DNA from: Streptomyces asoensis
Lineage (GTDB): Bacteria; Actinomycetota; Actinomycetes; Streptomycetales; Streptomycetaceae
NCBI RefSeq assembly: GCF_013085465.1
Contig: NZ_CP049838.1
Location: 2,232,001 to 2,296,000, forward strand
Length of the DNA: 64,000 nucleotides
Reading direction: 5' to 3'
Shown here: piece after piece, positions 1 to 64,000 of the stretch
Layout: every line of letters begins with the position of its first letter
How positions within the stretch are numbered: position 1 is the stretch's first letter
The notes under the pieces: generated by a model
Database searches by the model: none
Seen by the model: the letters and a program-made list of their open reading frames with translations, nothing else
Told to the model about the DNA's origin: nothing
Position numbers and translations under genes: made by a program

Positions 1-120
1 GGGGAGATCACCTTCGTTTGTGCTCGTGGGGGGACTGCAACCCCCCTAGGGGCCCGGGGAACTGCGCGACCGGCCAACCGACAGCCCGCACCCGAACGAC
101 CGCCGGAACGGGCAAGCAGC
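1..120. repeat. Streptomyces-type intergenic repeat at the left edge
   Basis: No gene is supported here. The stretch has a G6/C6 hairpin (28-33 with 41-46) followed by a GGGG-CCCGGGG-AACTGCGCGACC tract. From general familiarity this resembles an extragenic sequence scattered in many copies over Streptomyces chromosomes. A related element lies at 43997-44089. Confidence 0.5.
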
Positions 121-121
121 A

Positions 122-153
122 AAGGACCCGCAGGCTGAAACCTGCGGGTCCTT
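122..153 (-). terminator. Terminator of infC-rpmI-rplT operon
   Basis: A perfect 13-bp inverted repeat (AAGGACCCGCAGG at 122-134, complement at 141-153) encloses a 6-nt loop, 30 bp beyond the rplT stop. The U tract is short, as is common in high-GC actinomycetes. It is the strongest terminator-like hairpin in the window. Confidence 0.9.
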
Positions 154-182
154 CAGTCACGTCGGCCGAAGCCGGCGCAGCG

Positions 183-566
183 TCACGCGGCCTTGGGCGC
201 GTTCACGTCCGCCGGGAGGGCCTTCTGCGCGACCTCGACCAGCGCGGCGAACGCGGTGGCGTCGTTCACGGCCAGCTCGGCCAGGATCTTGCGGTCGACC
301 TCGATGTTCGCGGCGTTCAGACCCTGGATGAAGCGGTTGTACGTGATGCCGTTGGCGCGGGCAGCGGCGTTGATGCGCTGGATCCACAGCCGCCGGAAGT
401 CGCCCTTGCGCTTCTTGCGGTCGTTGTAGTTGTAGACCAGCGAGTGGGTGACCTGCTCCTTGGCCTTGCGGTACAGGCGCGAACGCTGACCGCGGTAGCC
501 GGAGGCCGCCTCGAGGATCGCCCGGCGCTTCTTGTGGGCGTTGACTGCCCGCTTGACGCGTGCCAC
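183..566 (-). CDS. rplT: 50S ribosomal protein L20
   Basis: L20 binds 23S rRNA early in large-subunit assembly. The 127-residue product begins [15 protein letters not shown] and is rich in Lys/Arg, with the family's conserved [14 protein letters not shown] and [12 protein letters not shown] segments. The length matches streptomycete L20. The GTG start at 566 is chosen because AAGGAG lies 8 nt upstream; in-frame codons further upstream have no such site and would add a non-conserved tail. It is the last gene of infC-rpmI-rplT, with a 97-bp gap from rpmI and a strong terminator downstream. In other bacteria L20 represses this operon through the leader; no L20-binding structure was proven here. 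Confidence 0.97.
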
Positions 567-663
567 TTGTTTAACTCCTTGTAGCGGGGCCGTGGTTGGA
601 CTCACACGACCCGGAATCGATTGGGTCCCGGTCTGAGGTCAGGCGCGCGTCACGCGCCCGACG

Positions 664-858
664 TCACTTGCCGAGAAGCTTCTTGATCTTCGCGGCGTCG
701 CCCGGGGCCATCTCGGCGTTGCCGGTGAGGCGGCGCGTCACGCGGGACGACTTGTGCTCGAGCAGGTGGCGCTTGCCGGCACGCTCACGGAGCACCTTGC
801 CGGAGCCGGTGATCTTGAAGCGCTTGCTGGCACCGCTGTGCGACTTGTTCTTCGGCAT
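664..858 (-). CDS. rpmI: 50S ribosomal protein L35
   Basis: The 64-residue basic protein begins [15 protein letters not shown], the L35 signature, and carries the conserved [21 protein letters not shown] segment in part. It is a late-assembly component of the large ribosomal subunit. It sits between infC (107-bp gap) and rplT, the order seen in nearly all bacteria. AGGAG lies about 11 nt before the ATG. The length is normal for the family and nothing is unusual. Confidence 0.97.
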
Positions 859-965
859 AGCGCCGTTCTCTCCTCGTCGGTGGCGTTCCGGTGCCCGGTC
901 GTGAAACCGGGCACGGTGGAACGTCGCTTGTATCGGTTACGTCCTTGGGACTCGCGTCCCGCGGA

Positions 966-1664
966 TCACGCCTCGGCGGAAGCCTCGGCAGGGGCCTCGA
1001 CGTCAGCCTCGGCGCTCACGACGTCGGTGTCGACATCGCCCTCGGCGTTGACGGCGTCGGCGTCCGCGGCGTTCTGCGAGCGACCCGGGTTGGCCTTCGC
1101 TTCGGCCTTGCGGGCCTCCTGCGCCTGACGGGCCTCGGCCATCGCCTCGGTCTTCTTCTTGTGCGGACCGAGAACCATGATCATGTTTCGGCCGTCCTGC
1201 TTCGGGTTCGACTCGATGAACCCGAGGTCCTGGACGTCCTCCGCGAGACGCTGGAGCAGTCGGTAGCCCAGCTCGGGCCGGGACTGCTCACGACCGCGGA
1301 ACATGATCGTGATCTTGACCTTGTCGCCCTGCTTGAGGAACCGAACGACGTGACCCTTCTTGGTGTCATAGTCGTGCGGGTCGATCTTCGGCCGGAGCTT
1401 CATCTCCTTGATGACCGTGTGCGCCTGGTTCTTGCGCGCCTCACGGGCCTTCATGGCCGACTCGTACTTGAACTTCCCGTAGTCCATGAGCTTGCAGACC
1501 GGCGGACGGGCGGTCGCCGCGACCTCGACCAGGTCCAGGTCGTACTCCTGGGCAAGCTCCAGTGCCTTGGCCAGGGGAACGATGCCCACCTGCTCGCCAC
1601 TGGGACCGACAAGTCGCACCTCTGGAACGCGAATCCGGTCGTTGATGCGGGGCTCGGCGCTGAT
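966..1664 (-). CDS. infC: Translation initiation factor IF-3 (probable ATC start)
   Basis: IF-3 binds the 30S subunit, prevents premature 50S joining and proofreads the start codon. The product shows the N-domain [18 protein letters not shown], the linker, and the C-domain with [14 protein letters not shown] and [10 protein letters not shown]. An acidic Ala/Glu-rich tail of about 60 residues follows, an extension seen in streptomycetes. A GTG at 1688 would start the frame, but it lacks a ribosome-binding site. A perfect AGGAGG (1669-1674) lies 4 nt before an ATC codon at 1664-1662, exactly where the conserved domain begins. infC in many bacteria uses AUU/AUC/AUA so that IF-3 represses its own synthesis, so ATC is my preferred start. 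The long leader upstream has an attenuator-like hairpin. If GTG 1688 is used the protein has 240 residues. Confidence 0.93.
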
Positions 1665-1668
1665 GGAT

Positions 1669-1674
1669 CCTCCT
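1669..1674 (-). promoter_or_regulatory. Ribosome-binding site deciding the infC start
   Basis: AGGAGG on the minus strand, 4 nt before ATC 1664-1662. No comparable site precedes the upstream GTG at 1688, so initiation at a discriminated non-AUG codon is likely. The 4-nt spacing is short. Confidence 0.6.
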
Positions 1675-1750
1675 AGATAGCACCACACGGCAGTCTGGCG
1701 AACGGCCGCGTAACGTCTTGGTTGTTAGTCCTGTAACCACGCCGAAGCAC

Positions 1751-1781
1751 AAAAAATGCCCCGAACGATCACATGCGGGGC
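1751..1781 (-). terminator. Attenuator-like intrinsic terminator in infC leader
   Basis: On the minus strand GCCCCG (1776-1781) pairs with CGGGGC (1758-1763) over a 12-nt loop, followed by A and six U residues (1756-1751). It lies between the candidate promoter and infC, so readthrough would set infC-rpmI-rplT expression. Upstream hairpins in the same leader (around 1846-1859, an ATCGT/ACGAT dyad) could form alternatives. The ligand is not evident. Confidence 0.6.
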
Positions 1782-1979
1782 TCCAAGCACTACCGGAGCA
1801 CCGCCGCGTGAACGCGGGGCGCACTACCGGGCGACTCCATCGTCCGTACGGAACGATGGTGGCCGCCTGACCGGGGTGACCCGCCGTCCGTGAGGACAGT
1901 CGGGTGGGAGTTCGGAGCCTCCACTTGTGGGCCGGGCCCGCCTGCTGAGGGGCACGCGTGTCCGACCGGTCGTTACACG

Positions 1980-2009
1980 AGATTAGCAGCCCGCGCCAGG
2001 AACGGCCAA
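1980..2009 (-). promoter_or_regulatory. Candidate infC operon promoter
   Basis: TTGGCC (2009-2004) and TAATCT (1985-1980) on the minus strand are separated by 18 bp, close to the HrdB (sigma-70-like) consensus. Transcription from here gives a leader of about 300 nt before infC. Confidence 0.55.
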
Positions 2010-2045
2010 TCGAGCCTCGGTACGGAGACCTGGCCGGCCTGCGCC

Positions 2046-2051
2046 TATCGT
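2046..2051 (+). promoter_or_regulatory. -10 element for leaderless transcript
   Basis: TATCGT ends 7 nt before the ATG at 2059. This spacing puts transcription start at or next to the start codon, and no Shine-Dalgarno is present. Confidence 0.4.
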
Positions 2052-2058
2052 GTGGGGC

Positions 2059-2436
2059 ATGAGTGAGACCTCCCCCGCCGGCTCCGCCGAGACGCCCGGC
2101 ACCCCCGACTTCGACGAGATGACCCGCGACATCGCCGAGGTCCCCGCCGTCGAGGTGATCGTGACGGTCGCCGTCAACCTGATGAGCGCCGCCGCCGTGA
2201 AGCTGGGGCTCACCGAGGAGGGCGACAAGTACAAGGACCTCGACGAGGCCCGCAAGCTGATCCACGCCCTCGCCGGCCTGCTGGACGGCAGCGCGACCGA
2301 GATCAGCTCCTTCCACGCGGCGCCGCTGCGCGACGGTCTGAAGTCGCTCCAGCTGGCGTTCCGCGAGGCGTCGCTCGTCCCGGACGAGCCGGGCCAGGGC
2401 CCGGGCGAGAAGTACACGGGCCCGATCTACGGCTGA
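2059..2436 (+). CDS. DUF1844 family protein
   Basis: This small cytoplasmic protein of 125 residues is of unknown function. It is conserved next to infC in actinomycetes and belongs to the DUF1844 family. A helical core (DFDEMTRDIAEVPAVEVIVT through LIHALAGLL) is flanked by a Pro-rich N-terminus and a GEKYTGPIYG tail. ATG 2059 is chosen over the in-frame GTG at 2050 because a -10 element (2046-2051) fits leaderless initiation at the ATG. It is transcribed away from infC and converges on the SseB-domain gene. No catalytic motif is visible, so I infer no function. Confidence 0.85.
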   Translation: MSETSPAGSAETPGTPDFDEMTRDIAEVPAVEVIVTVAVNLMSAAAVKLGLTEEGDKYKDLDEARKLIHALAGLLDGSATEISSFHAAPLRDGLKSLQLAFREASLVPDEPGQGPGEKYTGPIYG

Positions 2437-2471
2437 GCCGACTTCTCCGCTGAGCCGGCGCAGCCGCCGCT

Positions 2472-3203
2472 TCAGCTCTTCACGTACAGGGGCTCGCCCG
2501 GAGGCGTCGTCCCGGCCGGCAGCAGTGCCAGGTCGAGGCCGCGCACCAGGCGGGCCCTCAGTGTCTCGTCGGCGGCGAGCCGCCCGGCCACCGCGCGGGC
2601 GGCCTCGGCGGGGACGGCGGCCGGGTCGAGGACGAGGGCGAGGGTGCCGTCCGCCTGCCCCGGCCCGAGGTGGGCGCTGAGGACCTCCGGTTCGGCGGCC
2701 ACGGCGGCCCGTACCGCCGCCCGCACCGCCGGATCGGCGAGCGGGTCGATCGACGTACGGCCCTCGGCGAGCGCCAGCAGCGCCGGCCCGGTCAGTTCGA
2801 AGGCGACCGGTCCGGCCAGGTCGAGGACGACCGTGTCCGCCTTCTCATGGGCGGCGGCCTGGAGCGCCTGGTGCAGGGGTACGGCGACCGGGCGGGCTTC
2901 GGGGTCCCAGCGGGCGAGGGAGTCCGTGGACGTGAAGGCGGGCAGCGCGGTGCGGGCGCCCGCCTTCAGCGTGGGCACGGCCATGTCGCTGGTCTTCTCG
3001 CGGCGCAGTCCCTTCTCGTCCTCCTCCACCTCGCCGAGCACGGCCACCACGGGCACGAGGAGCCGGGCGCCCTTGAGGGCCGCCAGGACCGGGCCCACGG
3101 CGGTGCGGTCCTCGGCCCAGGCGGCGAGCGCCGCACTCAGCCGGGGGTCGGCGGAGCCGTCGTCGTCGGAGAAGCCGGAGTCGGGAATGTTCTTGTTCGC
3201 CAC
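2472..3203 (-). CDS. SseB-family N-terminal domain protein
   Basis: The 243-residue soluble protein starts VANKNIPDSGFSDDDGSADPRL. It contains an SseB-type domain (LLVPVVAVLGE, DMAVPTLKAG, ALPAFTSTDSLARW, PVAVPLHQALQAA), found in enhanced-serine-sensitivity proteins and in type III or VII secretion-associated proteins of unknown biochemical role. The GTG at 3203 is preferred to a start near 3290 because a TAGGGT -10 (3212-3217) lies 8 nt upstream, indicating a leaderless transcript. The upstream extension is also not protein-like. It converges on the DUF1844 gene. The function is unknown. Confidence 0.8.
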   Translation of the reverse strand: MANKNIPDSGFSDDDGSADPRLSAALAAWAEDRTAVGPVLAALKGARLLVPVVAVLGEVEEDEKGLRREKTSDMAVPTLKAGARTALPAFTSTDSLARWDPEARPVAVPLHQALQAAAHEKADTVVLDLAGPVAFELTGPALLALAEGRTSIDPLADPAVRAAVRAAVAAEPEVLSAHLGPGQADGTLALVLDPAAVPAEAARAVAGRLAADETLRARLVRGLDLALLPAGTTPPGEPLYVKS

Positions 3204-3211
3204 GGTCGTCG

Positions 3212-3217
3212 ACCCTA
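3212..3217 (-). promoter_or_regulatory. -10 element, leaderless start of SseB-domain gene
   Basis: TAGGGT on the minus strand ends 8 nt before GTG 3203. No ribosome-binding site is seen in front of this GTG. Confidence 0.4.
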
Positions 3218-3354
3218 TCGGGGGGATGATGCTGCGCTTGTGCGGGGCCCGAAACACGGCGGTGACGCCTTTCACGGGATTCTCAGACATCCCTGACGTG
3301 CCTCTAACCTCCGTCTAACGGAGCGCACAGTCGCGGCCCCCAGCATCGACGGTC

Positions 3355-4368
3355 ATGGAGTCCTCCAGAGCACGTCGTGGCCGCCGCGCTCATCCCTCCC
3401 GGCGCCGTCCGCTCCTCTACACCGCGCTCGCCGCGGTCGCCGTCCTCGGGGCGACCGCGGGCGGGACCGTCTATGTGAAGGCACAGGCGCACTCGGGTAC
3501 GGGAGCCGTATCGTCGTCCTCCGCGACGCCGTCGGCGTCCGGGTCGGGGAGCGGGTCGGGGAGCGGAAAGGTGTCGGTGGAGACGGTGGCGGCGCCCGAG
3601 GTCGACCACGACGCGCTGCTGGCGTCCGCGATGAAGTCGGTGACCGTGCCGGGCGACGCGGCCGTGTCCGCGGCCGTGCTCGACCTGGACTCCGGTGACG
3701 ACGCCACGTACGGCGAGAGCGCCTTCGACACGGCGAGCATCGTCAAGGTGGACATCCTGGCGACGCTGCTGCTCCAGGCACAGGACGCGGACCGGTATCT
3801 CACGGCGGCCGAGAAGACGTATGCCACCGCGATGATCGAGAACAGTGACAACGACTCGGCGTCGGCGCTGTGGCGGATCATCGGGAAGGCGGAGGGGCTC
3901 GACGCCGCGAACGAGCGGTTCGGGCTGACGGACACCGCGGGCGGCGACGACATGCTGTGGGGCCTGACGCAGACCACGGCCGCCGATCAGCTCATCCTGC
4001 TCCGGCAGGTCTTCGGGGACGACTCGGAGCTGAGCGAGGCGTCACGGACGTACCTCCAGGGCCTGATGGGGCAGATAGCCGTCGACCAGCGCTGGGGAGT
4101 CTCGGCAGCGGCCGACGGGTCCTCGTGGGCACTGAAGAACGGCTGGCTGGCGCGCAGCACGACCGGACTGTGGGACATCAACAGCATCGGCCGGGTGACC
4201 GTCGACGGCCACGACTGTCTGGTGGCCGTGCTGTCGAACGGCAACGCCACGCAGACGGCCGGGATCTCGCTGGTCGAACAGGTGGCGCGGGCGGCCGTGT
4301 CGACGTTGCGGGACGGTGGCGCTTCGGCGTCGGCCTCCGCGTCGGCCTCGCCGTCCGCCGCCGACTAG
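3355..4368 (+). CDS. Secreted beta-lactamase-fold serine hydrolase-like protein
   Basis: The 337-residue protein has an Arg-rich N-terminus, a hydrophobic segment at about 20-42 (signal anchor or uncleaved signal peptide) and a low-complexity Ser/Gly linker (about 48-72). A class A beta-lactamase-like domain follows, with SIVK (Ser128, Lys131) as SxxK and SDN (164-166). KNGW (261-264) stands where active lactamases have KTG. The tail is an Ala/Ser repeat. The fold and first two motifs suggest a penicillin-recognising serine protein outside the membrane. The altered third box and the absence of a clear omega-loop Glu motif make real beta-lactamase activity doubtful. It lies alone between the SseB-domain gene and the mycosin gene. 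Confidence 0.8.
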   Translation: MESSRARRGRRAHPSRRRPLLYTALAAVAVLGATAGGTVYVKAQAHSGTGAVSSSSATPSASGSGSGSGSGKVSVETVAAPEVDHDALLASAMKSVTVPGDAAVSAAVLDLDSGDDATYGESAFDTASIVKVDILATLLLQAQDADRYLTAAEKTYATAMIENSDNDSASALWRIIGKAEGLDAANERFGLTDTAGGDDMLWGLTQTTAADQLILLRQVFGDDSELSEASRTYLQGLMGQIAVDQRWGVSAAADGSSWALKNGWLARSTTGLWDINSIGRVTVDGHDCLVAVLSNGNATQTAGISLVEQVARAAVSTLRDGGASASASASASPSAAD

Positions 4369-4390
4369 CCGCCGACCAGCCGGAGAAACC

Positions 4391-4428
4391 CGTCACGGCT
4401 GGAGCGCCTCGTCACGGCTGGAGCGCCT
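4391..4428. repeat. 19-bp tandem duplication over mycosin stop
   Basis: The 19-bp unit CGTCACGGCTGGAGCGCCT occurs twice back to back (4391-4409 and 4410-4428). The right copy contains the last codons and stop of the mycosin-like gene. The left copy repeats them just downstream, so the duplication leaves the protein unchanged. Confidence 0.85.
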
Positions 4429-5620
4429 CGTAGGCCTCGGGCCGGTCGCGCTCGCGGCGGCCGCGCCACAGGAAGACCGCCGTCACCAGCAGCACTCCCC
4501 CGGCACCGCCCGCGAGCAGGCCCGCCCAGCCGGCCGGGTCGTCGTCCGCCTTCGGCTCGTCCGGGCCGGAGCCGAAGTACTGCTCGCCGTAGGCCGCGGA
4601 CTGAAGGCCCTCCGGCTTGAGGTCGGCGGCGGCGGTGATCGCGGCGGCCGGGTCGATGAGCCCGTAGCCGCGGGAGTCGTCGCGCCCGCCGGTGGGGGAG
4701 TTGCGGGCGGTGTCCTCCAGGAGCTTCTTGATCTGGGCCGGGGTGAGCCCGGGGTGGGCGCCCTTGATGAGCGCCACGGCCCCCGATACGAAGGCGGAAG
4801 CGGCGCTGGTCCCCCATCCCTCGTAGTACTTGTGGTCCGGGTCGGCGATGACGACGTCGACGCCGGGCGCGCTGACCGTGGCGTACCAGCGGCGGGTGGA
4901 GAAGGAGGCGCGGGTGCCGTAGCGGTCGACGGCGGTCGCGGCGATGACGCCCGGGTAGGCGGCCGGGTAGGAGATGTGGTCGCCCTTCTCGCCGCCGTTG
5001 CCGGCCGAGGCGACGACGACCGAGCCCTTCTTCAGCGCGTACTGGACGGCCTCGTCCTCGGCGGGCTCGGGGTGAGCGGAGGCGGAGTCGTCGCCGAGGG
5101 AGAGGTTGATGACGTCGGCACCCTGGTCGGCGGCCCAGCGGATGCCCTCCGCGAGGGCGTTGCCGCGGGTGTTGCGGGCCTTGGTGCGCTGCGGGTCGCC
5201 GTCCTCCAGGATCACGCGGACGGGCAGGATCTTCGCCTCCGGGGCGATGCCGAGCACGCCGTCGGCGTTGCCGTTGCCATGGCCGTGACCGGCGATGATG
5301 CCGGCCATCGCGGTGCCGTGGCGGGCCCACGCGCGGTCACCCGGCCCGGCGCCGAAGCCGACCATGTCCTTGCCGGTGAGCACGTTGCCGGTGAGGTCGG
5401 GGTGGTCGGCCTCGACGCCGGTGTCCAGGACGGCGACGGTGATGCCCCCGCCCTTGGTGGTCTGCCAGGCCTCCTCGGTGTGCAGTGCCTCCAGGGCCCA
5501 CTGCTTGGCACGGATGCCGTCGGCGTAGGCGGTGGAGGGCGGCACGAGGGCGACGGTGGCGGCGAGGAGACAGCACAGGAGCCCGGCCCTGCGGGTCGTA
5601 CGGGTCGTACGGGTGCTCAT
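4412..5620 (-). CDS. Type VII secretion-associated serine protease, mycosin-like (S8)
   Basis: This subtilisin-family protease has 402 residues. A signal peptide (about 12-33, Cys-rich hydrophobic core ending STAYA) precedes the catalytic domain, with Asp66 (VAVLDTG), His101 (RHGTAMAG), oxyanion Asn208 (SAGNGG) and Ser272 (GTSAAS). A C-terminal transmembrane helix (about 362-383) and a basic tail follow. Such membrane-anchored S8 proteases act on the outer face of the membrane and are called mycosins where they serve ESX systems. No EccC, EccD or WXG100 gene is in this window, so the type VII link is by family only. The ATG overlaps the upstream stop by 4 nt (ATGA), implying translational coupling with the repeat-rich membrane protein. 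Confidence 0.9.
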   Translation of the reverse strand: MSTRTTRTTRRAGLLCCLLAATVALVPPSTAYADGIRAKQWALEALHTEEAWQTTKGGGITVAVLDTGVEADHPDLTGNVLTGKDMVGFGAGPGDRAWARHGTAMAGIIAGHGHGNGNADGVLGIAPEAKILPVRVILEDGDPQRTKARNTRGNALAEGIRWAADQGADVINLSLGDDSASAHPEPAEDEAVQYALKKGSVVVASAGNGGEKGDHISYPAAYPGVIAATAVDRYGTRASFSTRRWYATVSAPGVDVVIADPDHKYYEGWGTSAASAFVSGAVALIKGAHPGLTPAQIKKLLEDTARNSPTGGRDDSRGYGLIDPAAAITAAADLKPEGLQSAAYGEQYFGSGPDEPKADDDPAGWAGLLAGGAGGVLLVTAVFLWRGRRERDRPEAYEALQP

Positions 5621-8031
5621 GAGGGCTGCTCCGAGGGCGTGACGGCGGTCTTGCGCAGGCCGCGCTCGATGCGGTCGGCGAGGCCCTGGGCCTCGTTGCC
5701 GAGGCCCGCCTGGGCGGGGGCCGTGGTGGCGCCCGCCGCGGTGGCCACCGGGGCGGGCTGCGGGGTGTCCACCACGCGGCCGTCGGCCCAGCCGGAGACG
5801 GCGTAGACGACGACGGGGGCGTCGGTGAGGACGGAGACCGTCCAGGCGGCACGTTGCTTGTCGCCGAAGGCGGCGGCGACGGTGCCCTTCGCGGCGTACG
5901 GCCGGGGCATCAGATCGGTCCGCTCCGCCAGCTTCTCCTTGGTGAAGCGGGTGTCGAGCGAACGCATGGCGGCCGCGTCGGCCGTGGTGAACAGCAGACC
6001 GACGGTGGTCACATAGCTCTGGGTGGCGTCGGTGTAGGTGGCCCGCAGGAGCCGCTGGCAGCCGACCGGCGCGAGGGCCTTGAGCAGCAGCGGGTCGAAG
6101 GCGTCGGCGCAGCCGCCGTCCGGGGCGACGGCGATCCGCGTCCAGGTGCGGTCGGCGCCACCGGGACCGGCGCCCTGACCGTCGACCGTGGGCGGGAACA
6201 GCTGATCGACCGGCACGTTGTGCCACAGACCGCCGGCGGTGGTGTAGGTGCTGCGCTCGGCGGCGTCCGCAGAGTCCCCGACCAGCCAACTGCCGGTGAC
6301 CGCACCGCCGATGAGCCCCATGCCGAGGACGACACAGGCGGCGGCCGCGGCGACGCGTCCCCGTCGGCCGAAGGTCCGGGGCGTGTCCCTGTACACCTCG
6401 GGCCGCGCGAAGGTCACCACGGGACGGGTGGCACCGAGGGTGCCGCCCGGGGTCATGGGAGCGCTCCAGGAAAGGGACGGATCGGGGCCGCTCGCCACCC
6501 CCGGGCCGCCGTCGGTCCGCTGCGGAGTATCCGGCGCGGGGGGTGCGGCAGGGGCGGGCGGTACGACGAACTCGGGCTGCCGCACGGCCGCGCCGGGGCT
6601 CCACGCCGGCCCGTCGTCCGCCACCGCCGGGACCGCCCGGGACTCACCGCGCAGACCGTCCCCGGCGCCCTCCGCCTCCGTCTCCCGCCGACTCCGCCCG
6701 GGCGCGGGCACCCAGCTGCGGGGCAACGGCGACCAGGCACTGTCGGACGCGGACCCGGCCGAGGGGGCACCCGACGAGCCCGCGGGGCGGGAGGGTGGCG
6801 GCGGAACGACGGGACGGGACTGCGGCGGGGCAACGGGCCGGGAAGGCGGCGGCGGAACCGGGCGGGTACCCGAACCGGCGGGGTGAGTGCCCGAGCCCGT
6901 GGAGAAGAAGTCGCCCGCGGCGGCAGGCCGGGAGCCGCCCGAGCCGGTGGGGTACGCGCCCGAGCCCGCGGAAAAGAGGTCGCCCGAACCGGCGGGACGG
7001 GAACCGTCCGCGCCTGCGGGACGGGAGCTGCCAGGACCGGCAGGACGGGAACCGTCCGGACCGGCGGGACGCGAGCTCTCCCATCCGGCGGGACGACCGC
7101 CCTCGGAACCGGCGGGACGGGGAGCGTCCGAACCGGCGGGACGCGAGCTGCCCGGACCGGCGGGCCTGGAGCTCTCCCATCCGGCAGGACGGGAACCGTC
7201 CGGACCGGCGGGACGCGAGCTCTCCCATCCGGCGGGACGACCGCCCTCGGAACCGGCGGGACGGGGAGCGGAGTTGGCCCCGGGAGGGGGGCTCTCGGGA
7301 GCGGTGGGACGCGGGGGGCCGTCGCCGGAGGGTCGGGAGCCGTCGGGGCCGGTGGCCTCTCCGTCGGCGGGACGGGGGGCAGGCGTACCGGCGCGGGGGG
7401 TGGCGCCGCCCGGGCCCGCGGGACGGGAGTCCTCCGAGGAGGCGGGACGGGCGGGCCGGGGGGCGCGGCGGAAGTCGTGGGGCGGGGCCGGACGGGGGAC
7501 GTGGGGGGCGGCCGGGCGTTCCTCGGCTCGCGCGGGCGTCCCGGTGTCGTCGCGTCGTGGGGCCGGGGCGGGGCGGGCCGGCTGCGGCGGGATGTCCGGG
7601 AAACGGGCCGACGCGGGCGGCGGGGGCGGGGTCATGGCGTCCGTGTGCTGGGCCCGCAGGTCGGTGAAGCGGGGGGCGGTGCGGGCAAAAAGGGAATCCG
7701 TGCCCGAGGAGGGGAAGCCGTCCCCGGCCGTGCCCTCGCCCCGGGCGGCCGTCTGCGCTCCGGCCGAGCCGGGAGTCACCCCACGTGTGGCCTCCCGCTC
7801 AGCCGGCTGCTGCGGCGCGGCGGGCTCCTGCGGCTCCGCTTCGGGGGTCGCCCGGCGCGCGGGATCGCCTTCCGGCCGCTCGGCGGAGGCCCGGCGGGTG
7901 CTCTCCCGGTCCGTCGGGGCCGTCGGGGGCTGGGACGGGCGGGGCGGGGTGGCCGGGCGGGGCGGGACACCGGGGTGGGGCGGCACGTCGGGGCGCGGGG
8001 GGACCGAGGCGCGGCGTGCTTCCGTACTCAT
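5617..8031 (-). CDS. Repeat-rich single-pass membrane protein coupled to mycosin
   Basis: The 804-residue protein begins MSTEARRASVPPRP. It has a roughly 550-residue cytoplasmic-side region of extreme Pro/Ala/Arg/Ser/Gly composition, with repeats of the type SRPAGPDGSRPAGWES. One transmembrane helix (about 557-578, VAAAAACVVLGMGLIGGAV) and an extracellular domain of about 225 residues follow, containing RTWTRIAVAPDGGCADAFDP. The ATG at 8031 is chosen because the coding character and the PPRPxVPP pattern start there; a GGGGGG tract lies just upstream. The gene overlaps the mycosin gene by 4 nt. I do not recognise a named family. The domain order suggests a membrane partner or substrate-presenting protein for the protease. 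The repeats are also exact at DNA level (7037-7270). Confidence 0.8.
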   Translation of the reverse strand: MSTEARRASVPPRPDVPPHPGVPPRPATPPRPSQPPTAPTDRESTRRASAERPEGDPARRATPEAEPQEPAAPQQPAEREATRGVTPGSAGAQTAARGEGTAGDGFPSSGTDSLFARTAPRFTDLRAQHTDAMTPPPPPASARFPDIPPQPARPAPAPRRDDTGTPARAEERPAAPHVPRPAPPHDFRRAPRPARPASSEDSRPAGPGGATPRAGTPAPRPADGEATGPDGSRPSGDGPPRPTAPESPPPGANSAPRPAGSEGGRPAGWESSRPAGPDGSRPAGWESSRPAGPGSSRPAGSDAPRPAGSEGGRPAGWESSRPAGPDGSRPAGPGSSRPAGADGSRPAGSGDLFSAGSGAYPTGSGGSRPAAAGDFFSTGSGTHPAGSGTRPVPPPPSRPVAPPQSRPVVPPPPSRPAGSSGAPSAGSASDSAWSPLPRSWVPAPGRSRRETEAEGAGDGLRGESRAVPAVADDGPAWSPGAAVRQPEFVVPPAPAAPPAPDTPQRTDGGPGVASGPDPSLSWSAPMTPGGTLGATRPVVTFARPEVYRDTPRTFGRRGRVAAAAACVVLGMGLIGGAVTGSWLVGDSADAAERSTYTTAGGLWHNVPVDQLFPPTVDGQGAGPGGADRTWTRIAVAPDGGCADAFDPLLLKALAPVGCQRLLRATYTDATQSYVTTVGLLFTTADAAAMRSLDTRFTKEKLAERTDLMPRPYAAKGTVAAAFGDKQRAAWTVSVLTDAPVVVYAVSGWADGRVVDTPQPAPVATAAGATTAPAQAGLGNEAQGLADRIERGLRKTAVTPSEQPS
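7037..7270. repeat. Exact 90-bp direct repeat, two copies
   Basis: Positions 7037-7126 and 7181-7270 are identical over 90 bp, offset by 144 bp (48 codons). Both lie inside the Pro/Ser-rich region of the membrane protein. Many shorter GGCGGGACGGGA-type units surround them. The period preserves the reading frame, so length variation between strains is expected. Confidence 0.9.
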
Positions 8032-8311
8032 GCGCCCCCCGTTTCCTCGTCCCCGGGCCGTCGTTCTGTACGCGGGCGGTCGGTCTCGTGCCCGGGCGGC
8101 CCGGCGCGGACGCGGCAGTCCGCTCTGGGCACGCATACCCGCACGGACGGACCGGCATCCCGACACGGTTGCCCGGCCGGAGCCGTCCTCCGTGCGTGCG
8201 CGTCACTCTACGGCTTGTCGCCGGGCGAACGGGAACCAGTCCGCGACGCCCGGGGCTTCTGCCCGGAACGTCCCCCTACCCTGCGGTAATCCAGTCTGGC
8301 AGGCTTCGTTC

Positions 8312-9514
8312 ATGACTGCGCGCGCCGCCGACCGGGCCCGTTACGACCGGGCCACCGCCCATCTCGACGCCCCTCTCGCCCTCGTGGACCTGGACGCCTT
8401 CGACGCCAACGCCGAGGACCTGGTCCGCCGGGCCGGCGGCAAGCCGATCCGTGTCGCCAGCAAATCCGTACGCTGCCGGACGCTGCTGGAACGCGTCCTG
8501 GCGAAGGACGGCTTCGCCGGCATCATGTCGTTCACCCTCGCCGAGTCCCTGTGGCTGGCCCGGTCCGGGTTCGAGGACATCCTCCTCGCCTACCCGTCGG
8601 CCGACCGCACCGCCTTCGCCGAACTGGCCGCCGACCCCAAGCTCGCCGCCGCCGTCACCGTCATGGTCGACGACGTCTCCCAGCTCGATCTCATCGACGG
8701 CGCGCGCGGCGAAGGGCGCGAAGTCATCCGGGTCTGCCTGGAGTTGGACACCGCGCTGAAGCTGCTCGGCGGCCGGGTCCGGGTCGGCGCCCTGCGCTCG
8801 CCGCTGCACTCCCCCGCCCAGGTCGCCGACGTGGCGAGGGCGGTCGCCCGGCGGCCCGGTTTCAAGCTCGTGGGGATCATGGCCTACGAGGGGCACATCG
8901 CCGGGGTCGGCGACGCCGTCGCCGGGCGGCCCTTCCGGTCCCGGGCCATCCGCCTGATGCAGGCCACCGCCCGGCGCGAGCTCGCCGAGCGCCGCGCCGC
9001 GGTCGTGCGCGCGGTGCGGGCCGTCGTACCGGATCTGGAGTACGTCAACGGCGGCGGCACCGGCAGTGTGCAGCACACCGCCGCCGAGGACGCGGTCACC
9101 GAGATCGCGGCCGGGTCGGGACTGTACGTGCCGCGTCTGTTCGACAACTACACGTCCTTCAGCGGCCGTCCGGCGGCTCTGTTCGCCCAGCCCGTCGTCC
9201 GGCGGCCGGGCGTGGGGATCGTGACCGTCCTCGGCGGCGGGTATCCCGCGTCCGGTGCCGCGGGGCCCGACCGGCTGCCCGTGCCGTACCTGCCGGAAGG
9301 GCTGCGTTACGACCCCCAGGAGGGGCCGGGCGAGGTGCAGACGCCGCTGCTCGGCTCCCCCGCCGACGATCTGCTGATCGGCGACAAGGTGTGGTTCCGG
9401 CACGCGAAGGCCGGTGAGCTGTGCGAGCGGTTCGACGTGCTGCACCTCGTCGAGGGGGACGCGGTGACGGCGACCGTGCCGACCTACCGGGGTGAGGGAC
9501 AGACCTTCCTCTAG
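8312..9514 (+). CDS. PLP-dependent alanine racemase-fold amino acid aldolase/deaminase
   Basis: The 400-residue cytoplasmic enzyme is of the fold-type III PLP class, annotated as D-threonine aldolase or D-serine dehydratase-like (amino acid deaminase/aldolase). The PLP Lys is Lys51 in RVASKSVR, preceded by the strand LALVDLDAFDAN. A GIMAYEGHIAG segment and VNGGGTGSVQ (phosphate-binding region) follow. The C-terminal beta domain has LLIGDKVWFRHAKAGEL. The substrate cannot be read from sequence. ATG 8312 is the first codon of homologous sequence. The 280-bp gap upstream of it (8032-8311) separates it from the divergent repeat protein and shows no gene. It converges on the SDR gene. Confidence 0.85.
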   Translation: MTARAADRARYDRATAHLDAPLALVDLDAFDANAEDLVRRAGGKPIRVASKSVRCRTLLERVLAKDGFAGIMSFTLAESLWLARSGFEDILLAYPSADRTAFAELAADPKLAAAVTVMVDDVSQLDLIDGARGEGREVIRVCLELDTALKLLGGRVRVGALRSPLHSPAQVADVARAVARRPGFKLVGIMAYEGHIAGVGDAVAGRPFRSRAIRLMQATARRELAERRAAVVRAVRAVVPDLEYVNGGGTGSVQHTAAEDAVTEIAAGSGLYVPRLFDNYTSFSGRPAALFAQPVVRRPGVGIVTVLGGGYPASGAAGPDRLPVPYLPEGLRYDPQEGPGEVQTPLLGSPADDLLIGDKVWFRHAKAGELCERFDVLHLVEGDAVTATVPTYRGEGQTFL

Positions 9515-9534
9515 GCCGGCCGGCGCGAGGCGTC

Positions 9535-10326
9535 CTAGAGCGGGGTGACGTACGCCCCGGAGATCCCGCCGTCCACCAGGAAGTCGGAGGCGTTGACGAA
9601 GGAGGAGTCGTCGCTGGCCAGGAAGGCGACGGCGGCGGCGATCTCCTCGGCCTCGGCGAACCGGCCGACGGGAATGTGGACCAGCCGGCGGGCGGCCCGC
9701 TCCGGGTCCTTGGCGAACAGCTCCTGGAGCAGCGGGGTGTTGACCGGCCCCGGGCAGAGGGCGTTCACGCGGATGCCCTCCCGCGCGAACTGCACGCCCA
9801 GCTCACGGGACATGGCGAGGACGCCGCCCTTGGACGCCGTGTACGAGATCTGCGAGGTGGCGGCGCCCATCCGGGCCACGAAGGACGCCGTGTTGATGAT
9901 GGAGCCCCTGCCCTGGCGCCGCATGTAGGGGATCGCGGCCTTGCAGCACAGGTAGACGGAGGTCAGGTTGACCTCCTGGACGCGCTTCCAGGCCTCGAGG
10001 CCGGTCTCCAGGATGGAGTCGTCGTCGGGCGGGGAGATGCCGGCGTTGTTGAAGGCGATGTCGACGCTGCCGTAGGTGTCGTAGGCGGCCTGGAACAGTG
10101 CCTCGACCTGCTCGGGGTCGGTGACGTCGACCTTCACGAAGGTGCCGCCGACCTCCTCGGCGGCGGCCTTGCCGCGGGTCTCGTCGACATCGCCGCAGAC
10201 GACGTGCGCGCCCTCGGAGGCGAGCCGGCGCGCGGTGGCGAGGCCGATGCCGCTGCCGGCTCCGGTGATGACTGCGGTGCGGCCGACCAGACGGCGGCAG
10301 ATGATCTCGTCAGGCGATGCGGTCAC
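9535..10326 (-). CDS. SDR-family oxidoreductase in gamma-glutamyl amine operon
   Basis: A classical short-chain dehydrogenase of 263 residues. It has TGAGSGIG (21-28) for NAD(P), NNAG (93-96) and the catalytic Ser148/Tyr162/Lys166 (SYTASKGG). A C-terminal VDGG motif is present. The GTG start overlaps the aldehyde dehydrogenase stop (GTGA, 4 nt), so the two are co-translated. By position in the GlnA4 cluster it should oxidise the alcohol of a gamma-glutamylated amino alcohol (for example gamma-glutamylethanolamide) to the aldehyde. That role is an inference from context, not from residues. Confidence 0.88.
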   Translation of the reverse strand: MTASPDEIICRRLVGRTAVITGAGSGIGLATARRLASEGAHVVCGDVDETRGKAAAEEVGGTFVKVDVTDPEQVEALFQAAYDTYGSVDIAFNNAGISPPDDDSILETGLEAWKRVQEVNLTSVYLCCKAAIPYMRRQGRGSIINTASFVARMGAATSQISYTASKGGVLAMSRELGVQFAREGIRVNALCPGPVNTPLLQELFAKDPERAARRLVHIPVGRFAEAEEIAAAVAFLASDDSSFVNASDFLVDGGISGAYVTPL

Positions 10327-11723
10327 TGTGCGGGGCCCTCCGTGCTGATGAAGACGTTCTTGGTTTCGGTGAAGGCGGTCAGGGCGTCCGGACCCAGTTC
10401 ACGGCCGACGCCGGACTGCTTGTAGCCGCCGAAGGGGGTCCAGTAGCGGACGCTGGAGTGGGAGTTGACGGACAGGTTGCCGGCCCGGACGGCCTGGGAG
10501 ACGCGCAGCGCCCGGCCGACGTCCCGGGTCCAGATGGAGCCGGAGAGGCCGTAGGGGGTGTCGTCGGCGAGCCGGATCGCGTCCGCCTCGTCGGTGAAGG
10601 GGAGCAGTACGGCGACGGGGCCGAAGATCTCCTCGCGGGCGGCGGGCGAGTCGGGCGCGACGCCGGTGAGAACGGTCGGCGGGAACCAGAAGCCGGGGCC
10701 GTCGGGTGCGGTGCCGCGCAGTGCCTCGGCGTCGTCCGGGACGAACGACCGTACGCGGTCCACCTGTTGCCGGGAGATCAGCGGGCCCATCCGGGTCTTC
10801 TCGTCGGCCGGGTCGCCGACCGTGACGGCGGCCAGTTCCCGCGCCAGGTGGTCGGCCACCTCCTCGTAGACCGATTCCTGGACGAGGACGCGGGTGCGGG
10901 CGCAGCAGTCCTGGCCGGAGTTGTCGAGGAAGGAGAACGGGTCGACCGCGGCCTTCAGGTCGGCGTCCGCGAAGACGATGTTGGGGCTCTTGCCGCCGAG
11001 TTCCAGGGTGACCGGCTTGACCTGCCGGGCGCAGCGCTCCATGACCTCACGGCCGGTGCGGGTGGAGCCCGTGAACACGATCTTCGCCACGCCCGGGTGG
11101 TCGACGAGTGCGCGGCCGGCGACGGCTCCATGGCCGGGCAGTACCTGGAACAGGTGCTCCGACAGGCCGGCCTCCAGGGCCAGTTCGGCCAGGCGCAGGG
11201 CGGTGAGCGGGGTGGTCTCGGCGGGCTTGAGGACGACGGCGTTGCCTGCCGCGAGGGCCGGGAAGGAGCCCCAGGCGGCGATGGGCATCGGGAAGTTCCA
11301 GGGGGCGATCACCCCGACCACGCCCAGCGGCTCCTGGAAGGTGACGTTCCAGCCGCCGGGTACGGGGATCTGGCGGCCCAGGAGGCGTTCGACGCCGCCG
11401 GCCGCGTACAGGAGCAGGTCGCGGGCGTTGCCGGCCTCCCAGCGGGCGTTCCCGAGGAGGTGGCCGGCCTCGCGGACCTCGAGGAGCGCCAGTTCCTCGA
11501 CGTGTGCGTCGACGACGTCGGCGAAGCGGCGCAGCAGCCGGGCCCGGTCGGCCGGGGCGGCGGCCGCCCAGGCCTTCTGGGCGGTGCTCGCGCGGGCGAC
11601 CGCGCGGTCCACGTCGGCCGCGTCGGCGGCCGGGACGGTGGCGACGATCTCCTCGGTGGCCGGGTTGAGAACGATCAGCTCGTGCGCAAGCGACTGCGGG
11701 TCGGACAGGGCGGGACCGGACAA
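10323..11723 (-). CDS. Aldehyde dehydrogenase in gamma-glutamyl amine operon
   Basis: An NAD(P)-dependent aldehyde dehydrogenase of 466 residues. It has Asn143 (PWNFP), LKPAETTP, FTGST for cofactor, Glu241 (LELGGKSPN), catalytic Cys273 (GQDCCAR) and the C-terminal PFGGYKQSG. A TTG start at 11723 is chosen because GAAAGG lies 7 nt upstream; the in-frame GTG at 11750 has no ribosome-binding site. It is 38 bp downstream of the glutamine synthetase-like gene and overlaps the SDR gene. The expected role is oxidation of a gamma-glutamyl aldehyde to the acid, before release of glutamate by the amidohydrolase encoded at 14006. Confidence 0.9.
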   Translation of the reverse strand: MSGPALSDPQSLAHELIVLNPATEEIVATVPAADAADVDRAVARASTAQKAWAAAAPADRARLLRRFADVVDAHVEELALLEVREAGHLLGNARWEAGNARDLLLYAAGGVERLLGRQIPVPGGWNVTFQEPLGVVGVIAPWNFPMPIAAWGSFPALAAGNAVVLKPAETTPLTALRLAELALEAGLSEHLFQVLPGHGAVAGRALVDHPGVAKIVFTGSTRTGREVMERCARQVKPVTLELGGKSPNIVFADADLKAAVDPFSFLDNSGQDCCARTRVLVQESVYEEVADHLARELAAVTVGDPADEKTRMGPLISRQQVDRVRSFVPDDAEALRGTAPDGPGFWFPPTVLTGVAPDSPAAREEIFGPVAVLLPFTDEADAIRLADDTPYGLSGSIWTRDVGRALRVSQAVRAGNLSVNSHSSVRYWTPFGGYKQSGVGRELGPDALTAFTETKNVFISTEGPAQ

Positions 11724-11761
11724 GGAAGGGCCTTTCGCGGGCGGGTGCACGGGCGGGTGCG

Positions 11762-13126
11762 TCAGAGACGTTCGAAGGAGCGGCGCAGCTCCCAGTCGGT
11801 GACCGCCGCGTCGAAGGCCTCCAGCTCGACGCGTGCCATGTTGCGGTAGTGCGCCACGACCTCCTCGCCGAACGCGGCCAGCGCGATCGGGCTGTTCGCC
11901 CAGAGTTCGGCGGCCTCGCGGAGGGTGGTCGGCACGTGTGCGTACTCGGCGGTGTAGGCGTTGCCGGGACAGGCCTCGGGCAGCTCCAGCTTCTGTTCGA
12001 TGCCGTACAGGCCGGCCGCGACCAGGCCCGCGACCGCGAGGTGGGGGTTGACGTCGCCGCCGGGCAGTCGGTTCTCGAAGCGCATCGAGCGGCCGTGGCC
12101 GACGACGCGGAGGGAGCAGGTGCGGTTGTCGTATCCCCAGGCGACGGCGGTCGGGGCGAAGGAGCCCGGCTGGAACCGCTTGTAGGAGTTGATGTTGGGG
12201 GCGTAGAGGAGGGAGAAGTCGCGCAGGGCGGCGAGCTGTCCGGCGAGGAAGTGCCGCATGACGTCGGACATCCCCCCTTCCCCGTCACCGGCCATGACGT
12301 TGGTGCCGTCGGCGTCGGTGAGCGAGAGGTGGATGTGGCAGGAGTTGCCCTCGCGCTCGTTGTACTTGGCCATGAAGGTCAGCGAGACGCCCTCCTGGGC
12401 GGCGATCTCCTTGGCGCCGGTCTTGTAGATCGCGTGCTGGTCGCAGGTGACCAGGGCCTCGTCGTAGCGGAAGGCGATCTCGTGCTGGCCGGGGTTGCAC
12501 TCGCCCTTGGCGGACTCGACGGTGAGTCCGGCGCCGGCCATCTCGTTGCGGATGCGGCGCAGGAGTGGCTCGACCCGGCCGGTGCCGAGCACCGAGTAGT
12601 CGACGTTGTACTGGTTGACCGGGGTGAGGCCGCGGTAGTTCGCGTCCCAGGCGGCCTCGTAGCTGTCCTTGAAGACGATGAACTCCAGCTCGGTGCCGAC
12701 CTGGGCGGTGAAACCGTGCCCGGCGAGGCGCTCCAGCTGGCGGCGCAGAATCTGGCGCGGCGCGGCGACCACGGGCGAGCCGTCGTTCCAGGCCAGGTCG
12801 GCGATGAGCAGGGCGGTACCGGCGTTCCAGGGCACGCGGCGCAGGGTCGACAGGTCGGGCCGCATGGCGAAGTCGCCGTAGCCGCGCTCCCAGGAGGACA
12901 TGGCGTACCCGTCGACGGTGTTCATCTCCGTGTCGACGGCGAGGAGGTAGTTGCAGCCCTCGGTGCCGTGCTGGAGGACCTCGTCGAGGAAGAATCCGGC
13001 GGCGAACCGCTTGCCCTGGAGACGCCCTTGCATATCGGGGAAGGCCAGGACGACAGTGTCGATCTCACCGCTCGCGACGTGAGCGTGCAGCTCTTCGACA
13101 CTGAGCGGGGGTGTGCGGTCTGCCAC
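11762..13126 (-). CDS. glnA4: Glutamine synthetase-like gamma-glutamylamide synthetase (GlnA4 type)
   Basis: The 454-residue GS-family ligase has the beta-grasp N-domain and the catalytic domain: GTELEFIVF (metal Glu), ECNPGQHEI, NSCHIHLSL (ammonium/ATP loop region), INSYKRFQPGSFAP and NRTCSLRVVGHG. The overall length and flanking dehydrogenases match S. coelicolor GlnA4, reported to glutamylate ethanolamine rather than ammonia. GTG 13126 is chosen because AAGGAGG lies 7 nt before it; an upstream in-frame extension to 13186 is acidic and poorly conserved. It is divergent from the FadR-type regulator, with a candidate operator at 13189-13208. Substrate specificity is inferred from orthology of the cluster. 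Confidence 0.88.
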   Translation of the reverse strand: MADRTPPLSVEELHAHVASGEIDTVVLAFPDMQGRLQGKRFAAGFFLDEVLQHGTEGCNYLLAVDTEMNTVDGYAMSSWERGYGDFAMRPDLSTLRRVPWNAGTALLIADLAWNDGSPVVAAPRQILRRQLERLAGHGFTAQVGTELEFIVFKDSYEAAWDANYRGLTPVNQYNVDYSVLGTGRVEPLLRRIRNEMAGAGLTVESAKGECNPGQHEIAFRYDEALVTCDQHAIYKTGAKEIAAQEGVSLTFMAKYNEREGNSCHIHLSLTDADGTNVMAGDGEGGMSDVMRHFLAGQLAALRDFSLLYAPNINSYKRFQPGSFAPTAVAWGYDNRTCSLRVVGHGRSMRFENRLPGGDVNPHLAVAGLVAAGLYGIEQKLELPEACPGNAYTAEYAHVPTTLREAAELWANSPIALAAFGEEVVAHYRNMARVELEAFDAAVTDWELRRSFERL

Positions 13127-13188
13127 GGGAGGGCCTCCTTCGGCTTCCCCGGCTCCTTCGTCTTCTTCGGGCGGGCCGGGAGCCATAA

Positions 13189-13208
13189 GGTATTGCGGAG
13201 AACCATTG
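13189..13208. promoter_or_regulatory. Candidate operator A of the FadR/GntR regulator
   Basis: Pattern GGTAT-N9-CCATTG in the glnA4/regulator intergenic region. The same pattern with the same spacing occurs at 13969-13988, before the amidohydrolase gene. Two hits flanking the regulator gene suggest a shared binding site. Confidence 0.5.
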
Positions 13209-13230
13209 CTTGGGAAGGGGGCACGGCCAG

Positions 13231-13965
13231 ATGTCGGTGGACGCTGACGGCGGACCGGACGACCGGCTGACGCCGGTACTGCGGCCGGTGCGGGCCGGGA
13301 ACGGCTTCGAGGAGGCGCTGGAGCAGATTCTCCAGGTGGTGCGGCTGGGCCTGGTACCGGGCGGCGAACGGCTGCCGGCCGAGCGGGACCTGGCGGAGCG
13401 GCTCGGGATCAGCCGGGTGACGCTGCGCGAGGTGCTGAAGGTCCTCCAGGACCAGGGCCTGGTCGAGTCCCGCCGGGGCCGCTACGGCGGAACGTTTGTG
13501 CTGCCGCGTACGGACGCCGGCGGCGAGGACGAGCTGCGGCGGCGGATCGCGGAGGTCGACATCGAGGACGTGCTGCGCTTCCGCGAGGTGCTCGAGGTAG
13601 GCGCGGCGGGCCTGTGCGCGACGCACGGGCTCACGGACGAGCAGGCGGAGCGCCTGCGCGAGGCGCTGGCCCGCACGGCGGACGCGCCGCTGGCCGACTA
13701 CCGCCGACTGGACACGATGCTCCACCTCACCCTGGCCGAGCTGTGCGGCTCGCCCTCGCTGACCGCGCAGTACGCGGCGGTCCGGGCCACGGTGAACGAC
13801 CTGCTCGACTGCATCCCGCTCCTGGTGCGCAACCTGGAGCACTCGCAGCGGCAGCACCTCGCGCTGGTCGAGGCGGTGCTGGACGGGGACGCGGACGGGG
13901 CGCGGGAGATGATGCGGGAGCACTGCGCGGGGACGGCGGCCCTGCTCAGGGGCTTCCTGACGTGA
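13231..13965 (+). CDS. FadR-subfamily GntR regulator (EpuRII-like)
   Basis: A 244-residue repressor-type protein. Its N-terminal winged HTH (ERLPAERDLAERLGISRVTLREVLKVLQDQGLVE) precedes an all-helical FCD effector domain with candidate metal or ligand residues in VLRFREVLEVGA, LDTMLHLTLAE and REHCAGTAALL. Divergent from glnA4 and just upstream of the amidohydrolase, it occupies the position of S. coelicolor EpuRII, a regulator of polyamine/ethanolamine utilisation. ATG 13231 is taken, with AAGGGGG about 9 nt upstream. Candidate operators lie on both sides of the gene. Confidence 0.87.
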   Translation: MSVDADGGPDDRLTPVLRPVRAGNGFEEALEQILQVVRLGLVPGGERLPAERDLAERLGISRVTLREVLKVLQDQGLVESRRGRYGGTFVLPRTDAGGEDELRRRIAEVDIEDVLRFREVLEVGAAGLCATHGLTDEQAERLREALARTADAPLADYRRLDTMLHLTLAELCGSPSLTAQYAAVRATVNDLLDCIPLLVRNLEHSQRQHLALVEAVLDGDADGAREMMREHCAGTAALLRGFLT

Positions 13966-13968
13966 AAT

Positions 13969-13988
13969 GGTATGGATACGGTCCATTG
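13969..13988. promoter_or_regulatory. Candidate operator B of the FadR/GntR regulator
   Basis: GGTAT-N9-CCATTG directly after the regulator stop and 17 bp before the amidohydrolase start codon. An AATGG/CCATT dyad surrounds it. It matches site A at 13189-13208. Confidence 0.5.
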
Positions 13989-14005
13989 TGGGAGTGGGAG
14001 GGCAC

Positions 14006-14713
14006 ATGACGGACGGCTCACGGCCGCTGATCGGCGTCAGCACGTATCTGGAGTCCGCGGCGCGCTGGGGCGTGTGGGCGCTGGACGCCGCGCTGCTGCC
14101 CGTCGGGTATCCCCGGCTGGTGCAGCGGGCCGGCGGGCTGGCCGCGATGCTCCCGCCGGACGCTCCCGAGCACGCGGCGGCGACGGTGGCCCGCCTCGAC
14201 GGCCTGGTGATAGCGGGCGGCCCCGACGTCGAACCGGTCCGCTACGGCGCCGAGCCGGACCCCCGCACGGGGCCGCCGGCGCGGGAGCGGGACGCCTGGG
14301 AGCTGGCCCTGATCGAGGCGGCGCTGGCGGCGGACCTCCCGCTGCTGGGCATCTGCCGGGGCATGCAGCTGCTGAACGTCGCGCTCGGCGGCACCCTGAC
14401 CCAGCACATCGACGGGCACGCCGAGGTCGTCGGCGCCTTCGGCCGGCACCCGGTCAAGCCGGTCCCCGGCACGCGGTACGCCGCGGCCGTCGAGGAGGAG
14501 ACCTCCGTACCGGCCTACCACCACCAGGCCGTGGACCGCCTCGGCACCGGCCTGATCCCGTCGGCGTACGCGACGGACGGCACCGTGGAGGCGGTGGAAC
14601 TACCGTCCGCGTCCTGGGTACTGGGCGTCCAGTGGCACCCGGAGATGGACGAGGACGTACGGGTCATGCACGCCTTGGTAAGGGCGGCACAACCCAGCCC
14701 GTCCGACGTTTGA
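14006..14713 (+). CDS. Class I amidotransferase-fold gamma-glutamyl hydrolase (peptidase C26)
   Basis: The 235-residue hydrolase of the PuuD / gamma-glutamyl-GABA hydrolase group has nucleophile Cys117 (LGICRGMQ) and His211/Glu213 (QWHPE). It is expected to release glutamate from the oxidised gamma-glutamyl amine at the end of the GlnA4 pathway. The ATG at 14006 follows GGGAGGG; an in-frame GTG at 13967 lies before the operator-like site. The stop codon and the last residues (QPSPSDV) are encoded inside an intergenic repeat that begins at 14693, so the native C-terminus has probably been replaced by repeat sequence. Confidence 0.88.
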   Translation: MTDGSRPLIGVSTYLESAARWGVWALDAALLPVGYPRLVQRAGGLAAMLPPDAPEHAAATVARLDGLVIAGGPDVEPVRYGAEPDPRTGPPARERDAWELALIEAALAADLPLLGICRGMQLLNVALGGTLTQHIDGHAEVVGAFGRHPVKPVPGTRYAAAVEEETSVPAYHHQAVDRLGTGLIPSAYATDGTVEAVELPSASWVLGVQWHPEMDEDVRVMHALVRAAQPSPSDV

Positions 14714-14830
14714 GGACGAGGCCGTTCAGGCCGAAGGGGGTCTCGGCAGCGGCGCATCCACCCAGCCCGTCCCGACGTTTGAGGACGAGGCCGTTCAGGC
14801 CGAAGGGGGGTCTGGGGGCACCGCCCCCAG
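14693..14830 (+). repeat. Two tandem copies of a Streptomyces interspersed repeat with hairpin
   Basis: Copy 1 (14693-14743) and copy 2 (14761-14813) share the core CGACGTTTGAGGACGAGGCC-GTTCAGGCCGAAGGGGG. Copy 2 runs into a perfect 8-bp hairpin (CTGGGGGC at 14812-14819, GCCCCCAG at 14823-14830, 3-nt loop). The core is familiar as a dispersed element between streptomycete genes. Here it sits between convergent genes and probably serves as terminator. Confidence 0.8.
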
Positions 14831-14866
14831 GGTCGGGAAGGGAAGGGGCGGCGGGGGCGAGAGAAC

Positions 14867-15796
14867 CTACCCCCGAGTGAGCGACAACAGCTCCCGCGCC
14901 GGCCCCGCAGGCCGATGCCCCGTGGGCCACACCGCCCGCAGATCGCGCGCCAGCGCAACCCCCTCGACCGGCACCTTCACCAGCCGCCGCAGCCCCAACT
15001 CCTCACCGACCGCCAGTTCGCTCAACACCGCCGGCCCCGCCCCACTGACCGCCGCCGCCTTGACCGCGGTCGTCGAGGACAGCTCGATCAGCGGCCGGGC
15101 CAGGCCACCCAGCGCCGTGTCGAGCACCTGCCGGGTCCCCGAGCCCTTCTCACGCAGGATCAGCGGCGTCGAGGCCAGCTCGGCCGCGGGCAGCGGCCGC
15201 CGCCGGCGGGCCCACGGGTGGGCGGGCGCGACCACGACGATCAGGTGGTCGTGGGCTATCACGGCGGAGTCGAGGCCGGGCGGCACCGTGAGGCCCTCCA
15301 CGAAGCCGAGGTCCGCCTCCCCGGAGAGCAGCCGCTCGGCGACGGCCGCCGAGTTGCCCGCGAGCAGCGACACCGCCGTGTCCGGCCGCCCGGCGCGCAG
15401 CGCGAGCAGCCAGCCGGGCAACAGGTACTCGGCGATCGTCATGCTCGCCGCCACCCGCAGCCGCGAGTCACGGCGGACCCGCAGCGCCTGCGCCCCCGCG
15501 TCGAACGCCCGTGCCGCCTCGACGACCCGCCCCGCCCAGTCCGTCACCAGCGCGCCGGTGTCCGTGAGCCGGGAGCCGCGCGGCGAGCGGTCCACCAGGG
15601 CCACCCCCAACTGGCGTTCCATGGACCGGATCCGGCTGCTCGCGGCCGGCTGTGTGATGCCGAGCTCCCGCGCGGCCGCGCCCAGGCTGCCCAGCCGTGC
15701 CACCGCCAGCAGCAGCTCCAGCGCGCCCAGATCCGGGACGCGATGCGCGATCGAACCCGATGCGGTGTCCGCGGGCTGTTCCTCGACACTCCCCAT
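14867..15796 (-). CDS. LysR-family regulator divergent from TDT exporter
   Basis: The 309-residue LTTR has an N-terminal HTH (LELLLAVARLGSLGAAARELGITQPAASSRIRSMERQLG) and a periplasmic-binding-like effector domain (ASMTIAEYLLPGWL, LLAGNSAAVAERL, GEADLGFVEG, LILREKGSGTRQVL). The effector domain resembles those of CysB/CbbR-like regulators, but the ligand is not identifiable. Divergently placed next to the transporter, it very likely controls it. Its ATG lies inside a perfect LTTR box (15795-15809), which suggests autoregulation. Confidence 0.88.
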   Translation of the reverse strand: MGSVEEQPADTASGSIAHRVPDLGALELLLAVARLGSLGAAARELGITQPAASSRIRSMERQLGVALVDRSPRGSRLTDTGALVTDWAGRVVEAARAFDAGAQALRVRRDSRLRVAASMTIAEYLLPGWLLALRAGRPDTAVSLLAGNSAAVAERLLSGEADLGFVEGLTVPPGLDSAVIAHDHLIVVVAPAHPWARRRRPLPAAELASTPLILREKGSGTRQVLDTALGGLARPLIELSSTTAVKAAAVSGAGPAVLSELAVGEELGLRRLVKVPVEGVALARDLRAVWPTGHRPAGPARELLSLTRG

Positions 15797-15810
15797 AAGC
15801 CCAGCTTATG
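15794..15810. promoter_or_regulatory. LysR-type T-N11-A operator
   Basis: CATAAGC and GCTTATG form a perfect 7-bp dyad around CCA. The core ATAAG-N5-CTTAT fits the T-N11-A rule. The site is between the divergent lysR and TDT genes and overlaps the lysR start codon. Confidence 0.6.
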
Positions 15811-15866
15811 CCCCCATAGAGTCATACTCCCTGGTCGCGGGCGGACGCCCGGGCGACCGTGGAGTC

Positions 15867-17033
15867 ATGGTCACCGCCGCCCAGCCCCTGTACGCCCTCC
15901 CCCGTGTGCGCGCCGGCGCCGTCCGTCACCTCGGACCGAACTGGTACGCCACGGTGATGGGGACCGCGATCCTCGCCACGGCGGGAGCCGCGCTCCCCGT
16001 CCGCCCGCCGGGGCTGCGGCCGCTCCTCACCGCCTGCTGGGTTCTCGCCCTCGTCCTTCTCCTGGCCCTGCTCGGCGCCCGCGCCCTGCACTGGCGCCAT
16101 CACCGCGACCAGGCCCGCGCCCATCTGCTGGATCCGGCGACGGCGCCGTTCTACGGCTGCCTGGCGATGGCGCTGCTCGCCGTCGGGGGCGGCGCCCTCA
16201 CCGTCGGCCGGGACTGGATCGGCATCCGGGCCGCGGTCGCCCTCGACGCCGTGCTGTTCACCGTCGGGACGGCCGTCGCCCTCGCGGCCGCCGTCTCCGT
16301 CCCGTACCTGATGGCCGTACGCCATCGGGTACGGGCGTCGCAGGCCACGCCCGTGTGGCTGCTGCCGCTCGTCGCGCCCATGGTGTCCGCCGCGCTCGGG
16401 CCGCTGCTGGTGCCGTATCTGCCGGCCGGACAGCCGCGGCAGACGCTGCTCCTGGCGTGCTTCGCGCTGTTCGGACTGAGCCTGCTCGCCACGCTCGTCA
16501 TGCTGCCGGTCGTGTTCGCGCGGCTGGTGACCGGCGGGCCGCTGCCCCTCGTCCTCACTCCGACCCTGTTCCTCGTCCTGGGGCCGCTCGGGCAGTCCAC
16601 CACCGCCGTCGGAAAGTTCGCGGAGGTCGCTCCGGGGGTCCTGCCCGGCCCGGACAGCCGCGGTCTCGCCGTCCTCGCCGTGCTGTACGGGGTGCCCGTC
16701 ATGGGGTTCGCGCTGTTCTGGCTGTGTCTGGCCACCGCGCATGTGGTGCGCGCCCGCCGGCACGGGATGGGCTTCGCGATGACCTGGTGGGCGTTCACCT
16801 TCCCGGTCGGCACCTGTGTGACCGGAGCGGCGGCGCTGGCCCGGCACACCGGGCTGGTCGCCTACGACGTGCTCGCCTGCGCGCTGTACGTCGTCCTCGT
16901 CGCCGCGTGGATCGTGGCCGCCACGCACACCGTCCGCGGGCTGCTCAGCGGTGTGCTGCTCGCAGCGCCTCGCCCAGCACCTTCGGCGCCTCGGCGAGCG
17001 ACGGGCCGTACCACGTCAGGTGCCGTCCGCTGA
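15867..17033 (+). CDS. TDT (TehA/Mae1)-family membrane transporter
   Basis: A 388-residue protein with about ten hydrophobic helices, starting HLGPNWYATVMGTAIL, the typical TDT opening. LVAPMVSAALGPLLVPYLP and GPLGQSTTAVGKF in the middle match the family. Members export sulfite, C4-dicarboxylates or tellurite-related anions across the plasma membrane. The divergent LysR neighbour suggests induction by the substrate. ATG 15867 is used; a GGAG only 2 nt upstream is a weak site. The last 89 bp overlap the 3' end of the convergent BtuF-like gene, so the hydrophilic tail of one protein is antisense to the other. Confidence 0.88.
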   Translation: MVTAAQPLYALPRVRAGAVRHLGPNWYATVMGTAILATAGAALPVRPPGLRPLLTACWVLALVLLLALLGARALHWRHHRDQARAHLLDPATAPFYGCLAMALLAVGGGALTVGRDWIGIRAAVALDAVLFTVGTAVALAAAVSVPYLMAVRHRVRASQATPVWLLPLVAPMVSAALGPLLVPYLPAGQPRQTLLLACFALFGLSLLATLVMLPVVFARLVTGGPLPLVLTPTLFLVLGPLGQSTTAVGKFAEVAPGVLPGPDSRGLAVLAVLYGVPVMGFALFWLCLATAHVVRARRHGMGFAMTWWAFTFPVGTCVTGAAALARHTGLVAYDVLACALYVVLVAAWIVAATHTVRGLLSGVLLAAPRPAPSAPRRATGRTTSGAVR

Positions 17034-17664
17034 GCAGCGCGCAGGGCAGACCGGGGAAGGCCTCCGGGCCGTCGTCGGCGGTGAAGCGGTAGGGCTCGTC
17101 CGGCAGCACGACCAGGTCCGGTGCGGCGGCGATCAGTTCCTCGACCGGGATCCGCGGATAGCGTTCGGCGTGCCCGGCGTACAGCTGGTCGACGCCGAGG
17201 CGGGCCAGCGCGTCCCCGGCGAAGGTGTCACGGCCCAGCACCATCCACGGGCGGCGCCAGATCGGTACGACGGCCGTCCGACGGCGGGTGGGCGGCAGCG
17301 GCGCCGCCCACGCCTCCTCCGCCTCGTCGAGCCACTTCGGCCGCGACGGCACCCCGCACGCCCGAAGTACCCGCGCCAGCTCACCGAAGGCCTGCGGGAC
17401 GTCCCGGATGTCGGTCACCAGGACCTCGAGGCCGGCCGTGCGCAGCGCCGCCAGGTCCGGTTCCCGGTTCTCCTCCTCGTTGGCGATCACCAGGTCGGGG
17501 GCGAGGGCGACGATCCGGTCGACCCGGGGGTTCTTGGTTCCGCCGATCCGGGTGACGTCGAGGCCCGCGGGGTGGGTGCACCAGTCGGTGGCGCCGATCA
17601 GGGCGCCGGGCACGGAGGAAGCCACCGCCTCCGTGAGCGACGGCACCAGCGAGACGATCCGCAC
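16945..17664 (-). CDS. BtuF-like helical-backbone metal/cobalamin receptor domain protein
   Basis: The 239-residue protein of the TroA/BtuF helical-backbone class has RIVSLVPSLTEAV at the N-terminus, LAPDLVIANEEENREPDL, VWRRP-type WRRPWMVLGRDTFAGDALARLG and LVVLPDEPYRF. It has no signal peptide or lipobox, and no permease or ATPase gene is adjacent. Cytoplasmic or orphan function is therefore possible, as seen for several actinobacterial homologues. Its GTG shares one base with the stop of the upstream XRE-cupin gene (TAGTG), so the two are co-translated. It overlaps the TDT gene tail to tail by 89 bp. Confidence 0.83.
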   Translation of the reverse strand: MRIVSLVPSLTEAVASSVPGALIGATDWCTHPAGLDVTRIGGTKNPRVDRIVALAPDLVIANEEENREPDLAALRTAGLEVLVTDIRDVPQAFGELARVLRACGVPSRPKWLDEAEEAWAAPLPPTRRRTAVVPIWRRPWMVLGRDTFAGDALARLGVDQLYAGHAERYPRIPVEELIAAAPDLVVLPDEPYRFTADDGPEAFPGLPCALLSGRHLTWYGPSLAEAPKVLGEALRAAHR

Positions 17665-18260
17665 TACCGCTTCCGGCCCCGGTCCCGGTCCCGTACCGCC
17701 TCGATGTGCTCCGCCACGGCGACGACGACCACCCGGGTGTCCGGCACGGTCGCCCGCCAGCGGTGACGGACCCCGCCGGTGAGGTACAGGGTGTCGCCGC
17801 GGCCGAGGCGGTAGGCGCGGCCCTCCGCCTCGATCTCCACGGCGCCGTCGGCCACGTACATCAACTGGTCGTTGCGGTACTGGAATTCACGGCCCGCGTC
17901 ATGGTCGCCGGTGAACTCCGAGGCGTGCATCTGGTGGTGACCGCGCACCAGGGAACGGGAGCGCGGCTCCGGCTCCGGCTCGGGCCCCGGACCCGGCTCG
18001 GTCACCTCGGCGCGCACGACGTCCACGCTGCACGCGGGGTCGGCGGCGGCGAGGAGCTCGACGGCCGTGGTGCGCAGGGCGTCGGCGACCTTCTCCAGGG
18101 AGCTGGTGCTGGGCCGCGCGCGCTCGTTCTCGATCTGGCTGAGGAACGGGACCGACAGGCCGCTGCGCTCGGCCACGACGGCGAGGGTGAGCTCCAGGGA
18201 GCGGCGTCGGCGCCGCACGGCCGCACCCACGCGCAGGGGCTGTTCTTTGTGGTCGCCCAT
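17664..18260 (-). CDS. XRE-family regulator with cupin domain
   Basis: The 198-residue regulator has an N-terminal HTH_3 (VGAAVRRRRRSLELTLAVVAERSGLSVPFLSQIENERARPS) and a C-terminal cupin_2 barrel (MYVADGAVEIEAEGRAYRLGRGD, then GVRHRWRA). A GPGPEPEPEPRSRS linker joins the two. Such proteins sense small molecules or metals through the cupin and control nearby metabolic genes. It is coupled to the BtuF-like gene. A TAGGGT -10-like hexamer lies about 60 bp upstream, and AAGGAGGGAG precedes the ATG. Confidence 0.86.
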   Translation of the reverse strand: MGDHKEQPLRVGAAVRRRRRSLELTLAVVAERSGLSVPFLSQIENERARPSTSSLEKVADALRTTAVELLAAADPACSVDVVRAEVTEPGPGPEPEPEPRSRSLVRGHHQMHASEFTGDHDAGREFQYRNDQLMYVADGAVEIEAEGRAYRLGRGDTLYLTGGVRHRWRATVPDTRVVVVAVAEHIEAVRDRDRGRKR

Positions 18261-18645
18261 CGCTCCGGCTCCCTCCTTAGCTCGTCGGTACCGTGACGTC
18301 CTCTACGCCCTCTGAGGAGTTGTCTGCACCCTACGCATGTTCGGCAAACCGTTTCATGCGCCCGTCACATCGAGGACACCTGGCGTAACGCCGGACCTCA
18401 CAGTTCGCGCCAGTCGATCGGACCCCGGACACGCCGGGCACGGGCCCGCCCTCCGGTTCTCCGGTTCAATGCGCGAACGGCCGCGCATGTTCCCGCTCGT
18501 CCCCGGCTTCGAGGGACTTCGGTTCGGGCATGGGCGTAGCTCTCCGTACTTGGCCGGATCCTTGCCGTGGCAGGGCGGCGGACGGACGGGGCCGGACCAG
18601 CGCCGTGGCGGGGCGGAAACAGCGGGGAACACACGGGAACGACAC
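18261..18645. other. Gene-poor intergenic stretch
   Basis: No supported gene is seen between the XRE-cupin start and the hairpin that follows the betaine transporter operon. It holds the XRE gene promoter (TAGGGT on the minus strand near 18333-18338). The rest shows no conserved motif. Confidence 0.4.
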
Positions 18646-18698
18646 GAGGGGCGGGCCCCGACGCGGGCCCGGAGGCCGAACGTCGGTGCCCGCCCCTC
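18646..18698 (-). terminator. Terminator-like hairpin after betaine operon
   Basis: Perfect 11-bp arms GAGGGGCGGGC (18646-18656) and GCCCGCCCCTC (18688-18698) enclose a 31-nt loop, 26 bp past the stop of the permease-receptor gene. There is no U tract. Confidence 0.6.
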
Positions 18699-18723
18699 GT
18701 CGGGCGGTCGCGGTGCTGTCAGG

Positions 18724-20538
18724 TCACCGGGCCGCCCGGCTTTCCTGCCCCGAATCGGCGACCGGTACCCACTTCTCGACCAGACCTGGATTCTCCTTCA
18801 GCCAGGTCCGGACCGCGTCCTGCTCCTTGCCCTTGCCGGCCTTCTGGATCCGCGCCTCCAGACCGGTGAGCTGGGCCTCGGTCATCCTGAAGTCCTTCAG
18901 CCACTTGCCGACCTCGGGGTTGTCGGCGGCGAAGTCCTTGCGGGCGACGGTGTGCACGCCGTCTCCCTTGCCCCAGGCGCCCTTGGGATCCTCGAGCTTC
19001 TTCAGGTCGTAGTCGCTGTACGCCCAGTGCGGCGACCAGAGGGTGACGACGATCGGCTTCTTGGCGGCGTACGCGCGCTTGAGTTCGGCGAGCATCGCCG
19101 GGGTGGAGCCGTCGACGACGGTGTAGGCGCCGTCGAGGCCGTACTGCCCCAGGACCTTGTCCTTGAGCAGACCCATCATCCCGGCGCTGGGCTCGATGCC
19201 GGTGATCTTGCCGTCGAACTCGGCGGCGTGGCTCTTCAGGTCCGCCAGGGAGCCGACGTCCTTCACGTACGAGGGGACGGCGAGCTCCAGGGAGGTGGGG
19301 CCGTACCAGGAGCCCAGATCGTCGAGCTGTTCGCCGTACTTCTTCCAGTACTCGTTGTGGGTGGTGGGCAGCCAGGCGTCGGTCTGGAAGTCGATCTGCC
19401 CGGTGGCGACGCCGGTGTAGAGGGGGCCCGCGGTGTACTGCGTGGTGGTGACGTCGAAGCCGCGTTCCTCCAGGAGTTCCTTCCAGAGGTAGGTGGAGGC
19501 GATGCCCTCGTCCCACGGGATGTAGCCGATCTTGACCTCCTTGCCCTTGCCGATGTCCGTGGCGGAGGCCTCGGCGGTACCGGAGGAGGGGCCGAAGACG
19601 TTCATGCCGCCGGCGACCAGGGCGAGCACGACCACGCCGACCACAGCCACGGCCGGGCGCGGACGGTACGTCCACACCGTGCCGCGGGCCTTGGCGGCGG
19701 CGCGGCGGCCGAGCGGGGAGATCCGGGTGCCGAGGGCGCCGGTCATCCGGTCCAGGTAGATGGCGAGGACCACGATGCCCAGGCCCGCCTCGAAGCCGAG
19801 GCCGATGTCGAGCTGGCCGATGGCCTCGTTGACGGCGCCGCCGAGGCCGCCGGTGCCGACCATGCCGGCGATGACGACCATCGACAGGCCCAGCATGATG
19901 ACCTGGTTGATGCCCGCCATGATCGTCGGCAGGGCGAGCGGCAGCTGCACGCGCAGCAGGGTGTCGCGGGGCGTCGTGCCGAACGCTTCGGCGGCCTCGA
20001 CGAGTTCGGCGTCGACCTGGCGGATGCCGAGCTCGGTCATCCGGACGCCCGGGGCGAGCGCGAAGATCAGGGTGGCGATGACGCCCGCGGGGACGCCCAT
20101 GCCGAAGAACAGGATGGCCGGGATCAGCAGGACCATCGACGGCATCGTCTGGAGCAGGTCCAGGACGGGGCGGAGGGTGGCGCTGACGGCCTTGGAGCGG
20201 GCGGCCCAGATGCCCAGCGGGAGGGAGACCGCCAGGGCGATCACCGTGGCCACGAGCACCAGGGAGAGCGTCGACATCGCCTCGTCCCACAGGCCGAGGG
20301 AGTCGATGAGGGCGAATCCGGCGAAGGCCAGGACGCCCGCGACGAGGCCGCGCAGCCACCAGGCGAGCACCGCGAGGATGCCCGCGAGGAGGAGCGGCTC
20401 AGGGGCGGTGAGGACGGTGTCGAGACCGTCGTACATGCCTTCGACGACCGTCTTGATCGCGTCGAAGAGCCAGGACATGTGGGTGACGAGCCAGTCGACG
20501 CCGGAGTCGACCCAGTCGCCGAGGTGGAGCCTAGGCAC
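18724..20538 (-). CDS. Glycine betaine/proline ABC permease fused to substrate-binding domain
   Basis: The 604-residue fusion protein has a ProW/OpuAB-type permease part (about 1-290, with the EAA loop around VEAAEAFGTTPRDTLLRVQLPLALPTIM). A second hydrophobic segment (about 305-325) tethers an OpuAC/ProX-type receptor (about 335-600, with VKIGYIPWDEGIASTYLWKELLE, TDAWLPTTHNEYW and PHWAYSDYDLKKL). The aromatic-rich receptor is typical for betaine quaternary ammonium binding. The pair imports compatible solutes for osmoprotection. The GTG start lies within the 3' end of the ATPase gene (8-bp overlap). A fused receptor removes the need for a separate lipoprotein. Confidence 0.9.
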   Translation of the reverse strand: MPRLHLGDWVDSGVDWLVTHMSWLFDAIKTVVEGMYDGLDTVLTAPEPLLLAGILAVLAWWLRGLVAGVLAFAGFALIDSLGLWDEAMSTLSLVLVATVIALAVSLPLGIWAARSKAVSATLRPVLDLLQTMPSMVLLIPAILFFGMGVPAGVIATLIFALAPGVRMTELGIRQVDAELVEAAEAFGTTPRDTLLRVQLPLALPTIMAGINQVIMLGLSMVVIAGMVGTGGLGGAVNEAIGQLDIGLGFEAGLGIVVLAIYLDRMTGALGTRISPLGRRAAAKARGTVWTYRPRPAVAVVGVVVLALVAGGMNVFGPSSGTAEASATDIGKGKEVKIGYIPWDEGIASTYLWKELLEERGFDVTTTQYTAGPLYTGVATGQIDFQTDAWLPTTHNEYWKKYGEQLDDLGSWYGPTSLELAVPSYVKDVGSLADLKSHAAEFDGKITGIEPSAGMMGLLKDKVLGQYGLDGAYTVVDGSTPAMLAELKRAYAAKKPIVVTLWSPHWAYSDYDLKKLEDPKGAWGKGDGVHTVARKDFAADNPEVGKWLKDFRMTEAQLTGLEARIQKAGKGKEQDAVRTWLKENPGLVEKWVPVADSGQESRAAR

Positions 20539-21616
20539 GGGTCAACACCTTCCTCCCGCCGTCGCGCGGACTGTCGCAGGCCGTCACCTGGCCCTGTTCG
20601 TCGCCGAGGAAGCGGACGAGGCGCTCTCCCGACACGACGCCGACGAGTTTCCGCTTCCCGTCGAGGACGGCAACCGGATGGGTCAGGCGGGCGCTGAGCG
20701 CGCACAGCGCGGCGAACGGGGTGTCGGAAGTGGCGGTCTCGCAGCCGCAGTCGGCCTCGTCGCCGCGCACGACGGTGTCCATCACGGCGGAGGCGGTCAG
20801 CACGCGCGAGCGGTCGACGTCCTGGATGAAGGAGGCGACGTAGTCGTTCGCGGGGCGGATCAGGATGTCCTCCGCCGTGCCCGTCTGCACGATGCGGCCG
20901 TCGCGCATGACGGCGATCCGGTCGCCCAGCCGCATGGCCTCGTTGAGGTCGTGGGTGATGAAGACGATGGTCTTCTTCAGCGTCTGCTGGAGCGTGAGGA
21001 GCTGGTCCTGCATGTCGCGGCGGATCAGCGGGTCCAGCGCGCTGAAGGACTCGTCCATCAGGAGCAGGTCGGCGTCGGTGGCGAGGGCGCGGGCCAGGCC
21101 GACGCGCTGCTGCATGCCGCCGGACAGCTCGTCCGGCCAGGACTTCTCCCAGCCGGCCAGACCGCAGAGCCGCAGCGCCTCGACGGCGCGCTCCTCGCGC
21201 TCGCGGCGGGGGACGCCCTGGACGGCGAGGCCGTAGGCGGCGTTGTCGAGGACGCTGCGGTGCGGGAAGAGCGCGAAGTGCTGGAAGACCATGCTGATCT
21301 TCTTCGCCCGGACCGCGCGCAGTTCGCGGTCGGCGAGGGCGGTGAGGTTCTGGCCGTCGAAGAGGACGCGTCCGGCGGTCGGCTCCAGCAGCCCGTTGAG
21401 CATCCGCAGCAGGGTGGACTTGCCCGACCCGGACAGGCCCATCACGACGAAGATCTCGCCCGGTTCCACCGCGAAGGAGGCGTCGATGACGGCGGCCGTG
21501 GTGCCGTCGGCGCGCAGCTCCTCCCGGTCGGCTCCCTCCCGGAGCCGCTCGACTGCCTGCTGCGGTCGTCTGCCGAACACCTTGTGCAGATGCTCGGCCT
21601 CAAGCCTGGAGGACAC
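20531..21616 (-). CDS. proV: Glycine betaine/proline ABC transporter ATPase
   Basis: The 361-residue ATPase of the ProV/OpuAA group has Walker A GLSGSGKST, Q-loop FQHFALFPHR, signature LSGGMQQR, Walker B LLLMDESFSAL and switch His in FITHDLNEA. The long N-terminal insert (FGRRPQQAVERLREGADREEL) is typical of ProV. The C-terminal region after about 280 holds a degenerate CBS-like regulatory part, thought to sense ionic strength in homologues. GTG 21616 is chosen: it opens SSRLEAEHLHKVFG, and GAGAGG lies upstream. It is the first gene of the two-gene betaine uptake operon. Confidence 0.92.
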   Translation of the reverse strand: MSSRLEAEHLHKVFGRRPQQAVERLREGADREELRADGTTAAVIDASFAVEPGEIFVVMGLSGSGKSTLLRMLNGLLEPTAGRVLFDGQNLTALADRELRAVRAKKISMVFQHFALFPHRSVLDNAAYGLAVQGVPRREREERAVEALRLCGLAGWEKSWPDELSGGMQQRVGLARALATDADLLLMDESFSALDPLIRRDMQDQLLTLQQTLKKTIVFITHDLNEAMRLGDRIAVMRDGRIVQTGTAEDILIRPANDYVASFIQDVDRSRVLTASAVMDTVVRGDEADCGCETATSDTPFAALCALSARLTHPVAVLDGKRKLVGVVSGERLVRFLGDEQGQVTACDSPRDGGRKVLTRA

Positions 21617-21820
21617 GCGTACCTCTCGTCGGGGACAGGAATCGGAGCACTCGGCAACAGCAAACAGTTGAAAACGCAACCGGGCATTGCTCCGAGGCCG
21701 CCCCTGCCCTGGTCCGATGGGGGCAAACGTACGAGTGGTTCAGTTCACAGCAGGTTTCACAAGAGGTTCACTCGTGCCACGGGAGTGAATACGCACCGGA
21801 TACCCGGGCACTCGTGCGGC

Positions 21821-22762
21821 ATGATGCGAGGCGTGACCGGACGACTGATGCTCCTCGACACCGCCTCGCTCTATTTCCGCGCCTACTTCGGCGTCCCGGA
21901 CTCCGTGAAGGCGCCGGACGGCACTCCGGTGAACGCCGTACGCGGACTGCTGGACTTCATCGACCGGCTGGTGAAGGACCACCGGCCGGACGAGCTGGTC
22001 GCCTGCATGGACGCCGACTGGCGCCCCCAGTGGCGGGTCGACCTGATCCCCTCCTACAAGGCGCACCGCGTCGCCGAGGAGCGCGAGACGGGGCCGGACG
22101 AGGAGGAGGTGCCGGACACCCTCTCGCCGCAGGTGCCGATCATCGAGGCGGTCCTGGACGCGCTCGGCATCGCACGGGTGGGCGTCGCCGGCTACGAGGC
22201 GGACGACGTGATCGGCACGTTCACCGGGCGGTCGAAGGGCCCGGTGGACATCGTCACCGGCGACCGCGACCTCTACCAGCTGGTGGACGACGCCCGCGGG
22301 GTGCGCGTGCTGTACCCGCTGAAGGGCGTCGGCACGCTCCAGCTCACGGACGAGGCGTGGCTGCGCGAGAAGTACGGCGTCGACGGGAGCGGGTACGCGG
22401 ATCTGGCGCTGCTGCGCGGCGACCCGAGCGACGGCCTGCCGGGCGTGCCGGGCATCGGCGAGAAGACCGCGGCCAAGCTGCTGGCCGAGTTCGGCGACCT
22501 GGCCGGGATCGTGGCGGCGGTCGACGACCCCCGGGCGAAGTTGACCCCGTCGCAGCGGAGCCGACTGGACGAGTCACGGCCGTATCTCGCCGTCGCGCCG
22601 AAGGTGGTCAAGGTCGCCGACGACGTGCCGCTGCCGGACGTGGACACCGCTCTGCCGCACGCGCCGCGGGACGGAGCGACACTGGAGGCACTGGCGCGGC
22701 GCTGGGGACTCGGCGGCTCGCTCCAGCGGCTGCTGACGACACTGGGCGCCCCGCCCGCGTAA
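21821..22762 (+). CDS. 5'-3' exonuclease (PIN/FEN-type)
   Basis: The 313-residue structure-specific nuclease resembles the 5' nuclease domain of DNA polymerase I, here as a separate protein. It has the acidic residues in MLLDTASLYFRAYFG, MDADWRPQWR, GYEADDVIGTF and IVTGDRDLYQLV, and the helix-3-turn-helix GVPGIGEKTAAKLL. It acts on flaps or RNA primers in replication and repair. The start is uncertain: ATG 21821 or the in-frame GTG 21833, neither with a good ribosome-binding site. It is divergent from proV. Confidence 0.88.
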   Translation: MMRGVTGRLMLLDTASLYFRAYFGVPDSVKAPDGTPVNAVRGLLDFIDRLVKDHRPDELVACMDADWRPQWRVDLIPSYKAHRVAEERETGPDEEEVPDTLSPQVPIIEAVLDALGIARVGVAGYEADDVIGTFTGRSKGPVDIVTGDRDLYQLVDDARGVRVLYPLKGVGTLQLTDEAWLREKYGVDGSGYADLALLRGDPSDGLPGVPGIGEKTAAKLLAEFGDLAGIVAAVDDPRAKLTPSQRSRLDESRPYLAVAPKVVKVADDVPLPDVDTALPHAPRDGATLEALARRWGLGGSLQRLLTTLGAPPA

Positions 22763-22830
22763 CCATTGTTCTCGCGTCGAGGAATGACAAGGGCACAGGC
22801 CGAGAGTCATCCTCTGCATGAGATCTGGGT

Positions 22831-22850
22831 GAGAGGTGGGTCGACCTCTC
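22831..22850 (+). terminator. Weak hairpin after exonuclease gene
   Basis: GAGAGGT (22831-22837) pairs with ACCTCTC (22844-22850) over a 6-nt loop, 68 bp past the exonuclease stop and upstream of the iron box. There is no U tract. Confidence 0.35.
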
Positions 22851-22887
22851 GAACAAGGAGGGCATCACCGGGGGGAGAGATGCTAAC

Positions 22888-22901
22888 TTAGGTAAACCTA
22901 A
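22888..22901. promoter_or_regulatory. DmdR/IdeR iron box
   Basis: TTAGGT-AA-ACCTAA, a perfect 6-bp dyad within a 19-bp iron-box context, lies 23 bp before the start codon of the siderophore-interacting protein. It matches the DtxR-family consensus TTAGGTTAG-type sites of streptomycetes, so the gene should be repressed by DmdR1 when iron is sufficient. Confidence 0.9.
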
Positions 22902-22924
22902 CCATACCCTCATGGGAGGCCGTC

Positions 22925-23770
22925 ATGGCAGAACGTCCGGCACGGAAGCCGCGGAAGCCCCACTCCGCGCAGGTCGTCCGCACCGAACGGCTCACCCCCC
23001 ATATGCAACGCGTCGTCCTCGGCGGCGAGGGCCTGGCCGACTTCACCGCGGGCACCTGCACCGACCACTACGTCAAACTGCTCTTCGGCCCCGAGGGCGT
23101 GACCTACCCCGAGCCCTTCGACCTGGAGCGCATCCGCGCCGAGTTCCCCCGTGAGCAGTGGCCCGTGACCCGCACGTACACCGTGCGCAACTGGGACGCC
23201 GAACTCCGCGAGCTGACCCTGGACTTCGTGGTCCACGGCGACGAGGGCCTGGCCGGGCCGTGGGCGGCGCGCGTCCAGCCGGGCGAGACCGTCCGCTTCA
23301 TGGGCCCCGGTGGCGCCTACGCGCCCGACACCGCCGCCGACTGGCATCTGCTGGCCGGCGACGAGAGCGCCCTGCCCGCCATCGCGGCCGCCCTGGAGTC
23401 GCTGCCCGCCGGCAGCGTCGCCCACGCCTTCATCGAGGTGTCGGGCCCCGAGGAGGAGCAGAAGGTCGACTCCGACGTGGAGGTCGTCTGGCTGCACCGC
23501 GGCGACCGGCCGGTCGGCGAACGGCTCGTCGAGGCCGTACGGGCACTGGAGTTCCCCGAGGGCCGCCTGCACGCGTTCGTGCACGGCGAGGCAGCCTGCG
23601 TGAAGGAGCTGCGCAAACTCCTGCGCGTCGAGCTCCAGATCCCGCGCGAGGACCTGTCGATCTCCGGCTACTGGCGGCTCGGCCACAACGAGGACGGCTG
23701 GCAGGCCTCGAAGCGGGACTGGAACGCGCGCGTGGAGGCGGAGCAGGAGGGCGCGGCACCGGCCGCGTGA
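22925..23770 (+). CDS. Siderophore-interacting FAD-dependent reductase (SIP family)
   Basis: A 281-residue ferric-siderophore reductase-like flavoprotein. It has the FAD-binding domain with TRTYTVRNW (RxYT motif) and FVVHGDEGLAGPWAARVQPG. The SIP C-terminal domain has LLAGDESALPAIAAALE, FIEVSG, VHGEAACVKELRKLL and SISGYWRLGHNEDGW. It releases iron from imported siderophores in the cytoplasm. GGGAGG lies 5 nt before the ATG. Regulation by iron is visible from the iron box just upstream. It is monocistronic, ending at a hairpin. Confidence 0.94.
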   Translation: MAERPARKPRKPHSAQVVRTERLTPHMQRVVLGGEGLADFTAGTCTDHYVKLLFGPEGVTYPEPFDLERIRAEFPREQWPVTRTYTVRNWDAELRELTLDFVVHGDEGLAGPWAARVQPGETVRFMGPGGAYAPDTAADWHLLAGDESALPAIAAALESLPAGSVAHAFIEVSGPEEEQKVDSDVEVVWLHRGDRPVGERLVEAVRALEFPEGRLHAFVHGEAACVKELRKLLRVELQIPREDLSISGYWRLGHNEDGWQASKRDWNARVEAEQEGAAPAA

Positions 23771-23780
23771 CCCGGCGGAA

Positions 23781-23807
23781 GCGGCCCGCACTCGTGGCGC
23801 GGGCCGC
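23781..23807. terminator. Bidirectional terminator hairpin
   Basis: GCGGCCCGC (23781-23789) and GCGGGCCGC (23799-23807) form a perfect 9-bp stem with a 9-nt loop between the convergent SIP and ABC-2 permease genes. Confidence 0.6.
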
Positions 23808-23843
23808 CCCTGCGACCCCGTGAGGGGCCGCGCCTGCCCGCTG

Positions 23844-24620
23844 CTACACCGACCGCTGGTACGACCGGAACGTCCTGATCGAGAGCCACACGGCCGCCGT
23901 CGCGAGCCCGAGAAGCGCTCCGCCGCGCAGGAGCACGGCGCCCCAGTCGGGATCGGCGGACAGGGCCGAACGGCCCGCGACCATCGCCCAGTCCAACGGG
24001 TTGAAGCGGGCCACCTGCCGTATCCAGCCGGGCATCCGGTCCGGCGCCATGAACGCGCTGGAGAGGAAGGTCAGCGGCAGCAGCAGGAACGTGTTGACGC
24101 CGATGATCGACTCCCGCTCCCGCACCAGCATGCCCAGGGCGTTGGACAGCGCCCCGAAGACCGTGCCCAGCAGCACCGAGGCGACGACCAGGACGACGAC
24201 GCCCACGACCCCGCCCGGGTACTCCGCACCGCCCGCCAGCCCCAGCAGCACGATGACGGCCGACTGGAGAGCGGTGACGATGCCGTTGTGGACGACATTG
24301 CCGTTCATCAGCGCGGCCCGACTGGCCGGGGTGGTCAGAAAACGGTTGAGGGTGCCGCGCTGGATCTCCTCCAACGTGCCCATGCCCGCCCACAGGTTGG
24401 AGGCGAGCGCGCTCATCACGACCACGCCCGGCACCAGGTAGTCGAGGTAGGAGGCCGTACCGAAGCCGCCCAGCGCCACGACGTTCTTGAAGAGGCTGCC
24501 GAAGAGGAACAGCCAGATCACCGGCTGGATCAGCGTGATCACGGCGTACGCGGGCTGGCGGGCGAACACCATCAGCTGGCGTTGCGTCATGTACCAGGTC
24601 TGGACGATCGCGGTGCTCAT
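23844..24620 (-). CDS. ABC-2 type exporter permease (DrrB-like)
   Basis: The 258-residue membrane protein has six predicted helices and the ABC-2 signature region (EEIQRGTLNRFLTTPASR). PLTFLSSAFMAPDRMPGWIRQVARFNPLDW, before the last helices, is typical of daunorubicin-resistance type permeases. It pairs with the ATPase encoded immediately upstream, overlapping it by 4 nt (ATGA). The likely role is efflux of a hydrophobic drug or lipid. The PadR gene upstream suggests inducible control. Confidence 0.9.
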   Translation of the reverse strand: MSTAIVQTWYMTQRQLMVFARQPAYAVITLIQPVIWLFLFGSLFKNVVALGGFGTASYLDYLVPGVVVMSALASNLWAGMGTLEEIQRGTLNRFLTTPASRAALMNGNVVHNGIVTALQSAVIVLLGLAGGAEYPGGVVGVVVLVVASVLLGTVFGALSNALGMLVRERESIIGVNTFLLLPLTFLSSAFMAPDRMPGWIRQVARFNPLDWAMVAGRSALSADPDWGAVLLRGGALLGLATAAVWLSIRTFRSYQRSV

Positions 24621-25633
24621 CGCGCACCCCCGGCGAGGACGAGGGCGTCGGCGGTCCCGCTCTCGGCCTCGGCGTAACGACGGCCCGCGTACCGCAGGTA
24701 GACGTCGTCGAGGGAGGGCCGGGCGACGGTCGCGGTGGCGACGGCCACGCCGGCCCGCTCCAGGGCACCGAGCAGCGCGGGCACCGCGGCCGCTCCGTCC
24801 TCGGCCCGGACACTGACCCGTGGCCCGTCGAACACCACCTCGTGGACGCCCGGCAGCCCGCCCAGGGCGCCCTCCAGCAGCACACGACCGCTCTCGCCCA
24901 GCGCGGTGCGCAGCTCCACATGCACGGCGTCGCCGCGGAGTTCACCCTTCAGGGAGTCGGGAGTGCCCGTGACGACGATCCGGCCGCGGTCGACGATGGC
25001 GACGCGCTCGGCGAGCCGGTCGGCCTCCTCCAGGTAGTGCGTGGTGAGCAGGATGGTCAGCCCCTCCTCGCCGGCCAGCCGGCCGATCTCGTCCCACATC
25101 GCGGTGCGGGCCTCCGGGTCCAGACCGGTGGTGGGCTCGTCGAGGAACAGCACCTCGGGCCGGTGCACCAGACCGAGCGCGACGTCGAGCCGGCGCCGCA
25201 TACCGCCGGAGTAGCCCTTGACCGGGCGGCGGGCGGCCTCGCTGAGCGCGAAACGCTCGAGCAGCTCGTCGACGCGCCGGTCGAGGGCGGCGCCCCGCAC
25301 GCCGTAGAGCCTGCCCTGGAGGCGGAGGTTGTCGCGGCCGGTGGCGACCGGGTCGGCGCCGGAGTTCTGGGCGACCACGCCGATCGCGCGGCGCACCCGG
25401 TCCGGGTGGCGCAGCACGTCGTGCCCGGCGACGGTGGCCGACCCGGAGTCGGGGCGGGCGAGAGTGGTGAGGATCTTGACGGCGGTGGACTTGCCGGCGC
25501 CGTTGGGGCCGAGCAGCCCGAAGACGGTACCGGGCTCGACGGTGATCTCGAGGCCGTTCAGCGCGGTGACGCCACCGGGGTAGGTCTTGACGAGTCGACG
25601 CGCCTCGACCGCGGGCGCGCTGGTGTTGCTCAT
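24617..25633 (-). CDS. ABC exporter ATPase (DrrA-like)
   Basis: The 338-residue ATPase has Walker A GLLGPNGAGKST, Q-loop VVAQNSGAD, signature YSGGMRRRLD, Walker B VLFLDEPTTGLD and switch LTTHYLEEAD. It also has the C-terminal DrrA-type domain ending in SLDDVYLRYAGR. ATG 25633 follows AAGGAGC at a normal distance. It energises the permease encoded at 23844. Both genes lie downstream of a PadR regulator on the same strand, with a terminator-like hairpin between. Confidence 0.92.
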   Translation of the reverse strand: MSNTSAPAVEARRLVKTYPGGVTALNGLEITVEPGTVFGLLGPNGAGKSTAVKILTTLARPDSGSATVAGHDVLRHPDRVRRAIGVVAQNSGADPVATGRDNLRLQGRLYGVRGAALDRRVDELLERFALSEAARRPVKGYSGGMRRRLDVALGLVHRPEVLFLDEPTTGLDPEARTAMWDEIGRLAGEEGLTILLTTHYLEEADRLAERVAIVDRGRIVVTGTPDSLKGELRGDAVHVELRTALGESGRVLLEGALGGLPGVHEVVFDGPRVSVRAEDGAAAVPALLGALERAGVAVATATVARPSLDDVYLRYAGRRYAEAESGTADALVLAGGAR

Positions 25634-25755
25634 GACGGTGCTCCTTCGTGAGCGGACAGGACTACTGATCCGCGTGAAGAGCGCCGGGCTATCCTGGGTG
25701 TGCCGCACCTCGATGGCCCGGAGCCGCTTCACCGCGGATTCCGTTCGGGGTTGGG

Positions 25756-25793
25756 GACCCCGGCGGAGCTGCTGCAACAGCCCTGCCGGGGTC
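25756..25793. terminator. Terminator hairpin after PadR gene
   Basis: GACCCCGGC (25756-25764) pairs perfectly with GCCGGGGTC (25785-25793) over a 20-nt loop, just beyond the PadR stop codon. It separates padR from the ABC exporter transcript. Confidence 0.65.
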
Positions 25794-25798
25794 GTTTC

Positions 25799-26422
25799 TC
25801 AAGAGGTGAATTCCGTCGGCAGCTCCCCCGTCTCGTGGAAACGCCGCCATTGCTCGACGCCGGGCAGGGAGCCCTTCCTGATCTCCTCGAGGAATCCGCC
25901 GACCCACTCGGCCTGCGCCTCGACCATGTGCAACTGGTACTCGACCTCGACGAGGAAGAGCCTCGGCAGCGTCTCGTAGAGCTTCTCGAGGGCGCCCCGG
26001 CCGCTGGCCACCTGGACCTCCAGCGAGCTCAGCCGGGTCTCCAGCAGGCGCACCACGTCATCGGGAGGCAGCGCCGCCATCAGCGAGAGCGCCGTCTCGA
26101 AGATCGGGTACTCCTTCGCGGGGATGGCGATCAGGTCGGACAACCACTCGGCCATCTCCTCGCGCCCGGCCTCGGTGAGCCCGTAGACCGTGCGCTCGGG
26201 GCGGTTGCCCTGGCGTTCCACACCGGTCACCTCGACGAAGCCGTACTTCTCGAGGTTCTGCACGACGGTGTAGAGCGAGCCGTAGTTCGTCTTCGTACTG
26301 GTGTCCTTGCCCTGGCTGCGCAGGGTCTGGGCGATCTCGTACGGATGCATCGGCTTCTGCCAGAGCGTCGTCATCACGGCGAGCGCCAACGGATTGCTGA
26401 GCTTGCGGCGTTTCCTCGCCAC
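25799..26422 (-). CDS. PadR-family transcriptional regulator
   Basis: The 207-residue PadR protein has an N-terminal winged helix (LALAVMTTLWQKPMHPYEIAQTLRSQG, then NYGSLYTVVQNLEKYGFVEV and RTVYGLTEAGREEM) and a C-terminal coiled-coil dimer domain (AEWLSDLI to EWVGGFLEEIRKG). The GTG at 26422 is preferred to GTG 26431 because GAGG lies 8 nt upstream of it. PadR repressors commonly control drug efflux pumps, and the DrrAB-like exporter is next in the same direction. Confidence 0.88.
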   Translation of the reverse strand: MARKRRKLSNPLALAVMTTLWQKPMHPYEIAQTLRSQGKDTSTKTNYGSLYTVVQNLEKYGFVEVTGVERQGNRPERTVYGLTEAGREEMAEWLSDLIAIPAKEYPIFETALSLMAALPPDDVVRLLETRLSSLEVQVASGRGALEKLYETLPRLFLVEVEYQLHMVEAQAEWVGGFLEEIRKGSLPGVEQWRRFHETGELPTEFTS

Positions 26423-26616
26423 GACGACCACCTCGCTTCACGACGAGCAGTTCATTCCGAACGGTTCGCTTCCGAATATCCGTAGCCGAACATATCGCGA
26501 GTCGTGAGGCGAGGCAATAGACGCGATGTAACGCGATCGAGTGAAGCATGCGAGGACGTGAGGACTTGGGCCCGCCCCGGACACGGCTGCGTGACGCGCA
26601 CGAAACAGCGCGTCCC

Positions 26617-26642
26617 TAATTTCTGTCGCCCGACAGGAATTA
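26617..26642. promoter_or_regulatory. Long dyad operator upstream of APC permease (copy 1)
   Basis: Left arm TAATTTCTGTCG (26617-26628), centre CC, right arm CGACAGGAATTA (26631-26642), with 11 of 12 positions complementary. The same dyad with the same 2-nt centre is at 37300-37325 in front of the guanidine operon. The site lies 32 bp before the permease start. Confidence 0.8.
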
Positions 26643-26673
26643 CGTTCCCTCTGGGCCCAAGGCAGGTTCCGCC

Positions 26674-28230
26674 GTGACGACAACAGCCCCTTCCGACGTA
26701 CGCCCCGACCCGCCGCACTCCCCCGGCGCGGACGACGGCTCCCTCGCCGAGTTCGGCTACCCCCAGGAGCTGCACCGCAGCCTGGGCCGGTACGCCTCGT
26801 TCGCCGCCGGGTTCTCCTTCATCTCCGTCCTGACGACCGTCTTCCAGTTCTTCGCCTTCGGGTACGCCTTCGGCGGCCCGGTCTTCTTCTGGGCCTGGCC
26901 GGTCGTGCTGGTCGGTCAGTTGCTGGTCGCCGCGTGCTTCGCGGAGCTGGCGGCGCGCTACCCGATCTCGGGCGCGATCTACCAGTGGTCGTCGCGGCTG
27001 TCGACGCCCTCGTTCGGCTGGTTCGCCGGCTGGATCATGGTGATCGGGCAGATCGTCGTGGTCGCCGCGGCCGCGCTGGCGCTCCAGATGGTGCTGCCGG
27101 CGATCTGGTCGGGCTTCCAGCTGATCGGCACCGACCCGGCACCCACCTCGCCGGACGGCGCGGCCAACGCCGCGCTGCTCGGCGTGCTCCTGCTGGCGCT
27201 GACCACGTTCGTGAACGTCGTCGACAACCGCGTGATGTCCGTGATCAACCGGGTCGGCGTGACCGCCGAGATCATCGGCGCGGTACTCATCGTCGTGCTG
27301 CTGCTCACCCACTCCGAGCGGACCCCGAGCATCACCTTCCACACCGAAGGGGCCGCGCAGAACGGCCTGTTCGGGGCGCTGCTCGTCGGATCGTTCACGG
27401 CCGCGTACGTGATGATCGGGTTCGACAGCGCGGGCGAGATGAGCGAGGAGACGCACCACCCGCGGCGCACCGCGCCCCGCACGATCCTCACCGCGCTCGG
27501 CGCGGCCGGCCTGCTCGGCGGGCTGATCGTGCTGGGCGGGCTGCTGGCCGCGCCCAGCCTCACCGACGGACGCCTCGGGGTCGACGGCCTCAGCTACGTC
27601 CTCACCAGCAGCCTCGGCGACGGGGTCGGCAAGGTGCTGCTGGCGGACGTGGTGGTCGCGATCGCGGTGGCCACGCTCGCCATCCAGACGGCGGCCTGCC
27701 GGATGCTGTTCTCCATGGCCCGCGACGGACAACTCCCGTTCTCCGGCCGCCTCGCGCGCGTGAACCCCCGTACCGGCATGCCGAGCGCCCCGGCGCTGGT
27801 GGTCGGCGTCCTCGCGGCGGCCCTGCTGCTGCTCAACTTCGCCTCACCGGACGCCTTCCTGGCCATCGGCACGACCTGCATCGTGATGCTGTACCTGGCG
27901 TACGCGATGGTCACCGGCCCGCTGCTGGTGCGTCGGCTGCGCGGACAGTTCTCCTCGGCCGGCACGGACGAGACGGGCGCCCGCCTGTTCTCCCTGGGCC
28001 GCTGGGGTGTCCCGGTGAACGCCCTCGCGCTCCTCTACGGCCTGCTGATGACGGTCAACCTGGCCTGGCCGCGCGCGGCGGTGTACGACCCGGCGGGCGG
28101 CCACTGGTACTTCCAGTGGTTCACCGTGCTGTTCCTCGGCGCGACACTCGCGGCCGGTGTGGCCTTCCGGGCCTACCGCAGGCGGTCGCCGGCACCGGCC
28201 ACGGCGGTACCGGAGACGGCGGCCGCGTAG
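26674..28230 (+). CDS. APC-family permease, probable member of the guanidine/urea regulon
   Basis: The 518-residue amino acid-polyamine-organocation transporter has 12 predicted helices. The family's opening FGYPQELHRSLGRYASFAAGFS is followed by ELAARYPISGAIYQW, and MIGFDSAGEMSEETHHPRR is the conserved loop. The closest named group by pattern is the permeases found beside urea carboxylase-associated genes. The GTG start follows a weak AAGG. The operator 32 bp upstream is nearly identical to that of the carboxylase operon at 37362-43996. Uptake of guanidine, urea or a related nitrogen compound is therefore an inference. A hairpin follows the gene. Confidence 0.88.
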   Translation: MTTTAPSDVRPDPPHSPGADDGSLAEFGYPQELHRSLGRYASFAAGFSFISVLTTVFQFFAFGYAFGGPVFFWAWPVVLVGQLLVAACFAELAARYPISGAIYQWSSRLSTPSFGWFAGWIMVIGQIVVVAAAALALQMVLPAIWSGFQLIGTDPAPTSPDGAANAALLGVLLLALTTFVNVVDNRVMSVINRVGVTAEIIGAVLIVVLLLTHSERTPSITFHTEGAAQNGLFGALLVGSFTAAYVMIGFDSAGEMSEETHHPRRTAPRTILTALGAAGLLGGLIVLGGLLAAPSLTDGRLGVDGLSYVLTSSLGDGVGKVLLADVVVAIAVATLAIQTAACRMLFSMARDGQLPFSGRLARVNPRTGMPSAPALVVGVLAAALLLLNFASPDAFLAIGTTCIVMLYLAYAMVTGPLLVRRLRGQFSSAGTDETGARLFSLGRWGVPVNALALLYGLLMTVNLAWPRAAVYDPAGGHWYFQWFTVLFLGATLAAGVAFRAYRRRSPAPATAVPETAAA

Positions 28231-28303
28231 ACCCGGCGGGCGCGTCGGGCCTGACCGTCAGACACACAGGACGGACGGGTGCGTCAGGCCGCCAAGCGTG
28301 TCG

Positions 28304-28336
28304 GACGGGCATGCGCGCGAAGCGGGCATGCCCGTC
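28304..28336 (+). terminator. Terminator hairpin after APC permease
   Basis: GACGGGCATGC (28304-28314) and GCATGCCCGTC (28326-28336) form a perfect 11-bp stem with an 11-nt loop, 74 bp beyond the permease stop. There is no U tract. Confidence 0.6.
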
Positions 28337-28465
28337 ACGCCAGCCGCCGGACACGGCCACGCGCAGGAGCTTGGCGAGCCGCCGCGCCGGACGGTTCGCC
28401 GCCGTCGGCCCGAGCGTTGCCGAGGCGTGCGACCTCCGGCTGTACTCGTCGGATCCTGCTTGACC

Positions 28466-28471
28466 TACGAT
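28466..28471 (+). promoter_or_regulatory. -10 element, possible leaderless start of hydrolase gene
   Basis: TACGAT ends 6 nt before GTG 28478. No ribosome-binding site is present. Confidence 0.3.
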
Positions 28472-28477
28472 GACGCG

Positions 28478-29155
28478 GTGAAGTTCGTGATGGTGCCGGG
28501 TGGCTGGCAAGGCGGATGGGTGTTCGACTCGGTGGCCGCCGAGCTGCACCGGGACGGTCACCACGTCGAGGCGGTGACCCTGTCGGGGTTGGAGTCGGAC
28601 GGCCCAGTCGATGTGGACCGTCCGCCGAACCTCGACACCCATATCGACCAGGTGGCCGAGATCATTGACCGTAGCGACGAAACGCCCCTCGCACTGTGCG
28701 GGCACAGCTACGGCGGGATGGTGATCGCCGGTGTCGCGGATCGGCTCAGCGACCGCATCGATCAGCTTGTCTTCATCGACGCCTACGTCCCGGACGACGG
28801 GGATTCGTGTTGGTCGTTGACCAGCGACAGCTTCCGGGAGTCGTTCATAGCCGGCGCCCGCGCCGACGGTCGATGGGTCGCAGTCCCTGATGGGCTCGAC
28901 CCTCGCGCGCGACCGCACCCGATGGCGAGCTTCGTCCAGTCGATCAGGCTGGGAGGCAACGCCAGCCGCGCGTTCGGCCGTACGTACATCAGTGGTGGAG
29001 CGTGGGCAGGCAGCCCGTTCGTGACCCTGACCGAACGGTTGCGCAACGACTCGGGCTGGCGGGTTCACGAGATTCCCGTCGGTCACAACATCGCCCGCCG
29101 CGACCCGCATGGCCTCACGGCCGTTCTCAGCGCCTTGCCGCCCGACTCCTCCTGA
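28478..29155 (+). CDS. Alpha/beta hydrolase (plant methylesterase-like)
   Basis: The 225-residue alpha/beta-fold hydrolase has an oxyanion loop VPGGWQGGW, nucleophile Ser77 in CGHSYGG, FIDAYVPDDGDS after strand 6 and His in VGHNIARRDP. The overall pattern resembles salicylate-type methylesterases and small esterases; the substrate is unknown. GTG 28478 is chosen as it begins the first strand (VKFVMVPGG); TTG 28460 is an alternative. Codon use here is less G/C-biased than in neighbouring genes, consistent with acquisition. The 247 bp before it hold a hairpin and no gene. Confidence 0.75.
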   Translation: MKFVMVPGGWQGGWVFDSVAAELHRDGHHVEAVTLSGLESDGPVDVDRPPNLDTHIDQVAEIIDRSDETPLALCGHSYGGMVIAGVADRLSDRIDQLVFIDAYVPDDGDSCWSLTSDSFRESFIAGARADGRWVAVPDGLDPRARPHPMASFVQSIRLGGNASRAFGRTYISGGAWAGSPFVTLTERLRNDSGWRVHEIPVGHNIARRDPHGLTAVLSALPPDSS

Positions 29156-29158
29156 CCC

Positions 29159-29974
29159 TCATCCGCTCACTTCTCCCAGATGAACACCCGGTTCACCACC
29201 TACCGGAACGACACCGCGCCAAGTCCTGCGATAGCCCTCGCGAAGAGGCCCGCCGACAAGGGCGAGGATCTGTGATGCGGCGTCGATCATGGGCGTCGGG
29301 TCTCCCGACGTGCACAGCCGCAGGTGTCCTTCGAGCAGGGCGGCCCCACGTTCCCCGTCCGCCTCCAGAAGGCGCCGCGGCAGCCACTTCCCGCCGCCGA
29401 TCCACGCCTGGTGGTAGTCGCAGAGCAGATCTGCCGCCGCAGTGAGAACGAACCCGGCCACCGCCAGACGCTCGATCCGGTCGCCGGCATCGGCGAGGTC
29501 GTCCAGAGCATTCGTCAGCCCATACCTCTTCGTCTCGACCACCTCCGGTGCCGCCGCCGGAGGACCATTGCGGAGGTCCGCCTCGGCACGGGCACGGGCG
29601 CGGCCGGCCTCCCCGGCGACATCGACCAGGACGAGACCCGTGGCGTACACGCTCTGGAGGACCGCACGACGTGCAGCGACGTCCGCAGCAAAGAGATCCG
29701 CGAGACCGGCACGGGTGTGGATGAAGAGCTCCACGACACGTCCCTCGAACCGGATCGTCTCCCGGCAGGTCTCGCCCTTGTCCCCGATGAGCACCGCGAT
29801 GTCCAGGTCACTGCTGGCAGTGGCTCGCCCCGCGGCCACCGACCCGCCGAGGACCGCGGCAAGCGCATCGGGGAAACGGTCACACACGAGGCGTCGGGCC
29901 TGGTCGATGGGGTCCGCGTTCACGGCAATCAGGGTTTCAGGAACCTTGATCGATGGCGACCAGGTTTCCGTCAC
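29159..29974 (-). CDS. Nucleotidyltransferase-domain protein
   Basis: The protein is about 271 residues with a pol-beta-type nucleotidyltransferase motif (LGGSVAAGRATASSDLDIAVLI), Gly-Ser followed by the two metal-binding Asp residues. A helical C-terminal half (LDDLADAGDRIERLAVAGFVL, DYHQAWIGGGKWLPRRLLEAD) resembles aminoglycoside or lincosamide nucleotidyltransferases and MNT-type enzymes. No HEPN toxin gene is adjacent. The start is uncertain; GTG 29974 is one of several in-frame codons between 29974 and 30013. It is convergent with the hydrolase gene 4 bp away. Its composition is slightly atypical for the chromosome. Confidence 0.75.
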   Translation of the reverse strand: MTETWSPSIKVPETLIAVNADPIDQARRLVCDRFPDALAAVLGGSVAAGRATASSDLDIAVLIGDKGETCRETIRFEGRVVELFIHTRAGLADLFAADVAARRAVLQSVYATGLVLVDVAGEAGRARARAEADLRNGPPAAAPEVVETKRYGLTNALDDLADAGDRIERLAVAGFVLTAAADLLCDYHQAWIGGGKWLPRRLLEADGERGAALLEGHLRLCTSGDPTPMIDAASQILALVGGPLREGYRRTWRGVVPVGGEPGVHLGEVSG

Positions 29975-30034
29975 CACGGCTTCACGGCTACGAACCGTGA
30001 CGGCCCCGAGCACGCGCCACTGGGTGCGCCTGGC

Positions 30035-30616
30035 TCAGTCGCCCTGTACGCGCGCGTGGAGATGCATGTCGTGCCAGCCGTCCTGATGGAGGGCGGCACT
30101 GCGCCTGGTGCCCTCCAGAAGGAAGCCGGCCTTGCCCGCGACCCGGCAGGAGGCCTCGTTGGCGGTGGCGTGCATCAGCTCCAGGCGGTGGAAGCCGATC
30201 TCGTCGAAGGCCCAGCGGGTGAGGGCGGTCGTGGCCCGGGGGGCGACTCCCCGGCCACGGGCCGCCCTGGTCGTCCAGTACGCGACCTCGGCCACGCCCT
30301 CGGCGAGCAGGATGCCCCGCAGCGCCACCCGCCCCAGCAGTTCGTCGCTGTCCGCGTCGACGACGGCCCACTGGGCGTTCCGCTCCTCCGCCCAGCTCGT
30401 ACGCCACTCCTCGATCCAGCCGGCGACCTCCTCCTCGGAGTCGGCGGCCCTGATGTGCCACTGGTGCATGGCGGGGTCCTGGAAGGCGGCGTACACGGCG
30501 GGGGCGTCCTCGGCCCGCCACGGGCGCAGGAGCAGTCCGTCGCCGCTGCGGAGCACGGGCTGCGGGGCCCCCGAGAGGGTTCCGGCGGGCAGGACGACGT
30601 CGGCGGTGAAGGGCAT
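30035..30616 (-). CDS. GNAT-family N-acetyltransferase (RimJ/RimL type)
   Basis: The 193-residue acetyltransferase_3 protein has LLLRPWRAEDAPAVYAAFQDPAM, WAVVDADSDELLGRVAL and AEVAYWTTRAARGRGVAPRATTALTRWAF (acetyl-CoA loop R/Q-x-x-G-x-G/A). FHRLELMHATANEASCRVAGKAGF completes the core. This is the RimJ/RimL-like pattern for protein N-terminal or small-molecule acetylation; the acceptor is unknown. ATG 30616 begins MPFTADVVLPAG. It is divergent from the pseudouridine synthase gene. Confidence 0.88.
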   Translation of the reverse strand: MPFTADVVLPAGTLSGAPQPVLRSGDGLLLRPWRAEDAPAVYAAFQDPAMHQWHIRAADSEEEVAGWIEEWRTSWAEERNAQWAVVDADSDELLGRVALRGILLAEGVAEVAYWTTRAARGRGVAPRATTALTRWAFDEIGFHRLELMHATANEASCRVAGKAGFLLEGTRRSAALHQDGWHDMHLHARVQGD

Positions 30617-30668
30617 GAGCCGCATCCTGCCAACGGTCCACGGCCCGACCAACGGGTTTTCCGGCCCG

Positions 30669-30674
30669 TAGGCT
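30669..30674 (+). promoter_or_regulatory. -10 element, leaderless start of pseudouridine synthase
   Basis: TAGGCT ends 8 nt before ATG 30683, with no ribosome-binding site in between. Confidence 0.4.
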
Positions 30675-30682
30675 TGACCCCG

Positions 30683-31654
30683 ATGAGACGCCGTACGCCG
30701 CCCCCGCCCTCCCCGCTGCCGCAGCGCGACGGGATCGACCCGGTACGGGTCCGGTTGCCCGGCGAGGGCGCCTGGGCCACCGTGCGGGAGCACCTGGTGG
30801 AGCGGCTGGGCCCGGCGCGCGCCGGGGTCGCGGAAGGGATGCTGGAGGCCGGGCTCGTCGTCGGCGCCGACGGGCGGGCGGTGGCGCCGGACGCGGCCTA
30901 CGTACCGGGGATGTTCGTCTGGTACCACCGCGAGCTGCCGCCCGAGGTGCCCGTGCCGTTCCCGCTGGAGATCGTGCACTGCGACGAGCACATCGTCGTC
31001 GTCGACAAGCCGCACTTCCTGGCCACCACCCCGCGCGGCAGCCATGTCACCGAGAGCGCGCTGGCCCGGCTGCGGCGGGAGCTGGACATCCCCGCGCTCG
31101 GCGCCGCGCACCGGCTCGACCGGCTCACCGCCGGGCTCGTGCTGTTCACCGTGCGCCCCGAGGAGCGCGGCGCGTACCAGTCGCTCTTCCGCGACCGCCG
31201 GGTGCGCAAGGTGTACGAGGCCGTCGCGCCGTACGACCCGGAGCTCGCCCTGCCCCGGACCGTGCGCAGCCGGATCGTCAAGGAGCGCGGGGTCCTGGCC
31301 GCCTACGAGGTGGCGGGCGAGCCGAATGCCGTGAGCCGCGTCGAGCTCGTCGAGCACGGTGCGCGAGGACTCGGCCGGTACCGGCTGCTGCCCGCCACCG
31401 GGCAGACCCATCAGCTGCGTGTCCATATGAACACGCTCGGCGTGCCCATCCTCGGCGATCCGCTCTACCCCGAGGTGGCCGCCCCCGTGCCGGCCGGTGA
31501 CTTCCGGCGCCCGCTTCAGCTGCTGGCGCGGGAGCTGGAGTTCACCGATCCGGTCACGGGGACGGAGCACCGGCTGCGGAGCGGTCGGGTGCTCGAGGCC
31601 TGGACGTCGTACGACGGCTGGGCCGCCGCTCCGTCGGCGGGCGCCGCTCAGTAA
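30683..31654 (+). CDS. RluA-family RNA pseudouridine synthase
   Basis: The 323-residue enzyme converts uridine to pseudouridine in rRNA or tRNA. The catalytic Asp146 lies in AHRLDRLTAGLVLF. IVHCDEHIVVVDKPHFLATTPRG before it and TGQTHQLRVHMNTLGVPILGDPLYP after it complete the RluA core. An S4-like N-terminal region (ATVREHLVERLG) is present in degenerate form. The target site cannot be read from the sequence. It overlaps the convergent P450 gene by 7 bp. Confidence 0.9.
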   Translation: MRRRTPPPPSPLPQRDGIDPVRVRLPGEGAWATVREHLVERLGPARAGVAEGMLEAGLVVGADGRAVAPDAAYVPGMFVWYHRELPPEVPVPFPLEIVHCDEHIVVVDKPHFLATTPRGSHVTESALARLRRELDIPALGAAHRLDRLTAGLVLFTVRPEERGAYQSLFRDRRVRKVYEAVAPYDPELALPRTVRSRIVKERGVLAAYEVAGEPNAVSRVELVEHGARGLGRYRLLPATGQTHQLRVHMNTLGVPILGDPLYPEVAAPVPAGDFRRPLQLLARELEFTDPVTGTEHRLRSGRVLEAWTSYDGWAAAPSAGAAQ

Positions 31655-33162
31655 CCGCGCCACCAGGACAGGAAGCGCCGCCAGGCGTTGGGCCTGCGGA
31701 CCGGCCCCGTCGACTGCGGGACGGGCGGCGCGGAGTGCGGCGCGGAGTGCGGCGCGGGCGCCGGGGCGGGCGCCGGCTCGGGGGCAGGCGCCGGCGCCGG
31801 CGCAGGCCGCGGCTGGGTGCTCACCGGCCGCGTCAGACGCTGCGGCGGGATCGGGGCGTGGCTCGGCTTGTGCTTGACGTCCTGCTGGTCCTTCGGCTCG
31901 AACCGGACCGGCAGCTCCACCAGGTGCCGCGAGGCGATCGACATCGTCCACCGCAACTCGTCCTCTTCGCAGTCGAGTTGCACGTCCGGCAGCCGCATCA
32001 GCAGCGCGTCGACGCCGACGTCGGCGATGGCGCGGCCGATGTCCTGGCCTGGGCACTCGTGCGGACCGCTGCCGAAGGCGAGGTGGGAGCGGTTGCCCTG
32101 CATGTGGGCGGACAGGTCGGGGCGTACCCGGGGATCCACGTTGCCGGGCGCGGGCGCGAAGAAGAGACCGTCGCCCCGGCGGATGCGCTGGCCCCCCAAC
32201 TCCGTGTCCTGCTTCGCGAAGTAGCCGAAGATGGTGCTGAACGGGGGCTCGTCCCACAGGGACTGCTCGACCGCCTCCGCCACCGTCATCTGGCCGCCGT
32301 TGAGCTGGGCGAGGAAACGCGGGTCGGTGAGGACCATGCGCAGCGCGTTGGAGAGCAGGTTGACGGTGGCCTCGTAGGCGGCGAAGAGCACCAGGCGCAG
32401 ATGCTCCCTGACCTCGTCGTCGGTGAGACCCGCCGGGTGGCCGATGAGGTGGCTGGTGAAGTCGTCCTCGGGGTTGGCCCGGCGGCGGGTGGTGAGCCGG
32501 GCGAGCGCCTGCACGACGTACTCGTGGCTGGCGAGCGCGGTCTCGCTGCCCTTGAGCGCGTCACGGGCGGAGTGCACCATCTTGTCGTTGTACTCGTCGG
32601 GCATGCCGAGGACATGGCACATCACGGCCATCGGCAGGTGCTCGGCGAAGTCGCCGACCAGGTCGGCCCGACCCTCCTCGCAGAAGCGGTTGACCAGGCG
32701 CTGGCTGGAGCGGTTGATGTAGCGGCGCACACTGCGGTCGTCGATGGTGGCCATGGCGGCGGTGACCGCGCCGCGCAGCCGCTTGTGCTCGTCGCCCTCG
32801 GCGTGGGCGCAGATGGGCTGCCAGGCCATGTGCGGCATGAGCGGGTGGTCGGGCCTGACCTTGCCGTCCAGCATCTGCGACCAGATGCGGCTGTCCTTGG
32901 TGAACTGCGACGGGGTGCGCACCATGCGCAGGTTCTCGGCGTGCCCGAGGACCATCCACATCGGCAGGTCGTCGTGGAGCAGGACCGGCGCCACGGGGCC
33001 GTGTTCCTCGCGCAGCCGCTCGTACAGTTCGTTCAGGTCCTCCGCGCCGGGGCCGTAGAGGCGGGCCAGTCCGCCGGGGCCCCGGCCGTGCGCGGGGCAA
33101 CCGGGCGGCGGGTCCAGGGCGAGGTCGTGCGGACCGGTCGGGGTGGGGTGTTCGGGAGTCAC
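31648..33162 (-). CDS. Conservon-associated cytochrome P450 lacking ExxR (rarE-like)
   Basis: The 504-residue P450 is the last gene of the conservon. The haem-binding loop FGSGPHECPG gives thiolate Cys370. The I-helix is A261-A-Y-E-A-T266. The K-helix position that should read ExxR is EQSLW (299-303), so the Arg is absent, as described for the CYP157 family. After about residue 424 comes a tail of Pro-Ala repeats ending RRFLSWWRGY, unusual for P450s and possibly a membrane or protein contact. Whether it is a monooxygenase is open. In S. griseus the equivalent rar operon represses aerial development. GTG 33162 has GGAGC 8 nt upstream. Confidence 0.92.
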   Translation of the reverse strand: MTPEHPTPTGPHDLALDPPPGCPAHGRGPGGLARLYGPGAEDLNELYERLREEHGPVAPVLLHDDLPMWMVLGHAENLRMVRTPSQFTKDSRIWSQMLDGKVRPDHPLMPHMAWQPICAHAEGDEHKRLRGAVTAAMATIDDRSVRRYINRSSQRLVNRFCEEGRADLVGDFAEHLPMAVMCHVLGMPDEYNDKMVHSARDALKGSETALASHEYVVQALARLTTRRRANPEDDFTSHLIGHPAGLTDDEVREHLRLVLFAAYEATVNLLSNALRMVLTDPRFLAQLNGGQMTVAEAVEQSLWDEPPFSTIFGYFAKQDTELGGQRIRRGDGLFFAPAPGNVDPRVRPDLSAHMQGNRSHLAFGSGPHECPGQDIGRAIADVGVDALLMRLPDVQLDCEEDELRWTMSIASRHLVELPVRFEPKDQQDVKHKPSHAPIPPQRLTRPVSTQPRPAPAPAPAPEPAPAPAPAPHSAPHSAPPVPQSTGPVRRPNAWRRFLSWWRGY

Positions 33163-33223
33163 AGGGGGTCGCTCCGAAACTGTGCTGAATACGGTGTCTT
33201 CAGGGGATGTGGTGCCGTGCGGG

Positions 33224-33844
33224 TCAGGCGAGACTGCGGGTCAGAGCCAGGGAGTGCAGGAAGCGCATGAGGGTCATCAGGACGTCGCGGCTGGAGGCGC
33301 GGCGGCGGACGTCGCACTCCACGATCGGGATCTCGGGCGGCAGGTCGAGGGCCGCGCGCAGGTCGTCGATGGGGTAACGGGGCCCGTCGGGGAAGGTGTT
33401 GACGGCGACGACGAAGGGCACGCCGCCCTCCTCGAGCCGGCCCATGACCTCGAAGCTGACCTCGAGGCGGCGGGTGTCGACCAGGACGACCGCGCCCAGC
33501 GCGCCCTCGAACAGTCCGTTCCACAGGAACCAGAAGCGTTCCTGGCCGGGCGTGCCGAAGAGGTAGAGCACGACCTGTTCGGTGATGCGGATCCGGCCGA
33601 AGTCCATGGCCACGGTGGTGGCGGTCTTGGTCTCGGAGCCGTAGTTGTCGTCGACCCCGATGCCCGCCTGGGTCATGGTCTCCTCGGTGGTCAGCGGCCT
33701 GATCTCGCTGACGGAGCCGACCATGGTGGTCTTGCCGACGCCGAAGCCGCCCACGATGACGATCTTCGCCGCGGCCGTGGTGGTGTGCGGCAGATGGTCC
33801 TCGGCCCGTGGGCCGGGGATCGTGTCAGAGCCGTTGAAGTCCAT
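33224..33844 (-). CDS. Conservon Ras-like GTPase (CvnD/RarD type)
   Basis: The 206-residue cytoplasmic GTPase has the P-loop GGFGVGKTT (32-40), an MDFGRI strand with Asp81 and G3 GTPGQ (97-101). In place of the NKxD base-recognition motif it has VNTF (148-151), as usual in conservon (MglA-like) GTPases. It is thought to form a membrane-proximal heterocomplex with the histidine kinase, roadblock and DUF742 partners encoded upstream. It overlaps the DUF742 gene by 20 bp; a 61-bp gap leads to the P450 gene. Confidence 0.93.
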   Translation of the reverse strand: MDFNGSDTIPGPRAEDHLPHTTTAAAKIVIVGGFGVGKTTMVGSVSEIRPLTTEETMTQAGIGVDDNYGSETKTATTVAMDFGRIRITEQVVLYLFGTPGQERFWFLWNGLFEGALGAVVLVDTRRLEVSFEVMGRLEEGGVPFVVAVNTFPDGPRYPIDDLRAALDLPPEIPIVECDVRRRASSRDVLMTLMRFLHSLALTRSLA

Positions 33845-34256
33845 GCATCACCGCTTCGAGAAGGGAACGGTCGGGGAGCTGCTGCCGGACGATGGGGGCG
33901 CGTGCCTGTACGAGTTCGGCCGCCAGCATCTCGGTGAGCAGCACCGTCACCACGCTGAACGGCAGGCTGAGGTAGGCAGAGATCTCGGCCACCGACAGCG
34001 GGGCGGCGCACATCCGCAGCACCGCCGTCTGCTCCGGGGTGGCCGACGAGGGCGGTTCGGCACGCGCCACGACTAACGTGACCAGGTCGACGGGTGCGCG
34101 CTCGCCGTCCGCGCCCGTGATGATGTACAGCCGCTCGGGGTTCTTGCCCTCCCCCTCCGCCCCCTCCTTCGAGTCCGACGGGAGCGGCAGGGGCGGCAGG
34201 GGCGGCGGGGGCGGTTGTGGCAGGGGTTGTCGCCGACGGCGTTGCGGAGGAGTCAT
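33825..34256 (-). CDS. Conservon DUF742 protein (CvnC/RarC type)
   Basis: A 143-residue protein. A Pro-rich N-terminus of about 25 residues is followed by the DUF742 winged-helix-like domain (ERLYIITGADGERAP, LSVAEISAYLSLPFSVVTVLLTEM). The C-terminal DRSLLEAVMHGLQRL is typical. It probably bridges the roadblock and GTPase proteins. ATG 34256 overlaps the roadblock stop by 4 nt. The gene is in the middle of a tightly overlapping operon. Confidence 0.92.
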   Translation of the reverse strand: MTPPQRRRRQPLPQPPPPPLPPLPLPSDSKEGAEGEGKNPERLYIITGADGERAPVDLVTLVVARAEPPSSATPEQTAVLRMCAAPLSVAEISAYLSLPFSVVTVLLTEMLAAELVQARAPIVRQQLPDRSLLEAVMHGLQRL

Positions 34257-34660
34257 ACGCTCTGCCCGTTGCGCCGGGGCGGACTGGTCAGATGGGCGCC
34301 GATGCGGACGACGAGGTCGCGCATCATGCCGCTCATCCGACTGGCCTCGCAGCGCACGTCGGCGAGGACGGCGAGGTAGGCGTTGGCGCCGGCCGACATC
34401 ATGTAGAAGTAGCCGCCGCTCAGATCGATGACGACCATGTCCATCTCGCCGGTGCTCGAGTGGATCTCCTGGCCGACCGCGGCGGCCAGGCTCTGGAGGC
34501 CCGCACAGGCGGCGGCGACCCGGTCGGCGGCGTCGGGGTCGCCGGCGTAGCGGGCGATGCGCAGTCCGTCGGCCGAGAGGACCACGATCATCTCGATGCC
34601 GGGAACCCCGTCGTAGAGCTCCTTGAGCAGCCAGTCGAAGTTTTGGCGCTGCTGGATCAC
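34253..34660 (-). CDS. Conservon roadblock/LC7 protein (CvnB/RarB type)
   Basis: The 135-residue roadblock/LC7-domain protein has LYDGVPGIEMIVVLSADGLRIARYAGDPDAADRVAAACAGL at the N-terminus. The long beta strand MDMVVIDLSGGYFYMMSAGANAYLAVLAD follows. These proteins act as GTPase-activating or scaffolding partners of MglA-like GTPases. Start and stop codons overlap those of both neighbours by 4 nt, indicating stoichiometric translation. Confidence 0.93.
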   Translation of the reverse strand: MIQQRQNFDWLLKELYDGVPGIEMIVVLSADGLRIARYAGDPDAADRVAAACAGLQSLAAAVGQEIHSSTGEMDMVVIDLSGGYFYMMSAGANAYLAVLADVRCEASRMSGMMRDLVVRIGAHLTSPPRRNGQSV

Positions 34661-36285
34661 GTGAGGTCCCCTTCATCGTCGGCCTCGGGCTTGGCCTTGT
34701 CTTCGATCAGGTGCAGATATGCGGTGGGATTGCGGGTGAAGTCGGTGGGGTGCACGCCGGGCGGGGCCGCTTTGACCAGGCCCTCCCAGAAGGCCTCGAA
34801 CGCCAGGCCGGGCTCCCGCTTCTTCTGGGGCTCCGGCTCGGGCTCCGGCCGGCGCTGTGCGAACGGGTCGGGCTTGCCCAGGCGCTCGGCCTCCTGAGCG
34901 GCGTACGCCTCGGCGTAGCGCTGGGTGATCGGGATCGTGGTCTTGCTGCGCCGCTGCGGCAGCCCCTGATCGGTCCACTCGGTGACCTCGGGCACCTCGT
35001 CGTCGGTCAGCGATACTCCGGCCGGGATACGCGCGTTGGTGGGGCGGCGCTTCTTGGGCGGGCGCTTGGGGCCCTCGCCGATCTGGCTCAGGTCGATCTG
35101 CGGTACGGCGGTGGCGCCGATGCCGTGCGCGAAGCCGGGAGCGGGATCGGAGGTCTGCATCTCGCTCGGCACGATGAGGACGGCCCGGACGCCGCCGTAG
35201 GCCGAGGTGCGCAGTGAGACCTGGAGGTTGAACGACGTGCACAGACGGCCGACGACCGCGAGACCCAGGCGCGGGGTGCCGCCGACGTCCTGGATGTCGA
35301 CGCCCGCCTTGGCCTGCTCCAGCATGCGTTCGGCCTTGGCGCGGGCCTCTTCGCTGAGGCTGACGCCGGCGTCCTCGATCTCGATGGCGATGCCGGTCTG
35401 CACCTCGACGGCGTTGACGTGCACCTTGCTCTGCGGGGGCGAGTAGCGGGTGGCGTTGTCCAGGAGTTCCGCGAGCGCGTGGATGAGCGGCTCCACGGAG
35501 AGGCCGCGGATGTTCACCTTGGCGATGGAGTCCAGCTGGATGCGGCGGTACTCCAGGATCCGGGACATGGCGCCGCGCAGCACGCTGTACAGCGGGACCG
35601 GCTGGGGCCAGTTGCGGCCGGGCCGGCCGCCGCCGAGCACACCGATGGAGTCGGCGAGCCGGCCGATCAGCGAAGTGCCGTGGTCGATGCGCAGCAGGTC
35701 GTCGAAGACCTCGGGGTTACGGCCGTGGTCCTCCTCCATCTCCCGCAGTTCCGCGGACTGTTGGTGGACGATGGCCTGCACCCGGCGGGCGATGCTGACG
35801 AAGGAGCGCTGGGCCGAGTCGCGCAGCGACTCCTCGTGGTCGACGATGTCGAGGATCTTCCTGACCACGGCGCGCTGCGCGTCGTCGAGGTCACGGAAGT
35901 CGGGATCACCCTGGCTGAAGTCGCGCATCACCTCCCTGGGGGAATTTCCGGCCCGCAGCCACTCCACGGTGTTGGGCACGAACTCCTCGGCGAGGCGGCG
36001 GTTCTCCTCCGCGTGGCCGGCCACCCGCCGTTCCAGGTACGCGACGCGCTGGTCCCGCTCCGCGCGCAGCTCCCGCAGGCGCCGCCCACGGCGCACCGAC
36101 TCGGCTCCCGCCGCGATCACCAGGAGGGTGGCGACGGCTCCGCAGACGCCGACGGCGAGCCGGGCCTGCGTCGCCACGAGGGCGACGGCGGCTCCGGTCG
36201 CCGCGGCCATCAGTATCGCCGGCAGCAACAGCACGCGCGCGTAGGGAAGTTCTCGGCGACCGGGTGGGGACTGAACACTCACCAT
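34657..36285 (-). CDS. Conservon sensor histidine kinase-like protein (CvnA/RarA type)
   Basis: The 542-residue membrane protein has two transmembrane helices (about 18-38 and 42-61), a linker with coiled-coil character and a dimerisation helix with no obvious phospho-acceptor His in the standard H-box. The HATPase_c domain has N-box ELLDNATRYSPP near 272-283. The Arg/Pro-rich C-terminus has KRPPKKRRPTNARIP. It heads the conservon operon and would sense an extracellular or redox cue for the GTPase module. No response regulator gene is nearby, as usual for conservons. The 279 bp upstream to the tetR end hold its promoter and no gene. Confidence 0.93.
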   Translation of the reverse strand: MVSVQSPPGRRELPYARVLLLPAILMAAATGAAVALVATQARLAVGVCGAVATLLVIAAGAESVRRGRRLRELRAERDQRVAYLERRVAGHAEENRRLAEEFVPNTVEWLRAGNSPREVMRDFSQGDPDFRDLDDAQRAVVRKILDIVDHEESLRDSAQRSFVSIARRVQAIVHQQSAELREMEEDHGRNPEVFDDLLRIDHGTSLIGRLADSIGVLGGGRPGRNWPQPVPLYSVLRGAMSRILEYRRIQLDSIAKVNIRGLSVEPLIHALAELLDNATRYSPPQSKVHVNAVEVQTGIAIEIEDAGVSLSEEARAKAERMLEQAKAGVDIQDVGGTPRLGLAVVGRLCTSFNLQVSLRTSAYGGVRAVLIVPSEMQTSDPAPGFAHGIGATAVPQIDLSQIGEGPKRPPKKRRPTNARIPAGVSLTDDEVPEVTEWTDQGLPQRRSKTTIPITQRYAEAYAAQEAERLGKPDPFAQRRPEPEPEPQKKREPGLAFEAFWEGLVKAAPPGVHPTDFTRNPTAYLHLIEDKAKPEADDEGDLT

Positions 36286-36564
36286 GTGGGCACCCTCTGT
36301 AGGGATCTGTCGGCATCTTCGGGAAGTTTGGGAACAAGCGCACGAATACGCCTCAACTCGGTGCGCCGCGGGCGAGCTTAGTCCGACCGGATCATCGCCG
36401 TGTCATATTCCGCAACCGCCTGAAACCACTTCCGTACGTGGAGTAGCCTCAGCCCATTTACACGCACGGCATTCGTTCGAACACGATGCGTGACGCCGGA
36501 CGGGCGTGCGAAACAGTTCACCGGGACGGATGAGACGAGCACCCGCGAGCGGCTCGGGCGGTGT

Positions 36565-37191
36565 TCAGTTCCCCGCGATACGCAGCGCCGCGTCGGCGGT
36601 GGCGCGGGCGAACTCCGAGACCGAGCGGTCGGGATCCGAGCGGTGCACGAGGATGACACCCTCGATGAGCCCGAAGACCAGGTCGGTGCGGAGATCCAGC
36701 GCGCTCTTCGCGAGCGCGCCGCCCGCCGCCGTGGTGGCGATCAACTGACGGTAGGCGTCCTTGAGTTCGGCGCGCACGGCATGGAAGCCGGCGAACCGCT
36801 CGGTGCGCACCTCGGGCAGCAGATAGAGGCCGCCGAGGTTGTGCGAGCCGCCGCACAGCAGCTCGACGTCGGTTCGGCACAGCTCCCAGAGCCGGGCCTC
36901 GGCCGTCCGCGCGTCGTCCGCGAGCAGCTCACGGGCATAGGTCAGCGAGGGCGTGACCGTCGACTCCAACAGCGCGGCGAGCAGCTCCTCCTTGCCGGAG
37001 ACGTAGTGGTACATGGAGGCCTGGCGCATGCCCGCGCGTTCGGCGACGGCCCGGGTCGTGGTGGCGGCGTAGCCGCGCGTGGTGAACAACTCCGCGGCGG
37101 CCACGAGCAGTTCGGCGCGCGGGGCGAGCCCGCTGTCCGGGCGCTGCGCGGCCCGCGGGCGGCCCACTCGACGTCCGCTGCTCGTCCCCAT
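36565..37191 (-). CDS. TetR-family regulator, probable repressor of guanidine operon
   Basis: The 208-residue TetR protein has a basic N-terminal arm, an HTH (AELLVAAAELFTTRGYAATTTRAVAERAGMRQASMYHYVSGKEELL, read in pieces) and a helical ligand domain with a C-terminal DLVFGLIEGVILVHRSDPDRSV. It is divergent from the DUF1989-carboxylase operon; the 170-bp space contains a near-perfect dyad (37300-37325). That site recurs before the APC permease at 26674. It is thus the obvious candidate to sense guanidine, carboxyguanidine or allophanate and to control both units. Confidence 0.88.
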   Translation of the reverse strand: MGTSSGRRVGRPRAAQRPDSGLAPRAELLVAAAELFTTRGYAATTTRAVAERAGMRQASMYHYVSGKEELLAALLESTVTPSLTYARELLADDARTAEARLWELCRTDVELLCGGSHNLGGLYLLPEVRTERFAGFHAVRAELKDAYRQLIATTAAGGALAKSALDLRTDLVFGLIEGVILVHRSDPDRSVSEFARATADAALRIAGN

Positions 37192-37299
37192 GCGTTCGAT
37201 CCTCGCACACGGCCCCGGACGGCGATCTTCGGACGACCCGGTGAGGAGTCGGTAACCGCCCCGCAACCGGCGGGCAACGGCGGCGACCCGCCCCGGACC

Positions 37300-37325
37300 T
37301 AATTTCTGTCGGGCGACAGAAATAC
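37300..37325. promoter_or_regulatory. Long dyad operator upstream of guanidine operon (copy 2)
   Basis: The dyad core is ATTTCTGTCG, centre GG, CGACAGAAAT, with perfect 10-bp arms, between tetR and the DUF1989 gene. It matches copy 1 at 26617-26642 in all but a few outer bases and the centre. It lies 36 bp before the DUF1989 start codon. Confidence 0.85.
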
Positions 37326-37361
37326 CGCGACAGCGACGGAACCGAGCTGCGGAGGTCCGCA

Positions 37362-38189
37362 ATGGCGGCGACAGCGACCACATACGGAGCACGCGCCCAC
37401 GCCCGGGCGCAGGAGGGCGCCCGCGCCGAGGCCATGCCGGTCGTCCCGGCCCGGGACTGGCAGGACCCGCCCTGCGAGGCCGGCCACCTGGTGTGGGCCG
37501 AGACGGTCGCGGGCGGCAACTACACCCACCGGGTCCTCGCGCGCGGCACCGAGCTGCGCCTGACCGACCTGCACGGCGACGCCTGCGCCCATCTGCTCCT
37601 TCACGTGGACGGCCGGCCCTGGGAGCGGCTGAACGTCGCCGACACGGTCAAGGTCCAGTGGAACGCCTACCTCGGCGAGGGCGTGCTGCTCCTGTCCGAC
37701 CAGGGCCGCGTCCTCGCCTCGGTCGTCGCCGACACCGCCGGGCGGCACGACGCCCTGTGCGGCACCTCCACCCTCGTACGCAACACCGAGCGCTACGGCG
37801 ACGGCAGCCCGCAGTCCGCCTCCCCGGCCGGCCGGGAGCTGTTCAAGCTGGCCGCCGCGAAGAACGGCCTGGAGCCCCGCGACCTGCCGCCCTCGCTCTC
37901 CTTCTTCCAGGGGGTGGAGGTCCGGGACGACGGCACGCTCGACTTCACCGGCTCGGCGGGCCCCGGCGGCAGCGTCACCCTGCGCGCCGAACAGGACGTG
38001 ACGGTCCTGATCGCCAACGTGCCGCACCCGGCCGACCCCCGGCCCGGGTACGTCAGCACCCCGCTGGAGGTCCTCGCCTGGCGGGCGGCGGCCACCCGGC
38101 CGGGCGACCCGCTGTGGGACGCCACGCCCGAGGGCCGCCGCGCCTTCCTCAACACCGCCGAATTCCTCACCGCGAGGGGGCTCGCATGA
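37362..38189 (+). CDS. DUF1989 carboxyguanidine deiminase subunit (cysteine-poor partner)
   Basis: This 275-residue DUF1989 protein was formerly called urea carboxylase-associated protein. In the CgdAB system two DUF1989 subunits together deiminate carboxyguanidine to allophanate. Visible family motifs are TDLHGDACAHLLL, GRHDALCGTS-TLVRNTERYG and a C-terminal ANVPHPADPRPG. At the three positions where the partner protein (38186) has Cys, this one has Ser, Val and Arg. It may therefore be the structural half of a heteromer. GGAGG lies 6 nt before the ATG. It is the first gene of a four-gene operon, overlapping the next by 4 nt. Confidence 0.88.
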   Translation: MAATATTYGARAHARAQEGARAEAMPVVPARDWQDPPCEAGHLVWAETVAGGNYTHRVLARGTELRLTDLHGDACAHLLLHVDGRPWERLNVADTVKVQWNAYLGEGVLLLSDQGRVLASVVADTAGRHDALCGTSTLVRNTERYGDGSPQSASPAGRELFKLAAAKNGLEPRDLPPSLSFFQGVEVRDDGTLDFTGSAGPGGSVTLRAEQDVTVLIANVPHPADPRPGYVSTPLEVLAWRAAATRPGDPLWDATPEGRRAFLNTAEFLTARGLA

Positions 38190-38794
38190 GCACGGACACA
38201 GAGGTGGCGGCCCGCGCCTCCTGGTCGTCGATCGTCCGCGAGGGCGAGACGCTGACCATCACCGACCTGCACGGCAACCAGGCCGTCGACTTCCTCGTGT
38301 ACGACGCCCACGACACGTCCGTGCGCTACAGCGCGCCCGACACGATCCACGCCCAGGGCGGCATCTTCCTCACCACCGGCAGTGTGCTGATGTCCAACGA
38401 GCACACCCCGCTGATGACGGTGACCGCCGACGGCGTGGGCCGCCACGACACCGTAGGCGGCGCCTGCTCCAAGGAGTCCAACACCCTGCGCTACGGCCAC
38501 CACACCTACGCGCAGCACGCGTGTGTGGACAACTTCCTCGCCGAGGGCGCCCGGCACGGCCTCGGCAAGCGGGACCTGGTCTCCAACATCAACTGGTACA
38601 TGAACGTGCCCGTCGAGAAGGACGGCACCCTCGGCATCGTCGACGGACTCTCCGCGCCGGGCCTCTCGCTCACGCTGCGCGCCGAGCGGGACGTCCTCGT
38701 GCTGGTCTCCAACTGCCCCCAGATCAACAACCCCTGCAACGGCTTCGAGCCGACGGCGGTGCGGATGACCATCGACGAGGCGGGCGCGGCATGA
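38186..38794 (+). CDS. DUF1989 carboxyguanidine deiminase subunit (cysteine-bearing)
   Basis: The 202-residue DUF1989 protein has TDLHGNQAVDFLVYD, GRHDTVGGACSKESNTLRYG, NINWYMNVPVEKDG and SNCPQINNPCNG. Cys94, Cys177 and Cys184 sit where a metal site would be expected, and all three are missing from the partner subunit. In guanidine-assimilating bacteria such a pair removes ammonia from carboxyguanidine to give allophanate. The start and stop codons overlap both neighbours (ATGA), so equal amounts should be made. Confidence 0.9.
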   Translation: MSTDTEVAARASWSSIVREGETLTITDLHGNQAVDFLVYDAHDTSVRYSAPDTIHAQGGIFLTTGSVLMSNEHTPLMTVTADGVGRHDTVGGACSKESNTLRYGHHTYAQHACVDNFLAEGARHGLGKRDLVSNINWYMNVPVEKDGTLGIVDGLSAPGLSLTLRAERDVLVLVSNCPQINNPCNGFEPTAVRMTIDEAGAA

Positions 38795-41700
38795 CCTTCG
38801 ACAAGCTGCTGGTCGCCAACCGCGGCGAGATAGCCGTCCGCGTCATCCGCACCGCCCGCGAACTGGGCCTGCGCACGGTCGCGGTGTACTCCGACCCCGA
38901 CCGGTCGGCACCCCACGTCCGGCTCGCCGACGAGGCCGTACGGCTCGGCCCGGCCCCCGCGAAGGAGTCGTACCTCGACGCCGACCTGGTCCTGGGCGCC
39001 GCCAAGGACACCGGCGCCGGCGCGATCCACCCGGGCTACGGCTTCCTCTCCGAGGACGCGGCCTTCGCGCGCCGCTGCGCCGACGCGGGGATCGTCTTCG
39101 TCGGTCCGACACCCGAGCAGCTGGAGCTGTTCGGCGCCAAGCACACCGCTCGGGCGGCGGCGGAGGCGGCGGGGGTGCCGCTGGCCCCCGGCACCGGGCT
39201 CCTGGCGGACCTGCCCGAGGCGCTGGAGCAGGCCCGGCTCATCGGCTATCCGGTCATGCTCAAGGCCACCGGCGGTGGCGGCGGGATCGGCATGTCGGCC
39301 TGTGGCTCGGCCGCCGAACTGACCGACGCCTGGGAGCGCGTCCAGCGTGTCGCCGCCGCGTCCTTCTCCTCCGCCGGCGTCTTCCTGGAACGGCTCGTGG
39401 AGCGCGCCCGCCATGTCGAGGTGCAGGTCTTCGGCGACGGCGCGGGAAAGGTCGTCGTCCTCGGCGACCGGGACTGCTCCCTCCAGCGCCGCAACCAGAA
39501 GGTCGTGGAAGAGGCCCCGGCCCCCGGCCTTCCCTCGGGCATACGGGAGCAACTGGCGTCGAACGCACGTGACTTGTGCGCCTCGGTCGGCTACCGATCC
39601 GCGGGCACCGTCGAGTTCGTCTACGACGCGGCCCGCGAGGAGGCCTACTTCCTGGAGGTCAACACCCGCCTCCAGGTGGAGCATCCGGTCACCGAGGAGA
39701 TCTACGGCGTCGACCTGGTCGCCTGGATGCTGCGCCTGGCGCGCGGTGAACAGGACGTCGTACGCGATCCGGGCGCGCCCCGCGGCCACGCCGTCGAGGC
39801 ACGCCTCTACGCGGAGGACCCCAGCCGCGACCACCGGCCCGGCGCCGGCCTGCTGACGCGGGTCGAGTTCCCGGCCGGGGTGCGCGTCGACGGCTGGGTG
39901 GAGACAGGCACCGAGGTGACGACGTCGTACGACCCGATGCTCGCGAAGGTGATCGCGTACGGCTCGGACCGGGCGCACGCGCTGCGACGCCTGGACGAGG
40001 CACTGGCCCGGACCCGCGTCGACGGCATCGAGACGAACCTCGGGCTGGTCCGGGCGGCGCTGTCCGACTCCCGGTTCGTGACGGCGGCCCACTCGACGGC
40101 AACCCTCGCCACGGTCACCGACCCGACCCCCCGCGTCGAGGTCGTCTCCGGCGGCACCCTCACCACCGTGCAGGACTGGCCCGGCCGCACCGGCCACTGG
40201 CAGGTCGGCGTCCCGCCGTCCGGCCCGATGGACGACCGCTCGTTCCGCCTCGGCAACCGGGCGCTCGGCAACCCCGAGGGCGCCCCGGGCCTGGAGTGCA
40301 CCCTCCAGGGCCCGGCCCTGCGCTTCACCCACGCCACCACGGTGTGTGTGACGGGCGCGCCGGCCCCGGTCACCGTGGACGGCACGGCGGTGGCGCGGTG
40401 GGAGCCGGTGACCGTGCCGGCCGGGGCCCTGCTGGAGATCGGCGCGCCCAGCGAGCACGGCCTGCGGACGTACGTCCTGTTCGCGGGCGGCCTGGACGTC
40501 CCCGCCTTCCTGGGCAGCGCGAGCACGTTCACGCTGGGCCGGTTCGGCGGCCACGGCGGGCGGGCGCTGCGCACGGGTGACGTCCTGCACGGCGGGACGG
40601 TCGCCGACGGCACCGCGGTGCCCGTCCCGGACCGCCCGGAGTTCGCCCGGGTCTGGCACCTCGGCGCGGTCGAAGGCCCGCACGCGGCACCGGAGTTCTT
40701 CACCGAGGACGACATCCGCGACTTCTACGCCGCCGACTGGAAGGTCCACTTCAACTCGGCCCGCACCGGTGTGCGCCTGGTCGGGCCCAAACCGCGCTGG
40801 GCACGCACCGACGGCGGCGAGGCAGGTCTGCACCCGTCCAACATCCACGACACCCCCTATTCCGTCGGCGCCGTCGACTACACCGGCGACATGCCGGTGC
40901 TGCTCGGCCCGGACGGCCCGTCCCTCGGCGGGTTCGTGTGCCCGGCGACGGTGATCAGCTCGGAGCGCTGGAAGCTGGGCCAGCTGCGCCCGGGCGACAC
41001 GGTCCGCTTCACGCCGGTGGGCGTCGACGGCGCGCCGCGCCCCGAGATCGTCGACGGGGGCGTGCTGGCCCGGGACGGCGACGTGACCTACCGGCGCAGC
41101 GGCGACGACAACCTGCTGGTCGAGTTCGGACCGCTCCAGCTGGACCTGGCGCTGCGCATGCGGGTCCACGCGCTGATGGAGGCGGTGGCCGCGGCGGACC
41201 TGGCCGGCGTCACCGATCTCACCCCCGGCATCCGCTCCCTCCAGATCCGGACGGACCCCGGCCGCCTCCCCCAGCATGAACTCCTCGCGGTGGTCCGGGA
41301 GATGACGGCCGCCCTCCCGCCCTCGGACGAACTGGTCGTCCCCTCCCGCACCGTGCACCTCCCGCTGTCCTGGGACGACCCCGCGACCCGCGAGGCCATC
41401 GCCCGCTACATGGCGGGCGTCCGCGACGACGCCCCCTGGTGCCCCTGGAACATCGAGTTCATCCGCCGGGTCAACGGACTGGACACGCTGGCGGACGTCT
41501 ACGACACGGTGTTCGCCGCGGAGTACCTGGTCCTGGGCCTCGGAGACGTCTACCTGGGCGCCCCGGTCGCCACCCCGCTCGACCCGCGCCACCGTCTGGT
41601 GACGACGAAGTACAACCCCGCGCGCACCTGGACGGCCGAGAACTCGGTGGGCATCGGCGGCGCGTACCTCTGCGTCTACGGCATGGAGGGCCCCGGCGGC

Positions 41701-42303
41701 TACCAGTTCGTGGGCCGGACGACCCAGGTCTGGTCGCCCTGGCAGCAGCGCGGCGCGTTCGAAGCGGGCTCGCCCTGGCTGCTGCGCTTCTTCGACCGGA
41801 TCCGCTGGTACCCGGTCGACGCGGACGAACTCCTCGACCTACGGGCCGACATCATCTCGGGTCGCTTCGTGCCGCGCATCGAGGAGGGCACCTTCTCGCT
41901 CGCCGAGTACCAGACCTTCCTCGCCGAACACGCCGGCCCCATAGCGGAGTTCAGGTCCCTCCAGCAGACCGCGTTCGCGGCGGAGCGGGACGCCTGGGAG
42001 GCGGCCGGCGAGTTCGCGCGGGCAGCGGCCGCCGAGGCGCCGGCCGCTCCCCCGGCCGAGGTGGCGATACCGCCGGGCGGCCGCCTGGTCGAGGCCGAGT
42101 TCGCCGCCTCCGTCTGGCAGTTGAACGTGTCGCCGGGCGACCAGGTGACGACGGGGCAGCCGCTGCTCGCCCTGGAGGCGATGAAGATGGAGTCCAGGGT
42201 GCACGCGCCGGTCGACGGCGTGGTGGCACAGGTCCTGGCCCGACCCGGCGACCAGGTCGAGGCGGGGACGGCACTGCTCGTCCTGGCCCCGGTCGCGAGC
42301 TGA
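38791..42303 (+). CDS. Biotin-dependent urea/guanidine carboxylase
   Basis: The 1170-residue multidomain enzyme starts with biotin carboxylase (1-450: LLVANRGEIAVRVIRTA, KATGGGGGIGMS, EVNTRLQVEHPVTE). A KipA-like AHS2 domain (about 455-750: VQDWPGRTGHWQVGVPPSGPMD) and a KipI-like AHS1 domain (about 770-1000) form the carboxyltransferase. The biotin carrier ends the protein, with Lys1132 in EAMKMES. Sequence alone does not settle urea versus guanidine as substrate. The two DUF1989 genes in the same operon favour guanidine, since urea would not need a deiminase. It overlaps the upstream gene by 4 nt. Confidence 0.93.
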   Translation: MTFDKLLVANRGEIAVRVIRTARELGLRTVAVYSDPDRSAPHVRLADEAVRLGPAPAKESYLDADLVLGAAKDTGAGAIHPGYGFLSEDAAFARRCADAGIVFVGPTPEQLELFGAKHTARAAAEAAGVPLAPGTGLLADLPEALEQARLIGYPVMLKATGGGGGIGMSACGSAAELTDAWERVQRVAAASFSSAGVFLERLVERARHVEVQVFGDGAGKVVVLGDRDCSLQRRNQKVVEEAPAPGLPSGIREQLASNARDLCASVGYRSAGTVEFVYDAAREEAYFLEVNTRLQVEHPVTEEIYGVDLVAWMLRLARGEQDVVRDPGAPRGHAVEARLYAEDPSRDHRPGAGLLTRVEFPAGVRVDGWVETGTEVTTSYDPMLAKVIAYGSDRAHALRRLDEALARTRVDGIETNLGLVRAALSDSRFVTAAHSTATLATVTDPTPRVEVVSGGTLTTVQDWPGRTGHWQVGVPPSGPMDDRSFRLGNRALGNPEGAPGLECTLQGPALRFTHATTVCVTGAPAPVTVDGTAVARWEPVTVPAGALLEIGAPSEHGLRTYVLFAGGLDVPAFLGSASTFTLGRFGGHGGRALRTGDVLHGGTVADGTAVPVPDRPEFARVWHLGAVEGPHAAPEFFTEDDIRDFYAADWKVHFNSARTGVRLVGPKPRWARTDGGEAGLHPSNIHDTPYSVGAVDYTGDMPVLLGPDGPSLGGFVCPATVISSERWKLGQLRPGDTVRFTPVGVDGAPRPEIVDGGVLARDGDVTYRRSGDDNLLVEFGPLQLDLALRMRVHALMEAVAAADLAGVTDLTPGIRSLQIRTDPGRLPQHELLAVVREMTAALPPSDELVVPSRTVHLPLSWDDPATREAIARYMAGVRDDAPWCPWNIEFIRRVNGLDTLADVYDTVFAAEYLVLGLGDVYLGAPVATPLDPRHRLVTTKYNPARTWTAENSVGIGGAYLCVYGMEGPGGYQFVGRTTQVWSPWQQRGAFEAGSPWLLRFFDRIRWYPVDADELLDLRADIISGRFVPRIEEGTFSLAEYQTFLAEHAGPIAEFRSLQQTAFAAERDAWEAAGEFARAAAAEAPAAPPAEVAIPPGGRLVEAEFAASVWQLNVSPGDQVTTGQPLLALEAMKMESRVHAPVDGVVAQVLARPGDQVEAGTALLVLAPVAS

Positions 42304-42340
42304 CCGAGCCGATCGACCCGACACCACGCAAGGAGCACGC

Positions 42341-43996
42341 ATGTCCACGACTGTGTCCCGCGTCCGCGCCGCCTACGCCCGCATCGAGGCCACGGACCGC
42401 CCGGAGATCTGGATCGACCTTCGGCCGCGGGCGGACGTCGAGGCGGAGGCCCGCACGCTCGACGAACGGCTGGCGTGCGGCGAGCGCCTTCCGCTCGCCG
42501 GCCGGCTGCTCGCCGTCAAGGGAAACATCGACGTGGCCGGACTGCCCACCACCGCGGGCTGCCCGGCGTACGCCTACCGGCCCGCCGACGACGCCCCGGT
42601 CGTCGCCCGGCTCCGTGCGGCCGGCGCGCTGGTACTGGGCACCACGAACCTGGACCAGTTCGCGACCGGCCTGGTGGGCACCCGCTCCCCGCACGGCGCG
42701 GTGCGGGGCGCCGTCGACCCGTCGCGGGTGAGCGGCGGCTCCAGCTCCGGTTCGGCCGTCGCGGTGGCTCTCGGCATCGTCGACCTCGCCCTGGGCACGG
42801 ACACGGCGGGTTCGGGGCGGGTCCCGGCCGCCTTCAACGGCATCGTCGGCCTCAAGCCCACCCGCGGACTGGTCCCCACGGAGGGCGTCGTCCCGGCCTG
42901 CGCCTCGATCGACTGTGTGACGGTGTTCGCCCGCACGCTCCCCGAGGCGGAGCGGGCCCTGGCCCACATGGCGTCGCCGGCCGGCCGCGCCCTCCCCTCG
43001 CTCCCCGCCCGCGACCCCGGCCCCTGGCGGATCGCGGTCCCGCCCCTCGACCAGCTGGGCGAGCTGGACCAGGGCTGGGCGGCGGCCTACGAGGCAGCGG
43101 CACGACGGCTCGAGGCGGCCGGGGCCGAGATCCGCAGCATCGACCTCACCCCGTTCACCGAGGCCGCCGCGATGCTCTACGAGGGCGCGTTCGTCGCCGA
43201 GCGCTACACCGCCGTGGGTACATTTGTCGACAAGTTGATCGCAGAGGGCGGTGAGGGGCTGGACCCGACGGTCGCCGGCATCATCACCCGGGCCCGGGAC
43301 ATCCCGGCCCACCGGCTCTACACGGACACCGAACGCCTGACGGCCCTGCGCACCCGCGCCCTGGCCGAACTGGCCGACTCGGACGCCCTGTTGCTGCCCA
43401 CCACCCCCGGCCACCCCACCCTCGCCGAGGTCGCCGCCGACCCGCTGGGCGCCAACGCCCGCCTGGGCCGCTTCACCAACTCCACCAACCTCTTCGACCT
43501 GGCGGCGGCGGCCGTCCCGGCCGGCGAGGTGAACGGCCTGCCCTTCGGCGTGATGCTGGTCGGCCCGGCCTTCACGGACGACCGGCTGGCCCGGATCGCG
43601 GACCTGCTGCGACCCGAGGTGTACGTGGCGGTGGCGGGCGCCCATCTGACCGGCCAGCCCCTCAACCCCCAGCTGCTGTCCCTGGGCGCGGTGCTGGACC
43701 GGACGACCACGACGTCCCCGGTCTACCGCCTGCACGCCCTCCGCACGGCCCCGCCCAAGCCGGGTCTCGTGCGGGTGGGCGAGGGCGGCGCCGCGATCGA
43801 GGTGGAGATCTGGCGCCTCCCGGCGGAGGGTCTCGGCAACCTGCTCGCCGCTCTCCCCCGCCCGATGGCCCTGGGCAGCGTCGAACTCGCCGACGGCACC
43901 CAGGTCCCCGGCTTCCTGTGCGAACCGGGCGCCCTCGGCGACGCGGCGGACATCACGGCGTACGGGGGCTGGCGGGCGTATCTCGACCAGCGCTGA
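42341..43996 (+). CDS. atzF: Allophanate hydrolase
   Basis: The 551-residue enzyme splits allophanate into two ammonia and two CO2. The amidase-signature triad is Lys60 (AVKGNID), Ser134 (SGGSSSGSA) and Ser158 (DTAGSGR), with spacing identical to AtzF (74 and 24 residues). The C-terminal AtzF domain (about 440-551) has LRVGEGGAAIEVEIWRLP-type sequence and VPGFLCEP. It completes the pathway carboxyguanidine, allophanate, ammonia started by the upstream genes. It begins 38 bp after the carboxylase with AAGGAG upstream. It is the last gene of the operon. Confidence 0.95.
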   Translation: MSTTVSRVRAAYARIEATDRPEIWIDLRPRADVEAEARTLDERLACGERLPLAGRLLAVKGNIDVAGLPTTAGCPAYAYRPADDAPVVARLRAAGALVLGTTNLDQFATGLVGTRSPHGAVRGAVDPSRVSGGSSSGSAVAVALGIVDLALGTDTAGSGRVPAAFNGIVGLKPTRGLVPTEGVVPACASIDCVTVFARTLPEAERALAHMASPAGRALPSLPARDPGPWRIAVPPLDQLGELDQGWAAAYEAAARRLEAAGAEIRSIDLTPFTEAAAMLYEGAFVAERYTAVGTFVDKLIAEGGEGLDPTVAGIITRARDIPAHRLYTDTERLTALRTRALAELADSDALLLPTTPGHPTLAEVAADPLGANARLGRFTNSTNLFDLAAAAVPAGEVNGLPFGVMLVGPAFTDDRLARIADLLRPEVYVAVAGAHLTGQPLNPQLLSLGAVLDRTTTTSPVYRLHALRTAPPKPGLVRVGEGGAAIEVEIWRLPAEGLGNLLAALPRPMALGSVELADGTQVPGFLCEPGALGDAADITAYGGWRAYLDQR

Positions 43997-44089
43997 GGTG
44001 AGCTGCCGAGGGGCGCGGGGCCGTATCGACATGCGGCTCCGCCGCGCGGGCGCGACCGGCCACGCACGACCCGCGCCCGCCGGACGGCA
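43997..44089. repeat. Streptomyces-type intergenic repeat between convergent genes
   Basis: The stretch contains the familiar GAGGGGCGCGGGGCCGTATC-type element with a GCGGC-TCC-GCCGC hairpin (44033-44045) and GCGCGACC. It resembles dispersed streptomycete extragenic sequences and the left-edge element. It fills the whole gap between atzF and the helicase gene and probably acts as a bidirectional terminator. Confidence 0.6.
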
Positions 44090-46903
44090 TCACCCCACCG
44101 ACGAATAGGCGACAACACCCCGCAGCAGCTCGTCGACCGCCTTCCGGGCGTTCTTCGCCACCGTCGAGCCCCCGGCCGAGGCGGGAGCCGCCGCCGCGAT
44201 CTGCCCCAGCACGTCGATGACCTGCTTGCACCAGCGCACGAAGTCACCGGCGGGCATCTCCGCCTCGCGCAACACCTCGTCGAGGCCCTTGCCGGAGGCC
44301 CACATATAGGCCGACCAGGCGAAGCCGAGATCGGGCTCGCGCTGCCCCACGCCCTCGGTCTGGCTGATCCGGAAGTCCTCCTCCAGGGCGTCCAGCCGGC
44401 CCCAGATGCGCACCATCTCGCCGAGCGCGGCCTTCGCCTTGCCCGAGGGCAGCTTCGGCGCCATGGCGTCGTCCCCGGCCCGCGACTCGTAGACCAATGC
44501 CGAGACACAGGCGGCCAGTTCGGCGGGGGCCAGCCCCTCCCACACGCCCGCGCGCAGGCATTCGCTCGCGAGCAGGTCGAGCTCGCCGTAGAGCCGGGCG
44601 AGCCGCTTGCCGTGCTCGGTGACCTCGTTGCCCCGCAGATAGTCGAGCTCGGTCAGCAGCGCCACGATCCGGTCGAACGTACGGGCGATCGTGTTGGTGC
44701 GTCCCTCGATACGACGCTCCAGCTGCGAGGTGTCCCGCAGCAGCCGGTGGTAGCGCTCGGCCCAGCGGGCGTGGTCCTCACGGTCGGAGCAGCCGTGGCA
44801 GGGGTGCGCGCGGATCGCGGTGCGCAGCCGGGCGATCTCACGGTCGTCGGCGGCCTGCGAGCGCTGCTTGCGGGCCCGCTCCGGCGGGATGTGCCCGGCC
44901 TTGGTGCGCAGCGCGGAGGCGAGATCGCGGCGGGACTGCGGCGAGCGCGGGTTGAACGACTTCGGGATCCGCATCCGGTCCAGCGCCTCGACCGGCACCG
45001 GGAAGTCCATCGAGGCCAGCCGCTTGACCTGCCGCTCGGCGGTGAGCACCAGCGGACGCGGCCCGTCGTGCTGCTCGAAGCCGCGATGGCCGTTGGCCCG
45101 GCCGGCGGGCAGACCCGGGTCGAGCACCAGCGCCAGCCCGGCGTACTTGCCGGTGGGCACGTGGATGACGTCCCCCGGCTTGAGCTTCTCCAGCGCCACG
45201 GCGGCCTCGACGCGCCGCTGGCTCGCGCCCTGCTTGGCCAGTTCGGTCTCGCGGTCCTTGAGGTCGCGGCGCAGCCCCGCGTACTCGTCGAAGTCGCCGA
45301 GGTGGCAGGTCATGGAGGCCTTGTAGCCCTCGAGCCCCTCCTCGTTGCGCTGCACCTGCCGGGAGATCCCGACCACCGACCGGTCCGCCTGGAACTGCGC
45401 GAACGAGGTCTCCAGCAGCTCGCGCGAGCGGTGCCGCCCGAACTGCTCGACCAGGTTGACCGCCATGTTGTACGACGGCTTGAAGCTGGAGCGCAGCGGG
45501 TACGTGCGGGTGCCCGCGAGCCCGGCGAGGTGCTCGGGGCTCATCGCGCGCTGCCACAGCACGACGGCGTGCCCCTCGACGTCGATGCCCCGTCGGCCGG
45601 CGCGGCCGGTGAGCTGGGTGTATTCGCCGGGGGTGATGTCGGCGTGCTGCTCGCCGTTCCACTTGACGAGCTTCTCCAGCACCACAGAGCGAGCGGGCAT
45701 GTTGATGCCGAGGGCGAGCGTCTCGGTCGCGAAGACGGCCTTGACCAGGCCGCGTACGAACAGCTCCTCGACGACCTCCTTGAAGGACGGCAGCATGCCC
45801 GCGTGGTGGGCGGCGATGCCGCGCTCCAGACCCTCCAGCCACTCGTAGTAGCCGAGGACGTGCAGGTCCTCGTGGGGGATGGCGGCGGTGCGCTCCTCGA
45901 CCAGGGCGCGGACCTCGGCGCGCGCCTCCTCGTCGTTCAGCCGCAGCCCGGCGTACAGGCACTGCTGGACGGCGGCCTCGCAGGCGGCACGGCTGAAGAT
46001 GAAGGTGATGGCGGGCAGCAGCCCCGCGGCGTCGAGCCGCTCGATGACCTCCGGCCGCCCCGGCGTCCACACCCGCGACCGCTGCCTGCGCTCCCGCTCA
46101 CGGTCGGCCTCGCGCATGTTGCGGCCGCGCCTGCGGTCCTGGTACGAGGGCCGGCTCGCCTCCATGCGGGCCAGCCGTGTGAGGTCGGGGTTGACGGCTC
46201 TGCGCTGGCCCTCGCCCTCCTCGAACAGGTCGTACATCCGCCGCCCGGCGAGCACGTGCTGGAACAGCGGCACGGGCCGGTGCTCGGAGACGATCACCTC
46301 GGTGTCGCCGCGCACGGTGTCCAGCCAGTCGCCGAACTCCTCGGCGTTGGACACGGTCGCCGACAGCGAGACCAGGGTGACCGACTCGGGAAGGTGGATG
46401 ATCACCTCTTCCCACACGGCGCCCCGGAAGCGGTCGGAGAGGTAGTGCACCTCGTCCATCACCACGTATCCGAGGCCGAGGAGGGTCTGCGAGCCGGCGT
46501 ACAGCATGTTCCGCAGGACCTCGGTGGTCATCACGACCACCGGGGCGTCGGAGTTGACGCTGTTGTCGCCGGTGAGCAGACCCACCTTCTCGCTGCCGTA
46601 GCGTCGGCACAGGTCGGAGTACTTCTGGTTCGACAGCGCCTTGATGGGCGTCGTGTAGAAGCACTTCTTGCCCTGCTGGAGGGCGAGGTGGACGGCGAAC
46701 TCGCCCACGATCGTCTTGCCCGAGCCGGTGGGGGCGGCCACCAGGACGCCCTTGCCCGCCTCGAGTGCCTGGCAGGCCTCGATCTGGAAGGGGTCGAGAC
46801 CGAAGTCGTACATCTCGCGGAAGGACGCGAGCGAAGTGGCCTGCTCGACAGCGCGCTTACGTGCTGCCGCGTACCGCTCGGCCGGTGAGAGATCCTCTGT
46901 CAT
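44090..46903 (-). CDS. helY: Ski2/Mtr4-like DExH-box RNA helicase (HelY-like)
   Basis: A 937-residue superfamily 2 helicase. Walker A is APTGSGKT (57-64), motif II is DEVH (150-153) and motif III is SATVSN. Motifs V and VI are in ATETLALGINMPARSVV and TQLTGRAGRRGID. The C-terminal DSHCT-type region contains HPCHGCSDREDHARW. Mycobacterial HelY is the named homologue; roles in RNA turnover or repair are inferred from the Ski2 family. ATG 46903 (MTEDLSPAERY) is the conserved start. It lies at the leftward end of the proteasome-Tat gene string. Confidence 0.92.
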   Translation of the reverse strand: MTEDLSPAERYAAARKRAVEQATSLASFREMYDFGLDPFQIEACQALEAGKGVLVAAPTGSGKTIVGEFAVHLALQQGKKCFYTTPIKALSNQKYSDLCRRYGSEKVGLLTGDNSVNSDAPVVVMTTEVLRNMLYAGSQTLLGLGYVVMDEVHYLSDRFRGAVWEEVIIHLPESVTLVSLSATVSNAEEFGDWLDTVRGDTEVIVSEHRPVPLFQHVLAGRRMYDLFEEGEGQRRAVNPDLTRLARMEASRPSYQDRRRGRNMREADRERERRQRSRVWTPGRPEVIERLDAAGLLPAITFIFSRAACEAAVQQCLYAGLRLNDEEARAEVRALVEERTAAIPHEDLHVLGYYEWLEGLERGIAAHHAGMLPSFKEVVEELFVRGLVKAVFATETLALGINMPARSVVLEKLVKWNGEQHADITPGEYTQLTGRAGRRGIDVEGHAVVLWQRAMSPEHLAGLAGTRTYPLRSSFKPSYNMAVNLVEQFGRHRSRELLETSFAQFQADRSVVGISRQVQRNEEGLEGYKASMTCHLGDFDEYAGLRRDLKDRETELAKQGASQRRVEAAVALEKLKPGDVIHVPTGKYAGLALVLDPGLPAGRANGHRGFEQHDGPRPLVLTAERQVKRLASMDFPVPVEALDRMRIPKSFNPRSPQSRRDLASALRTKAGHIPPERARKQRSQAADDREIARLRTAIRAHPCHGCSDREDHARWAERYHRLLRDTSQLERRIEGRTNTIARTFDRIVALLTELDYLRGNEVTEHGKRLARLYGELDLLASECLRAGVWEGLAPAELAACVSALVYESRAGDDAMAPKLPSGKAKAALGEMVRIWGRLDALEEDFRISQTEGVGQREPDLGFAWSAYMWASGKGLDEVLREAEMPAGDFVRWCKQVIDVLGQIAAAAPASAGGSTVAKNARKAVDELLRGVVAYSSVG

Positions 46904-47011
46904 CGTGCTTTCGAGCGTACCGGGCCGCACTGACAACAGGACGATCATTATCCGGATCCGGTCTTGCCAAACCTCGGTACGCCCAGCTCACGGGCGCACG
47001 GGCGGCCCGTT

Positions 47012-47902
47012 TCAGGGGCCTATGACCCGCACCGCGCCCGGCACGCACCGCGCGGTCAGCGGCAGCTCCCCGAGCCGCTCCCCGTCCGCGTAGCCCGAGA
47101 CGCCCGCCGCGGCGATCTCGACCTTCGCCGCCCGGAGCACGGTGACCTTCGGATGGTCGATGTGCGTCCCCCGGTACACCTTCGGGAACACCCGCAGCAG
47201 CGTCGTCCGGCGGCAGTCCCCGACGACCGTGACGTCGAACAGTCCGTCGGCGAGGTCGGCGCCGGGGCAGATCCGCATGCCGCCGCCGTAGGAGGATCCG
47301 TTGCCGACGGCGACGAGGGTGGCCTCGACCTCCCGGACGGCTCCGTCGTCGAGCGTGATCCGGTACGGGAACGGGCGGAACGCGGCCAGTTCGGCCAGCA
47401 TCGCGAGGTCGTACCTGGCGCGTCCGGTGGGCCATCGCATGCGGTTGCCCCGGTCGTTGACGCGGGAGTCGAAGCCGGAGGCGAGGACGGTGCCGAACCA
47501 GCGGTCGCCCACCCGGCCGAGGTCGATGTCGCGGATCCGGGCGCCCTTGAGGGCCTCGGCGACCAGCCTGGCCGCGGCCGCGGGATCACGGACTGGCAGG
47601 CCGAGGGCCCGGGCGAAGTCGTTGCCGGTGCCGGCGGCGACCAGGCCGAGCGGGGTGCGGGTGCCGGCGACGGCCTGGAGCGCGAGGTGGGCCAGGCCGT
47701 CGCCGCCGACGGCGATCAGGGCACCGGTGCCGCCTGCGACGGCGGCACGCGCGCGTGCGAGGGCGTCCTCGGCGTTCACACCGAGGACCGTATGCACCGT
47801 GTAGCCGGCCGCCCGCAACGCGGAAGCGGCCGGCGGCGCTGCGTGAGCGCCCCGGCCGCGGCCCGCCGCGGGGTTGACGAAGAGGGTGATCTCGCTGGTC
47901 AC
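47012..47902 (-). CDS. Diacylglycerol kinase-family lipid kinase
   Basis: The 296-residue lipid kinase of the DagK/YegS/sphingosine kinase fold has LFVNPAAGRGRG, AVGGDGLAHLAL (GGDG nucleotide loop), AAGTGNDFARALGLP and GGGMRICPGADLADGLFDV. It phosphorylates a membrane lipid alcohol such as diacylglycerol, recycling it to phosphatidic acid. The exact substrate is not visible. The neighbours are tatC upstream and helY downstream, on the same strand with small gaps. Confidence 0.9.
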   Translation of the reverse strand: MTSEITLFVNPAAGRGRGAHAAPPAASALRAAGYTVHTVLGVNAEDALARARAAVAGGTGALIAVGGDGLAHLALQAVAGTRTPLGLVAAGTGNDFARALGLPVRDPAAAARLVAEALKGARIRDIDLGRVGDRWFGTVLASGFDSRVNDRGNRMRWPTGRARYDLAMLAELAAFRPFPYRITLDDGAVREVEATLVAVGNGSSYGGGMRICPGADLADGLFDVTVVGDCRRTTLLRVFPKVYRGTHIDHPKVTVLRAAKVEIAAAGVSGYADGERLGELPLTARCVPGAVRVIGP

Positions 47903-47933
47903 GGGGATGACCTTAGGAGCTCTCCGACGCGTC

Positions 47934-48893
47934 TCAGGTCACGTCGTCATAACCGTTGACGCGCTCCGTGCTCGCCTGCTCGGGCAGCGCGCGGCTCGCG
48001 GTCACCGACTCGACCTCACCGATGGCCTCGGGGCTGAGGTCCAGCTCGGAGGCCTCGTCGTCGGCGGGGCCCAGGGCGTCGCGGCGGCGCCTGCGTCGGT
48101 CGTTCAACAGGGAGAAGGCGGTCGCGCCGAAGTACAGGATCCAGATCGGTCCGGCGAGCGCCAGCATCGAGATGGGATCGGTGCTGGGCGTGGCCACGGC
48201 GGCGAACACCGTGATGCCGATGATCATGGCCCGCCACCAGCCGAGCATGCGCTTGCCGGTGACCATGCCGGTGAGGTTGAGGAAGACCAGCAGCAGCGGC
48301 AGCTCGAAGGAGAGGCCGAAGACGACGACCATGCGCGTGACGAGCTGGAGCAGGTCGTCCAGCGGCAGCAGGTTGCTGACGCCGCCCGGGGTGAAGTCGA
48401 TCAGCACCTTCGCGGTGGTCGGCAGCACCCGGTAGGCGAAGTAGCCGCCGCCCATGAACAGCGGGGCGCCCATGCCGACGAACGCGTACGCGTACTTGCG
48501 CTCGTGATTGTGCAGACCGGGGGCGATGAAGGCCCACAGCTGGTAGAGCCAGACCGGCGAGGCGAAGACGACCCCGGCCATCAGGGAGACCTGGAGGGCC
48601 AGCGTGAAGGGCGCGAGCAGACCGTTGATCGTGATGCTCGCGCACTTGTTCGTGGAGTCGCCGGACTTGAGCTGCCCCGCGATCTCCTCGAAGGTCTTCC
48701 CGCAGCCGACCGAGTCGAGGATCGGCTTGGTGAGGAAGTTGATGATGTCGTTGTAGAAGAAGGCGGCCACGACCGTCACGAGGACGATGGCCAGCATCGC
48801 CTTCGCGAGCCGGTTGCGGAGCTCACGAAGATGATCCGCGAGGGGCATCCGCCCCTCGGGGTCCTTCTCCTGTTTGCGGGCAGGCTTCAGCAA
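47934..48893 (-). CDS. tatC: Sec-independent protein translocase TatC
   Basis: The 319-residue membrane protein has six predicted helices. The signal-recognition N-terminus EGRMPLADHLRELRNRL carries the conserved Glu in HLRELR. The periplasmic loop before SPVWLYQLWAFIAPGLHNHERKYAY is typical, and a hydrophilic acidic tail follows. It is the twin-arginine signal receptor and works with TatA encoded 47 bp upstream. A TTG start at 48893 gives the usual streptomycete N-terminus. Streptomycetes use Tat heavily, so normal function is expected. Confidence 0.94.
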   Translation of the reverse strand: MLKPARKQEKDPEGRMPLADHLRELRNRLAKAMLAIVLVTVVAAFFYNDIINFLTKPILDSVGCGKTFEEIAGQLKSGDSTNKCASITINGLLAPFTLALQVSLMAGVVFASPVWLYQLWAFIAPGLHNHERKYAYAFVGMGAPLFMGGGYFAYRVLPTTAKVLIDFTPGGVSNLLPLDDLLQLVTRMVVVFGLSFELPLLLVFLNLTGMVTGKRMLGWWRAMIIGITVFAAVATPSTDPISMLALAGPIWILYFGATAFSLLNDRRRRRRDALGPADDEASELDLSPEAIGEVESVTASRALPEQASTERVNGYDDVT

Positions 48894-48940
48894 CCCACGT
48901 TCCCATCTCGTGCGGCGGGCCGGAGGTCACCGGCCCTGCG

Positions 48941-49228
48941 TCAGCGCTTGGTCGTGTCCGTCGGCTCGCTGACCGGACGGGAGCTGGTCACATCGCCGGG
49001 GGAGGCCTGGATGGTGCGCTGAGCCGGGGGCTGCTCGCCGTCGTTCGGCGGGCCGGCCGGGGTGGTCGTGCTGCCGCCGTCTTCCTTCATCGCCTTCGCC
49101 TCGCTCTTGAGAATACGAGCGGACTTGCCGAGCGAGCGCGCCATGTCGGGAAGCTTCTTGGCGCCGAACAGCAGGATGACGACGACGAGGATGAGAATGA
49201 TCTCGGGGGCGCCGAGCCTTCCGAACAT
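48941..49228 (-). CDS. tatA: Twin-arginine translocase subunit TatA
   Basis: The 95-residue protein has one transmembrane helix ([19 protein letters not shown], with the FG hinge). An amphipathic helix [22 protein letters not shown] and a Ser/Thr/Pro-rich tail follow. It polymerises to form the Tat passage. AGAAGG precedes the ATG. It is transcribed with tatC. The 283 bp upstream of it contain several dyads (49270-49294) and the probable promoter. Confidence 0.95.
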
Positions 49229-49269
49229 AAGTCTTTACCTTCTCACCGAGGCTGCGGGGGTGGGTTGCC

Positions 49270-49294
49270 GTCCGACCGGTCGGACACCTGTCCG
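49270..49294. promoter_or_regulatory. Overlapping palindromes upstream of tatA
   Basis: GTCCGACCGGTCGGAC (49270-49285) is a perfect 16-bp palindrome. It overlaps CGGACA-CC-TGTCCG (49281-49294). Both lie 41-66 bp before the tatA start codon, where a repressor or an mRNA 5' structure could act. Confidence 0.5.
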
Positions 49295-49511
49295 AACGAT
49301 CGTGTTGACAGCGATCGTAACGCTCAGGGGTAAACGTGAGGCAATCCCCGTGCGTACTCCCGGTCCGCGGTCCGGGCCTCGTTCTCCGAGCCGCAGCCAG
49401 CAGCGTACCTGTCCTCTCTACCGGGGCGGGAGGGCGAAGTGGCCCAAAACGCATTCGCCGCAGGACTCACAGGACGCCCACAGCGCTACCCGAAGGTCGC
49501 CACAGCGGCCG

Positions 49512-49706
49512 TCACAGGGTGTCCACAGCACGGGCCGCACTCGCGGCGGCCCGTTCCAGATCCTGGGCCGCCCGGTCGATCCGGCGCGCGGACTCCGTGA
49601 CCTGCCGCCCCAGAAGCCGCGCCTCCAGGAAGACCCGTACGGCGAACACCGCGAGGACGGCGAGACCTGCGAAACCCATGGCAACCGCGAACATCGGCCA
49701 GAACAT
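49512..49706 (-). CDS. Small membrane protein of unknown function
   Basis: The 64-residue protein has one hydrophobic segment (about 3-25, FAVAMGFAGLAVLAVFAVRVF) and a C-terminal amphipathic helix (VTESARRIDRAAQDLERAAASAARAV) that could form a coiled coil. It matches no family I can name. Its constant place between tatA and pafC in streptomycetes (from memory) suggests a conserved role. The ATG at 49706 has no strong ribosome-binding site. Confidence 0.65.
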   Translation of the reverse strand: MFWPMFAVAMGFAGLAVLAVFAVRVFLEARLLGRQVTESARRIDRAAQDLERAAASAARAVDTL

Positions 49707-49725
49707 GGGGCGAGCCTAGACCGTC

Positions 49726-50016
49726 CTAAGGCGTGTGCAGCCGCAGGGTCCTGACCCCACCGCCGGTGAGCAGTTCGACGATCCGCTCGCCGGCCGGCTT
49801 GCGCACGGCGGCCCCGCAGTCGGGGCAGGTGAAGGAGTAGAAGGTGGTCCGGCTGGAGGCGCCGATCGCCAGCCGCAGGGCACTCGCGGCCAGCTCGAAC
49901 GCGCCCCGGCAGTCGGGGCACCCGGCCCGGAAGCGCACCGGACCCGCACTCCGCATGCCCGCGAACGCGGAGGCCACGGAGATGCCCCGCACACCGGACG
50001 CCGTCGACTCGCTCAA
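49726..50016 (-). CDS. Small zinc-ribbon-like protein of unknown function
   Basis: The 96-residue protein has two CPDC pairs (GCPDCRGAF and TCPDCGAAVRK) about 32 residues apart, which would bind one zinc ion. The C-terminus is VELLTGGGVRTLRLHTP. No other domain is evident. Its start overlaps the pafC stop by 4 nt, so it is co-translated with the PafBC regulators, which hints at a function with them or simple operon membership. Confidence 0.72.
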   Translation of the reverse strand: MSESTASGVRGISVASAFAGMRSAGPVRFRAGCPDCRGAFELAASALRLAIGASSRTTFYSFTCPDCGAAVRKPAGERIVELLTGGGVRTLRLHTP

Positions 50017-51092
50017 AGCCCCTGCTCCCGCCCGTCGAACTGACTTTCGCCCCGCGGTCCCGGCTGCTCGCCGTGCACCGCGGGCGGCCCGTCGGCCGCG
50101 CCCCGCGCCTCGATCCCGTCGTATGCCGCCAGCGCCTCACGGGCGGCCCGGCGGGCACTGTCGGCGAGCTCCGGCGGCGACACGATCCGGCCGTCACGGC
50201 CGAGCCGCAGCGCCAGCCGCCTGAGCGAGGCGGGTTCGGGCGTGCGCAGAGTAATACGCAATCCGCCGTCGGGAAGCTCATCGGCACTGTCGTGCGGGTA
50301 GTACTCGGCGACCCAGCGACCGCCGGGACCGACCTCGACGACGACCTCCGGGTCCTCGGCGGCCGGCTGCACGAGCCCTTCCGACAGGTCCCGGAGCTCG
50401 ATCTCGGGCGGCGCGGACGGCTCGTCGAGGATCTTGATCTCGGCGACCCGGTCCAGCCGGAAGGTGCGGCGCGCCTCCGAGCGGCGGCACCAGGCCTCCA
50501 CGTACGTGTGCCCGACGCTGACCAGCCGGATGGGGTCGATCTCGCGCTCCGTGACCTGGTCACGCGCGGGCGAGTAGTAACGGATCCACAGCCGGCGCCG
50601 CTCGGAGATCGCCCGGTCGACGTCCGCGAAGACCCCGCCCTCCGACTCGAACGTCACCGACAGCCGCGCGCTCGCGCCCGCCGCCTCACCGGCCGAGGCC
50701 TCCACCTTGGCCGTCGCCCGCAGCAGCGCCTGCCGGTCGCCCTCCCGCAGGCCGGGCAGCGTGGACACCGCCCGGGCCGCCACCAGCAGCGCGGTCGCCT
50801 CGTCGGCGGCCAGCCGCAGTGGCTCGGCGGCCTCCGCGCCGAGCGCGGCCGGGTTGTGCCACCAGATGCGCTCACCGTCGGTGTCGATGTCGAGGAGATC
50901 GCCGCCGCGGAAGCTGGTGCCGCACATGGGCAGCACGTCGAGGTCCGAGACCAGCTCGTCCTCGGTGATCCCGAACGCGCGCGCCACGTCCTCGATCCGC
51001 GCGCCGGGGCGCTCCCTGAGATACGTCACCAGGGAGAGCATCCGCCGCGTCTGGTCGATGGCGTTCGTCGGCCTGACCGGTTTGCCTGCCAC
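50013..51092 (-). CDS. pafC: WYL-domain transcriptional regulator PafC
   Basis: The 359-residue WYL protein has an N-terminal HTH (TRRMLSLVTYLRERPGARIEDVARAFGITEDEL), a WYL domain (RRLWIRYYSPARDQVTEREIDPIRL) and a WCX C-terminal extension. With PafB it forms the PafBC activator of the RecA/LexA-independent DNA-damage response in mycobacteria; the same role is likely here. GTG 51092 follows GGGGGAGCGAG. It is separated from pafB by 18 bp. Confidence 0.93.
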   Translation of the reverse strand: MAGKPVRPTNAIDQTRRMLSLVTYLRERPGARIEDVARAFGITEDELVSDLDVLPMCGTSFRGGDLLDIDTDGERIWWHNPAALGAEAAEPLRLAADEATALLVAARAVSTLPGLREGDRQALLRATAKVEASAGEAAGASARLSVTFESEGGVFADVDRAISERRRLWIRYYSPARDQVTEREIDPIRLVSVGHTYVEAWCRRSEARRTFRLDRVAEIKILDEPSAPPEIELRDLSEGLVQPAAEDPEVVVEVGPGGRWVAEYYPHDSADELPDGGLRITLRTPEPASLRRLALRLGRDGRIVSPPELADSARRAAREALAAYDGIEARGAADGPPAVHGEQPGPRGESQFDGREQGL

Positions 51093-51110
51093 TGTGTTGC
51101 TCGCTCCCCC

Positions 51111-52088
51111 TCAGCCCTTGGCCACGGCGCGTAGCCGGTCCACGACGTCCGCGCGCAGCTCGGCGGGGTCGAGGACCACCACGTCCGGCCCGAACTCCAC
51201 CAGCCAGGCGTCCAGCCCGTGCCCGTACGGAATCTCCAACTCGTCCCAGCCGTCGCCGAGTTCCCGCACCGCGGTGGCCTTCGCCCGCAAGGGGTACCCG
51301 GCGTCCGTCCGCAGCCTGATCAGCGCGCTGCGGTCGGCGGTCTCCCCCGCCCAGCTCGCGACCGTCTCACGGACGGTGACGACATCGGGGACCGGCGCGG
51401 TGAAGCTCGCCCCGCGCGAGCGCACCCTGCCGGTGATCCGCGACAGCCGGAAGACCCGCTCGGCGCCCCGGTCGCGGTCGAAGCCGGCCAGGTACCAGTG
51501 GCCGCGCCAGCACTCCAGCGCCCACGGCTCGACGTCCCGGGGCTCCGGGTGCGCGGCGGTGGCCTTGCGGTAGTCGAAGATGACGGGCCGACGGTCGCGG
51601 CAGGCCAGCATCAGCGGCTCGAACGCGGCCTCGTGCACGGGGATCCGGGGCTCCAGGGCGCCGTGTGCCTCGTACGGGTCGACGTCCTCGGGGAGCCCCG
51701 CGGCGCGCAGCTTCTGGAGGGCGCCGCTCGCGGCACCCGCCAGCCGGGCCTGCTGCCACACCTTGGCGGCCAGGCCCAGCGCCGCGGCCTCCTCGGCGTC
51801 CAGGGTGATGGGCGGCAGCCGGTTGCTGTCACGGCGGGCGAGGTAGCCGATCTCGCCGTCCAGGCTCTCCACGGTCTCGATGACCAGGCCGAGCTCGCGA
51901 AGATCGTCCTTGTCCCGCTCGAACATCCGGTTGAAGGAGTCGTCCGACCCCGCCCCGCCGTTGCCCGGCCGGAAGGTCTCGACATACGCCTCGATGGAGT
52001 CGCGCAGCTCACGCTTGCTGAGCGGCCGTCGCGTCCCGAGCAGACACAGCGCCAGGTTCATCAGCCGCTCGGCCTTGGCAATGGCCAT
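51111..52088 (-). CDS. pafB: WYL-domain transcriptional regulator PafB
   Basis: The 325-residue partner of PafC has an N-terminal winged helix (AERLMNLALCLLGTRRPLSKRELRDSIEAY), a WYL domain (RRPVIFDYRKATAAHPEPRDVEPWALECWRGHWYLAGFDRDR) and a C-terminal extension. It is the first of the pafB-pafC pair. The link to pafA is positional as in mycobacteria, here with two FKBP genes in between. Confidence 0.93.
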   Translation of the reverse strand: MAIAKAERLMNLALCLLGTRRPLSKRELRDSIEAYVETFRPGNGGAGSDDSFNRMFERDKDDLRELGLVIETVESLDGEIGYLARRDSNRLPPITLDAEEAAALGLAAKVWQQARLAGAASGALQKLRAAGLPEDVDPYEAHGALEPRIPVHEAAFEPLMLACRDRRPVIFDYRKATAAHPEPRDVEPWALECWRGHWYLAGFDRDRGAERVFRLSRITGRVRSRGASFTAPVPDVVTVRETVASWAGETADRSALIRLRTDAGYPLRAKATAVRELGDGWDELEIPYGHGLDAWLVEFGPDVVVLDPAELRADVVDRLRAVAKG

Positions 52089-52218
52089 CGACGCCCTTCG
52101 CCTCCCCTATGGTGCTTACGATCGACGACCGTACCGCCCCGCGGCGCCCGGACAAAAGCCGAGGGTCCATGCCCGGGCGGGCATGGACCCCAGGTGATCA
52201 ACACTGGTCGTACGACGG

Positions 52219-52590
52219 TCAGACCCCGAGCAGGTCCACGACGAAGATCAGCGTCTCGCCGGGCTTGATCGCCGGGGTGGGGCTCTGGTTGCCGTAGGCG
52301 AGGTGGGCCGGGATGGTCAGCTGGCGACGGCCGCCGACCTTCATGCCCTGCACACCCTGGTCCCAGCCCTTGATGACGCGTCCGCCGCCGAGCGGGAAGC
52401 GGAACGGCGTCCCACGGTTCCAGCTGGCGTCGAACTCCTCACCGGTGCTGAAGGCGACACCGACGTAGTGGACGCTGACGTTGTGGCCGGCCTGCGCGAC
52501 CTCGCCGTCACCCTCCCAGATGTCCTTGATCTCGAGGTCCGCCGGGGGCTCGCCGCCGGGGAAGTCGATCTCGGGCTTGTCAATGCTCAC
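52219..52590 (-). CDS. Cytoplasmic FKBP-type peptidyl-prolyl isomerase
   Basis: The 123-residue single FKBP domain has VSVHYVGVAFSTGEEFDASWNRGTPFRFPLGGGRVIKGWDQGVQGMKVGGRRQLTIPAHLAYG in order. It carries the family's Tyr/Asp/Trp pocket residues (Y, D in FDASW, W in GWDQG). It accelerates prolyl isomerisation in protein folding. The GTG at 52590 is chosen for AGGAGC 7 nt upstream. It lies between pafB and the larger FKBP lipoprotein gene. Confidence 0.93.
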   Translation of the reverse strand: MSIDKPEIDFPGGEPPADLEIKDIWEGDGEVAQAGHNVSVHYVGVAFSTGEEFDASWNRGTPFRFPLGGGRVIKGWDQGVQGMKVGGRRQLTIPAHLAYGNQSPTPAIKPGETLIFVVDLLGV

Positions 52591-52652
52591 GTCACTGGCT
52601 CCTGCATGTCTCACGGAAAGGCAACACGGACAGTCTTACACCTTCGTCGGCC

Positions 52653-53648
52653 TCACACCTTGGCGATGATGTCCACCGAGAAGACCATCGTGGAGTCCTT
52701 CTCGAGGCCGCTGCCACTCGGCGGGCTGTCCCCGTAACCCAGCGACGGCGGAACGACGATGACGACCCGGCTGCCCACCTTCTTGCCGGTCAGGCCCTGC
52801 GCCCAGCCCTTGACCACCTGCTGGAGCGAGAACGAGGTCAGCGAACTGCGGCTGTACGAGGAGTCGAACTCCTTGCCCGTGTCCCAGACGACGCCCTTGT
52901 ACTGCACCAGCACGGTGTCGTCCGCCGCGAGCTTCGGGCCGTCTCCCTCGATCACGTAGTTCGACACCAGCTTGGTCGGCGGGTCCGACTTGGGGATCTC
53001 GATCGAGGGTGCCTTGCCGTCGGTGTTCGTACCCACCTTCGGCACCGCGGCGTCGTCCTGCGGCACGTCCTTGCCCTTGGCCGAGCTCTTCGCGTTGAAC
53101 GTGTCCTGGATGTCGAAGACGAACACCAGCGTGTCGGTGCCCTTGATGCCCGTGTCCGCGTCGCCGTCCTTGCCGAAAGCCCAGGTCGGCGGCACCGAGA
53201 AGAGCACCCGGCTGCCGGTCTTCTTGCCCGTCAGCGCATAGCGCCAGCCGTCGATCGTGCCACCCTGCGCGAGCTGGGTGAACAGCGGCTTCTTGGTGTC
53301 GTAGGTGTTGAGGAGGACCTTCGCGCTGTCCCAGATCTGGCCGAGACAGTTGGCCTGGATGTAGTCGTTCTCCGCGACGGTCTTGCCGCTGCCCGCGATC
53401 ACCGTCTTCACCGCCAGCTGGTCCGAGGGCTCACCGGTGCCCTTGGCGACCGTCGGCTTCTCATCGAACTTCACGCCCGCCGTGATGGCCGGCAGCGGGC
53501 CGTCGACGATCTTCGGTGGAGGCGTGGCCCCGGCGGAGGACGACGCGCTGTCGCTCGCCTTGCTCGAGTCGGACTTTTCATCGCCGCACGCGGCGAGAGT
53601 GACCAGTCCCGCGGGTACGGCGGCAAGGATGAGTGAGCGTCGGCGCAC
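52653..53648 (-). CDS. FKBP-type peptidyl-prolyl isomerase lipoprotein with two domains
   Basis: The 331-residue protein has a lipoprotein signal (LVTLAAC, lipidation at Cys21), a Ser-rich linker and two tandem FKBP domains (about 75-180 and 215-331). The second has VQYKGVVWDTGKEFDSSYSR, VVKGWAQGLTGKKVGSRVV and PPSLGYG. The first is degenerate at the Asp of the active site (GQIWDSAKVL). It would assist folding of exported proteins on the outer face of the membrane, which suits the nearby Tat genes. Confidence 0.93.
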   Translation of the reverse strand: MRRRSLILAAVPAGLVTLAACGDEKSDSSKASDSASSSAGATPPPKIVDGPLPAITAGVKFDEKPTVAKGTGEPSDQLAVKTVIAGSGKTVAENDYIQANCLGQIWDSAKVLLNTYDTKKPLFTQLAQGGTIDGWRYALTGKKTGSRVLFSVPPTWAFGKDGDADTGIKGTDTLVFVFDIQDTFNAKSSAKGKDVPQDDAAVPKVGTNTDGKAPSIEIPKSDPPTKLVSNYVIEGDGPKLAADDTVLVQYKGVVWDTGKEFDSSYSRSSLTSFSLQQVVKGWAQGLTGKKVGSRVVIVVPPSLGYGDSPPSGSGLEKDSTMVFSVDIIAKV

Positions 53649-53784
53649 GATGAAAGCCTCGTAATCGGTCGATCTTCTGATGGCGTGCGCGCTACCTTAG
53701 CGACGTTTGTGGACATGCGAAGGGCGCCGTACGGGAACGTACGGCGCCCGTGTCGCGTTCCGCAGCGCGTGCGGAACACGTCAC

Positions 53785-55146
53785 TCACATTCCGGCGATC
53801 AGCTTCTCCACCCGGTCGTCCACCGACCGGAACGGGTCCTTGCACAACACGGTGCGCTGTGCCTGGTCGTTGAGCTTCAGGTGCACCCAGTCCACGGTGA
53901 AGTCCCGGCGCTGTTCCTGTGCGCGACGGATGAAGTCGCCGCGCAACCGGGCCCTGGTGGTCTGCGGCGGTACCGACTTGCCCTCGAAGATCTTCAAGTC
54001 GTTGCAGATCCGGGCGGCTTGGCCCTTTCGCTCCAACAGGTAGTACAGACCACGACGACGGTGAATGTCGTGATAAGCGAGGTCTATCTGCGCCACCCGC
54101 GGATTCGACATGGTCATGTTGTGCTTGGCCCGGTACCGCTCGATGAGCTTGTACTTCATCACCCAGTCGATCTCGGTGCCGATCCGGTCGAGGTCCTCCG
54201 CCTCGATCGCGTCCAGCGTGCGGCCCCAGAGCTCCAGGACCTGGTCGACGGTGCCGGTACGCACACCCCGGCGCTCGACGAAGTCCACGGCCTTCTCGTA
54301 GTACTCCCGCTGCACCTCCAGCGCGGAGGCCTCCCGGCCGCTGGCCAGCCGCACCTTGCGCCGGCCAGTGATGTCGTGACTGACCTCACGGATCGCCCGG
54401 ATCGGGTTCTCCAGCGTCAGATCCCGCATCACCGTGCCCGCCTCGATCATGCGCAGCACCAGGTCGGTCGCGCCGACCTTCAGCAGCATGGTCGTCTCGG
54501 ACATGTTGGAGTCGCCGACGATGACATGCAGACGGCGGTAACGCTCGGCGTCCGCGTGCGGCTCGTCGCGCGTGTTGATGATGGGCCGCGAGCGGGTCGT
54601 CGCGGAGGAGACGCCCTCCCAGATGTGCTCGGCCCGCTGACTGACGCAGTAGACCGCCCCACGGGGCGTCTGAAGCACCTTGCCCGCGCCGCACAGCAGC
54701 TGGCGGGTCACCAGGAACGGGATCAGGATGTCCGCGAGCCGGGAGAACTCCCCGTGCCGGGCCACCAGGTAGTTCTCGTGGCAACCATAAGAGTTGCCCG
54801 CCGAGTCCGTGTTGTTCTTGAAGAGGTAGACGTCGCCCGCGATTCCTTCCTCGTGCAGGCGTCGTTCCGCGTCCACCAGGAGTCCCTCGAGAATGCGCTC
54901 GCCGGCCTTGTCGTGGGTGACCAACTCGGTCACGTTGTCACATTCCGGTGTCGCGTATTCCGGATGCGATCCCACGTCGAGATAGAGGCGGGCGCCGTTT
55001 CGCAGAAAGACATTGCTGCTTCGGCCCCATGACACGACACGGCGGAAGAGGTACCGCGCCACCTCGTCGGGAGACAGCCGGCGCTGTCCCCTGAACGTAC
55101 ATGTGACGCCGTACTCGTTCTCCAGCCCGAAAATGCGGCGGTCCAT
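53785..55146 (-). CDS. pafA: Pup-protein ligase PafA
   Basis: The 453-residue ligase attaches Pup via its C-terminal glutamate to lysines of target proteins. It has the glutamine synthetase-like core with [12 protein letters not shown] (metal/ATP), [65 protein letters not shown] and a C-terminal domain. It lacks the long insertion after the first strand that marks Dop. It is separated from prcBA by the MFS-LacI pair, an arrangement usual in streptomycetes as far as I recall. Confidence 0.96.
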
Positions 55147-55155
55147 GAGTGAACA

Positions 55156-56415
55156 TTACGCCCGATCCCCTGAACTGAAACGGGGTTCGGCAGCACGGTT
55201 TGGATCATTTTCCGATGAAGCCGCAACCACCCCACTTCCGGCGGGAACTGCAAGTACCCGCCCTGTGGCCAGCAAAACCACCAGCGATACGGCACCCGCG
55301 ACGGCCGGCACCGTGAAGCCCCACAGCGCGCCGCCGGCCTCTACGACCGGACCCGCCAGGCCCGTTCCCACCGACGCGCCGACCGTGAACGTCGTCACCA
55401 GCCAGGAGAACGCCTCCGTCACCGTCCCGCGCGGCGCGTGCCGGTCCACGATGACGAACGCGCACGCGATGGCAGGCGCCAGGAACACGCCCGCGAGCGC
55501 CGTCAGAGCCACCATGGCCACCGCACCCGGCATCAGCGTCAAGGGCAGGTAACACACCGCCAGAAGCGCCACCAGCCCCCGCAGTCGCCGCTCCGGCGTC
55601 CCCGCCCACTGCCGCGCCCCGTACACCACGCCACCGAGCAGCGCGCCGAGCCCCAGCGCCGCCATCAGCCAGCCGTACACCGCGTCACCGCCGTGGTCGT
55701 CCGCGTACGGCACGGACGCCACCGTGATGGAACCGAGCGCGACACCGATGAACAGGAACGCGCCGAGGAGCGCCAGCAGACCGGGCGACCGCAGCGCGCC
55801 CAGCCAGTGCGCCTCACGCGGGGCCGAGCGCCACGCGCGCGAGGGCGGCGACACGACCACCGACAGCGCGCCCAGCACCCCGACCGCGTTCAGCACCAAC
55901 AGGGCCCCCTGCGCCGACCACACCGACACGCACAGGGTCACCAGCAGCGGCCCGACGGTGAACATCACCTCCTGCGCCACGGCGTCCATCGCGTACGCCG
56001 TGTGCACCTGGTCCTCGCGGCGCAGCACCGCCGGCCACAGCGCCCGCAGACCGCCCTCCAGGGGCGGCGTGAAGAGTCCGGCGGCCGCCACCGCCAGGTA
56101 CGCGAGCGGCAGCGGGTCCGTGCCCACGAAGGCGAAGACCGACATCGCGAGGGCCGAGACGAGCGCCGCGGGCAACTGGACCCGCGGCTGCCCGTGCACG
56201 TCGACCAGCCGTCCCAGCAACGGCTGCCCGACGGCGTTGGCGACGCCGTACACGGCGGCCAGCGCGCCCGCGAGGCTGTACGTGCCGCCCTCCGCCCGCA
56301 CGAACAGCACGATCGCGATGGCGGCCGTGGCGTTGGGCAGCCGTCCGACGAGCGTGCCGGTCAGCAGCCGGGCGGCGTGCTTCGCCCGGAGGATCTCGAG
56401 GTATCCCGCGGCCAA
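55156..56415 (-). CDS. MFS transporter
   Basis: The 419-residue major facilitator has 12 predicted helices. The A-like motif GRLVDVHGQPRVQL lies between helices 2 and 3, and a long central loop (SPPSRAWRSAPREAHW) divides the halves. The substrate is unknown; the overall pattern is of small-molecule exporters. A TTG at 56415 with GGAGG 7 nt upstream is preferred to GTG 56454. It is divergent from a LacI-family gene with a clear dyad in between, so local repression is likely. It ends 10 bp before pafA. Confidence 0.85.
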   Translation of the reverse strand: MAAGYLEILRAKHAARLLTGTLVGRLPNATAAIAIVLFVRAEGGTYSLAGALAAVYGVANAVGQPLLGRLVDVHGQPRVQLPAALVSALAMSVFAFVGTDPLPLAYLAVAAAGLFTPPLEGGLRALWPAVLRREDQVHTAYAMDAVAQEVMFTVGPLLVTLCVSVWSAQGALLVLNAVGVLGALSVVVSPPSRAWRSAPREAHWLGALRSPGLLALLGAFLFIGVALGSITVASVPYADDHGGDAVYGWLMAALGLGALLGGVVYGARQWAGTPERRLRGLVALLAVCYLPLTLMPGAVAMVALTALAGVFLAPAIACAFVIVDRHAPRGTVTEAFSWLVTTFTVGASVGTGLAGPVVEAGGALWGFTVPAVAGAVSLVVLLATGRVLAVPAGSGVVAASSENDPNRAAEPRFSSGDRA

Positions 56416-56465
56416 TGTCCCGCCTCCGTCAGCCGGCCCGAGGCGGGGAGCCACCTCGAGGTTTT

Positions 56466-56490
56466 ACGTATAACGTCTCTCGTCATACGT
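56466..56490. promoter_or_regulatory. LacI-type operator between MFS and lacI genes
   Basis: Arms ACGTATAACG (56466-56475) and CGTCATACGT (56481-56490) are complementary at 9 of 10 positions around TCTCT. The dyad sits between the divergent MFS and LacI genes. It is probably bound by the LacI protein encoded at 56536. Confidence 0.7.
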
Positions 56491-56535
56491 ACCATGTGCG
56501 CTGTTCGCCAGTCCAGACGAAGGAGCAGGCCCACG

Positions 56536-57552
56536 GTGGCACGAGGTAGCACGCGCCCGACGAGCCGTGACGTCGCCCAGGCCGCGGGGGTCTCCCAGGC
56601 CGCCGTCTCCCTCGTACTCGGCGACAAGTGGCGCGGCCGCGTCTCCGAGACCACCGCGGAACGCGTACGCGAGGCGGCCCGCGAACTCGGCTACCGGCCC
56701 AACCTCGCCGCCCGCAACCTGCGCCTCGGCCGCACCCGCACGGTCCTGCTCGTCGTCCCGGCGCTCACGACGGAGTTCTTCGCCGGCGTCTACACCGGGG
56801 CGGCGCGCGTGGCGGCCGAGCACGGCTTCGGAGTCGTCCTCTACCCCTCCCCCGAGGGCGTCGGCCCCGCCCGCGACCCCTTCGCCTCCGCCCAGGCCGC
56901 CCTCGACGGCGTCCTGGCCTCCTCCATGGCCGCCGACGCGCTGACCGCCATCCGCGGCGACCAGCTCCCCCTGGTGATGCTGGACAGCGACCCCTCCGGA
57001 AGCCTCGGCGCCGCCACCGTCAACCTCGACATCGCCGACGGCGTCCGCCAGGTCGCCGACCATCTGCTGGGCCTCGGCCACCGCCACTTCCTGCACCTCG
57101 CGGCCGACATCCCGTCCTGGACCTTCGAGGTACGCGCGCGTGAGCTCGCCGCTCGGGTCGGCGCGGCTGCGGGGACCTCGCTGCGCACCGCCCCCGCCCC
57201 GATTTCCATCGACGGCGCCCTGGCCGCCGCGGAGGCGGCGCTGAGCGCTCCGGGACCCCGCCCCACCGCCGTCGTCTGCGACGACGACAAACTCGCGGCC
57301 GGCGTCTACAAGGCCCTACGGCGCCTCGGCCTGCGCGTCCCCGACGACGTGTCCGTCACCGGCCTGGACGATCTCGCCCTGGCCACCGCCCTCGACCCCG
57401 AGCTGACGACCGTACGACTGGACGCCGAGCTGTTCGGCGAACGAGGCATGCGGGCCCTCCTTGCCGTCCTGGAGGGCCGCACGCCGGACGGCGGGGACAT
57501 CCCCGTCGAACTGGTCGTACGGGCCTCCACGGCGCCGCCGAACGCCTCCTGA
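56536..57552 (+). CDS. LacI-family transcriptional regulator
   Basis: The 338-residue regulator has an N-terminal HTH (TSRDVAQAAGVSQAAVSLVLGD) and hinge (LGYRPNLAARNLRLGRT). A periplasmic-binding-like effector domain (VLLVVPALTTEFFAGVYTGA, VMLDSDPSG, VVCDDDKLAAGVYKALRRLGLRVPDDVSVTGLDDL) follows. The ligand is unknown. GTG 56536 has AAGGAG upstream; ATG 56494 is an alternative that would place the start almost at the operator. It converges on prcA. Confidence 0.88.
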   Translation: MARGSTRPTSRDVAQAAGVSQAAVSLVLGDKWRGRVSETTAERVREAARELGYRPNLAARNLRLGRTRTVLLVVPALTTEFFAGVYTGAARVAAEHGFGVVLYPSPEGVGPARDPFASAQAALDGVLASSMAADALTAIRGDQLPLVMLDSDPSGSLGAATVNLDIADGVRQVADHLLGLGHRHFLHLAADIPSWTFEVRARELAARVGAAAGTSLRTAPAPISIDGALAAAEAALSAPGPRPTAVVCDDDKLAAGVYKALRRLGLRVPDDVSVTGLDDLALATALDPELTTVRLDAELFGERGMRALLAVLEGRTPDGGDIPVELVVRASTAPPNAS

Positions 57553-57559
57553 GACGCCC

Positions 57560-57591
57560 TGCGCCCCGGCCGAATCATCGACCGGGGCGCA
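57560..57591. terminator. Bidirectional terminator between lacI and prcA
   Basis: TGCGCCCCGG (57560-57569) and CCGGGGCGCA (57582-57591) form a perfect 10-bp stem with a 12-nt loop between the convergent genes. Confidence 0.75.
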
Positions 57592-57614
57592 CAAGGGGTG
57601 AAACGCGGGCGGCG

Positions 57615-58352
57615 TTACTCCTCCTCGGAGCTCTCCGCCTCCGTGGCCGCGCCGTCCGTCTCCAGCAACCGGCCCAGCTGACGGCCCACGATCCGCTTGA
57701 ACTTGCGCGACTGCGGCCGCGTGCGGTCCAGCACGGCCACCTCCAGGCGCTCGGCGGGAATCTCCCGCTCCGTACCGTTGGTGTCGCGCGACAGGGCCTG
57801 TACGGCCAGCTTCAGCGCCTCGGCCAGACTCATGCCCTCCTGGTGACGCTGGTCCAGGTAAGTGCTGATCTGCTCGGCGTTGCCACCGACCGCCACCGAA
57901 CCGTGCTCGTCCACGATCGAACCGTCGTGCGGCAAGCGGTAGATCTGGTCGCCGTCCGGCGTGGCGCCGACCTCGGCCACCACCAGCTCCACCTCGTAGG
58001 GCTTCTCGCCCGCCGAGGAGAAGATCGTGCCCAGCGTCTGGGCGTACACGTTGGCCAGACCGCGGGCGGTGACGTCGTCACGGTCATAGGTGTAGCCACG
58101 GAGATCGGCGTACCGGACGCCACCGATCCGCAGGTTCTCGTACTCGTTGTACTTGCCGGCGGCCGCGAAGCCGATCCGGTCGTAGATCTCGCTGAACTTG
58201 TGCAGCGCGCGGGACGGGTTCTCACCGACGAACACGATGCCGTCGGCGTACTGGATCACAACGAGGCTGCGGCCGCGCGCGATGCCCTTGCGGGCGTACT
58301 CGGCGCGGTCGGCCATCGCCTGCTGGGGTGAGACATAGAACGGAGTCGACAC
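57615..58352 (-). CDS. prcA: Proteasome alpha subunit
   Basis: The 245-residue subunit forms the outer rings of the 20S core and the gate bound by Arc. It shows [64 protein letters not shown] and [22 protein letters not shown]. An acidic C-terminal tail ([15 protein letters not shown]) follows. It lies 60 bp downstream of prcB. Confidence 0.96.
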
Positions 58353-58412
58353 CGGTTATCCGTCCCTTTCTGTCGAAGTCACTGGATCACCTGGGATGAG
58401 AACGGGCAACCG

Positions 58413-59258
58413 CTACAGCAGAGCGGCGCGCGGGCCGTCCGGCTGCTCCAGGCGACGCGCCAGGATCGAACGGGCGATCTCCGACGACTCCTCGTCGGTC
58501 AGCCGGCGGAAGCCGTCCTCGGTGATCACGGTGACGATGGGGTAGATCCGGCGCGCGACATCGGGACCACCGGTCGCCGAGTCGTCGTCCGCCGCGTCGT
58601 AGAGGGCCTGGACCACGAGAGTCGTGGCCTCTTCCTCGGACAGGTCGTTGCGGAAGAGCTTCTTCATCGCCCCGCGCGCGAAGATCGAGCCGGAGCCGGT
58701 GGCGGCGAAGTTGTGCTCCTCGGAGCGGCCGCCCGTGACGTCGTAGGAGAAGATCCGACCCCGGTCCCGGTCCACGTCGAACCCGGCGAAGAGGGGCACG
58801 ACCGCCAGACCCTGCATGGCCATGCCCAGGTTGGAACGGATCATGGTCGACAGCCGGTTGGCCTTGCCCTCGAGCGAGAGCTGCGCCCCCTCGACCTTCT
58901 CGAAGTGCTCCAGCTCGAGCTGGAACAGCTTCACCATCTCGACGGCCAGACCGGCGGTACCGGCGATTCCGACAGCCGAGTACTCGTCAGCCGGGAAGAC
59001 CTTCTCGATGTCCCGCTGCGCGATGACGTTGCCCATCGTGGCGCGACGGTCACCGGCGAGCACGACACCACCGGGGAACGTCACGGCGACGATCGTCGTG
59101 CCGTGCGGGGCCTCGATCACACCCTGCGTCGGGGGCAGCTGCCGCTTGCCGGGCAGCAGCTCCGGCTGGTGATCGGAGAGAAAGTCCATGAAGGACGAGG
59201 ACCCGGGCGTCAGGAAGGCAGCCGGTAGACGCCCGGTGCTACGAGTGTTGGCTTCCAT
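58413..59258 (-). CDS. prcB: Proteasome beta subunit
   Basis: The 281-residue precursor has a propeptide of about 53 residues, removed autocatalytically before Thr54 ([10 protein letters not shown]). The mature N-terminal Thr is the nucleophile, with the Asp and Lys partners in [14 protein letters not shown] (Lys-equivalent region). [14 protein letters not shown] follows. GGAAGGA precedes ATG 59258. Its first 49 bp overlap the 3' end of the endonuclease VII gene, tying the two in one message. Confidence 0.96.
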
Positions 59259-59803
59259 GGAGTTCCTTCCAGGTAAGCGGCTGCCCGACGAACAGCGTCG
59301 GGATCGTCTCCCAACTTGCCGATGGCCGAATTGCAGTTGAAGCACAGTACGCCACGGACCCTACCCGTCTCGTGGCAGTGATCCACATGCGCGGCAGGAG
59401 CTTTCAGGCAGATCACGCAGAGGCCCCTCTGGGCGGCCACCATGGCGTCACGTTCGGCTTCCGTCATGCCGTACTGGCGCTTCAGGTGTCCACGGCGCCC
59501 CTTGACTGCTTTGCATGCCTTGCAGCAGGTCGCAAGGCCGTCGGACGCTGTCGCGTTGCGGTGCCACTCGCTGTGCGGCTTGATCTCCTCACAGCTGCGG
59601 CAGAACTTGTGCCCCTCGGGCGTCTCCACCCGCGGCCGCACGTTCCGGCCCTTCGCGAGTTGGTGAGCCTGGTGATATGCCGCCCAACACTCCCGGCAGT
59701 AGGCCTGCAACCCGTCCTTCGCCGCCCTGTTACTGGCGAAGGCCGCCCGTGGCTTCGACTCCCTGCACCGCGAGCAGCTCTTCACCATCTCTTCGCTTGC
59801 CAA
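59210..59803 (-). CDS. Recombination endonuclease VII-domain protein within the proteasome operon
   Basis: The 197-residue protein has two CxxC-CxxC zinc modules with a shared pattern (Cys10/13/36/39 and Cys68/71/94/97). An endonuclease VII/HNH domain follows ([23 protein letters not shown], then [15 protein letters not shown]), with the DHCH metal/catalytic motif intact. The family includes phage T4 endonuclease VII, which cuts branched DNA. The TTG at 59803 is taken because GGGGGA lies 7 nt upstream; ATG 59788 is an alternative. It sits between pup and prcB and overlaps prcB by 49 bp. No phage genes surround it. Confidence 0.88.
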
Positions 59804-59835
59804 GTTCAGATCCCCCGTAGCCTTCAATTCAAAGG

Positions 59836-60054
59836 CTATTCGCCACCCTTCTGAACGAAACTTCGAACGAAGTCCTCGGCGTTCTCCTCGAGGACATCGT
59901 CAATCTCGTCAAGAACCGAGTCCACGTCGTCGCTCAGCTTCTCCTGGCGCTCCTTGAGGTCCTCCGAAGCCTGCGCCTCGGGCGCCTGCTCCTCGACCTC
60001 CTCCGTGGAGCGCGTCGCCTTCTGCTGGCCGCCGCCGGTGTCCTTGGTCGCCAT
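59836..60054 (-). CDS. pup: Prokaryotic ubiquitin-like protein Pup
   Basis: The 72-residue disordered tag has a Gln/Thr-rich N-terminus (ATKDTGGGQQKATRS), an acidic centre and the C-terminal helix LDEIDDVLEENAEDFVRSFV that binds Arc coiled coils. It ends KGGE, so the terminal residue is already Glu and deamidation by Dop is not needed before ligation. The frame could extend to GTG/ATG codons near 60063, but MATKDT is the normal start. It lies between dop and the endonuclease gene on the same strand. Confidence 0.96.
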   Translation of the reverse strand: MATKDTGGGQQKATRSTEEVEEQAPEAQASEDLKERQEKLSDDVDSVLDEIDDVLEENAEDFVRSFVQKGGE

Positions 60055-60242
60055 AACCCTCACCCCGCTCTTTCGCCCGACATGGTCGACAGGTCGGCAT
60101 TCCTGCCGATCGGTGATGATCAGACCCTACAAGCCGGGTCCGACATCGGCCCCGCAGTTGCCACAACGTACGGGGGCCACCTCGATGATTCCCTGACGGG
60201 AGGGTTTCCACCCCGTCGGAGAGGTTGCGTCCGGGTGGTCGT

Positions 60243-61754
60243 TCAGCCGCCCGAGAGCACCTTGACCAGGTCTTCTGCCGTGCGACAGCGGTCCAGGAGC
60301 GCCTTGACGTGATTTCGCGTTCCGCGAAGGGGTTCGAGGGTTGGGACGCGCTGGAGCGAATCCCGACCCGGCAGATCGAAGATCACCGAGTCCCAGGAGG
60401 CGGCGGCGACGTCGTCGGCGTACTGCTCCAGGCAGCGGCCGCGGAAGTACGCGCGGGTGTCCTCCGGGGGCTTCGTGATCGCCCGCTCGACCTCGGTCTC
60501 GTCCAGCAGGCGCTTCATGCGGCCACGGGCCGCGAGACGGTTGTAGAGGCCCTTGTCGGCCCGTACGTCGGCGTACTGGAGGTCGACGAGGTGGAGGCGG
60601 GCGGCGTCCCAGTCGAGGCTGTCACGGCGCCGGTAGCCCTCCATGAGCTCCCGCTTGGCGACCCAGTCCAGTTCGCCGGCGAGGCTCATCGGGTCGTTCT
60701 CCAGGCGGTTCAGGGTGTCCTCCCAGCGTGCGAGGACGTCCTTCGTCTGGTCGTCGGCGTCCGAGCCGTAGCGCTCCTCCACGTACTTGCGCGACAGCTC
60801 GAAGTACTCCATCTGCAACTGGACCGCGGTGAGCGTGCGGCCACTGCGCAGGGTGACCAGTCGCTTCAGGGTGGGGTCGTGGGAGACCTGGTGGAGGGTC
60901 CGGACCGGCTGGTCGACCGCCAGGTCCACCGCGATGAAGCCGTCCTCGATCATCGACAGGACCAGGGCCGTCGTGCCCAGTTTCAGATAGGTCGAGATCT
61001 CGGAGAGGTTCGCGTCGCCGATGATCACATGGAGGCGGCGGTACTTCTCCGCGTCGGCGTGCGGCTCGTCGCGCGTGTTGATGATCGGGCGCTTCAGCGT
61101 CGTCTCCAGGCCGACCTCGACCTCGAAGTAGTCGGCGCGCTGGCTGAGCTGGAAGCCGTGCTCGTGGCCGTCCTGGCCGATTCCGACGCGGCCGGCGCCG
61201 GTGACCACCTGGCGCGAGACGAAGAAGGGCGTCAGGTGGCGCACGATGTCCGAGAAGGCGGTCTCCCGCTTCATCAGGTAGTTCTCGTGCGTGCCGTAGG
61301 AGGCGCCCTTGTTGTCGGTGTTGTTCTTGTAGAGGTGGATGGGCTGCGCGCCGGGCAGTGCGGCGGCACGCTCGGCGGCCTCGGCCATGATCCGCTCGCC
61401 GGCCTTGTCCCAGAGGACGGCGTCGCGGGGATTGGTGACCTCGGGCGCGCTGTACTCGGGGTGCGCGTGGTCGACGTAGAGGCGTGCGCCGTTGGTGAGG
61501 ATGACGTTGGCGAGGCCGATGTCCTCGTCGGTGAGCTGGCTGGAGTCGGCGACCTCGCGCGCGAGGTCGAAACCACGCGCGTCCCGCAGCGGGTTCTCCT
61601 CCTCGAAGTCCCAGCGGGCCCGGCGGGCCCTGTGCATCGCCGCCGCGTAGGCGTTGACGATCTGGGACGAGGTGAGCATGGCATTGGCGTTGGGGTGGCC
61701 GGGGACGGAGATGCCGTACTCCGTCTCGATGCCCATTACTCGCCGTACGGTCAT
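60243..61754 (-). CDS. dop: Depupylase/deamidase Dop
   Basis: The 503-residue paralogue of PafA has [17 protein letters not shown], the Dop-loop region ([33 protein letters not shown]), [30 protein letters not shown] and [31 protein letters not shown]. It removes Pup from substrates and recycles it. Since this Pup ends in Glu, depupylation rather than deamidation is its main role here. ATG 61754 follows AAGGAGG at 5 nt. Confidence 0.96.
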
Positions 61755-61944
61755 GCGGCCCTCCTTGCCCGGCGGCACCCTCGGTCGTGGGCGCCGCTCA
61801 GATACCGGTGGTGCTCCGGCGCGTGTGCGGTGCCCGTCCCCGCACTGCGCGACCCGGCGGTACGGAAGAGCCTAGAACGCCTCCGCGCTGGTGGGGAGAT
61901 CATTTGCGTCATTGCCTTGCTCCAGCCGTGGCCCGAAAAGCAGT

Positions 61945-61979
61945 CGGCTGCGGGTACCCGTGGTGGGCACCCGCAGCCG
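61945..61979 (-). terminator. Terminator after arc
   Basis: The 11-bp stem CGGCTGCGGGT (61945-61955) pairs with its complement (61969-61979) over a 13-nt loop. On the minus strand it is followed by ACTGCTTTT. It lies 9 bp past the arc stop and before dop, so it may partly insulate dop-pup-prcBA from arc. Confidence 0.75.
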
Positions 61980-61987
61980 CCCTGTTC

Positions 61988-63754
61988 TTACAGGTACTGT
62001 CCGGTGTTCGCCACCGTGTCGATGGAGCGTCCGGTGTCCGCGCCCTGCTTTCCGGTGATGAGGGTACGGATGTAAACGATCCGTTCGCCCTTCTTTCCGG
62101 AGATCCGAGCCCAGTCGTCGGGGTTGGTGGTGTTCGGCAGGTCCTCGTTCTCCTTGAACTCGTCCACGCAGGCCTGGAGGAGGTGGGAGACCCGAAGGCC
62201 CTTCTGGTTGTGGTCGAGGAAGTCCTTGATGGCCATTTTCTTGGCACGGCCGACGATGTTCTCGATCATCGCGCCGGAGTTGAAGTCCTTGAAGTAGAGG
62301 ACTTCCTTGTCGCCGTTGGCGTAGGTGACTTCCAGGAAGCGGTTTTCCTCGGATTCGGCGTACATGTGTTCCACGGCCGTCTGGATCATGCTCTGGACGG
62401 TGGTGGTCCTGTCGCCGCCGTGTTCGCCCACGTCCTCGGCATGCAGGGGAAGGCGTTCGGTGAGGTACTTCTGGAAGATGTCCTTGGCCGCTTCGGCGTC
62501 CGGACGCTCGATCTTGATCTTCACGTCGAGGCGGCCGGGGCGCAGGATCGCGGGGTCGATCATGTCCTCACGGTTGGAGGCGCCGATGACGACCACGTTC
62601 TGAAGGCCCTCGACGCCGTCGATCTCGGCGAGGAGCTGCGGGACGATGGTGTTCTCCACGTCCGAGCTCACGCCGGAGCCGCGGGTGCGGAAGAGGGACT
62701 CCATCTCGTCGAAGAAGACGATGACGGGGGTGCCCTCGGAGGCCTTCTCCCTCGCACGCTGGAAGACGAGGCGGATCTGCCGCTCGGTCTCGCCGACGTA
62801 CTTGTTGAGGAGCTCGGGACCCTTGATGTTGAGGAAGAAGCTCTTGCCGGTGGCCTGACCGGTGACCTCGGCGACCTTCTTGGCCAGCGAGTTGGCGACG
62901 GCCTTGGCGATGAGCGTCTTGCCGCATCCGGGAGGTCCGTAGAGCAGGACGCCCTTGGGCGGGCGCAGCTCGTGCTCCTTGAAGAGGTCGGGGTAGAGGT
63001 ACGGGAGCTCGACGGCGTCGCGGATCATCTCGATCTGTCCGCCGAGGCCACCGATCTGCTCGTAGCCGATGTCGGGGACCTCTTCGAGGACGAGTTCCTC
63101 GACCTCGCTCTTGGGAACGACCTCGTAGACATACCCGGAGCGGGGCTCGAGCAGGAGGGCGTCGCCGGGACGGATGACGACGTCGAGGAGCGGCTCGGCG
63201 AGCCGGACCACTCGTTCCTCGTCGGTGTGCCCCTGCACGAGGGCGCGCACGCCGTCCTCGAGGATCTCCTTGAGGGTGACGATGTCGCCGACGCTCTCGT
63301 ACTCCATGGCCTCGACCACGTTGAGCGCTTCGTTGAGCATCACTTCCTGGCCGCGTCGGAGCTCTTCGAGCTCGACGCTCGGGCTGACGTTCACCCGGAG
63401 TTTGCGGCCTCCGGTGAAGATGTCGGCCGTGCCGTCCTCGTTCGCCGTGAGGAAGACACCGAAGCCGGCCGGCGGCTGGGCGAGCCGGTCGACTTCTTCC
63501 TTGAGGGCCACGATCTGGTCGCGGGCCTCACGGAGTGTGTTCGCGAGTCGCTCGTTCTGGGCGGACACGCCGGCCAGGTTTGTCTGTAGCTCGACGATCC
63601 GCTCTTCGAGAATCCTCGTGTGCCGCGGAGAGTCGGCGAGCTTGCGTCGCAGGACGGCGATCTCCTGCTCAAGATAGGCAATCTGCCCGGACGGGTCGTC
63701 GGACCCTCGTCCCGGGCGGATGCCGCGGTTCATGTCGTCGTCGTGGGCTGCCAC
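61988..63754 (-). CDS. arc: Proteasome-associated AAA+ ATPase Arc (Mpa)
   Basis: The 588-residue ring ATPase unfolds pupylated proteins into the 20S core. The N-terminal coiled coil (about 22-92) binds Pup, and two OB domains (about 95-220) follow. The AAA module has [16 protein letters not shown] and [15 protein letters not shown]. The C-terminal GQYL docks on the alpha ring. GTG 63754 is chosen; GGAGGAGG lies 8-15 nt upstream. A TAGGGT -10-like hexamer is at 63793-63798. Confidence 0.96.
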
Positions 63755-63792
63755 GGTCCTCACCTCCTCCAAGGGGAGCTGGACGCTTCCAG

Positions 63793-63798
63793 ACCCTA
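63793..63798 (-). promoter_or_regulatory. -10-like element for arc
   Basis: TAGGGT on the minus strand, about 40 nt before GTG 63754. A matching -35 is weak (TTTCAA, 16 nt upstream). Confidence 0.35.
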
Positions 63799-63997
63799 CC
63801 TGGGCGGGTGTCGATTGAAACCCCTAGATCACAAAGACTGTCGGGGTGTGTCCGATCTTCACCCTTGCGCTCTCCCTCACGCCAGGGGAATACCCACCGA
63901 ACACGGTCCGGAAGCCGCCGAGGGTAGGGTCGAAGTGTTCAACACCCGTCAGAGCCTGCATCGTTCCCTTGCGGCTCGACAGTAAACGGCAGGAGAT

Positions 63998-64000
63998 ATG
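63998..64000 (+). CDS. Start codon of a rightward gene, cut by the window edge
   Basis: ATG at 63998-64000 is preceded by GCAGGAGAT, a good ribosome-binding site at 4-6 nt. Only the first codon is inside the window, so no product can be named. It is divergent from arc, with a 243-bp space that holds both promoters. Confidence 0.5.

Follow-up and report, generated by a model that had tools for sequence, protein, structure and literature searches.

Gene content of the locus

The window analysed here, a stretch of 64,000 nucleotides of the Streptomyces asoensis genome, carries an APC permease gene and, at a distance from it, an operon encoding two DUF1989 proteins, a biotin-dependent carboxylase and an allophanate hydrolase, with a TetR-family gene divergent from this operon (Table 1). 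This is the layout given in the first-pass annotation, with two refinements: the coordinates of the TetR gene are now fixed, and what had been termed a biotin carboxylase proves to be a urea/guanidine carboxylase of full length (1170 aa; TIGR02712). Both PF09347 proteins of the operon score above their own model cut-off, one for UAAP1 and the other for UAAP2.

Table 1. Genes and predicted regulatory sites, with positions counted from the first base of the window.
Feature	Position	Strand	Evidence
GlnR-type box GTGAC-N6-GAAAC	26591..26606	+	upstream of permease dyad; exact KTNAC-N6-GMAAC match
AmtR-type operator (predicted) before permease	26617..26642	.	core CTGTC-N4-GACAG at 26623-26636
APC permease, urea-carboxylase-system type	26674..28230	+	TIGR03428, 655 bits, under the 740 cut-off
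TetR-family regulator, AmtR-like	36565..37191	-	TetR_N PF00440; 5e57; synteny with S. avermitilis sav6701 (PMC4222082)
GlnR-type half-sites GTAAC-N6-GCAAC-N6-GCAAC	37252..37278	+	upstream of operon dyad; exact box 37252-37267
AmtR-type operator (predicted) before operon	37300..37325	.	core 37306-37319
DUF1989 protein UAAP1 (CgdA/CgdB-type subunit)	37362..38189	+	TIGR03425, 310 bits, over cut-off; PF09347
DUF1989 protein UAAP2 (CgdA/CgdB-type subunit)	38186..38794	+	TIGR03424, 327 bits, over cut-off; PF09347
Biotin-dependent carboxylase, guanidine type (D696, D919)	38791..42303	+	TIGR02712, 1826 bits; alignment to 5i8i/3va7
Allophanate hydrolase	42341..43996	+	TIGR02713, 698 bits, over cut-off; PF21986 C-terminal domain

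Guanidine carboxylases are distinguished by Asp residues at K. lactis positions 1330 and 1584 (PMC11410670), and alignment to 5i8i/3va7 places D696 and D919 of the present carboxylase at both. Because these guanidine-type residues occur together with the DUF1989 pair, the substrate would be guanidine rather than urea, as proposed at first. The APC permease is likely the guanidine importer.

Paired dyads and their predicted regulators

The dyad before the permease reads TAATTTCTGTCG-CC-CGACAGGAATTA and that before the operon TAATTTCTGTCG-GG-CGACAGAAATAC; both lie exactly where they had been annotated, and each contains the exact core CTGTC-N4-GACAG. A genome-wide search, which had been proposed as a check, found the 23-base dyad pattern at only these two places in the 10,044,300-base genome when up to three mismatches were allowed, both of them in the window, and the reversed control pattern gave no place in the whole genome at the same threshold. 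A looser pattern, consisting of the core and degenerate flanks with at most one mismatch, gave seven places in the genome against six in its control, with the two dyads as the only matches free of mismatches, and a broad operator regulon in this genome was rejected on that count. The dyad was also dropped as an RNA element, since its 2-base centre gives no loop and the deviations between its arms are, by reading, uncompensated (e.g., ...CTGTCA with CGACAGG...).

Among 150 Streptomyces genomes, the dyad pattern is present in 37. All but one of these make up the complete set of 36 genomes that encode a carboxylase at least 79% identical to the present one; such conservation excludes chance occurrence. 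A dyad-like site in genome G075, a lone match with three mismatches whose fetched surroundings (4.1 kb) hold no query gene, was dropped as chance. Across the 36 genomes, the dyad lies upstream of cgdA in 35 and upstream of a transporter gene in 34, and a divergent TetR gene is found in 35; genome G097 carries an SSF symporter instead of the APC permease and retains the operator. In a second, diverged operon type the same core precedes the operon in all five genomes (5/5), with a TetR protein 38-43% identical. TetR genes without operon or operator occur in 10 of the 150 genomes. A hidden target for these orphan regulators was rejected, as forward matches in the ten operon-less genomes were no more numerous than in the control (22 in each) and the core was not found in the fetched surroundings of the orphan genes.

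The TetR protein of this locus is AmtR-like in sequence. Its best match of solved structure is 5e57 ("Transcription regulator AmtR", E 2.7e-36), and the five next-best matches include 5mqq and 6gy3, both named AmtR and both presumably structures of the Corynebacterium glutamicum protein, the others being at 8e-13 or worse. CTGTC-N4-GACAG is reportedly the AmtR operator motif of Petridis (2016), and the core is accordingly taken as a putative AmtR operator; a text search of a paper collection for this string gave no match. It is extremely improbable that a DNA-binding protein other than the neighbouring TetR reads the dyad. One genome (G323) does retain the dyad with its TetR gene located elsewhere, and orphan TetR genes occur without it, but TetR and core co-occur in many families, including those with diverged flanks, and AmtR of M. 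smegmatis is reported to bind a matching promoter although its own gene is unlinked (PMC4222082). The single regulon first proposed for this DNA, in which a single type of operator serves both a transporter gene and a catabolic operon and a TetR-type repressor is encoded next to it, is supported in these respects; the repressor left unnamed there is AmtR-like, and its link to such operons had been published in 2013.

Exact matches to KTNAC-N6-GMAAC number two in the 64-kb window, one upstream of each dyad, and correspond to the GlnR box forms t/gTAAC-n6-Gc/aAAC and gTnAC-n6-GaAAC tabulated in PMC10704036, which makes them predicted GlnR sites. In relatives, the motif is found in 22 of 32 permease upstream regions and 27 of 35 operon upstream regions, in the latter with its end invariably 33 bp upstream of the dyad; these counts, made alongside permuted-motif controls, were reckoned in support of joint control by AmtR and GlnR. 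Neither the GlnR boxes nor the identity of AmtR figured in the first-pass annotation. The first six bases of both dyads are TAATTT, a conserved hexamer that suggests a possible -10 element. A consensus sigma-70 promoter was looked for at the permease and rejected, none being found.

Known AmtR systems and carboxylase type

In 2013, amtR was tied to this operon in ten actinobacteria, including S. avermitilis with the present layout, and AmtR repression, AmtR binding to the promoter and dependence on GlnR were shown for the M. smegmatis operon (PMC4222082). As described there, msmeg_2184-2189 of M. smegmatis and sav6697-sav6709 of S. avermitilis resemble this locus in comprising an AmtR-type TetR, a permease, two unknown frames, a carboxylase and an amidase; the GlnR requirement of M. 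smegmatis is paralleled here by the predicted GlnR boxes. The S. avermitilis arrangement agrees with the present one in its divergent amtR and in the location of the permease gene elsewhere, whereas in M. smegmatis amtR is unlinked to the operon (PMC4222082). These genes were read there as urea metabolism, before CgdAB was described; the present locus shows the guanidine-type residues, CgdA/CgdB-type proteins and a conserved operator. AmtR, known as a nitrogen repressor, was previously linked to urea and not to guanidine.

A role of the regulon in urea use, which is the reading of the M. smegmatis papers, has on its side the names urea carboxylase and urea amidolyase given to these genes by family models and papers. 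Set against this are the guanidine-type residue D696 of the carboxylase, the CgdA/CgdB-type proteins encoded in the operon, and the content of urea-type (N) loci, where CgdAB, TetR and core are found at none of six loci in the class (0/6) and not at the one locus in the genus (0/1); AmtR binding in M. smegmatis was moreover reported as unaffected by urea (PMC4222082). We regard a urea regulon as improbable.

Across actinomycete loci, the AmtR-like TetR co-occurs with the permease, the DUF1989 pair, the carboxylase and the amidase. Guanidine-type (D) loci carry TetR and core and N-type loci neither, with exceptions among 80 named loci: seven D-type loci with TetR where the core was not found, and the N-type locus L331, which has CgdA and TetR. 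The new pattern suggested by these sequences is that AmtR and the CTGTC-N4-GACAG box follow guanidine-type and not urea-type carboxylases, the box accompanying the guanidine-type residue and being absent from the urea-type loci examined, with one mixed case. Because AmtR and its box track guanidine-type carboxylases, the "urea" regulon under AmtR is probably a guanidine regulon, and studies that place "urea metabolism" under AmtR and GlnR may have to be read again in terms of guanidine assimilation.

Proposed control, release of AmtR and riboswitches

The sites, gene content, active-site residues, conservation and co-distribution established here are very probably explained as a whole by a regulon for guanidine import and catabolism that is repressed by AmtR and activated by GlnR. 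We infer that in this organism an AmtR dimer binds both CTGTC-N4-GACAG dyads, which would overlap the likely -10 region, and thereby represses the importer gene and the cgdAB-carboxylase-hydrolase operon. Under nitrogen scarcity, GlnR would activate both promoters from the boxes just upstream, and the products would bring guanidine into the cell and carboxylate it, after which carboxyguanidine would be deiminated and allophanate cleaved to ammonia and CO2. Counted against this explanation were the TetR genes without operon or operator (10/150 genomes), the looser pattern without genome-wide excess, the D-type loci with TetR and no core (7/80) together with L331, and the permease without a consensus sigma-70 promoter.

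As the releaser of AmtR we tentatively favour guanidine or a pathway intermediate, and AmtR may in most actinomycetes be a dedicated repressor of guanidine assimilation with guanidine, carboxyguanidine or allophanate as its effector. An even chance is given to the alternative that adenylylated PII (GlnK) releases AmtR, the mechanism of C. glutamicum, or that AmtR has no effector and only competes with GlnR; guanidine itself would then not be sensed at these promoters. The C. glutamicum AmtR, of the same TetR subfamily by sequence, is released by PII and regulates more than 30 nitrogen genes (PMC4617892), whereas this genome has just two exact sites, and the AmtR box goes with the operon of guanidine type, not with nitrogen genes in general. 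Competition between AmtR and GlnR is cited for M. smegmatis (PMC10704036), where AmtR is reportedly not released by urea or amino acids (PMC4222082), but nitrogen status is already reported by GlnR, and the effectors listed in the 2013 paper do not include guanidine (PMC4222082). If guanidine or an intermediate does release it, AmtR would become the first known case of a transcription factor that senses guanidine metabolism. The present analysis supplies a specific set of candidate ligands for a published repressor and target.

Operons in other bacteria that encode guanidine carboxylase, carboxyguanidine deiminase and allophanate hydrolase, as here, are under RNA control (PMC12186494, PMC12508155), in contrast to the predicted AmtR-type and GlnR-type DNA sites of this locus. 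An Rfam scan of the window found no guanidine riboswitch family at gathering score, in agreement with the first-pass annotation. Its further suggestion, that TetR replaced a riboswitch formerly controlling the operon, would accord with riboswitch control of such operons elsewhere (PMC12186494) and with the lack of one here, but we now hold it to be highly improbable: AmtR-like TetR genes are linked to such operons across actinomycetes, none of the 31 guanidine-type actinomycete loci scanned (this operon and 30 others) gave a guanidine riboswitch, and guanidine-I is found in 0 of 150 Streptomyces genomes. Guanidine-III is present in 124 of the 150 and is kept in this genome before an SMR exporter gene. 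If AmtR does respond to guanidine or an intermediate, one cell would read guanidine twice, through a riboswitch for export and, for import and catabolism, through AmtR under the gating of GlnR.

An AmtR-type regulator and two putative operators

Judged from sequence, the best reading of the locus is that an AmtR-type protein would repress, and GlnR would activate, two promoters serving guanidine import and degradation. M. smegmatis work has already established the regulator, its target operon and the dual control, while the guanidine enzymes have been described in other bacteria. Searches of the open-licence literature did not find AmtR/GlnR control joined with the guanidine enzymes; AmtR and guanidine together returned unrelated work only, and the matches listed paired guanidine carboxylase with carboxyguanidine or GlnR with AmtR, without cross-pairing. 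Guanidine sensing by AmtR is a testable possibility.

Both dyads (core CTGTC-N4-GACAG) lie where the first-pass annotation had placed them, 10.7 kb apart, and the genome-wide motif search that it proposed returned these two places only: the 23-base dyad pattern, allowing up to 3 mismatches, occurs nowhere else in the 10,044,300-base genome, and the reversed pattern, used as a control, occurs at 0 places. Relaxing the pattern to the core with degenerate flanks, at most 1 mismatch allowed, gave 7 places genome-wide versus 6 for its control, with only the two window dyads at zero mismatches.

Coordinates of the features discussed (window positions unless a genome, G, or locus, L, is named; G000 is the genome of the window)
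Feature	Position	Strand	Remark
Scr1601 sRNA of Streptomyces (RF02830)	1751-1974	minus	166.6 bits
GlnR motif, permease side	26591-26606
Dyad, permease side	26617-26642
APC permease	26674-28230
TetR	36565-37191	minus
GlnR motif, operon side	37252-37267
Dyad, operon side	37300-37325
DUF1989 protein (first)	37362-38189
DUF1989 protein (second)	38186-38794
Carboxylase	38791-42303		1170 aa
Allophanate hydrolase	42341-43996
Helicase beside operon	44090-46948
Guanidine-III riboswitch (L179)	G000:C1:4048871-4048938	minus	before SugE-like SMR gene
Sodium:solute symporter	L112:10923-12671		replaces APC permease, carries dyad
Additional TetR copy	G062:C87:137947-138549		48% identical, in-frame TAG; intact TetR also in G062

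Among solved structures the TetR protein matches 5e57 best ('Transcription regulator AmtR', E 2.7e-36), followed by 5dxz, 5dy1 and 5dy0 ('TetR family') and 5mqq and 6gy3 ('AmtR protein'), all remaining matches being at 8e-13 or worse. CTGTC-N4-GACAG is reportedly the AmtR motif described by Petridis in 2016 in J Mol Biol; the string itself was not found in the open-licence literature. According to one study, ten actinobacteria carry amtR alongside a permease, two unknown frames, a carboxylase and an amidase, and the S. avermitilis arrangement matches that of the window, with a divergent amtR and the permease gene at another place (PMC4222082). The same study reports that in M. smegmatis operon transcripts rise after amtR deletion, purified AmtR binds the msmeg_2184 promoter with no influence of urea or amino acids (0.5-5 mM), and nitrogen control is gone in a glnR mutant (PMC4222082).

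Exact matches to the GlnR motif KTNAC-N6-GMAAC occur in the window only at two places, each upstream of one dyad (chance mean 0.48). Among the compared genomes the motif is present in 27 of 35 operon upstreams, where the distance from its end to the dyad is invariably 33 bp, and in 22 of 32 upstreams of the permease, where this distance is 11 bp in 20 and 31 bp in 2, with 0.03 expected from shuffles; the 18 upstreams lacking it are each, by reading, one base off. The base preceding the dyad completes TAATTT at 35/35 operon and 28/34 permease sites, possibly a -10 element that would be hidden under a repressor bound to the dyad. No promoter came up when the window permease was scanned for a consensus.

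Conservation across Streptomyces

The 23-base pattern is present in 37 of 150 Streptomyces genomes. Apart from G075, whose single dyad-like site has 3 mismatches, these are exactly the 36 genomes with a carboxylase at least 79% identical (the match is split into two pieces in G001, G140 and G141). Downstream of the dyad lie cgdA in 35 of the 36, the exception (G139) having its operon on another, short contig, and a transporter in 34 (APC permease in 33, sodium:solute symporter in G097), a count that includes G033, where the dyad overlaps the predicted permease start; the two exceptions are G001 and G044. TetR is present and divergent from cgdA in 35/36. The dyads are 2.4-2.7 kb apart in G028, G034, G041, G052 and G065, in the order dyad-permease-TetR (reversed)-dyad-operon. 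Two loci, L127 (G014) and L129 (G144), have a second, weaker dyad before the permease, 20 bp from the first.

A second operon type, with carboxylase 65-67% and TetR 38-43% identical, is found in five Streptomyces (G003, G007, G020, G063 and G111), where permease, CgdA, CgdB, carboxylase, hydrolase and TetR follow one another in the same direction. The stretches fetched each hold one core (5/5), sited before the permease and flanked by ATACC/TTACC...GGTAT, and the RQAS of the TetR recognition helix is retained.

TetR without the carboxylase occurs in 10 of 150 Streptomyces (L094-L103; best copy 64-77%). In 9/10 it adjoins a helicase 83-87% identical to that of the window, which marks the same genomic place. 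No core was found in the fetched surroundings of these orphans, nor any genome-wide excess of it in the ten genomes. Since a tree of 85 TetRs, weakly resolved internally, places the orphans among operon-linked proteins, these genomes have probably lost the operon and kept the regulator.

Guanidine- and urea-type carboxylase loci

Guanidine carboxylase needs Asp at K. lactis positions 1330 and 1584, residue 1330 being the one that tells it from urea carboxylase (PMC11410670). These positions correspond to D696 and D919 of the window carboxylase (alignment to 5i8i and 3va7). Across the class, 38 of 345 genomes searched have the carboxylase, and 20 loci were examined; the other 18 comprised 5 already covered, 4 more Streptomyces, G185 (truncated at its contig end) and 8 others. 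Fourteen of the 20 are D-type (Asp at 1330) and six N-type (Asn). The D-type loci have CgdA and CgdB in 14/14, TetR within the stretch in 13/14 and the exact core in 11/14, with near-copies, judged by eye, at L245, L251 and L258. G323 retains the dyad, with its TetR (74%) at a distance of over 1 Mb. None of CgdA, CgdB, TetR or core was found in the stretches examined at the six N-type loci, or in G069, the sole N-type of the genus set.

A GTDB scan with the CgdB alignment gave 587 loci, of which the best 80, nearly all from Mycobacteriaceae and Nocardiaceae and without M. smegmatis, were taken. Among these, D stands at position 1330 in 78 of the 79 loci where it could be read, 73/80 stretches hold an AmtR-like TetR, and the core, sought from 300 bp ahead of cgdA or the permease, occurs with at most 1 mismatch in 66/80 and exactly in 27/80; 29 permuted half-sites reached at most 7 loci (mean 1.1), 0 exactly. 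Counting against the pattern are seven D-type loci with TetR in which no core was found, four lacking both TetR and core, some on short contigs, and L331 (Nocardia tenerifensis), which is N-type, yet has CgdA and TetR, with no core found; its urea-type residue may be a reversion of specificity. M. houstonense (L329) and Mycobacterium sp. NS-7484 (L325), both D-type, resemble the published M. smegmatis layout in having no TetR nearby and a near-core before the permease. Eight of the 80 (L294, L313, L316, L318, L326, L339, L342 and L345) match a symporter and no APC permease. The L310 contig (BBEG01000207.1), titled Rhodococcus, carries the tree label Chroococcidiopsidaceae, Cyanobacteriota, and is likely a mislabelled or mixed assembly.

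Guanidine riboswitches

The first-pass annotation had seen no guanidine riboswitch, and Rfam at gathering scores agrees for the window; none was found at 35 further loci (30 D-type, 5 N-type), the window being the one Streptomyces dyad locus among those scanned individually. Guanidine-I occurs in 0/150 Streptomyces and Guanidine-III in 124/150. In G000 the latter lies 1.78 Mb from the window locus, before a gene for a 109-aa SMR protein (SugE 124.4 bits, cut-off 126). SMR proteins controlled by guanidine riboswitches are guanidine exporters (PMC12186494). The presence of Guanidine-III before the SMR gene, and of no riboswitch at the operon, thus suggests that export is under riboswitch control and import and catabolism under AmtR- and GlnR-type sites. 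Elsewhere, Guanidine-III is followed by an Ohr-family peroxiredoxin at L190 (G054; by NCBIfam) and L191 (G074; near-identical by reading), and at L187 (G016) by a gene for a metallo-beta-lactamase-fold hydrolase.
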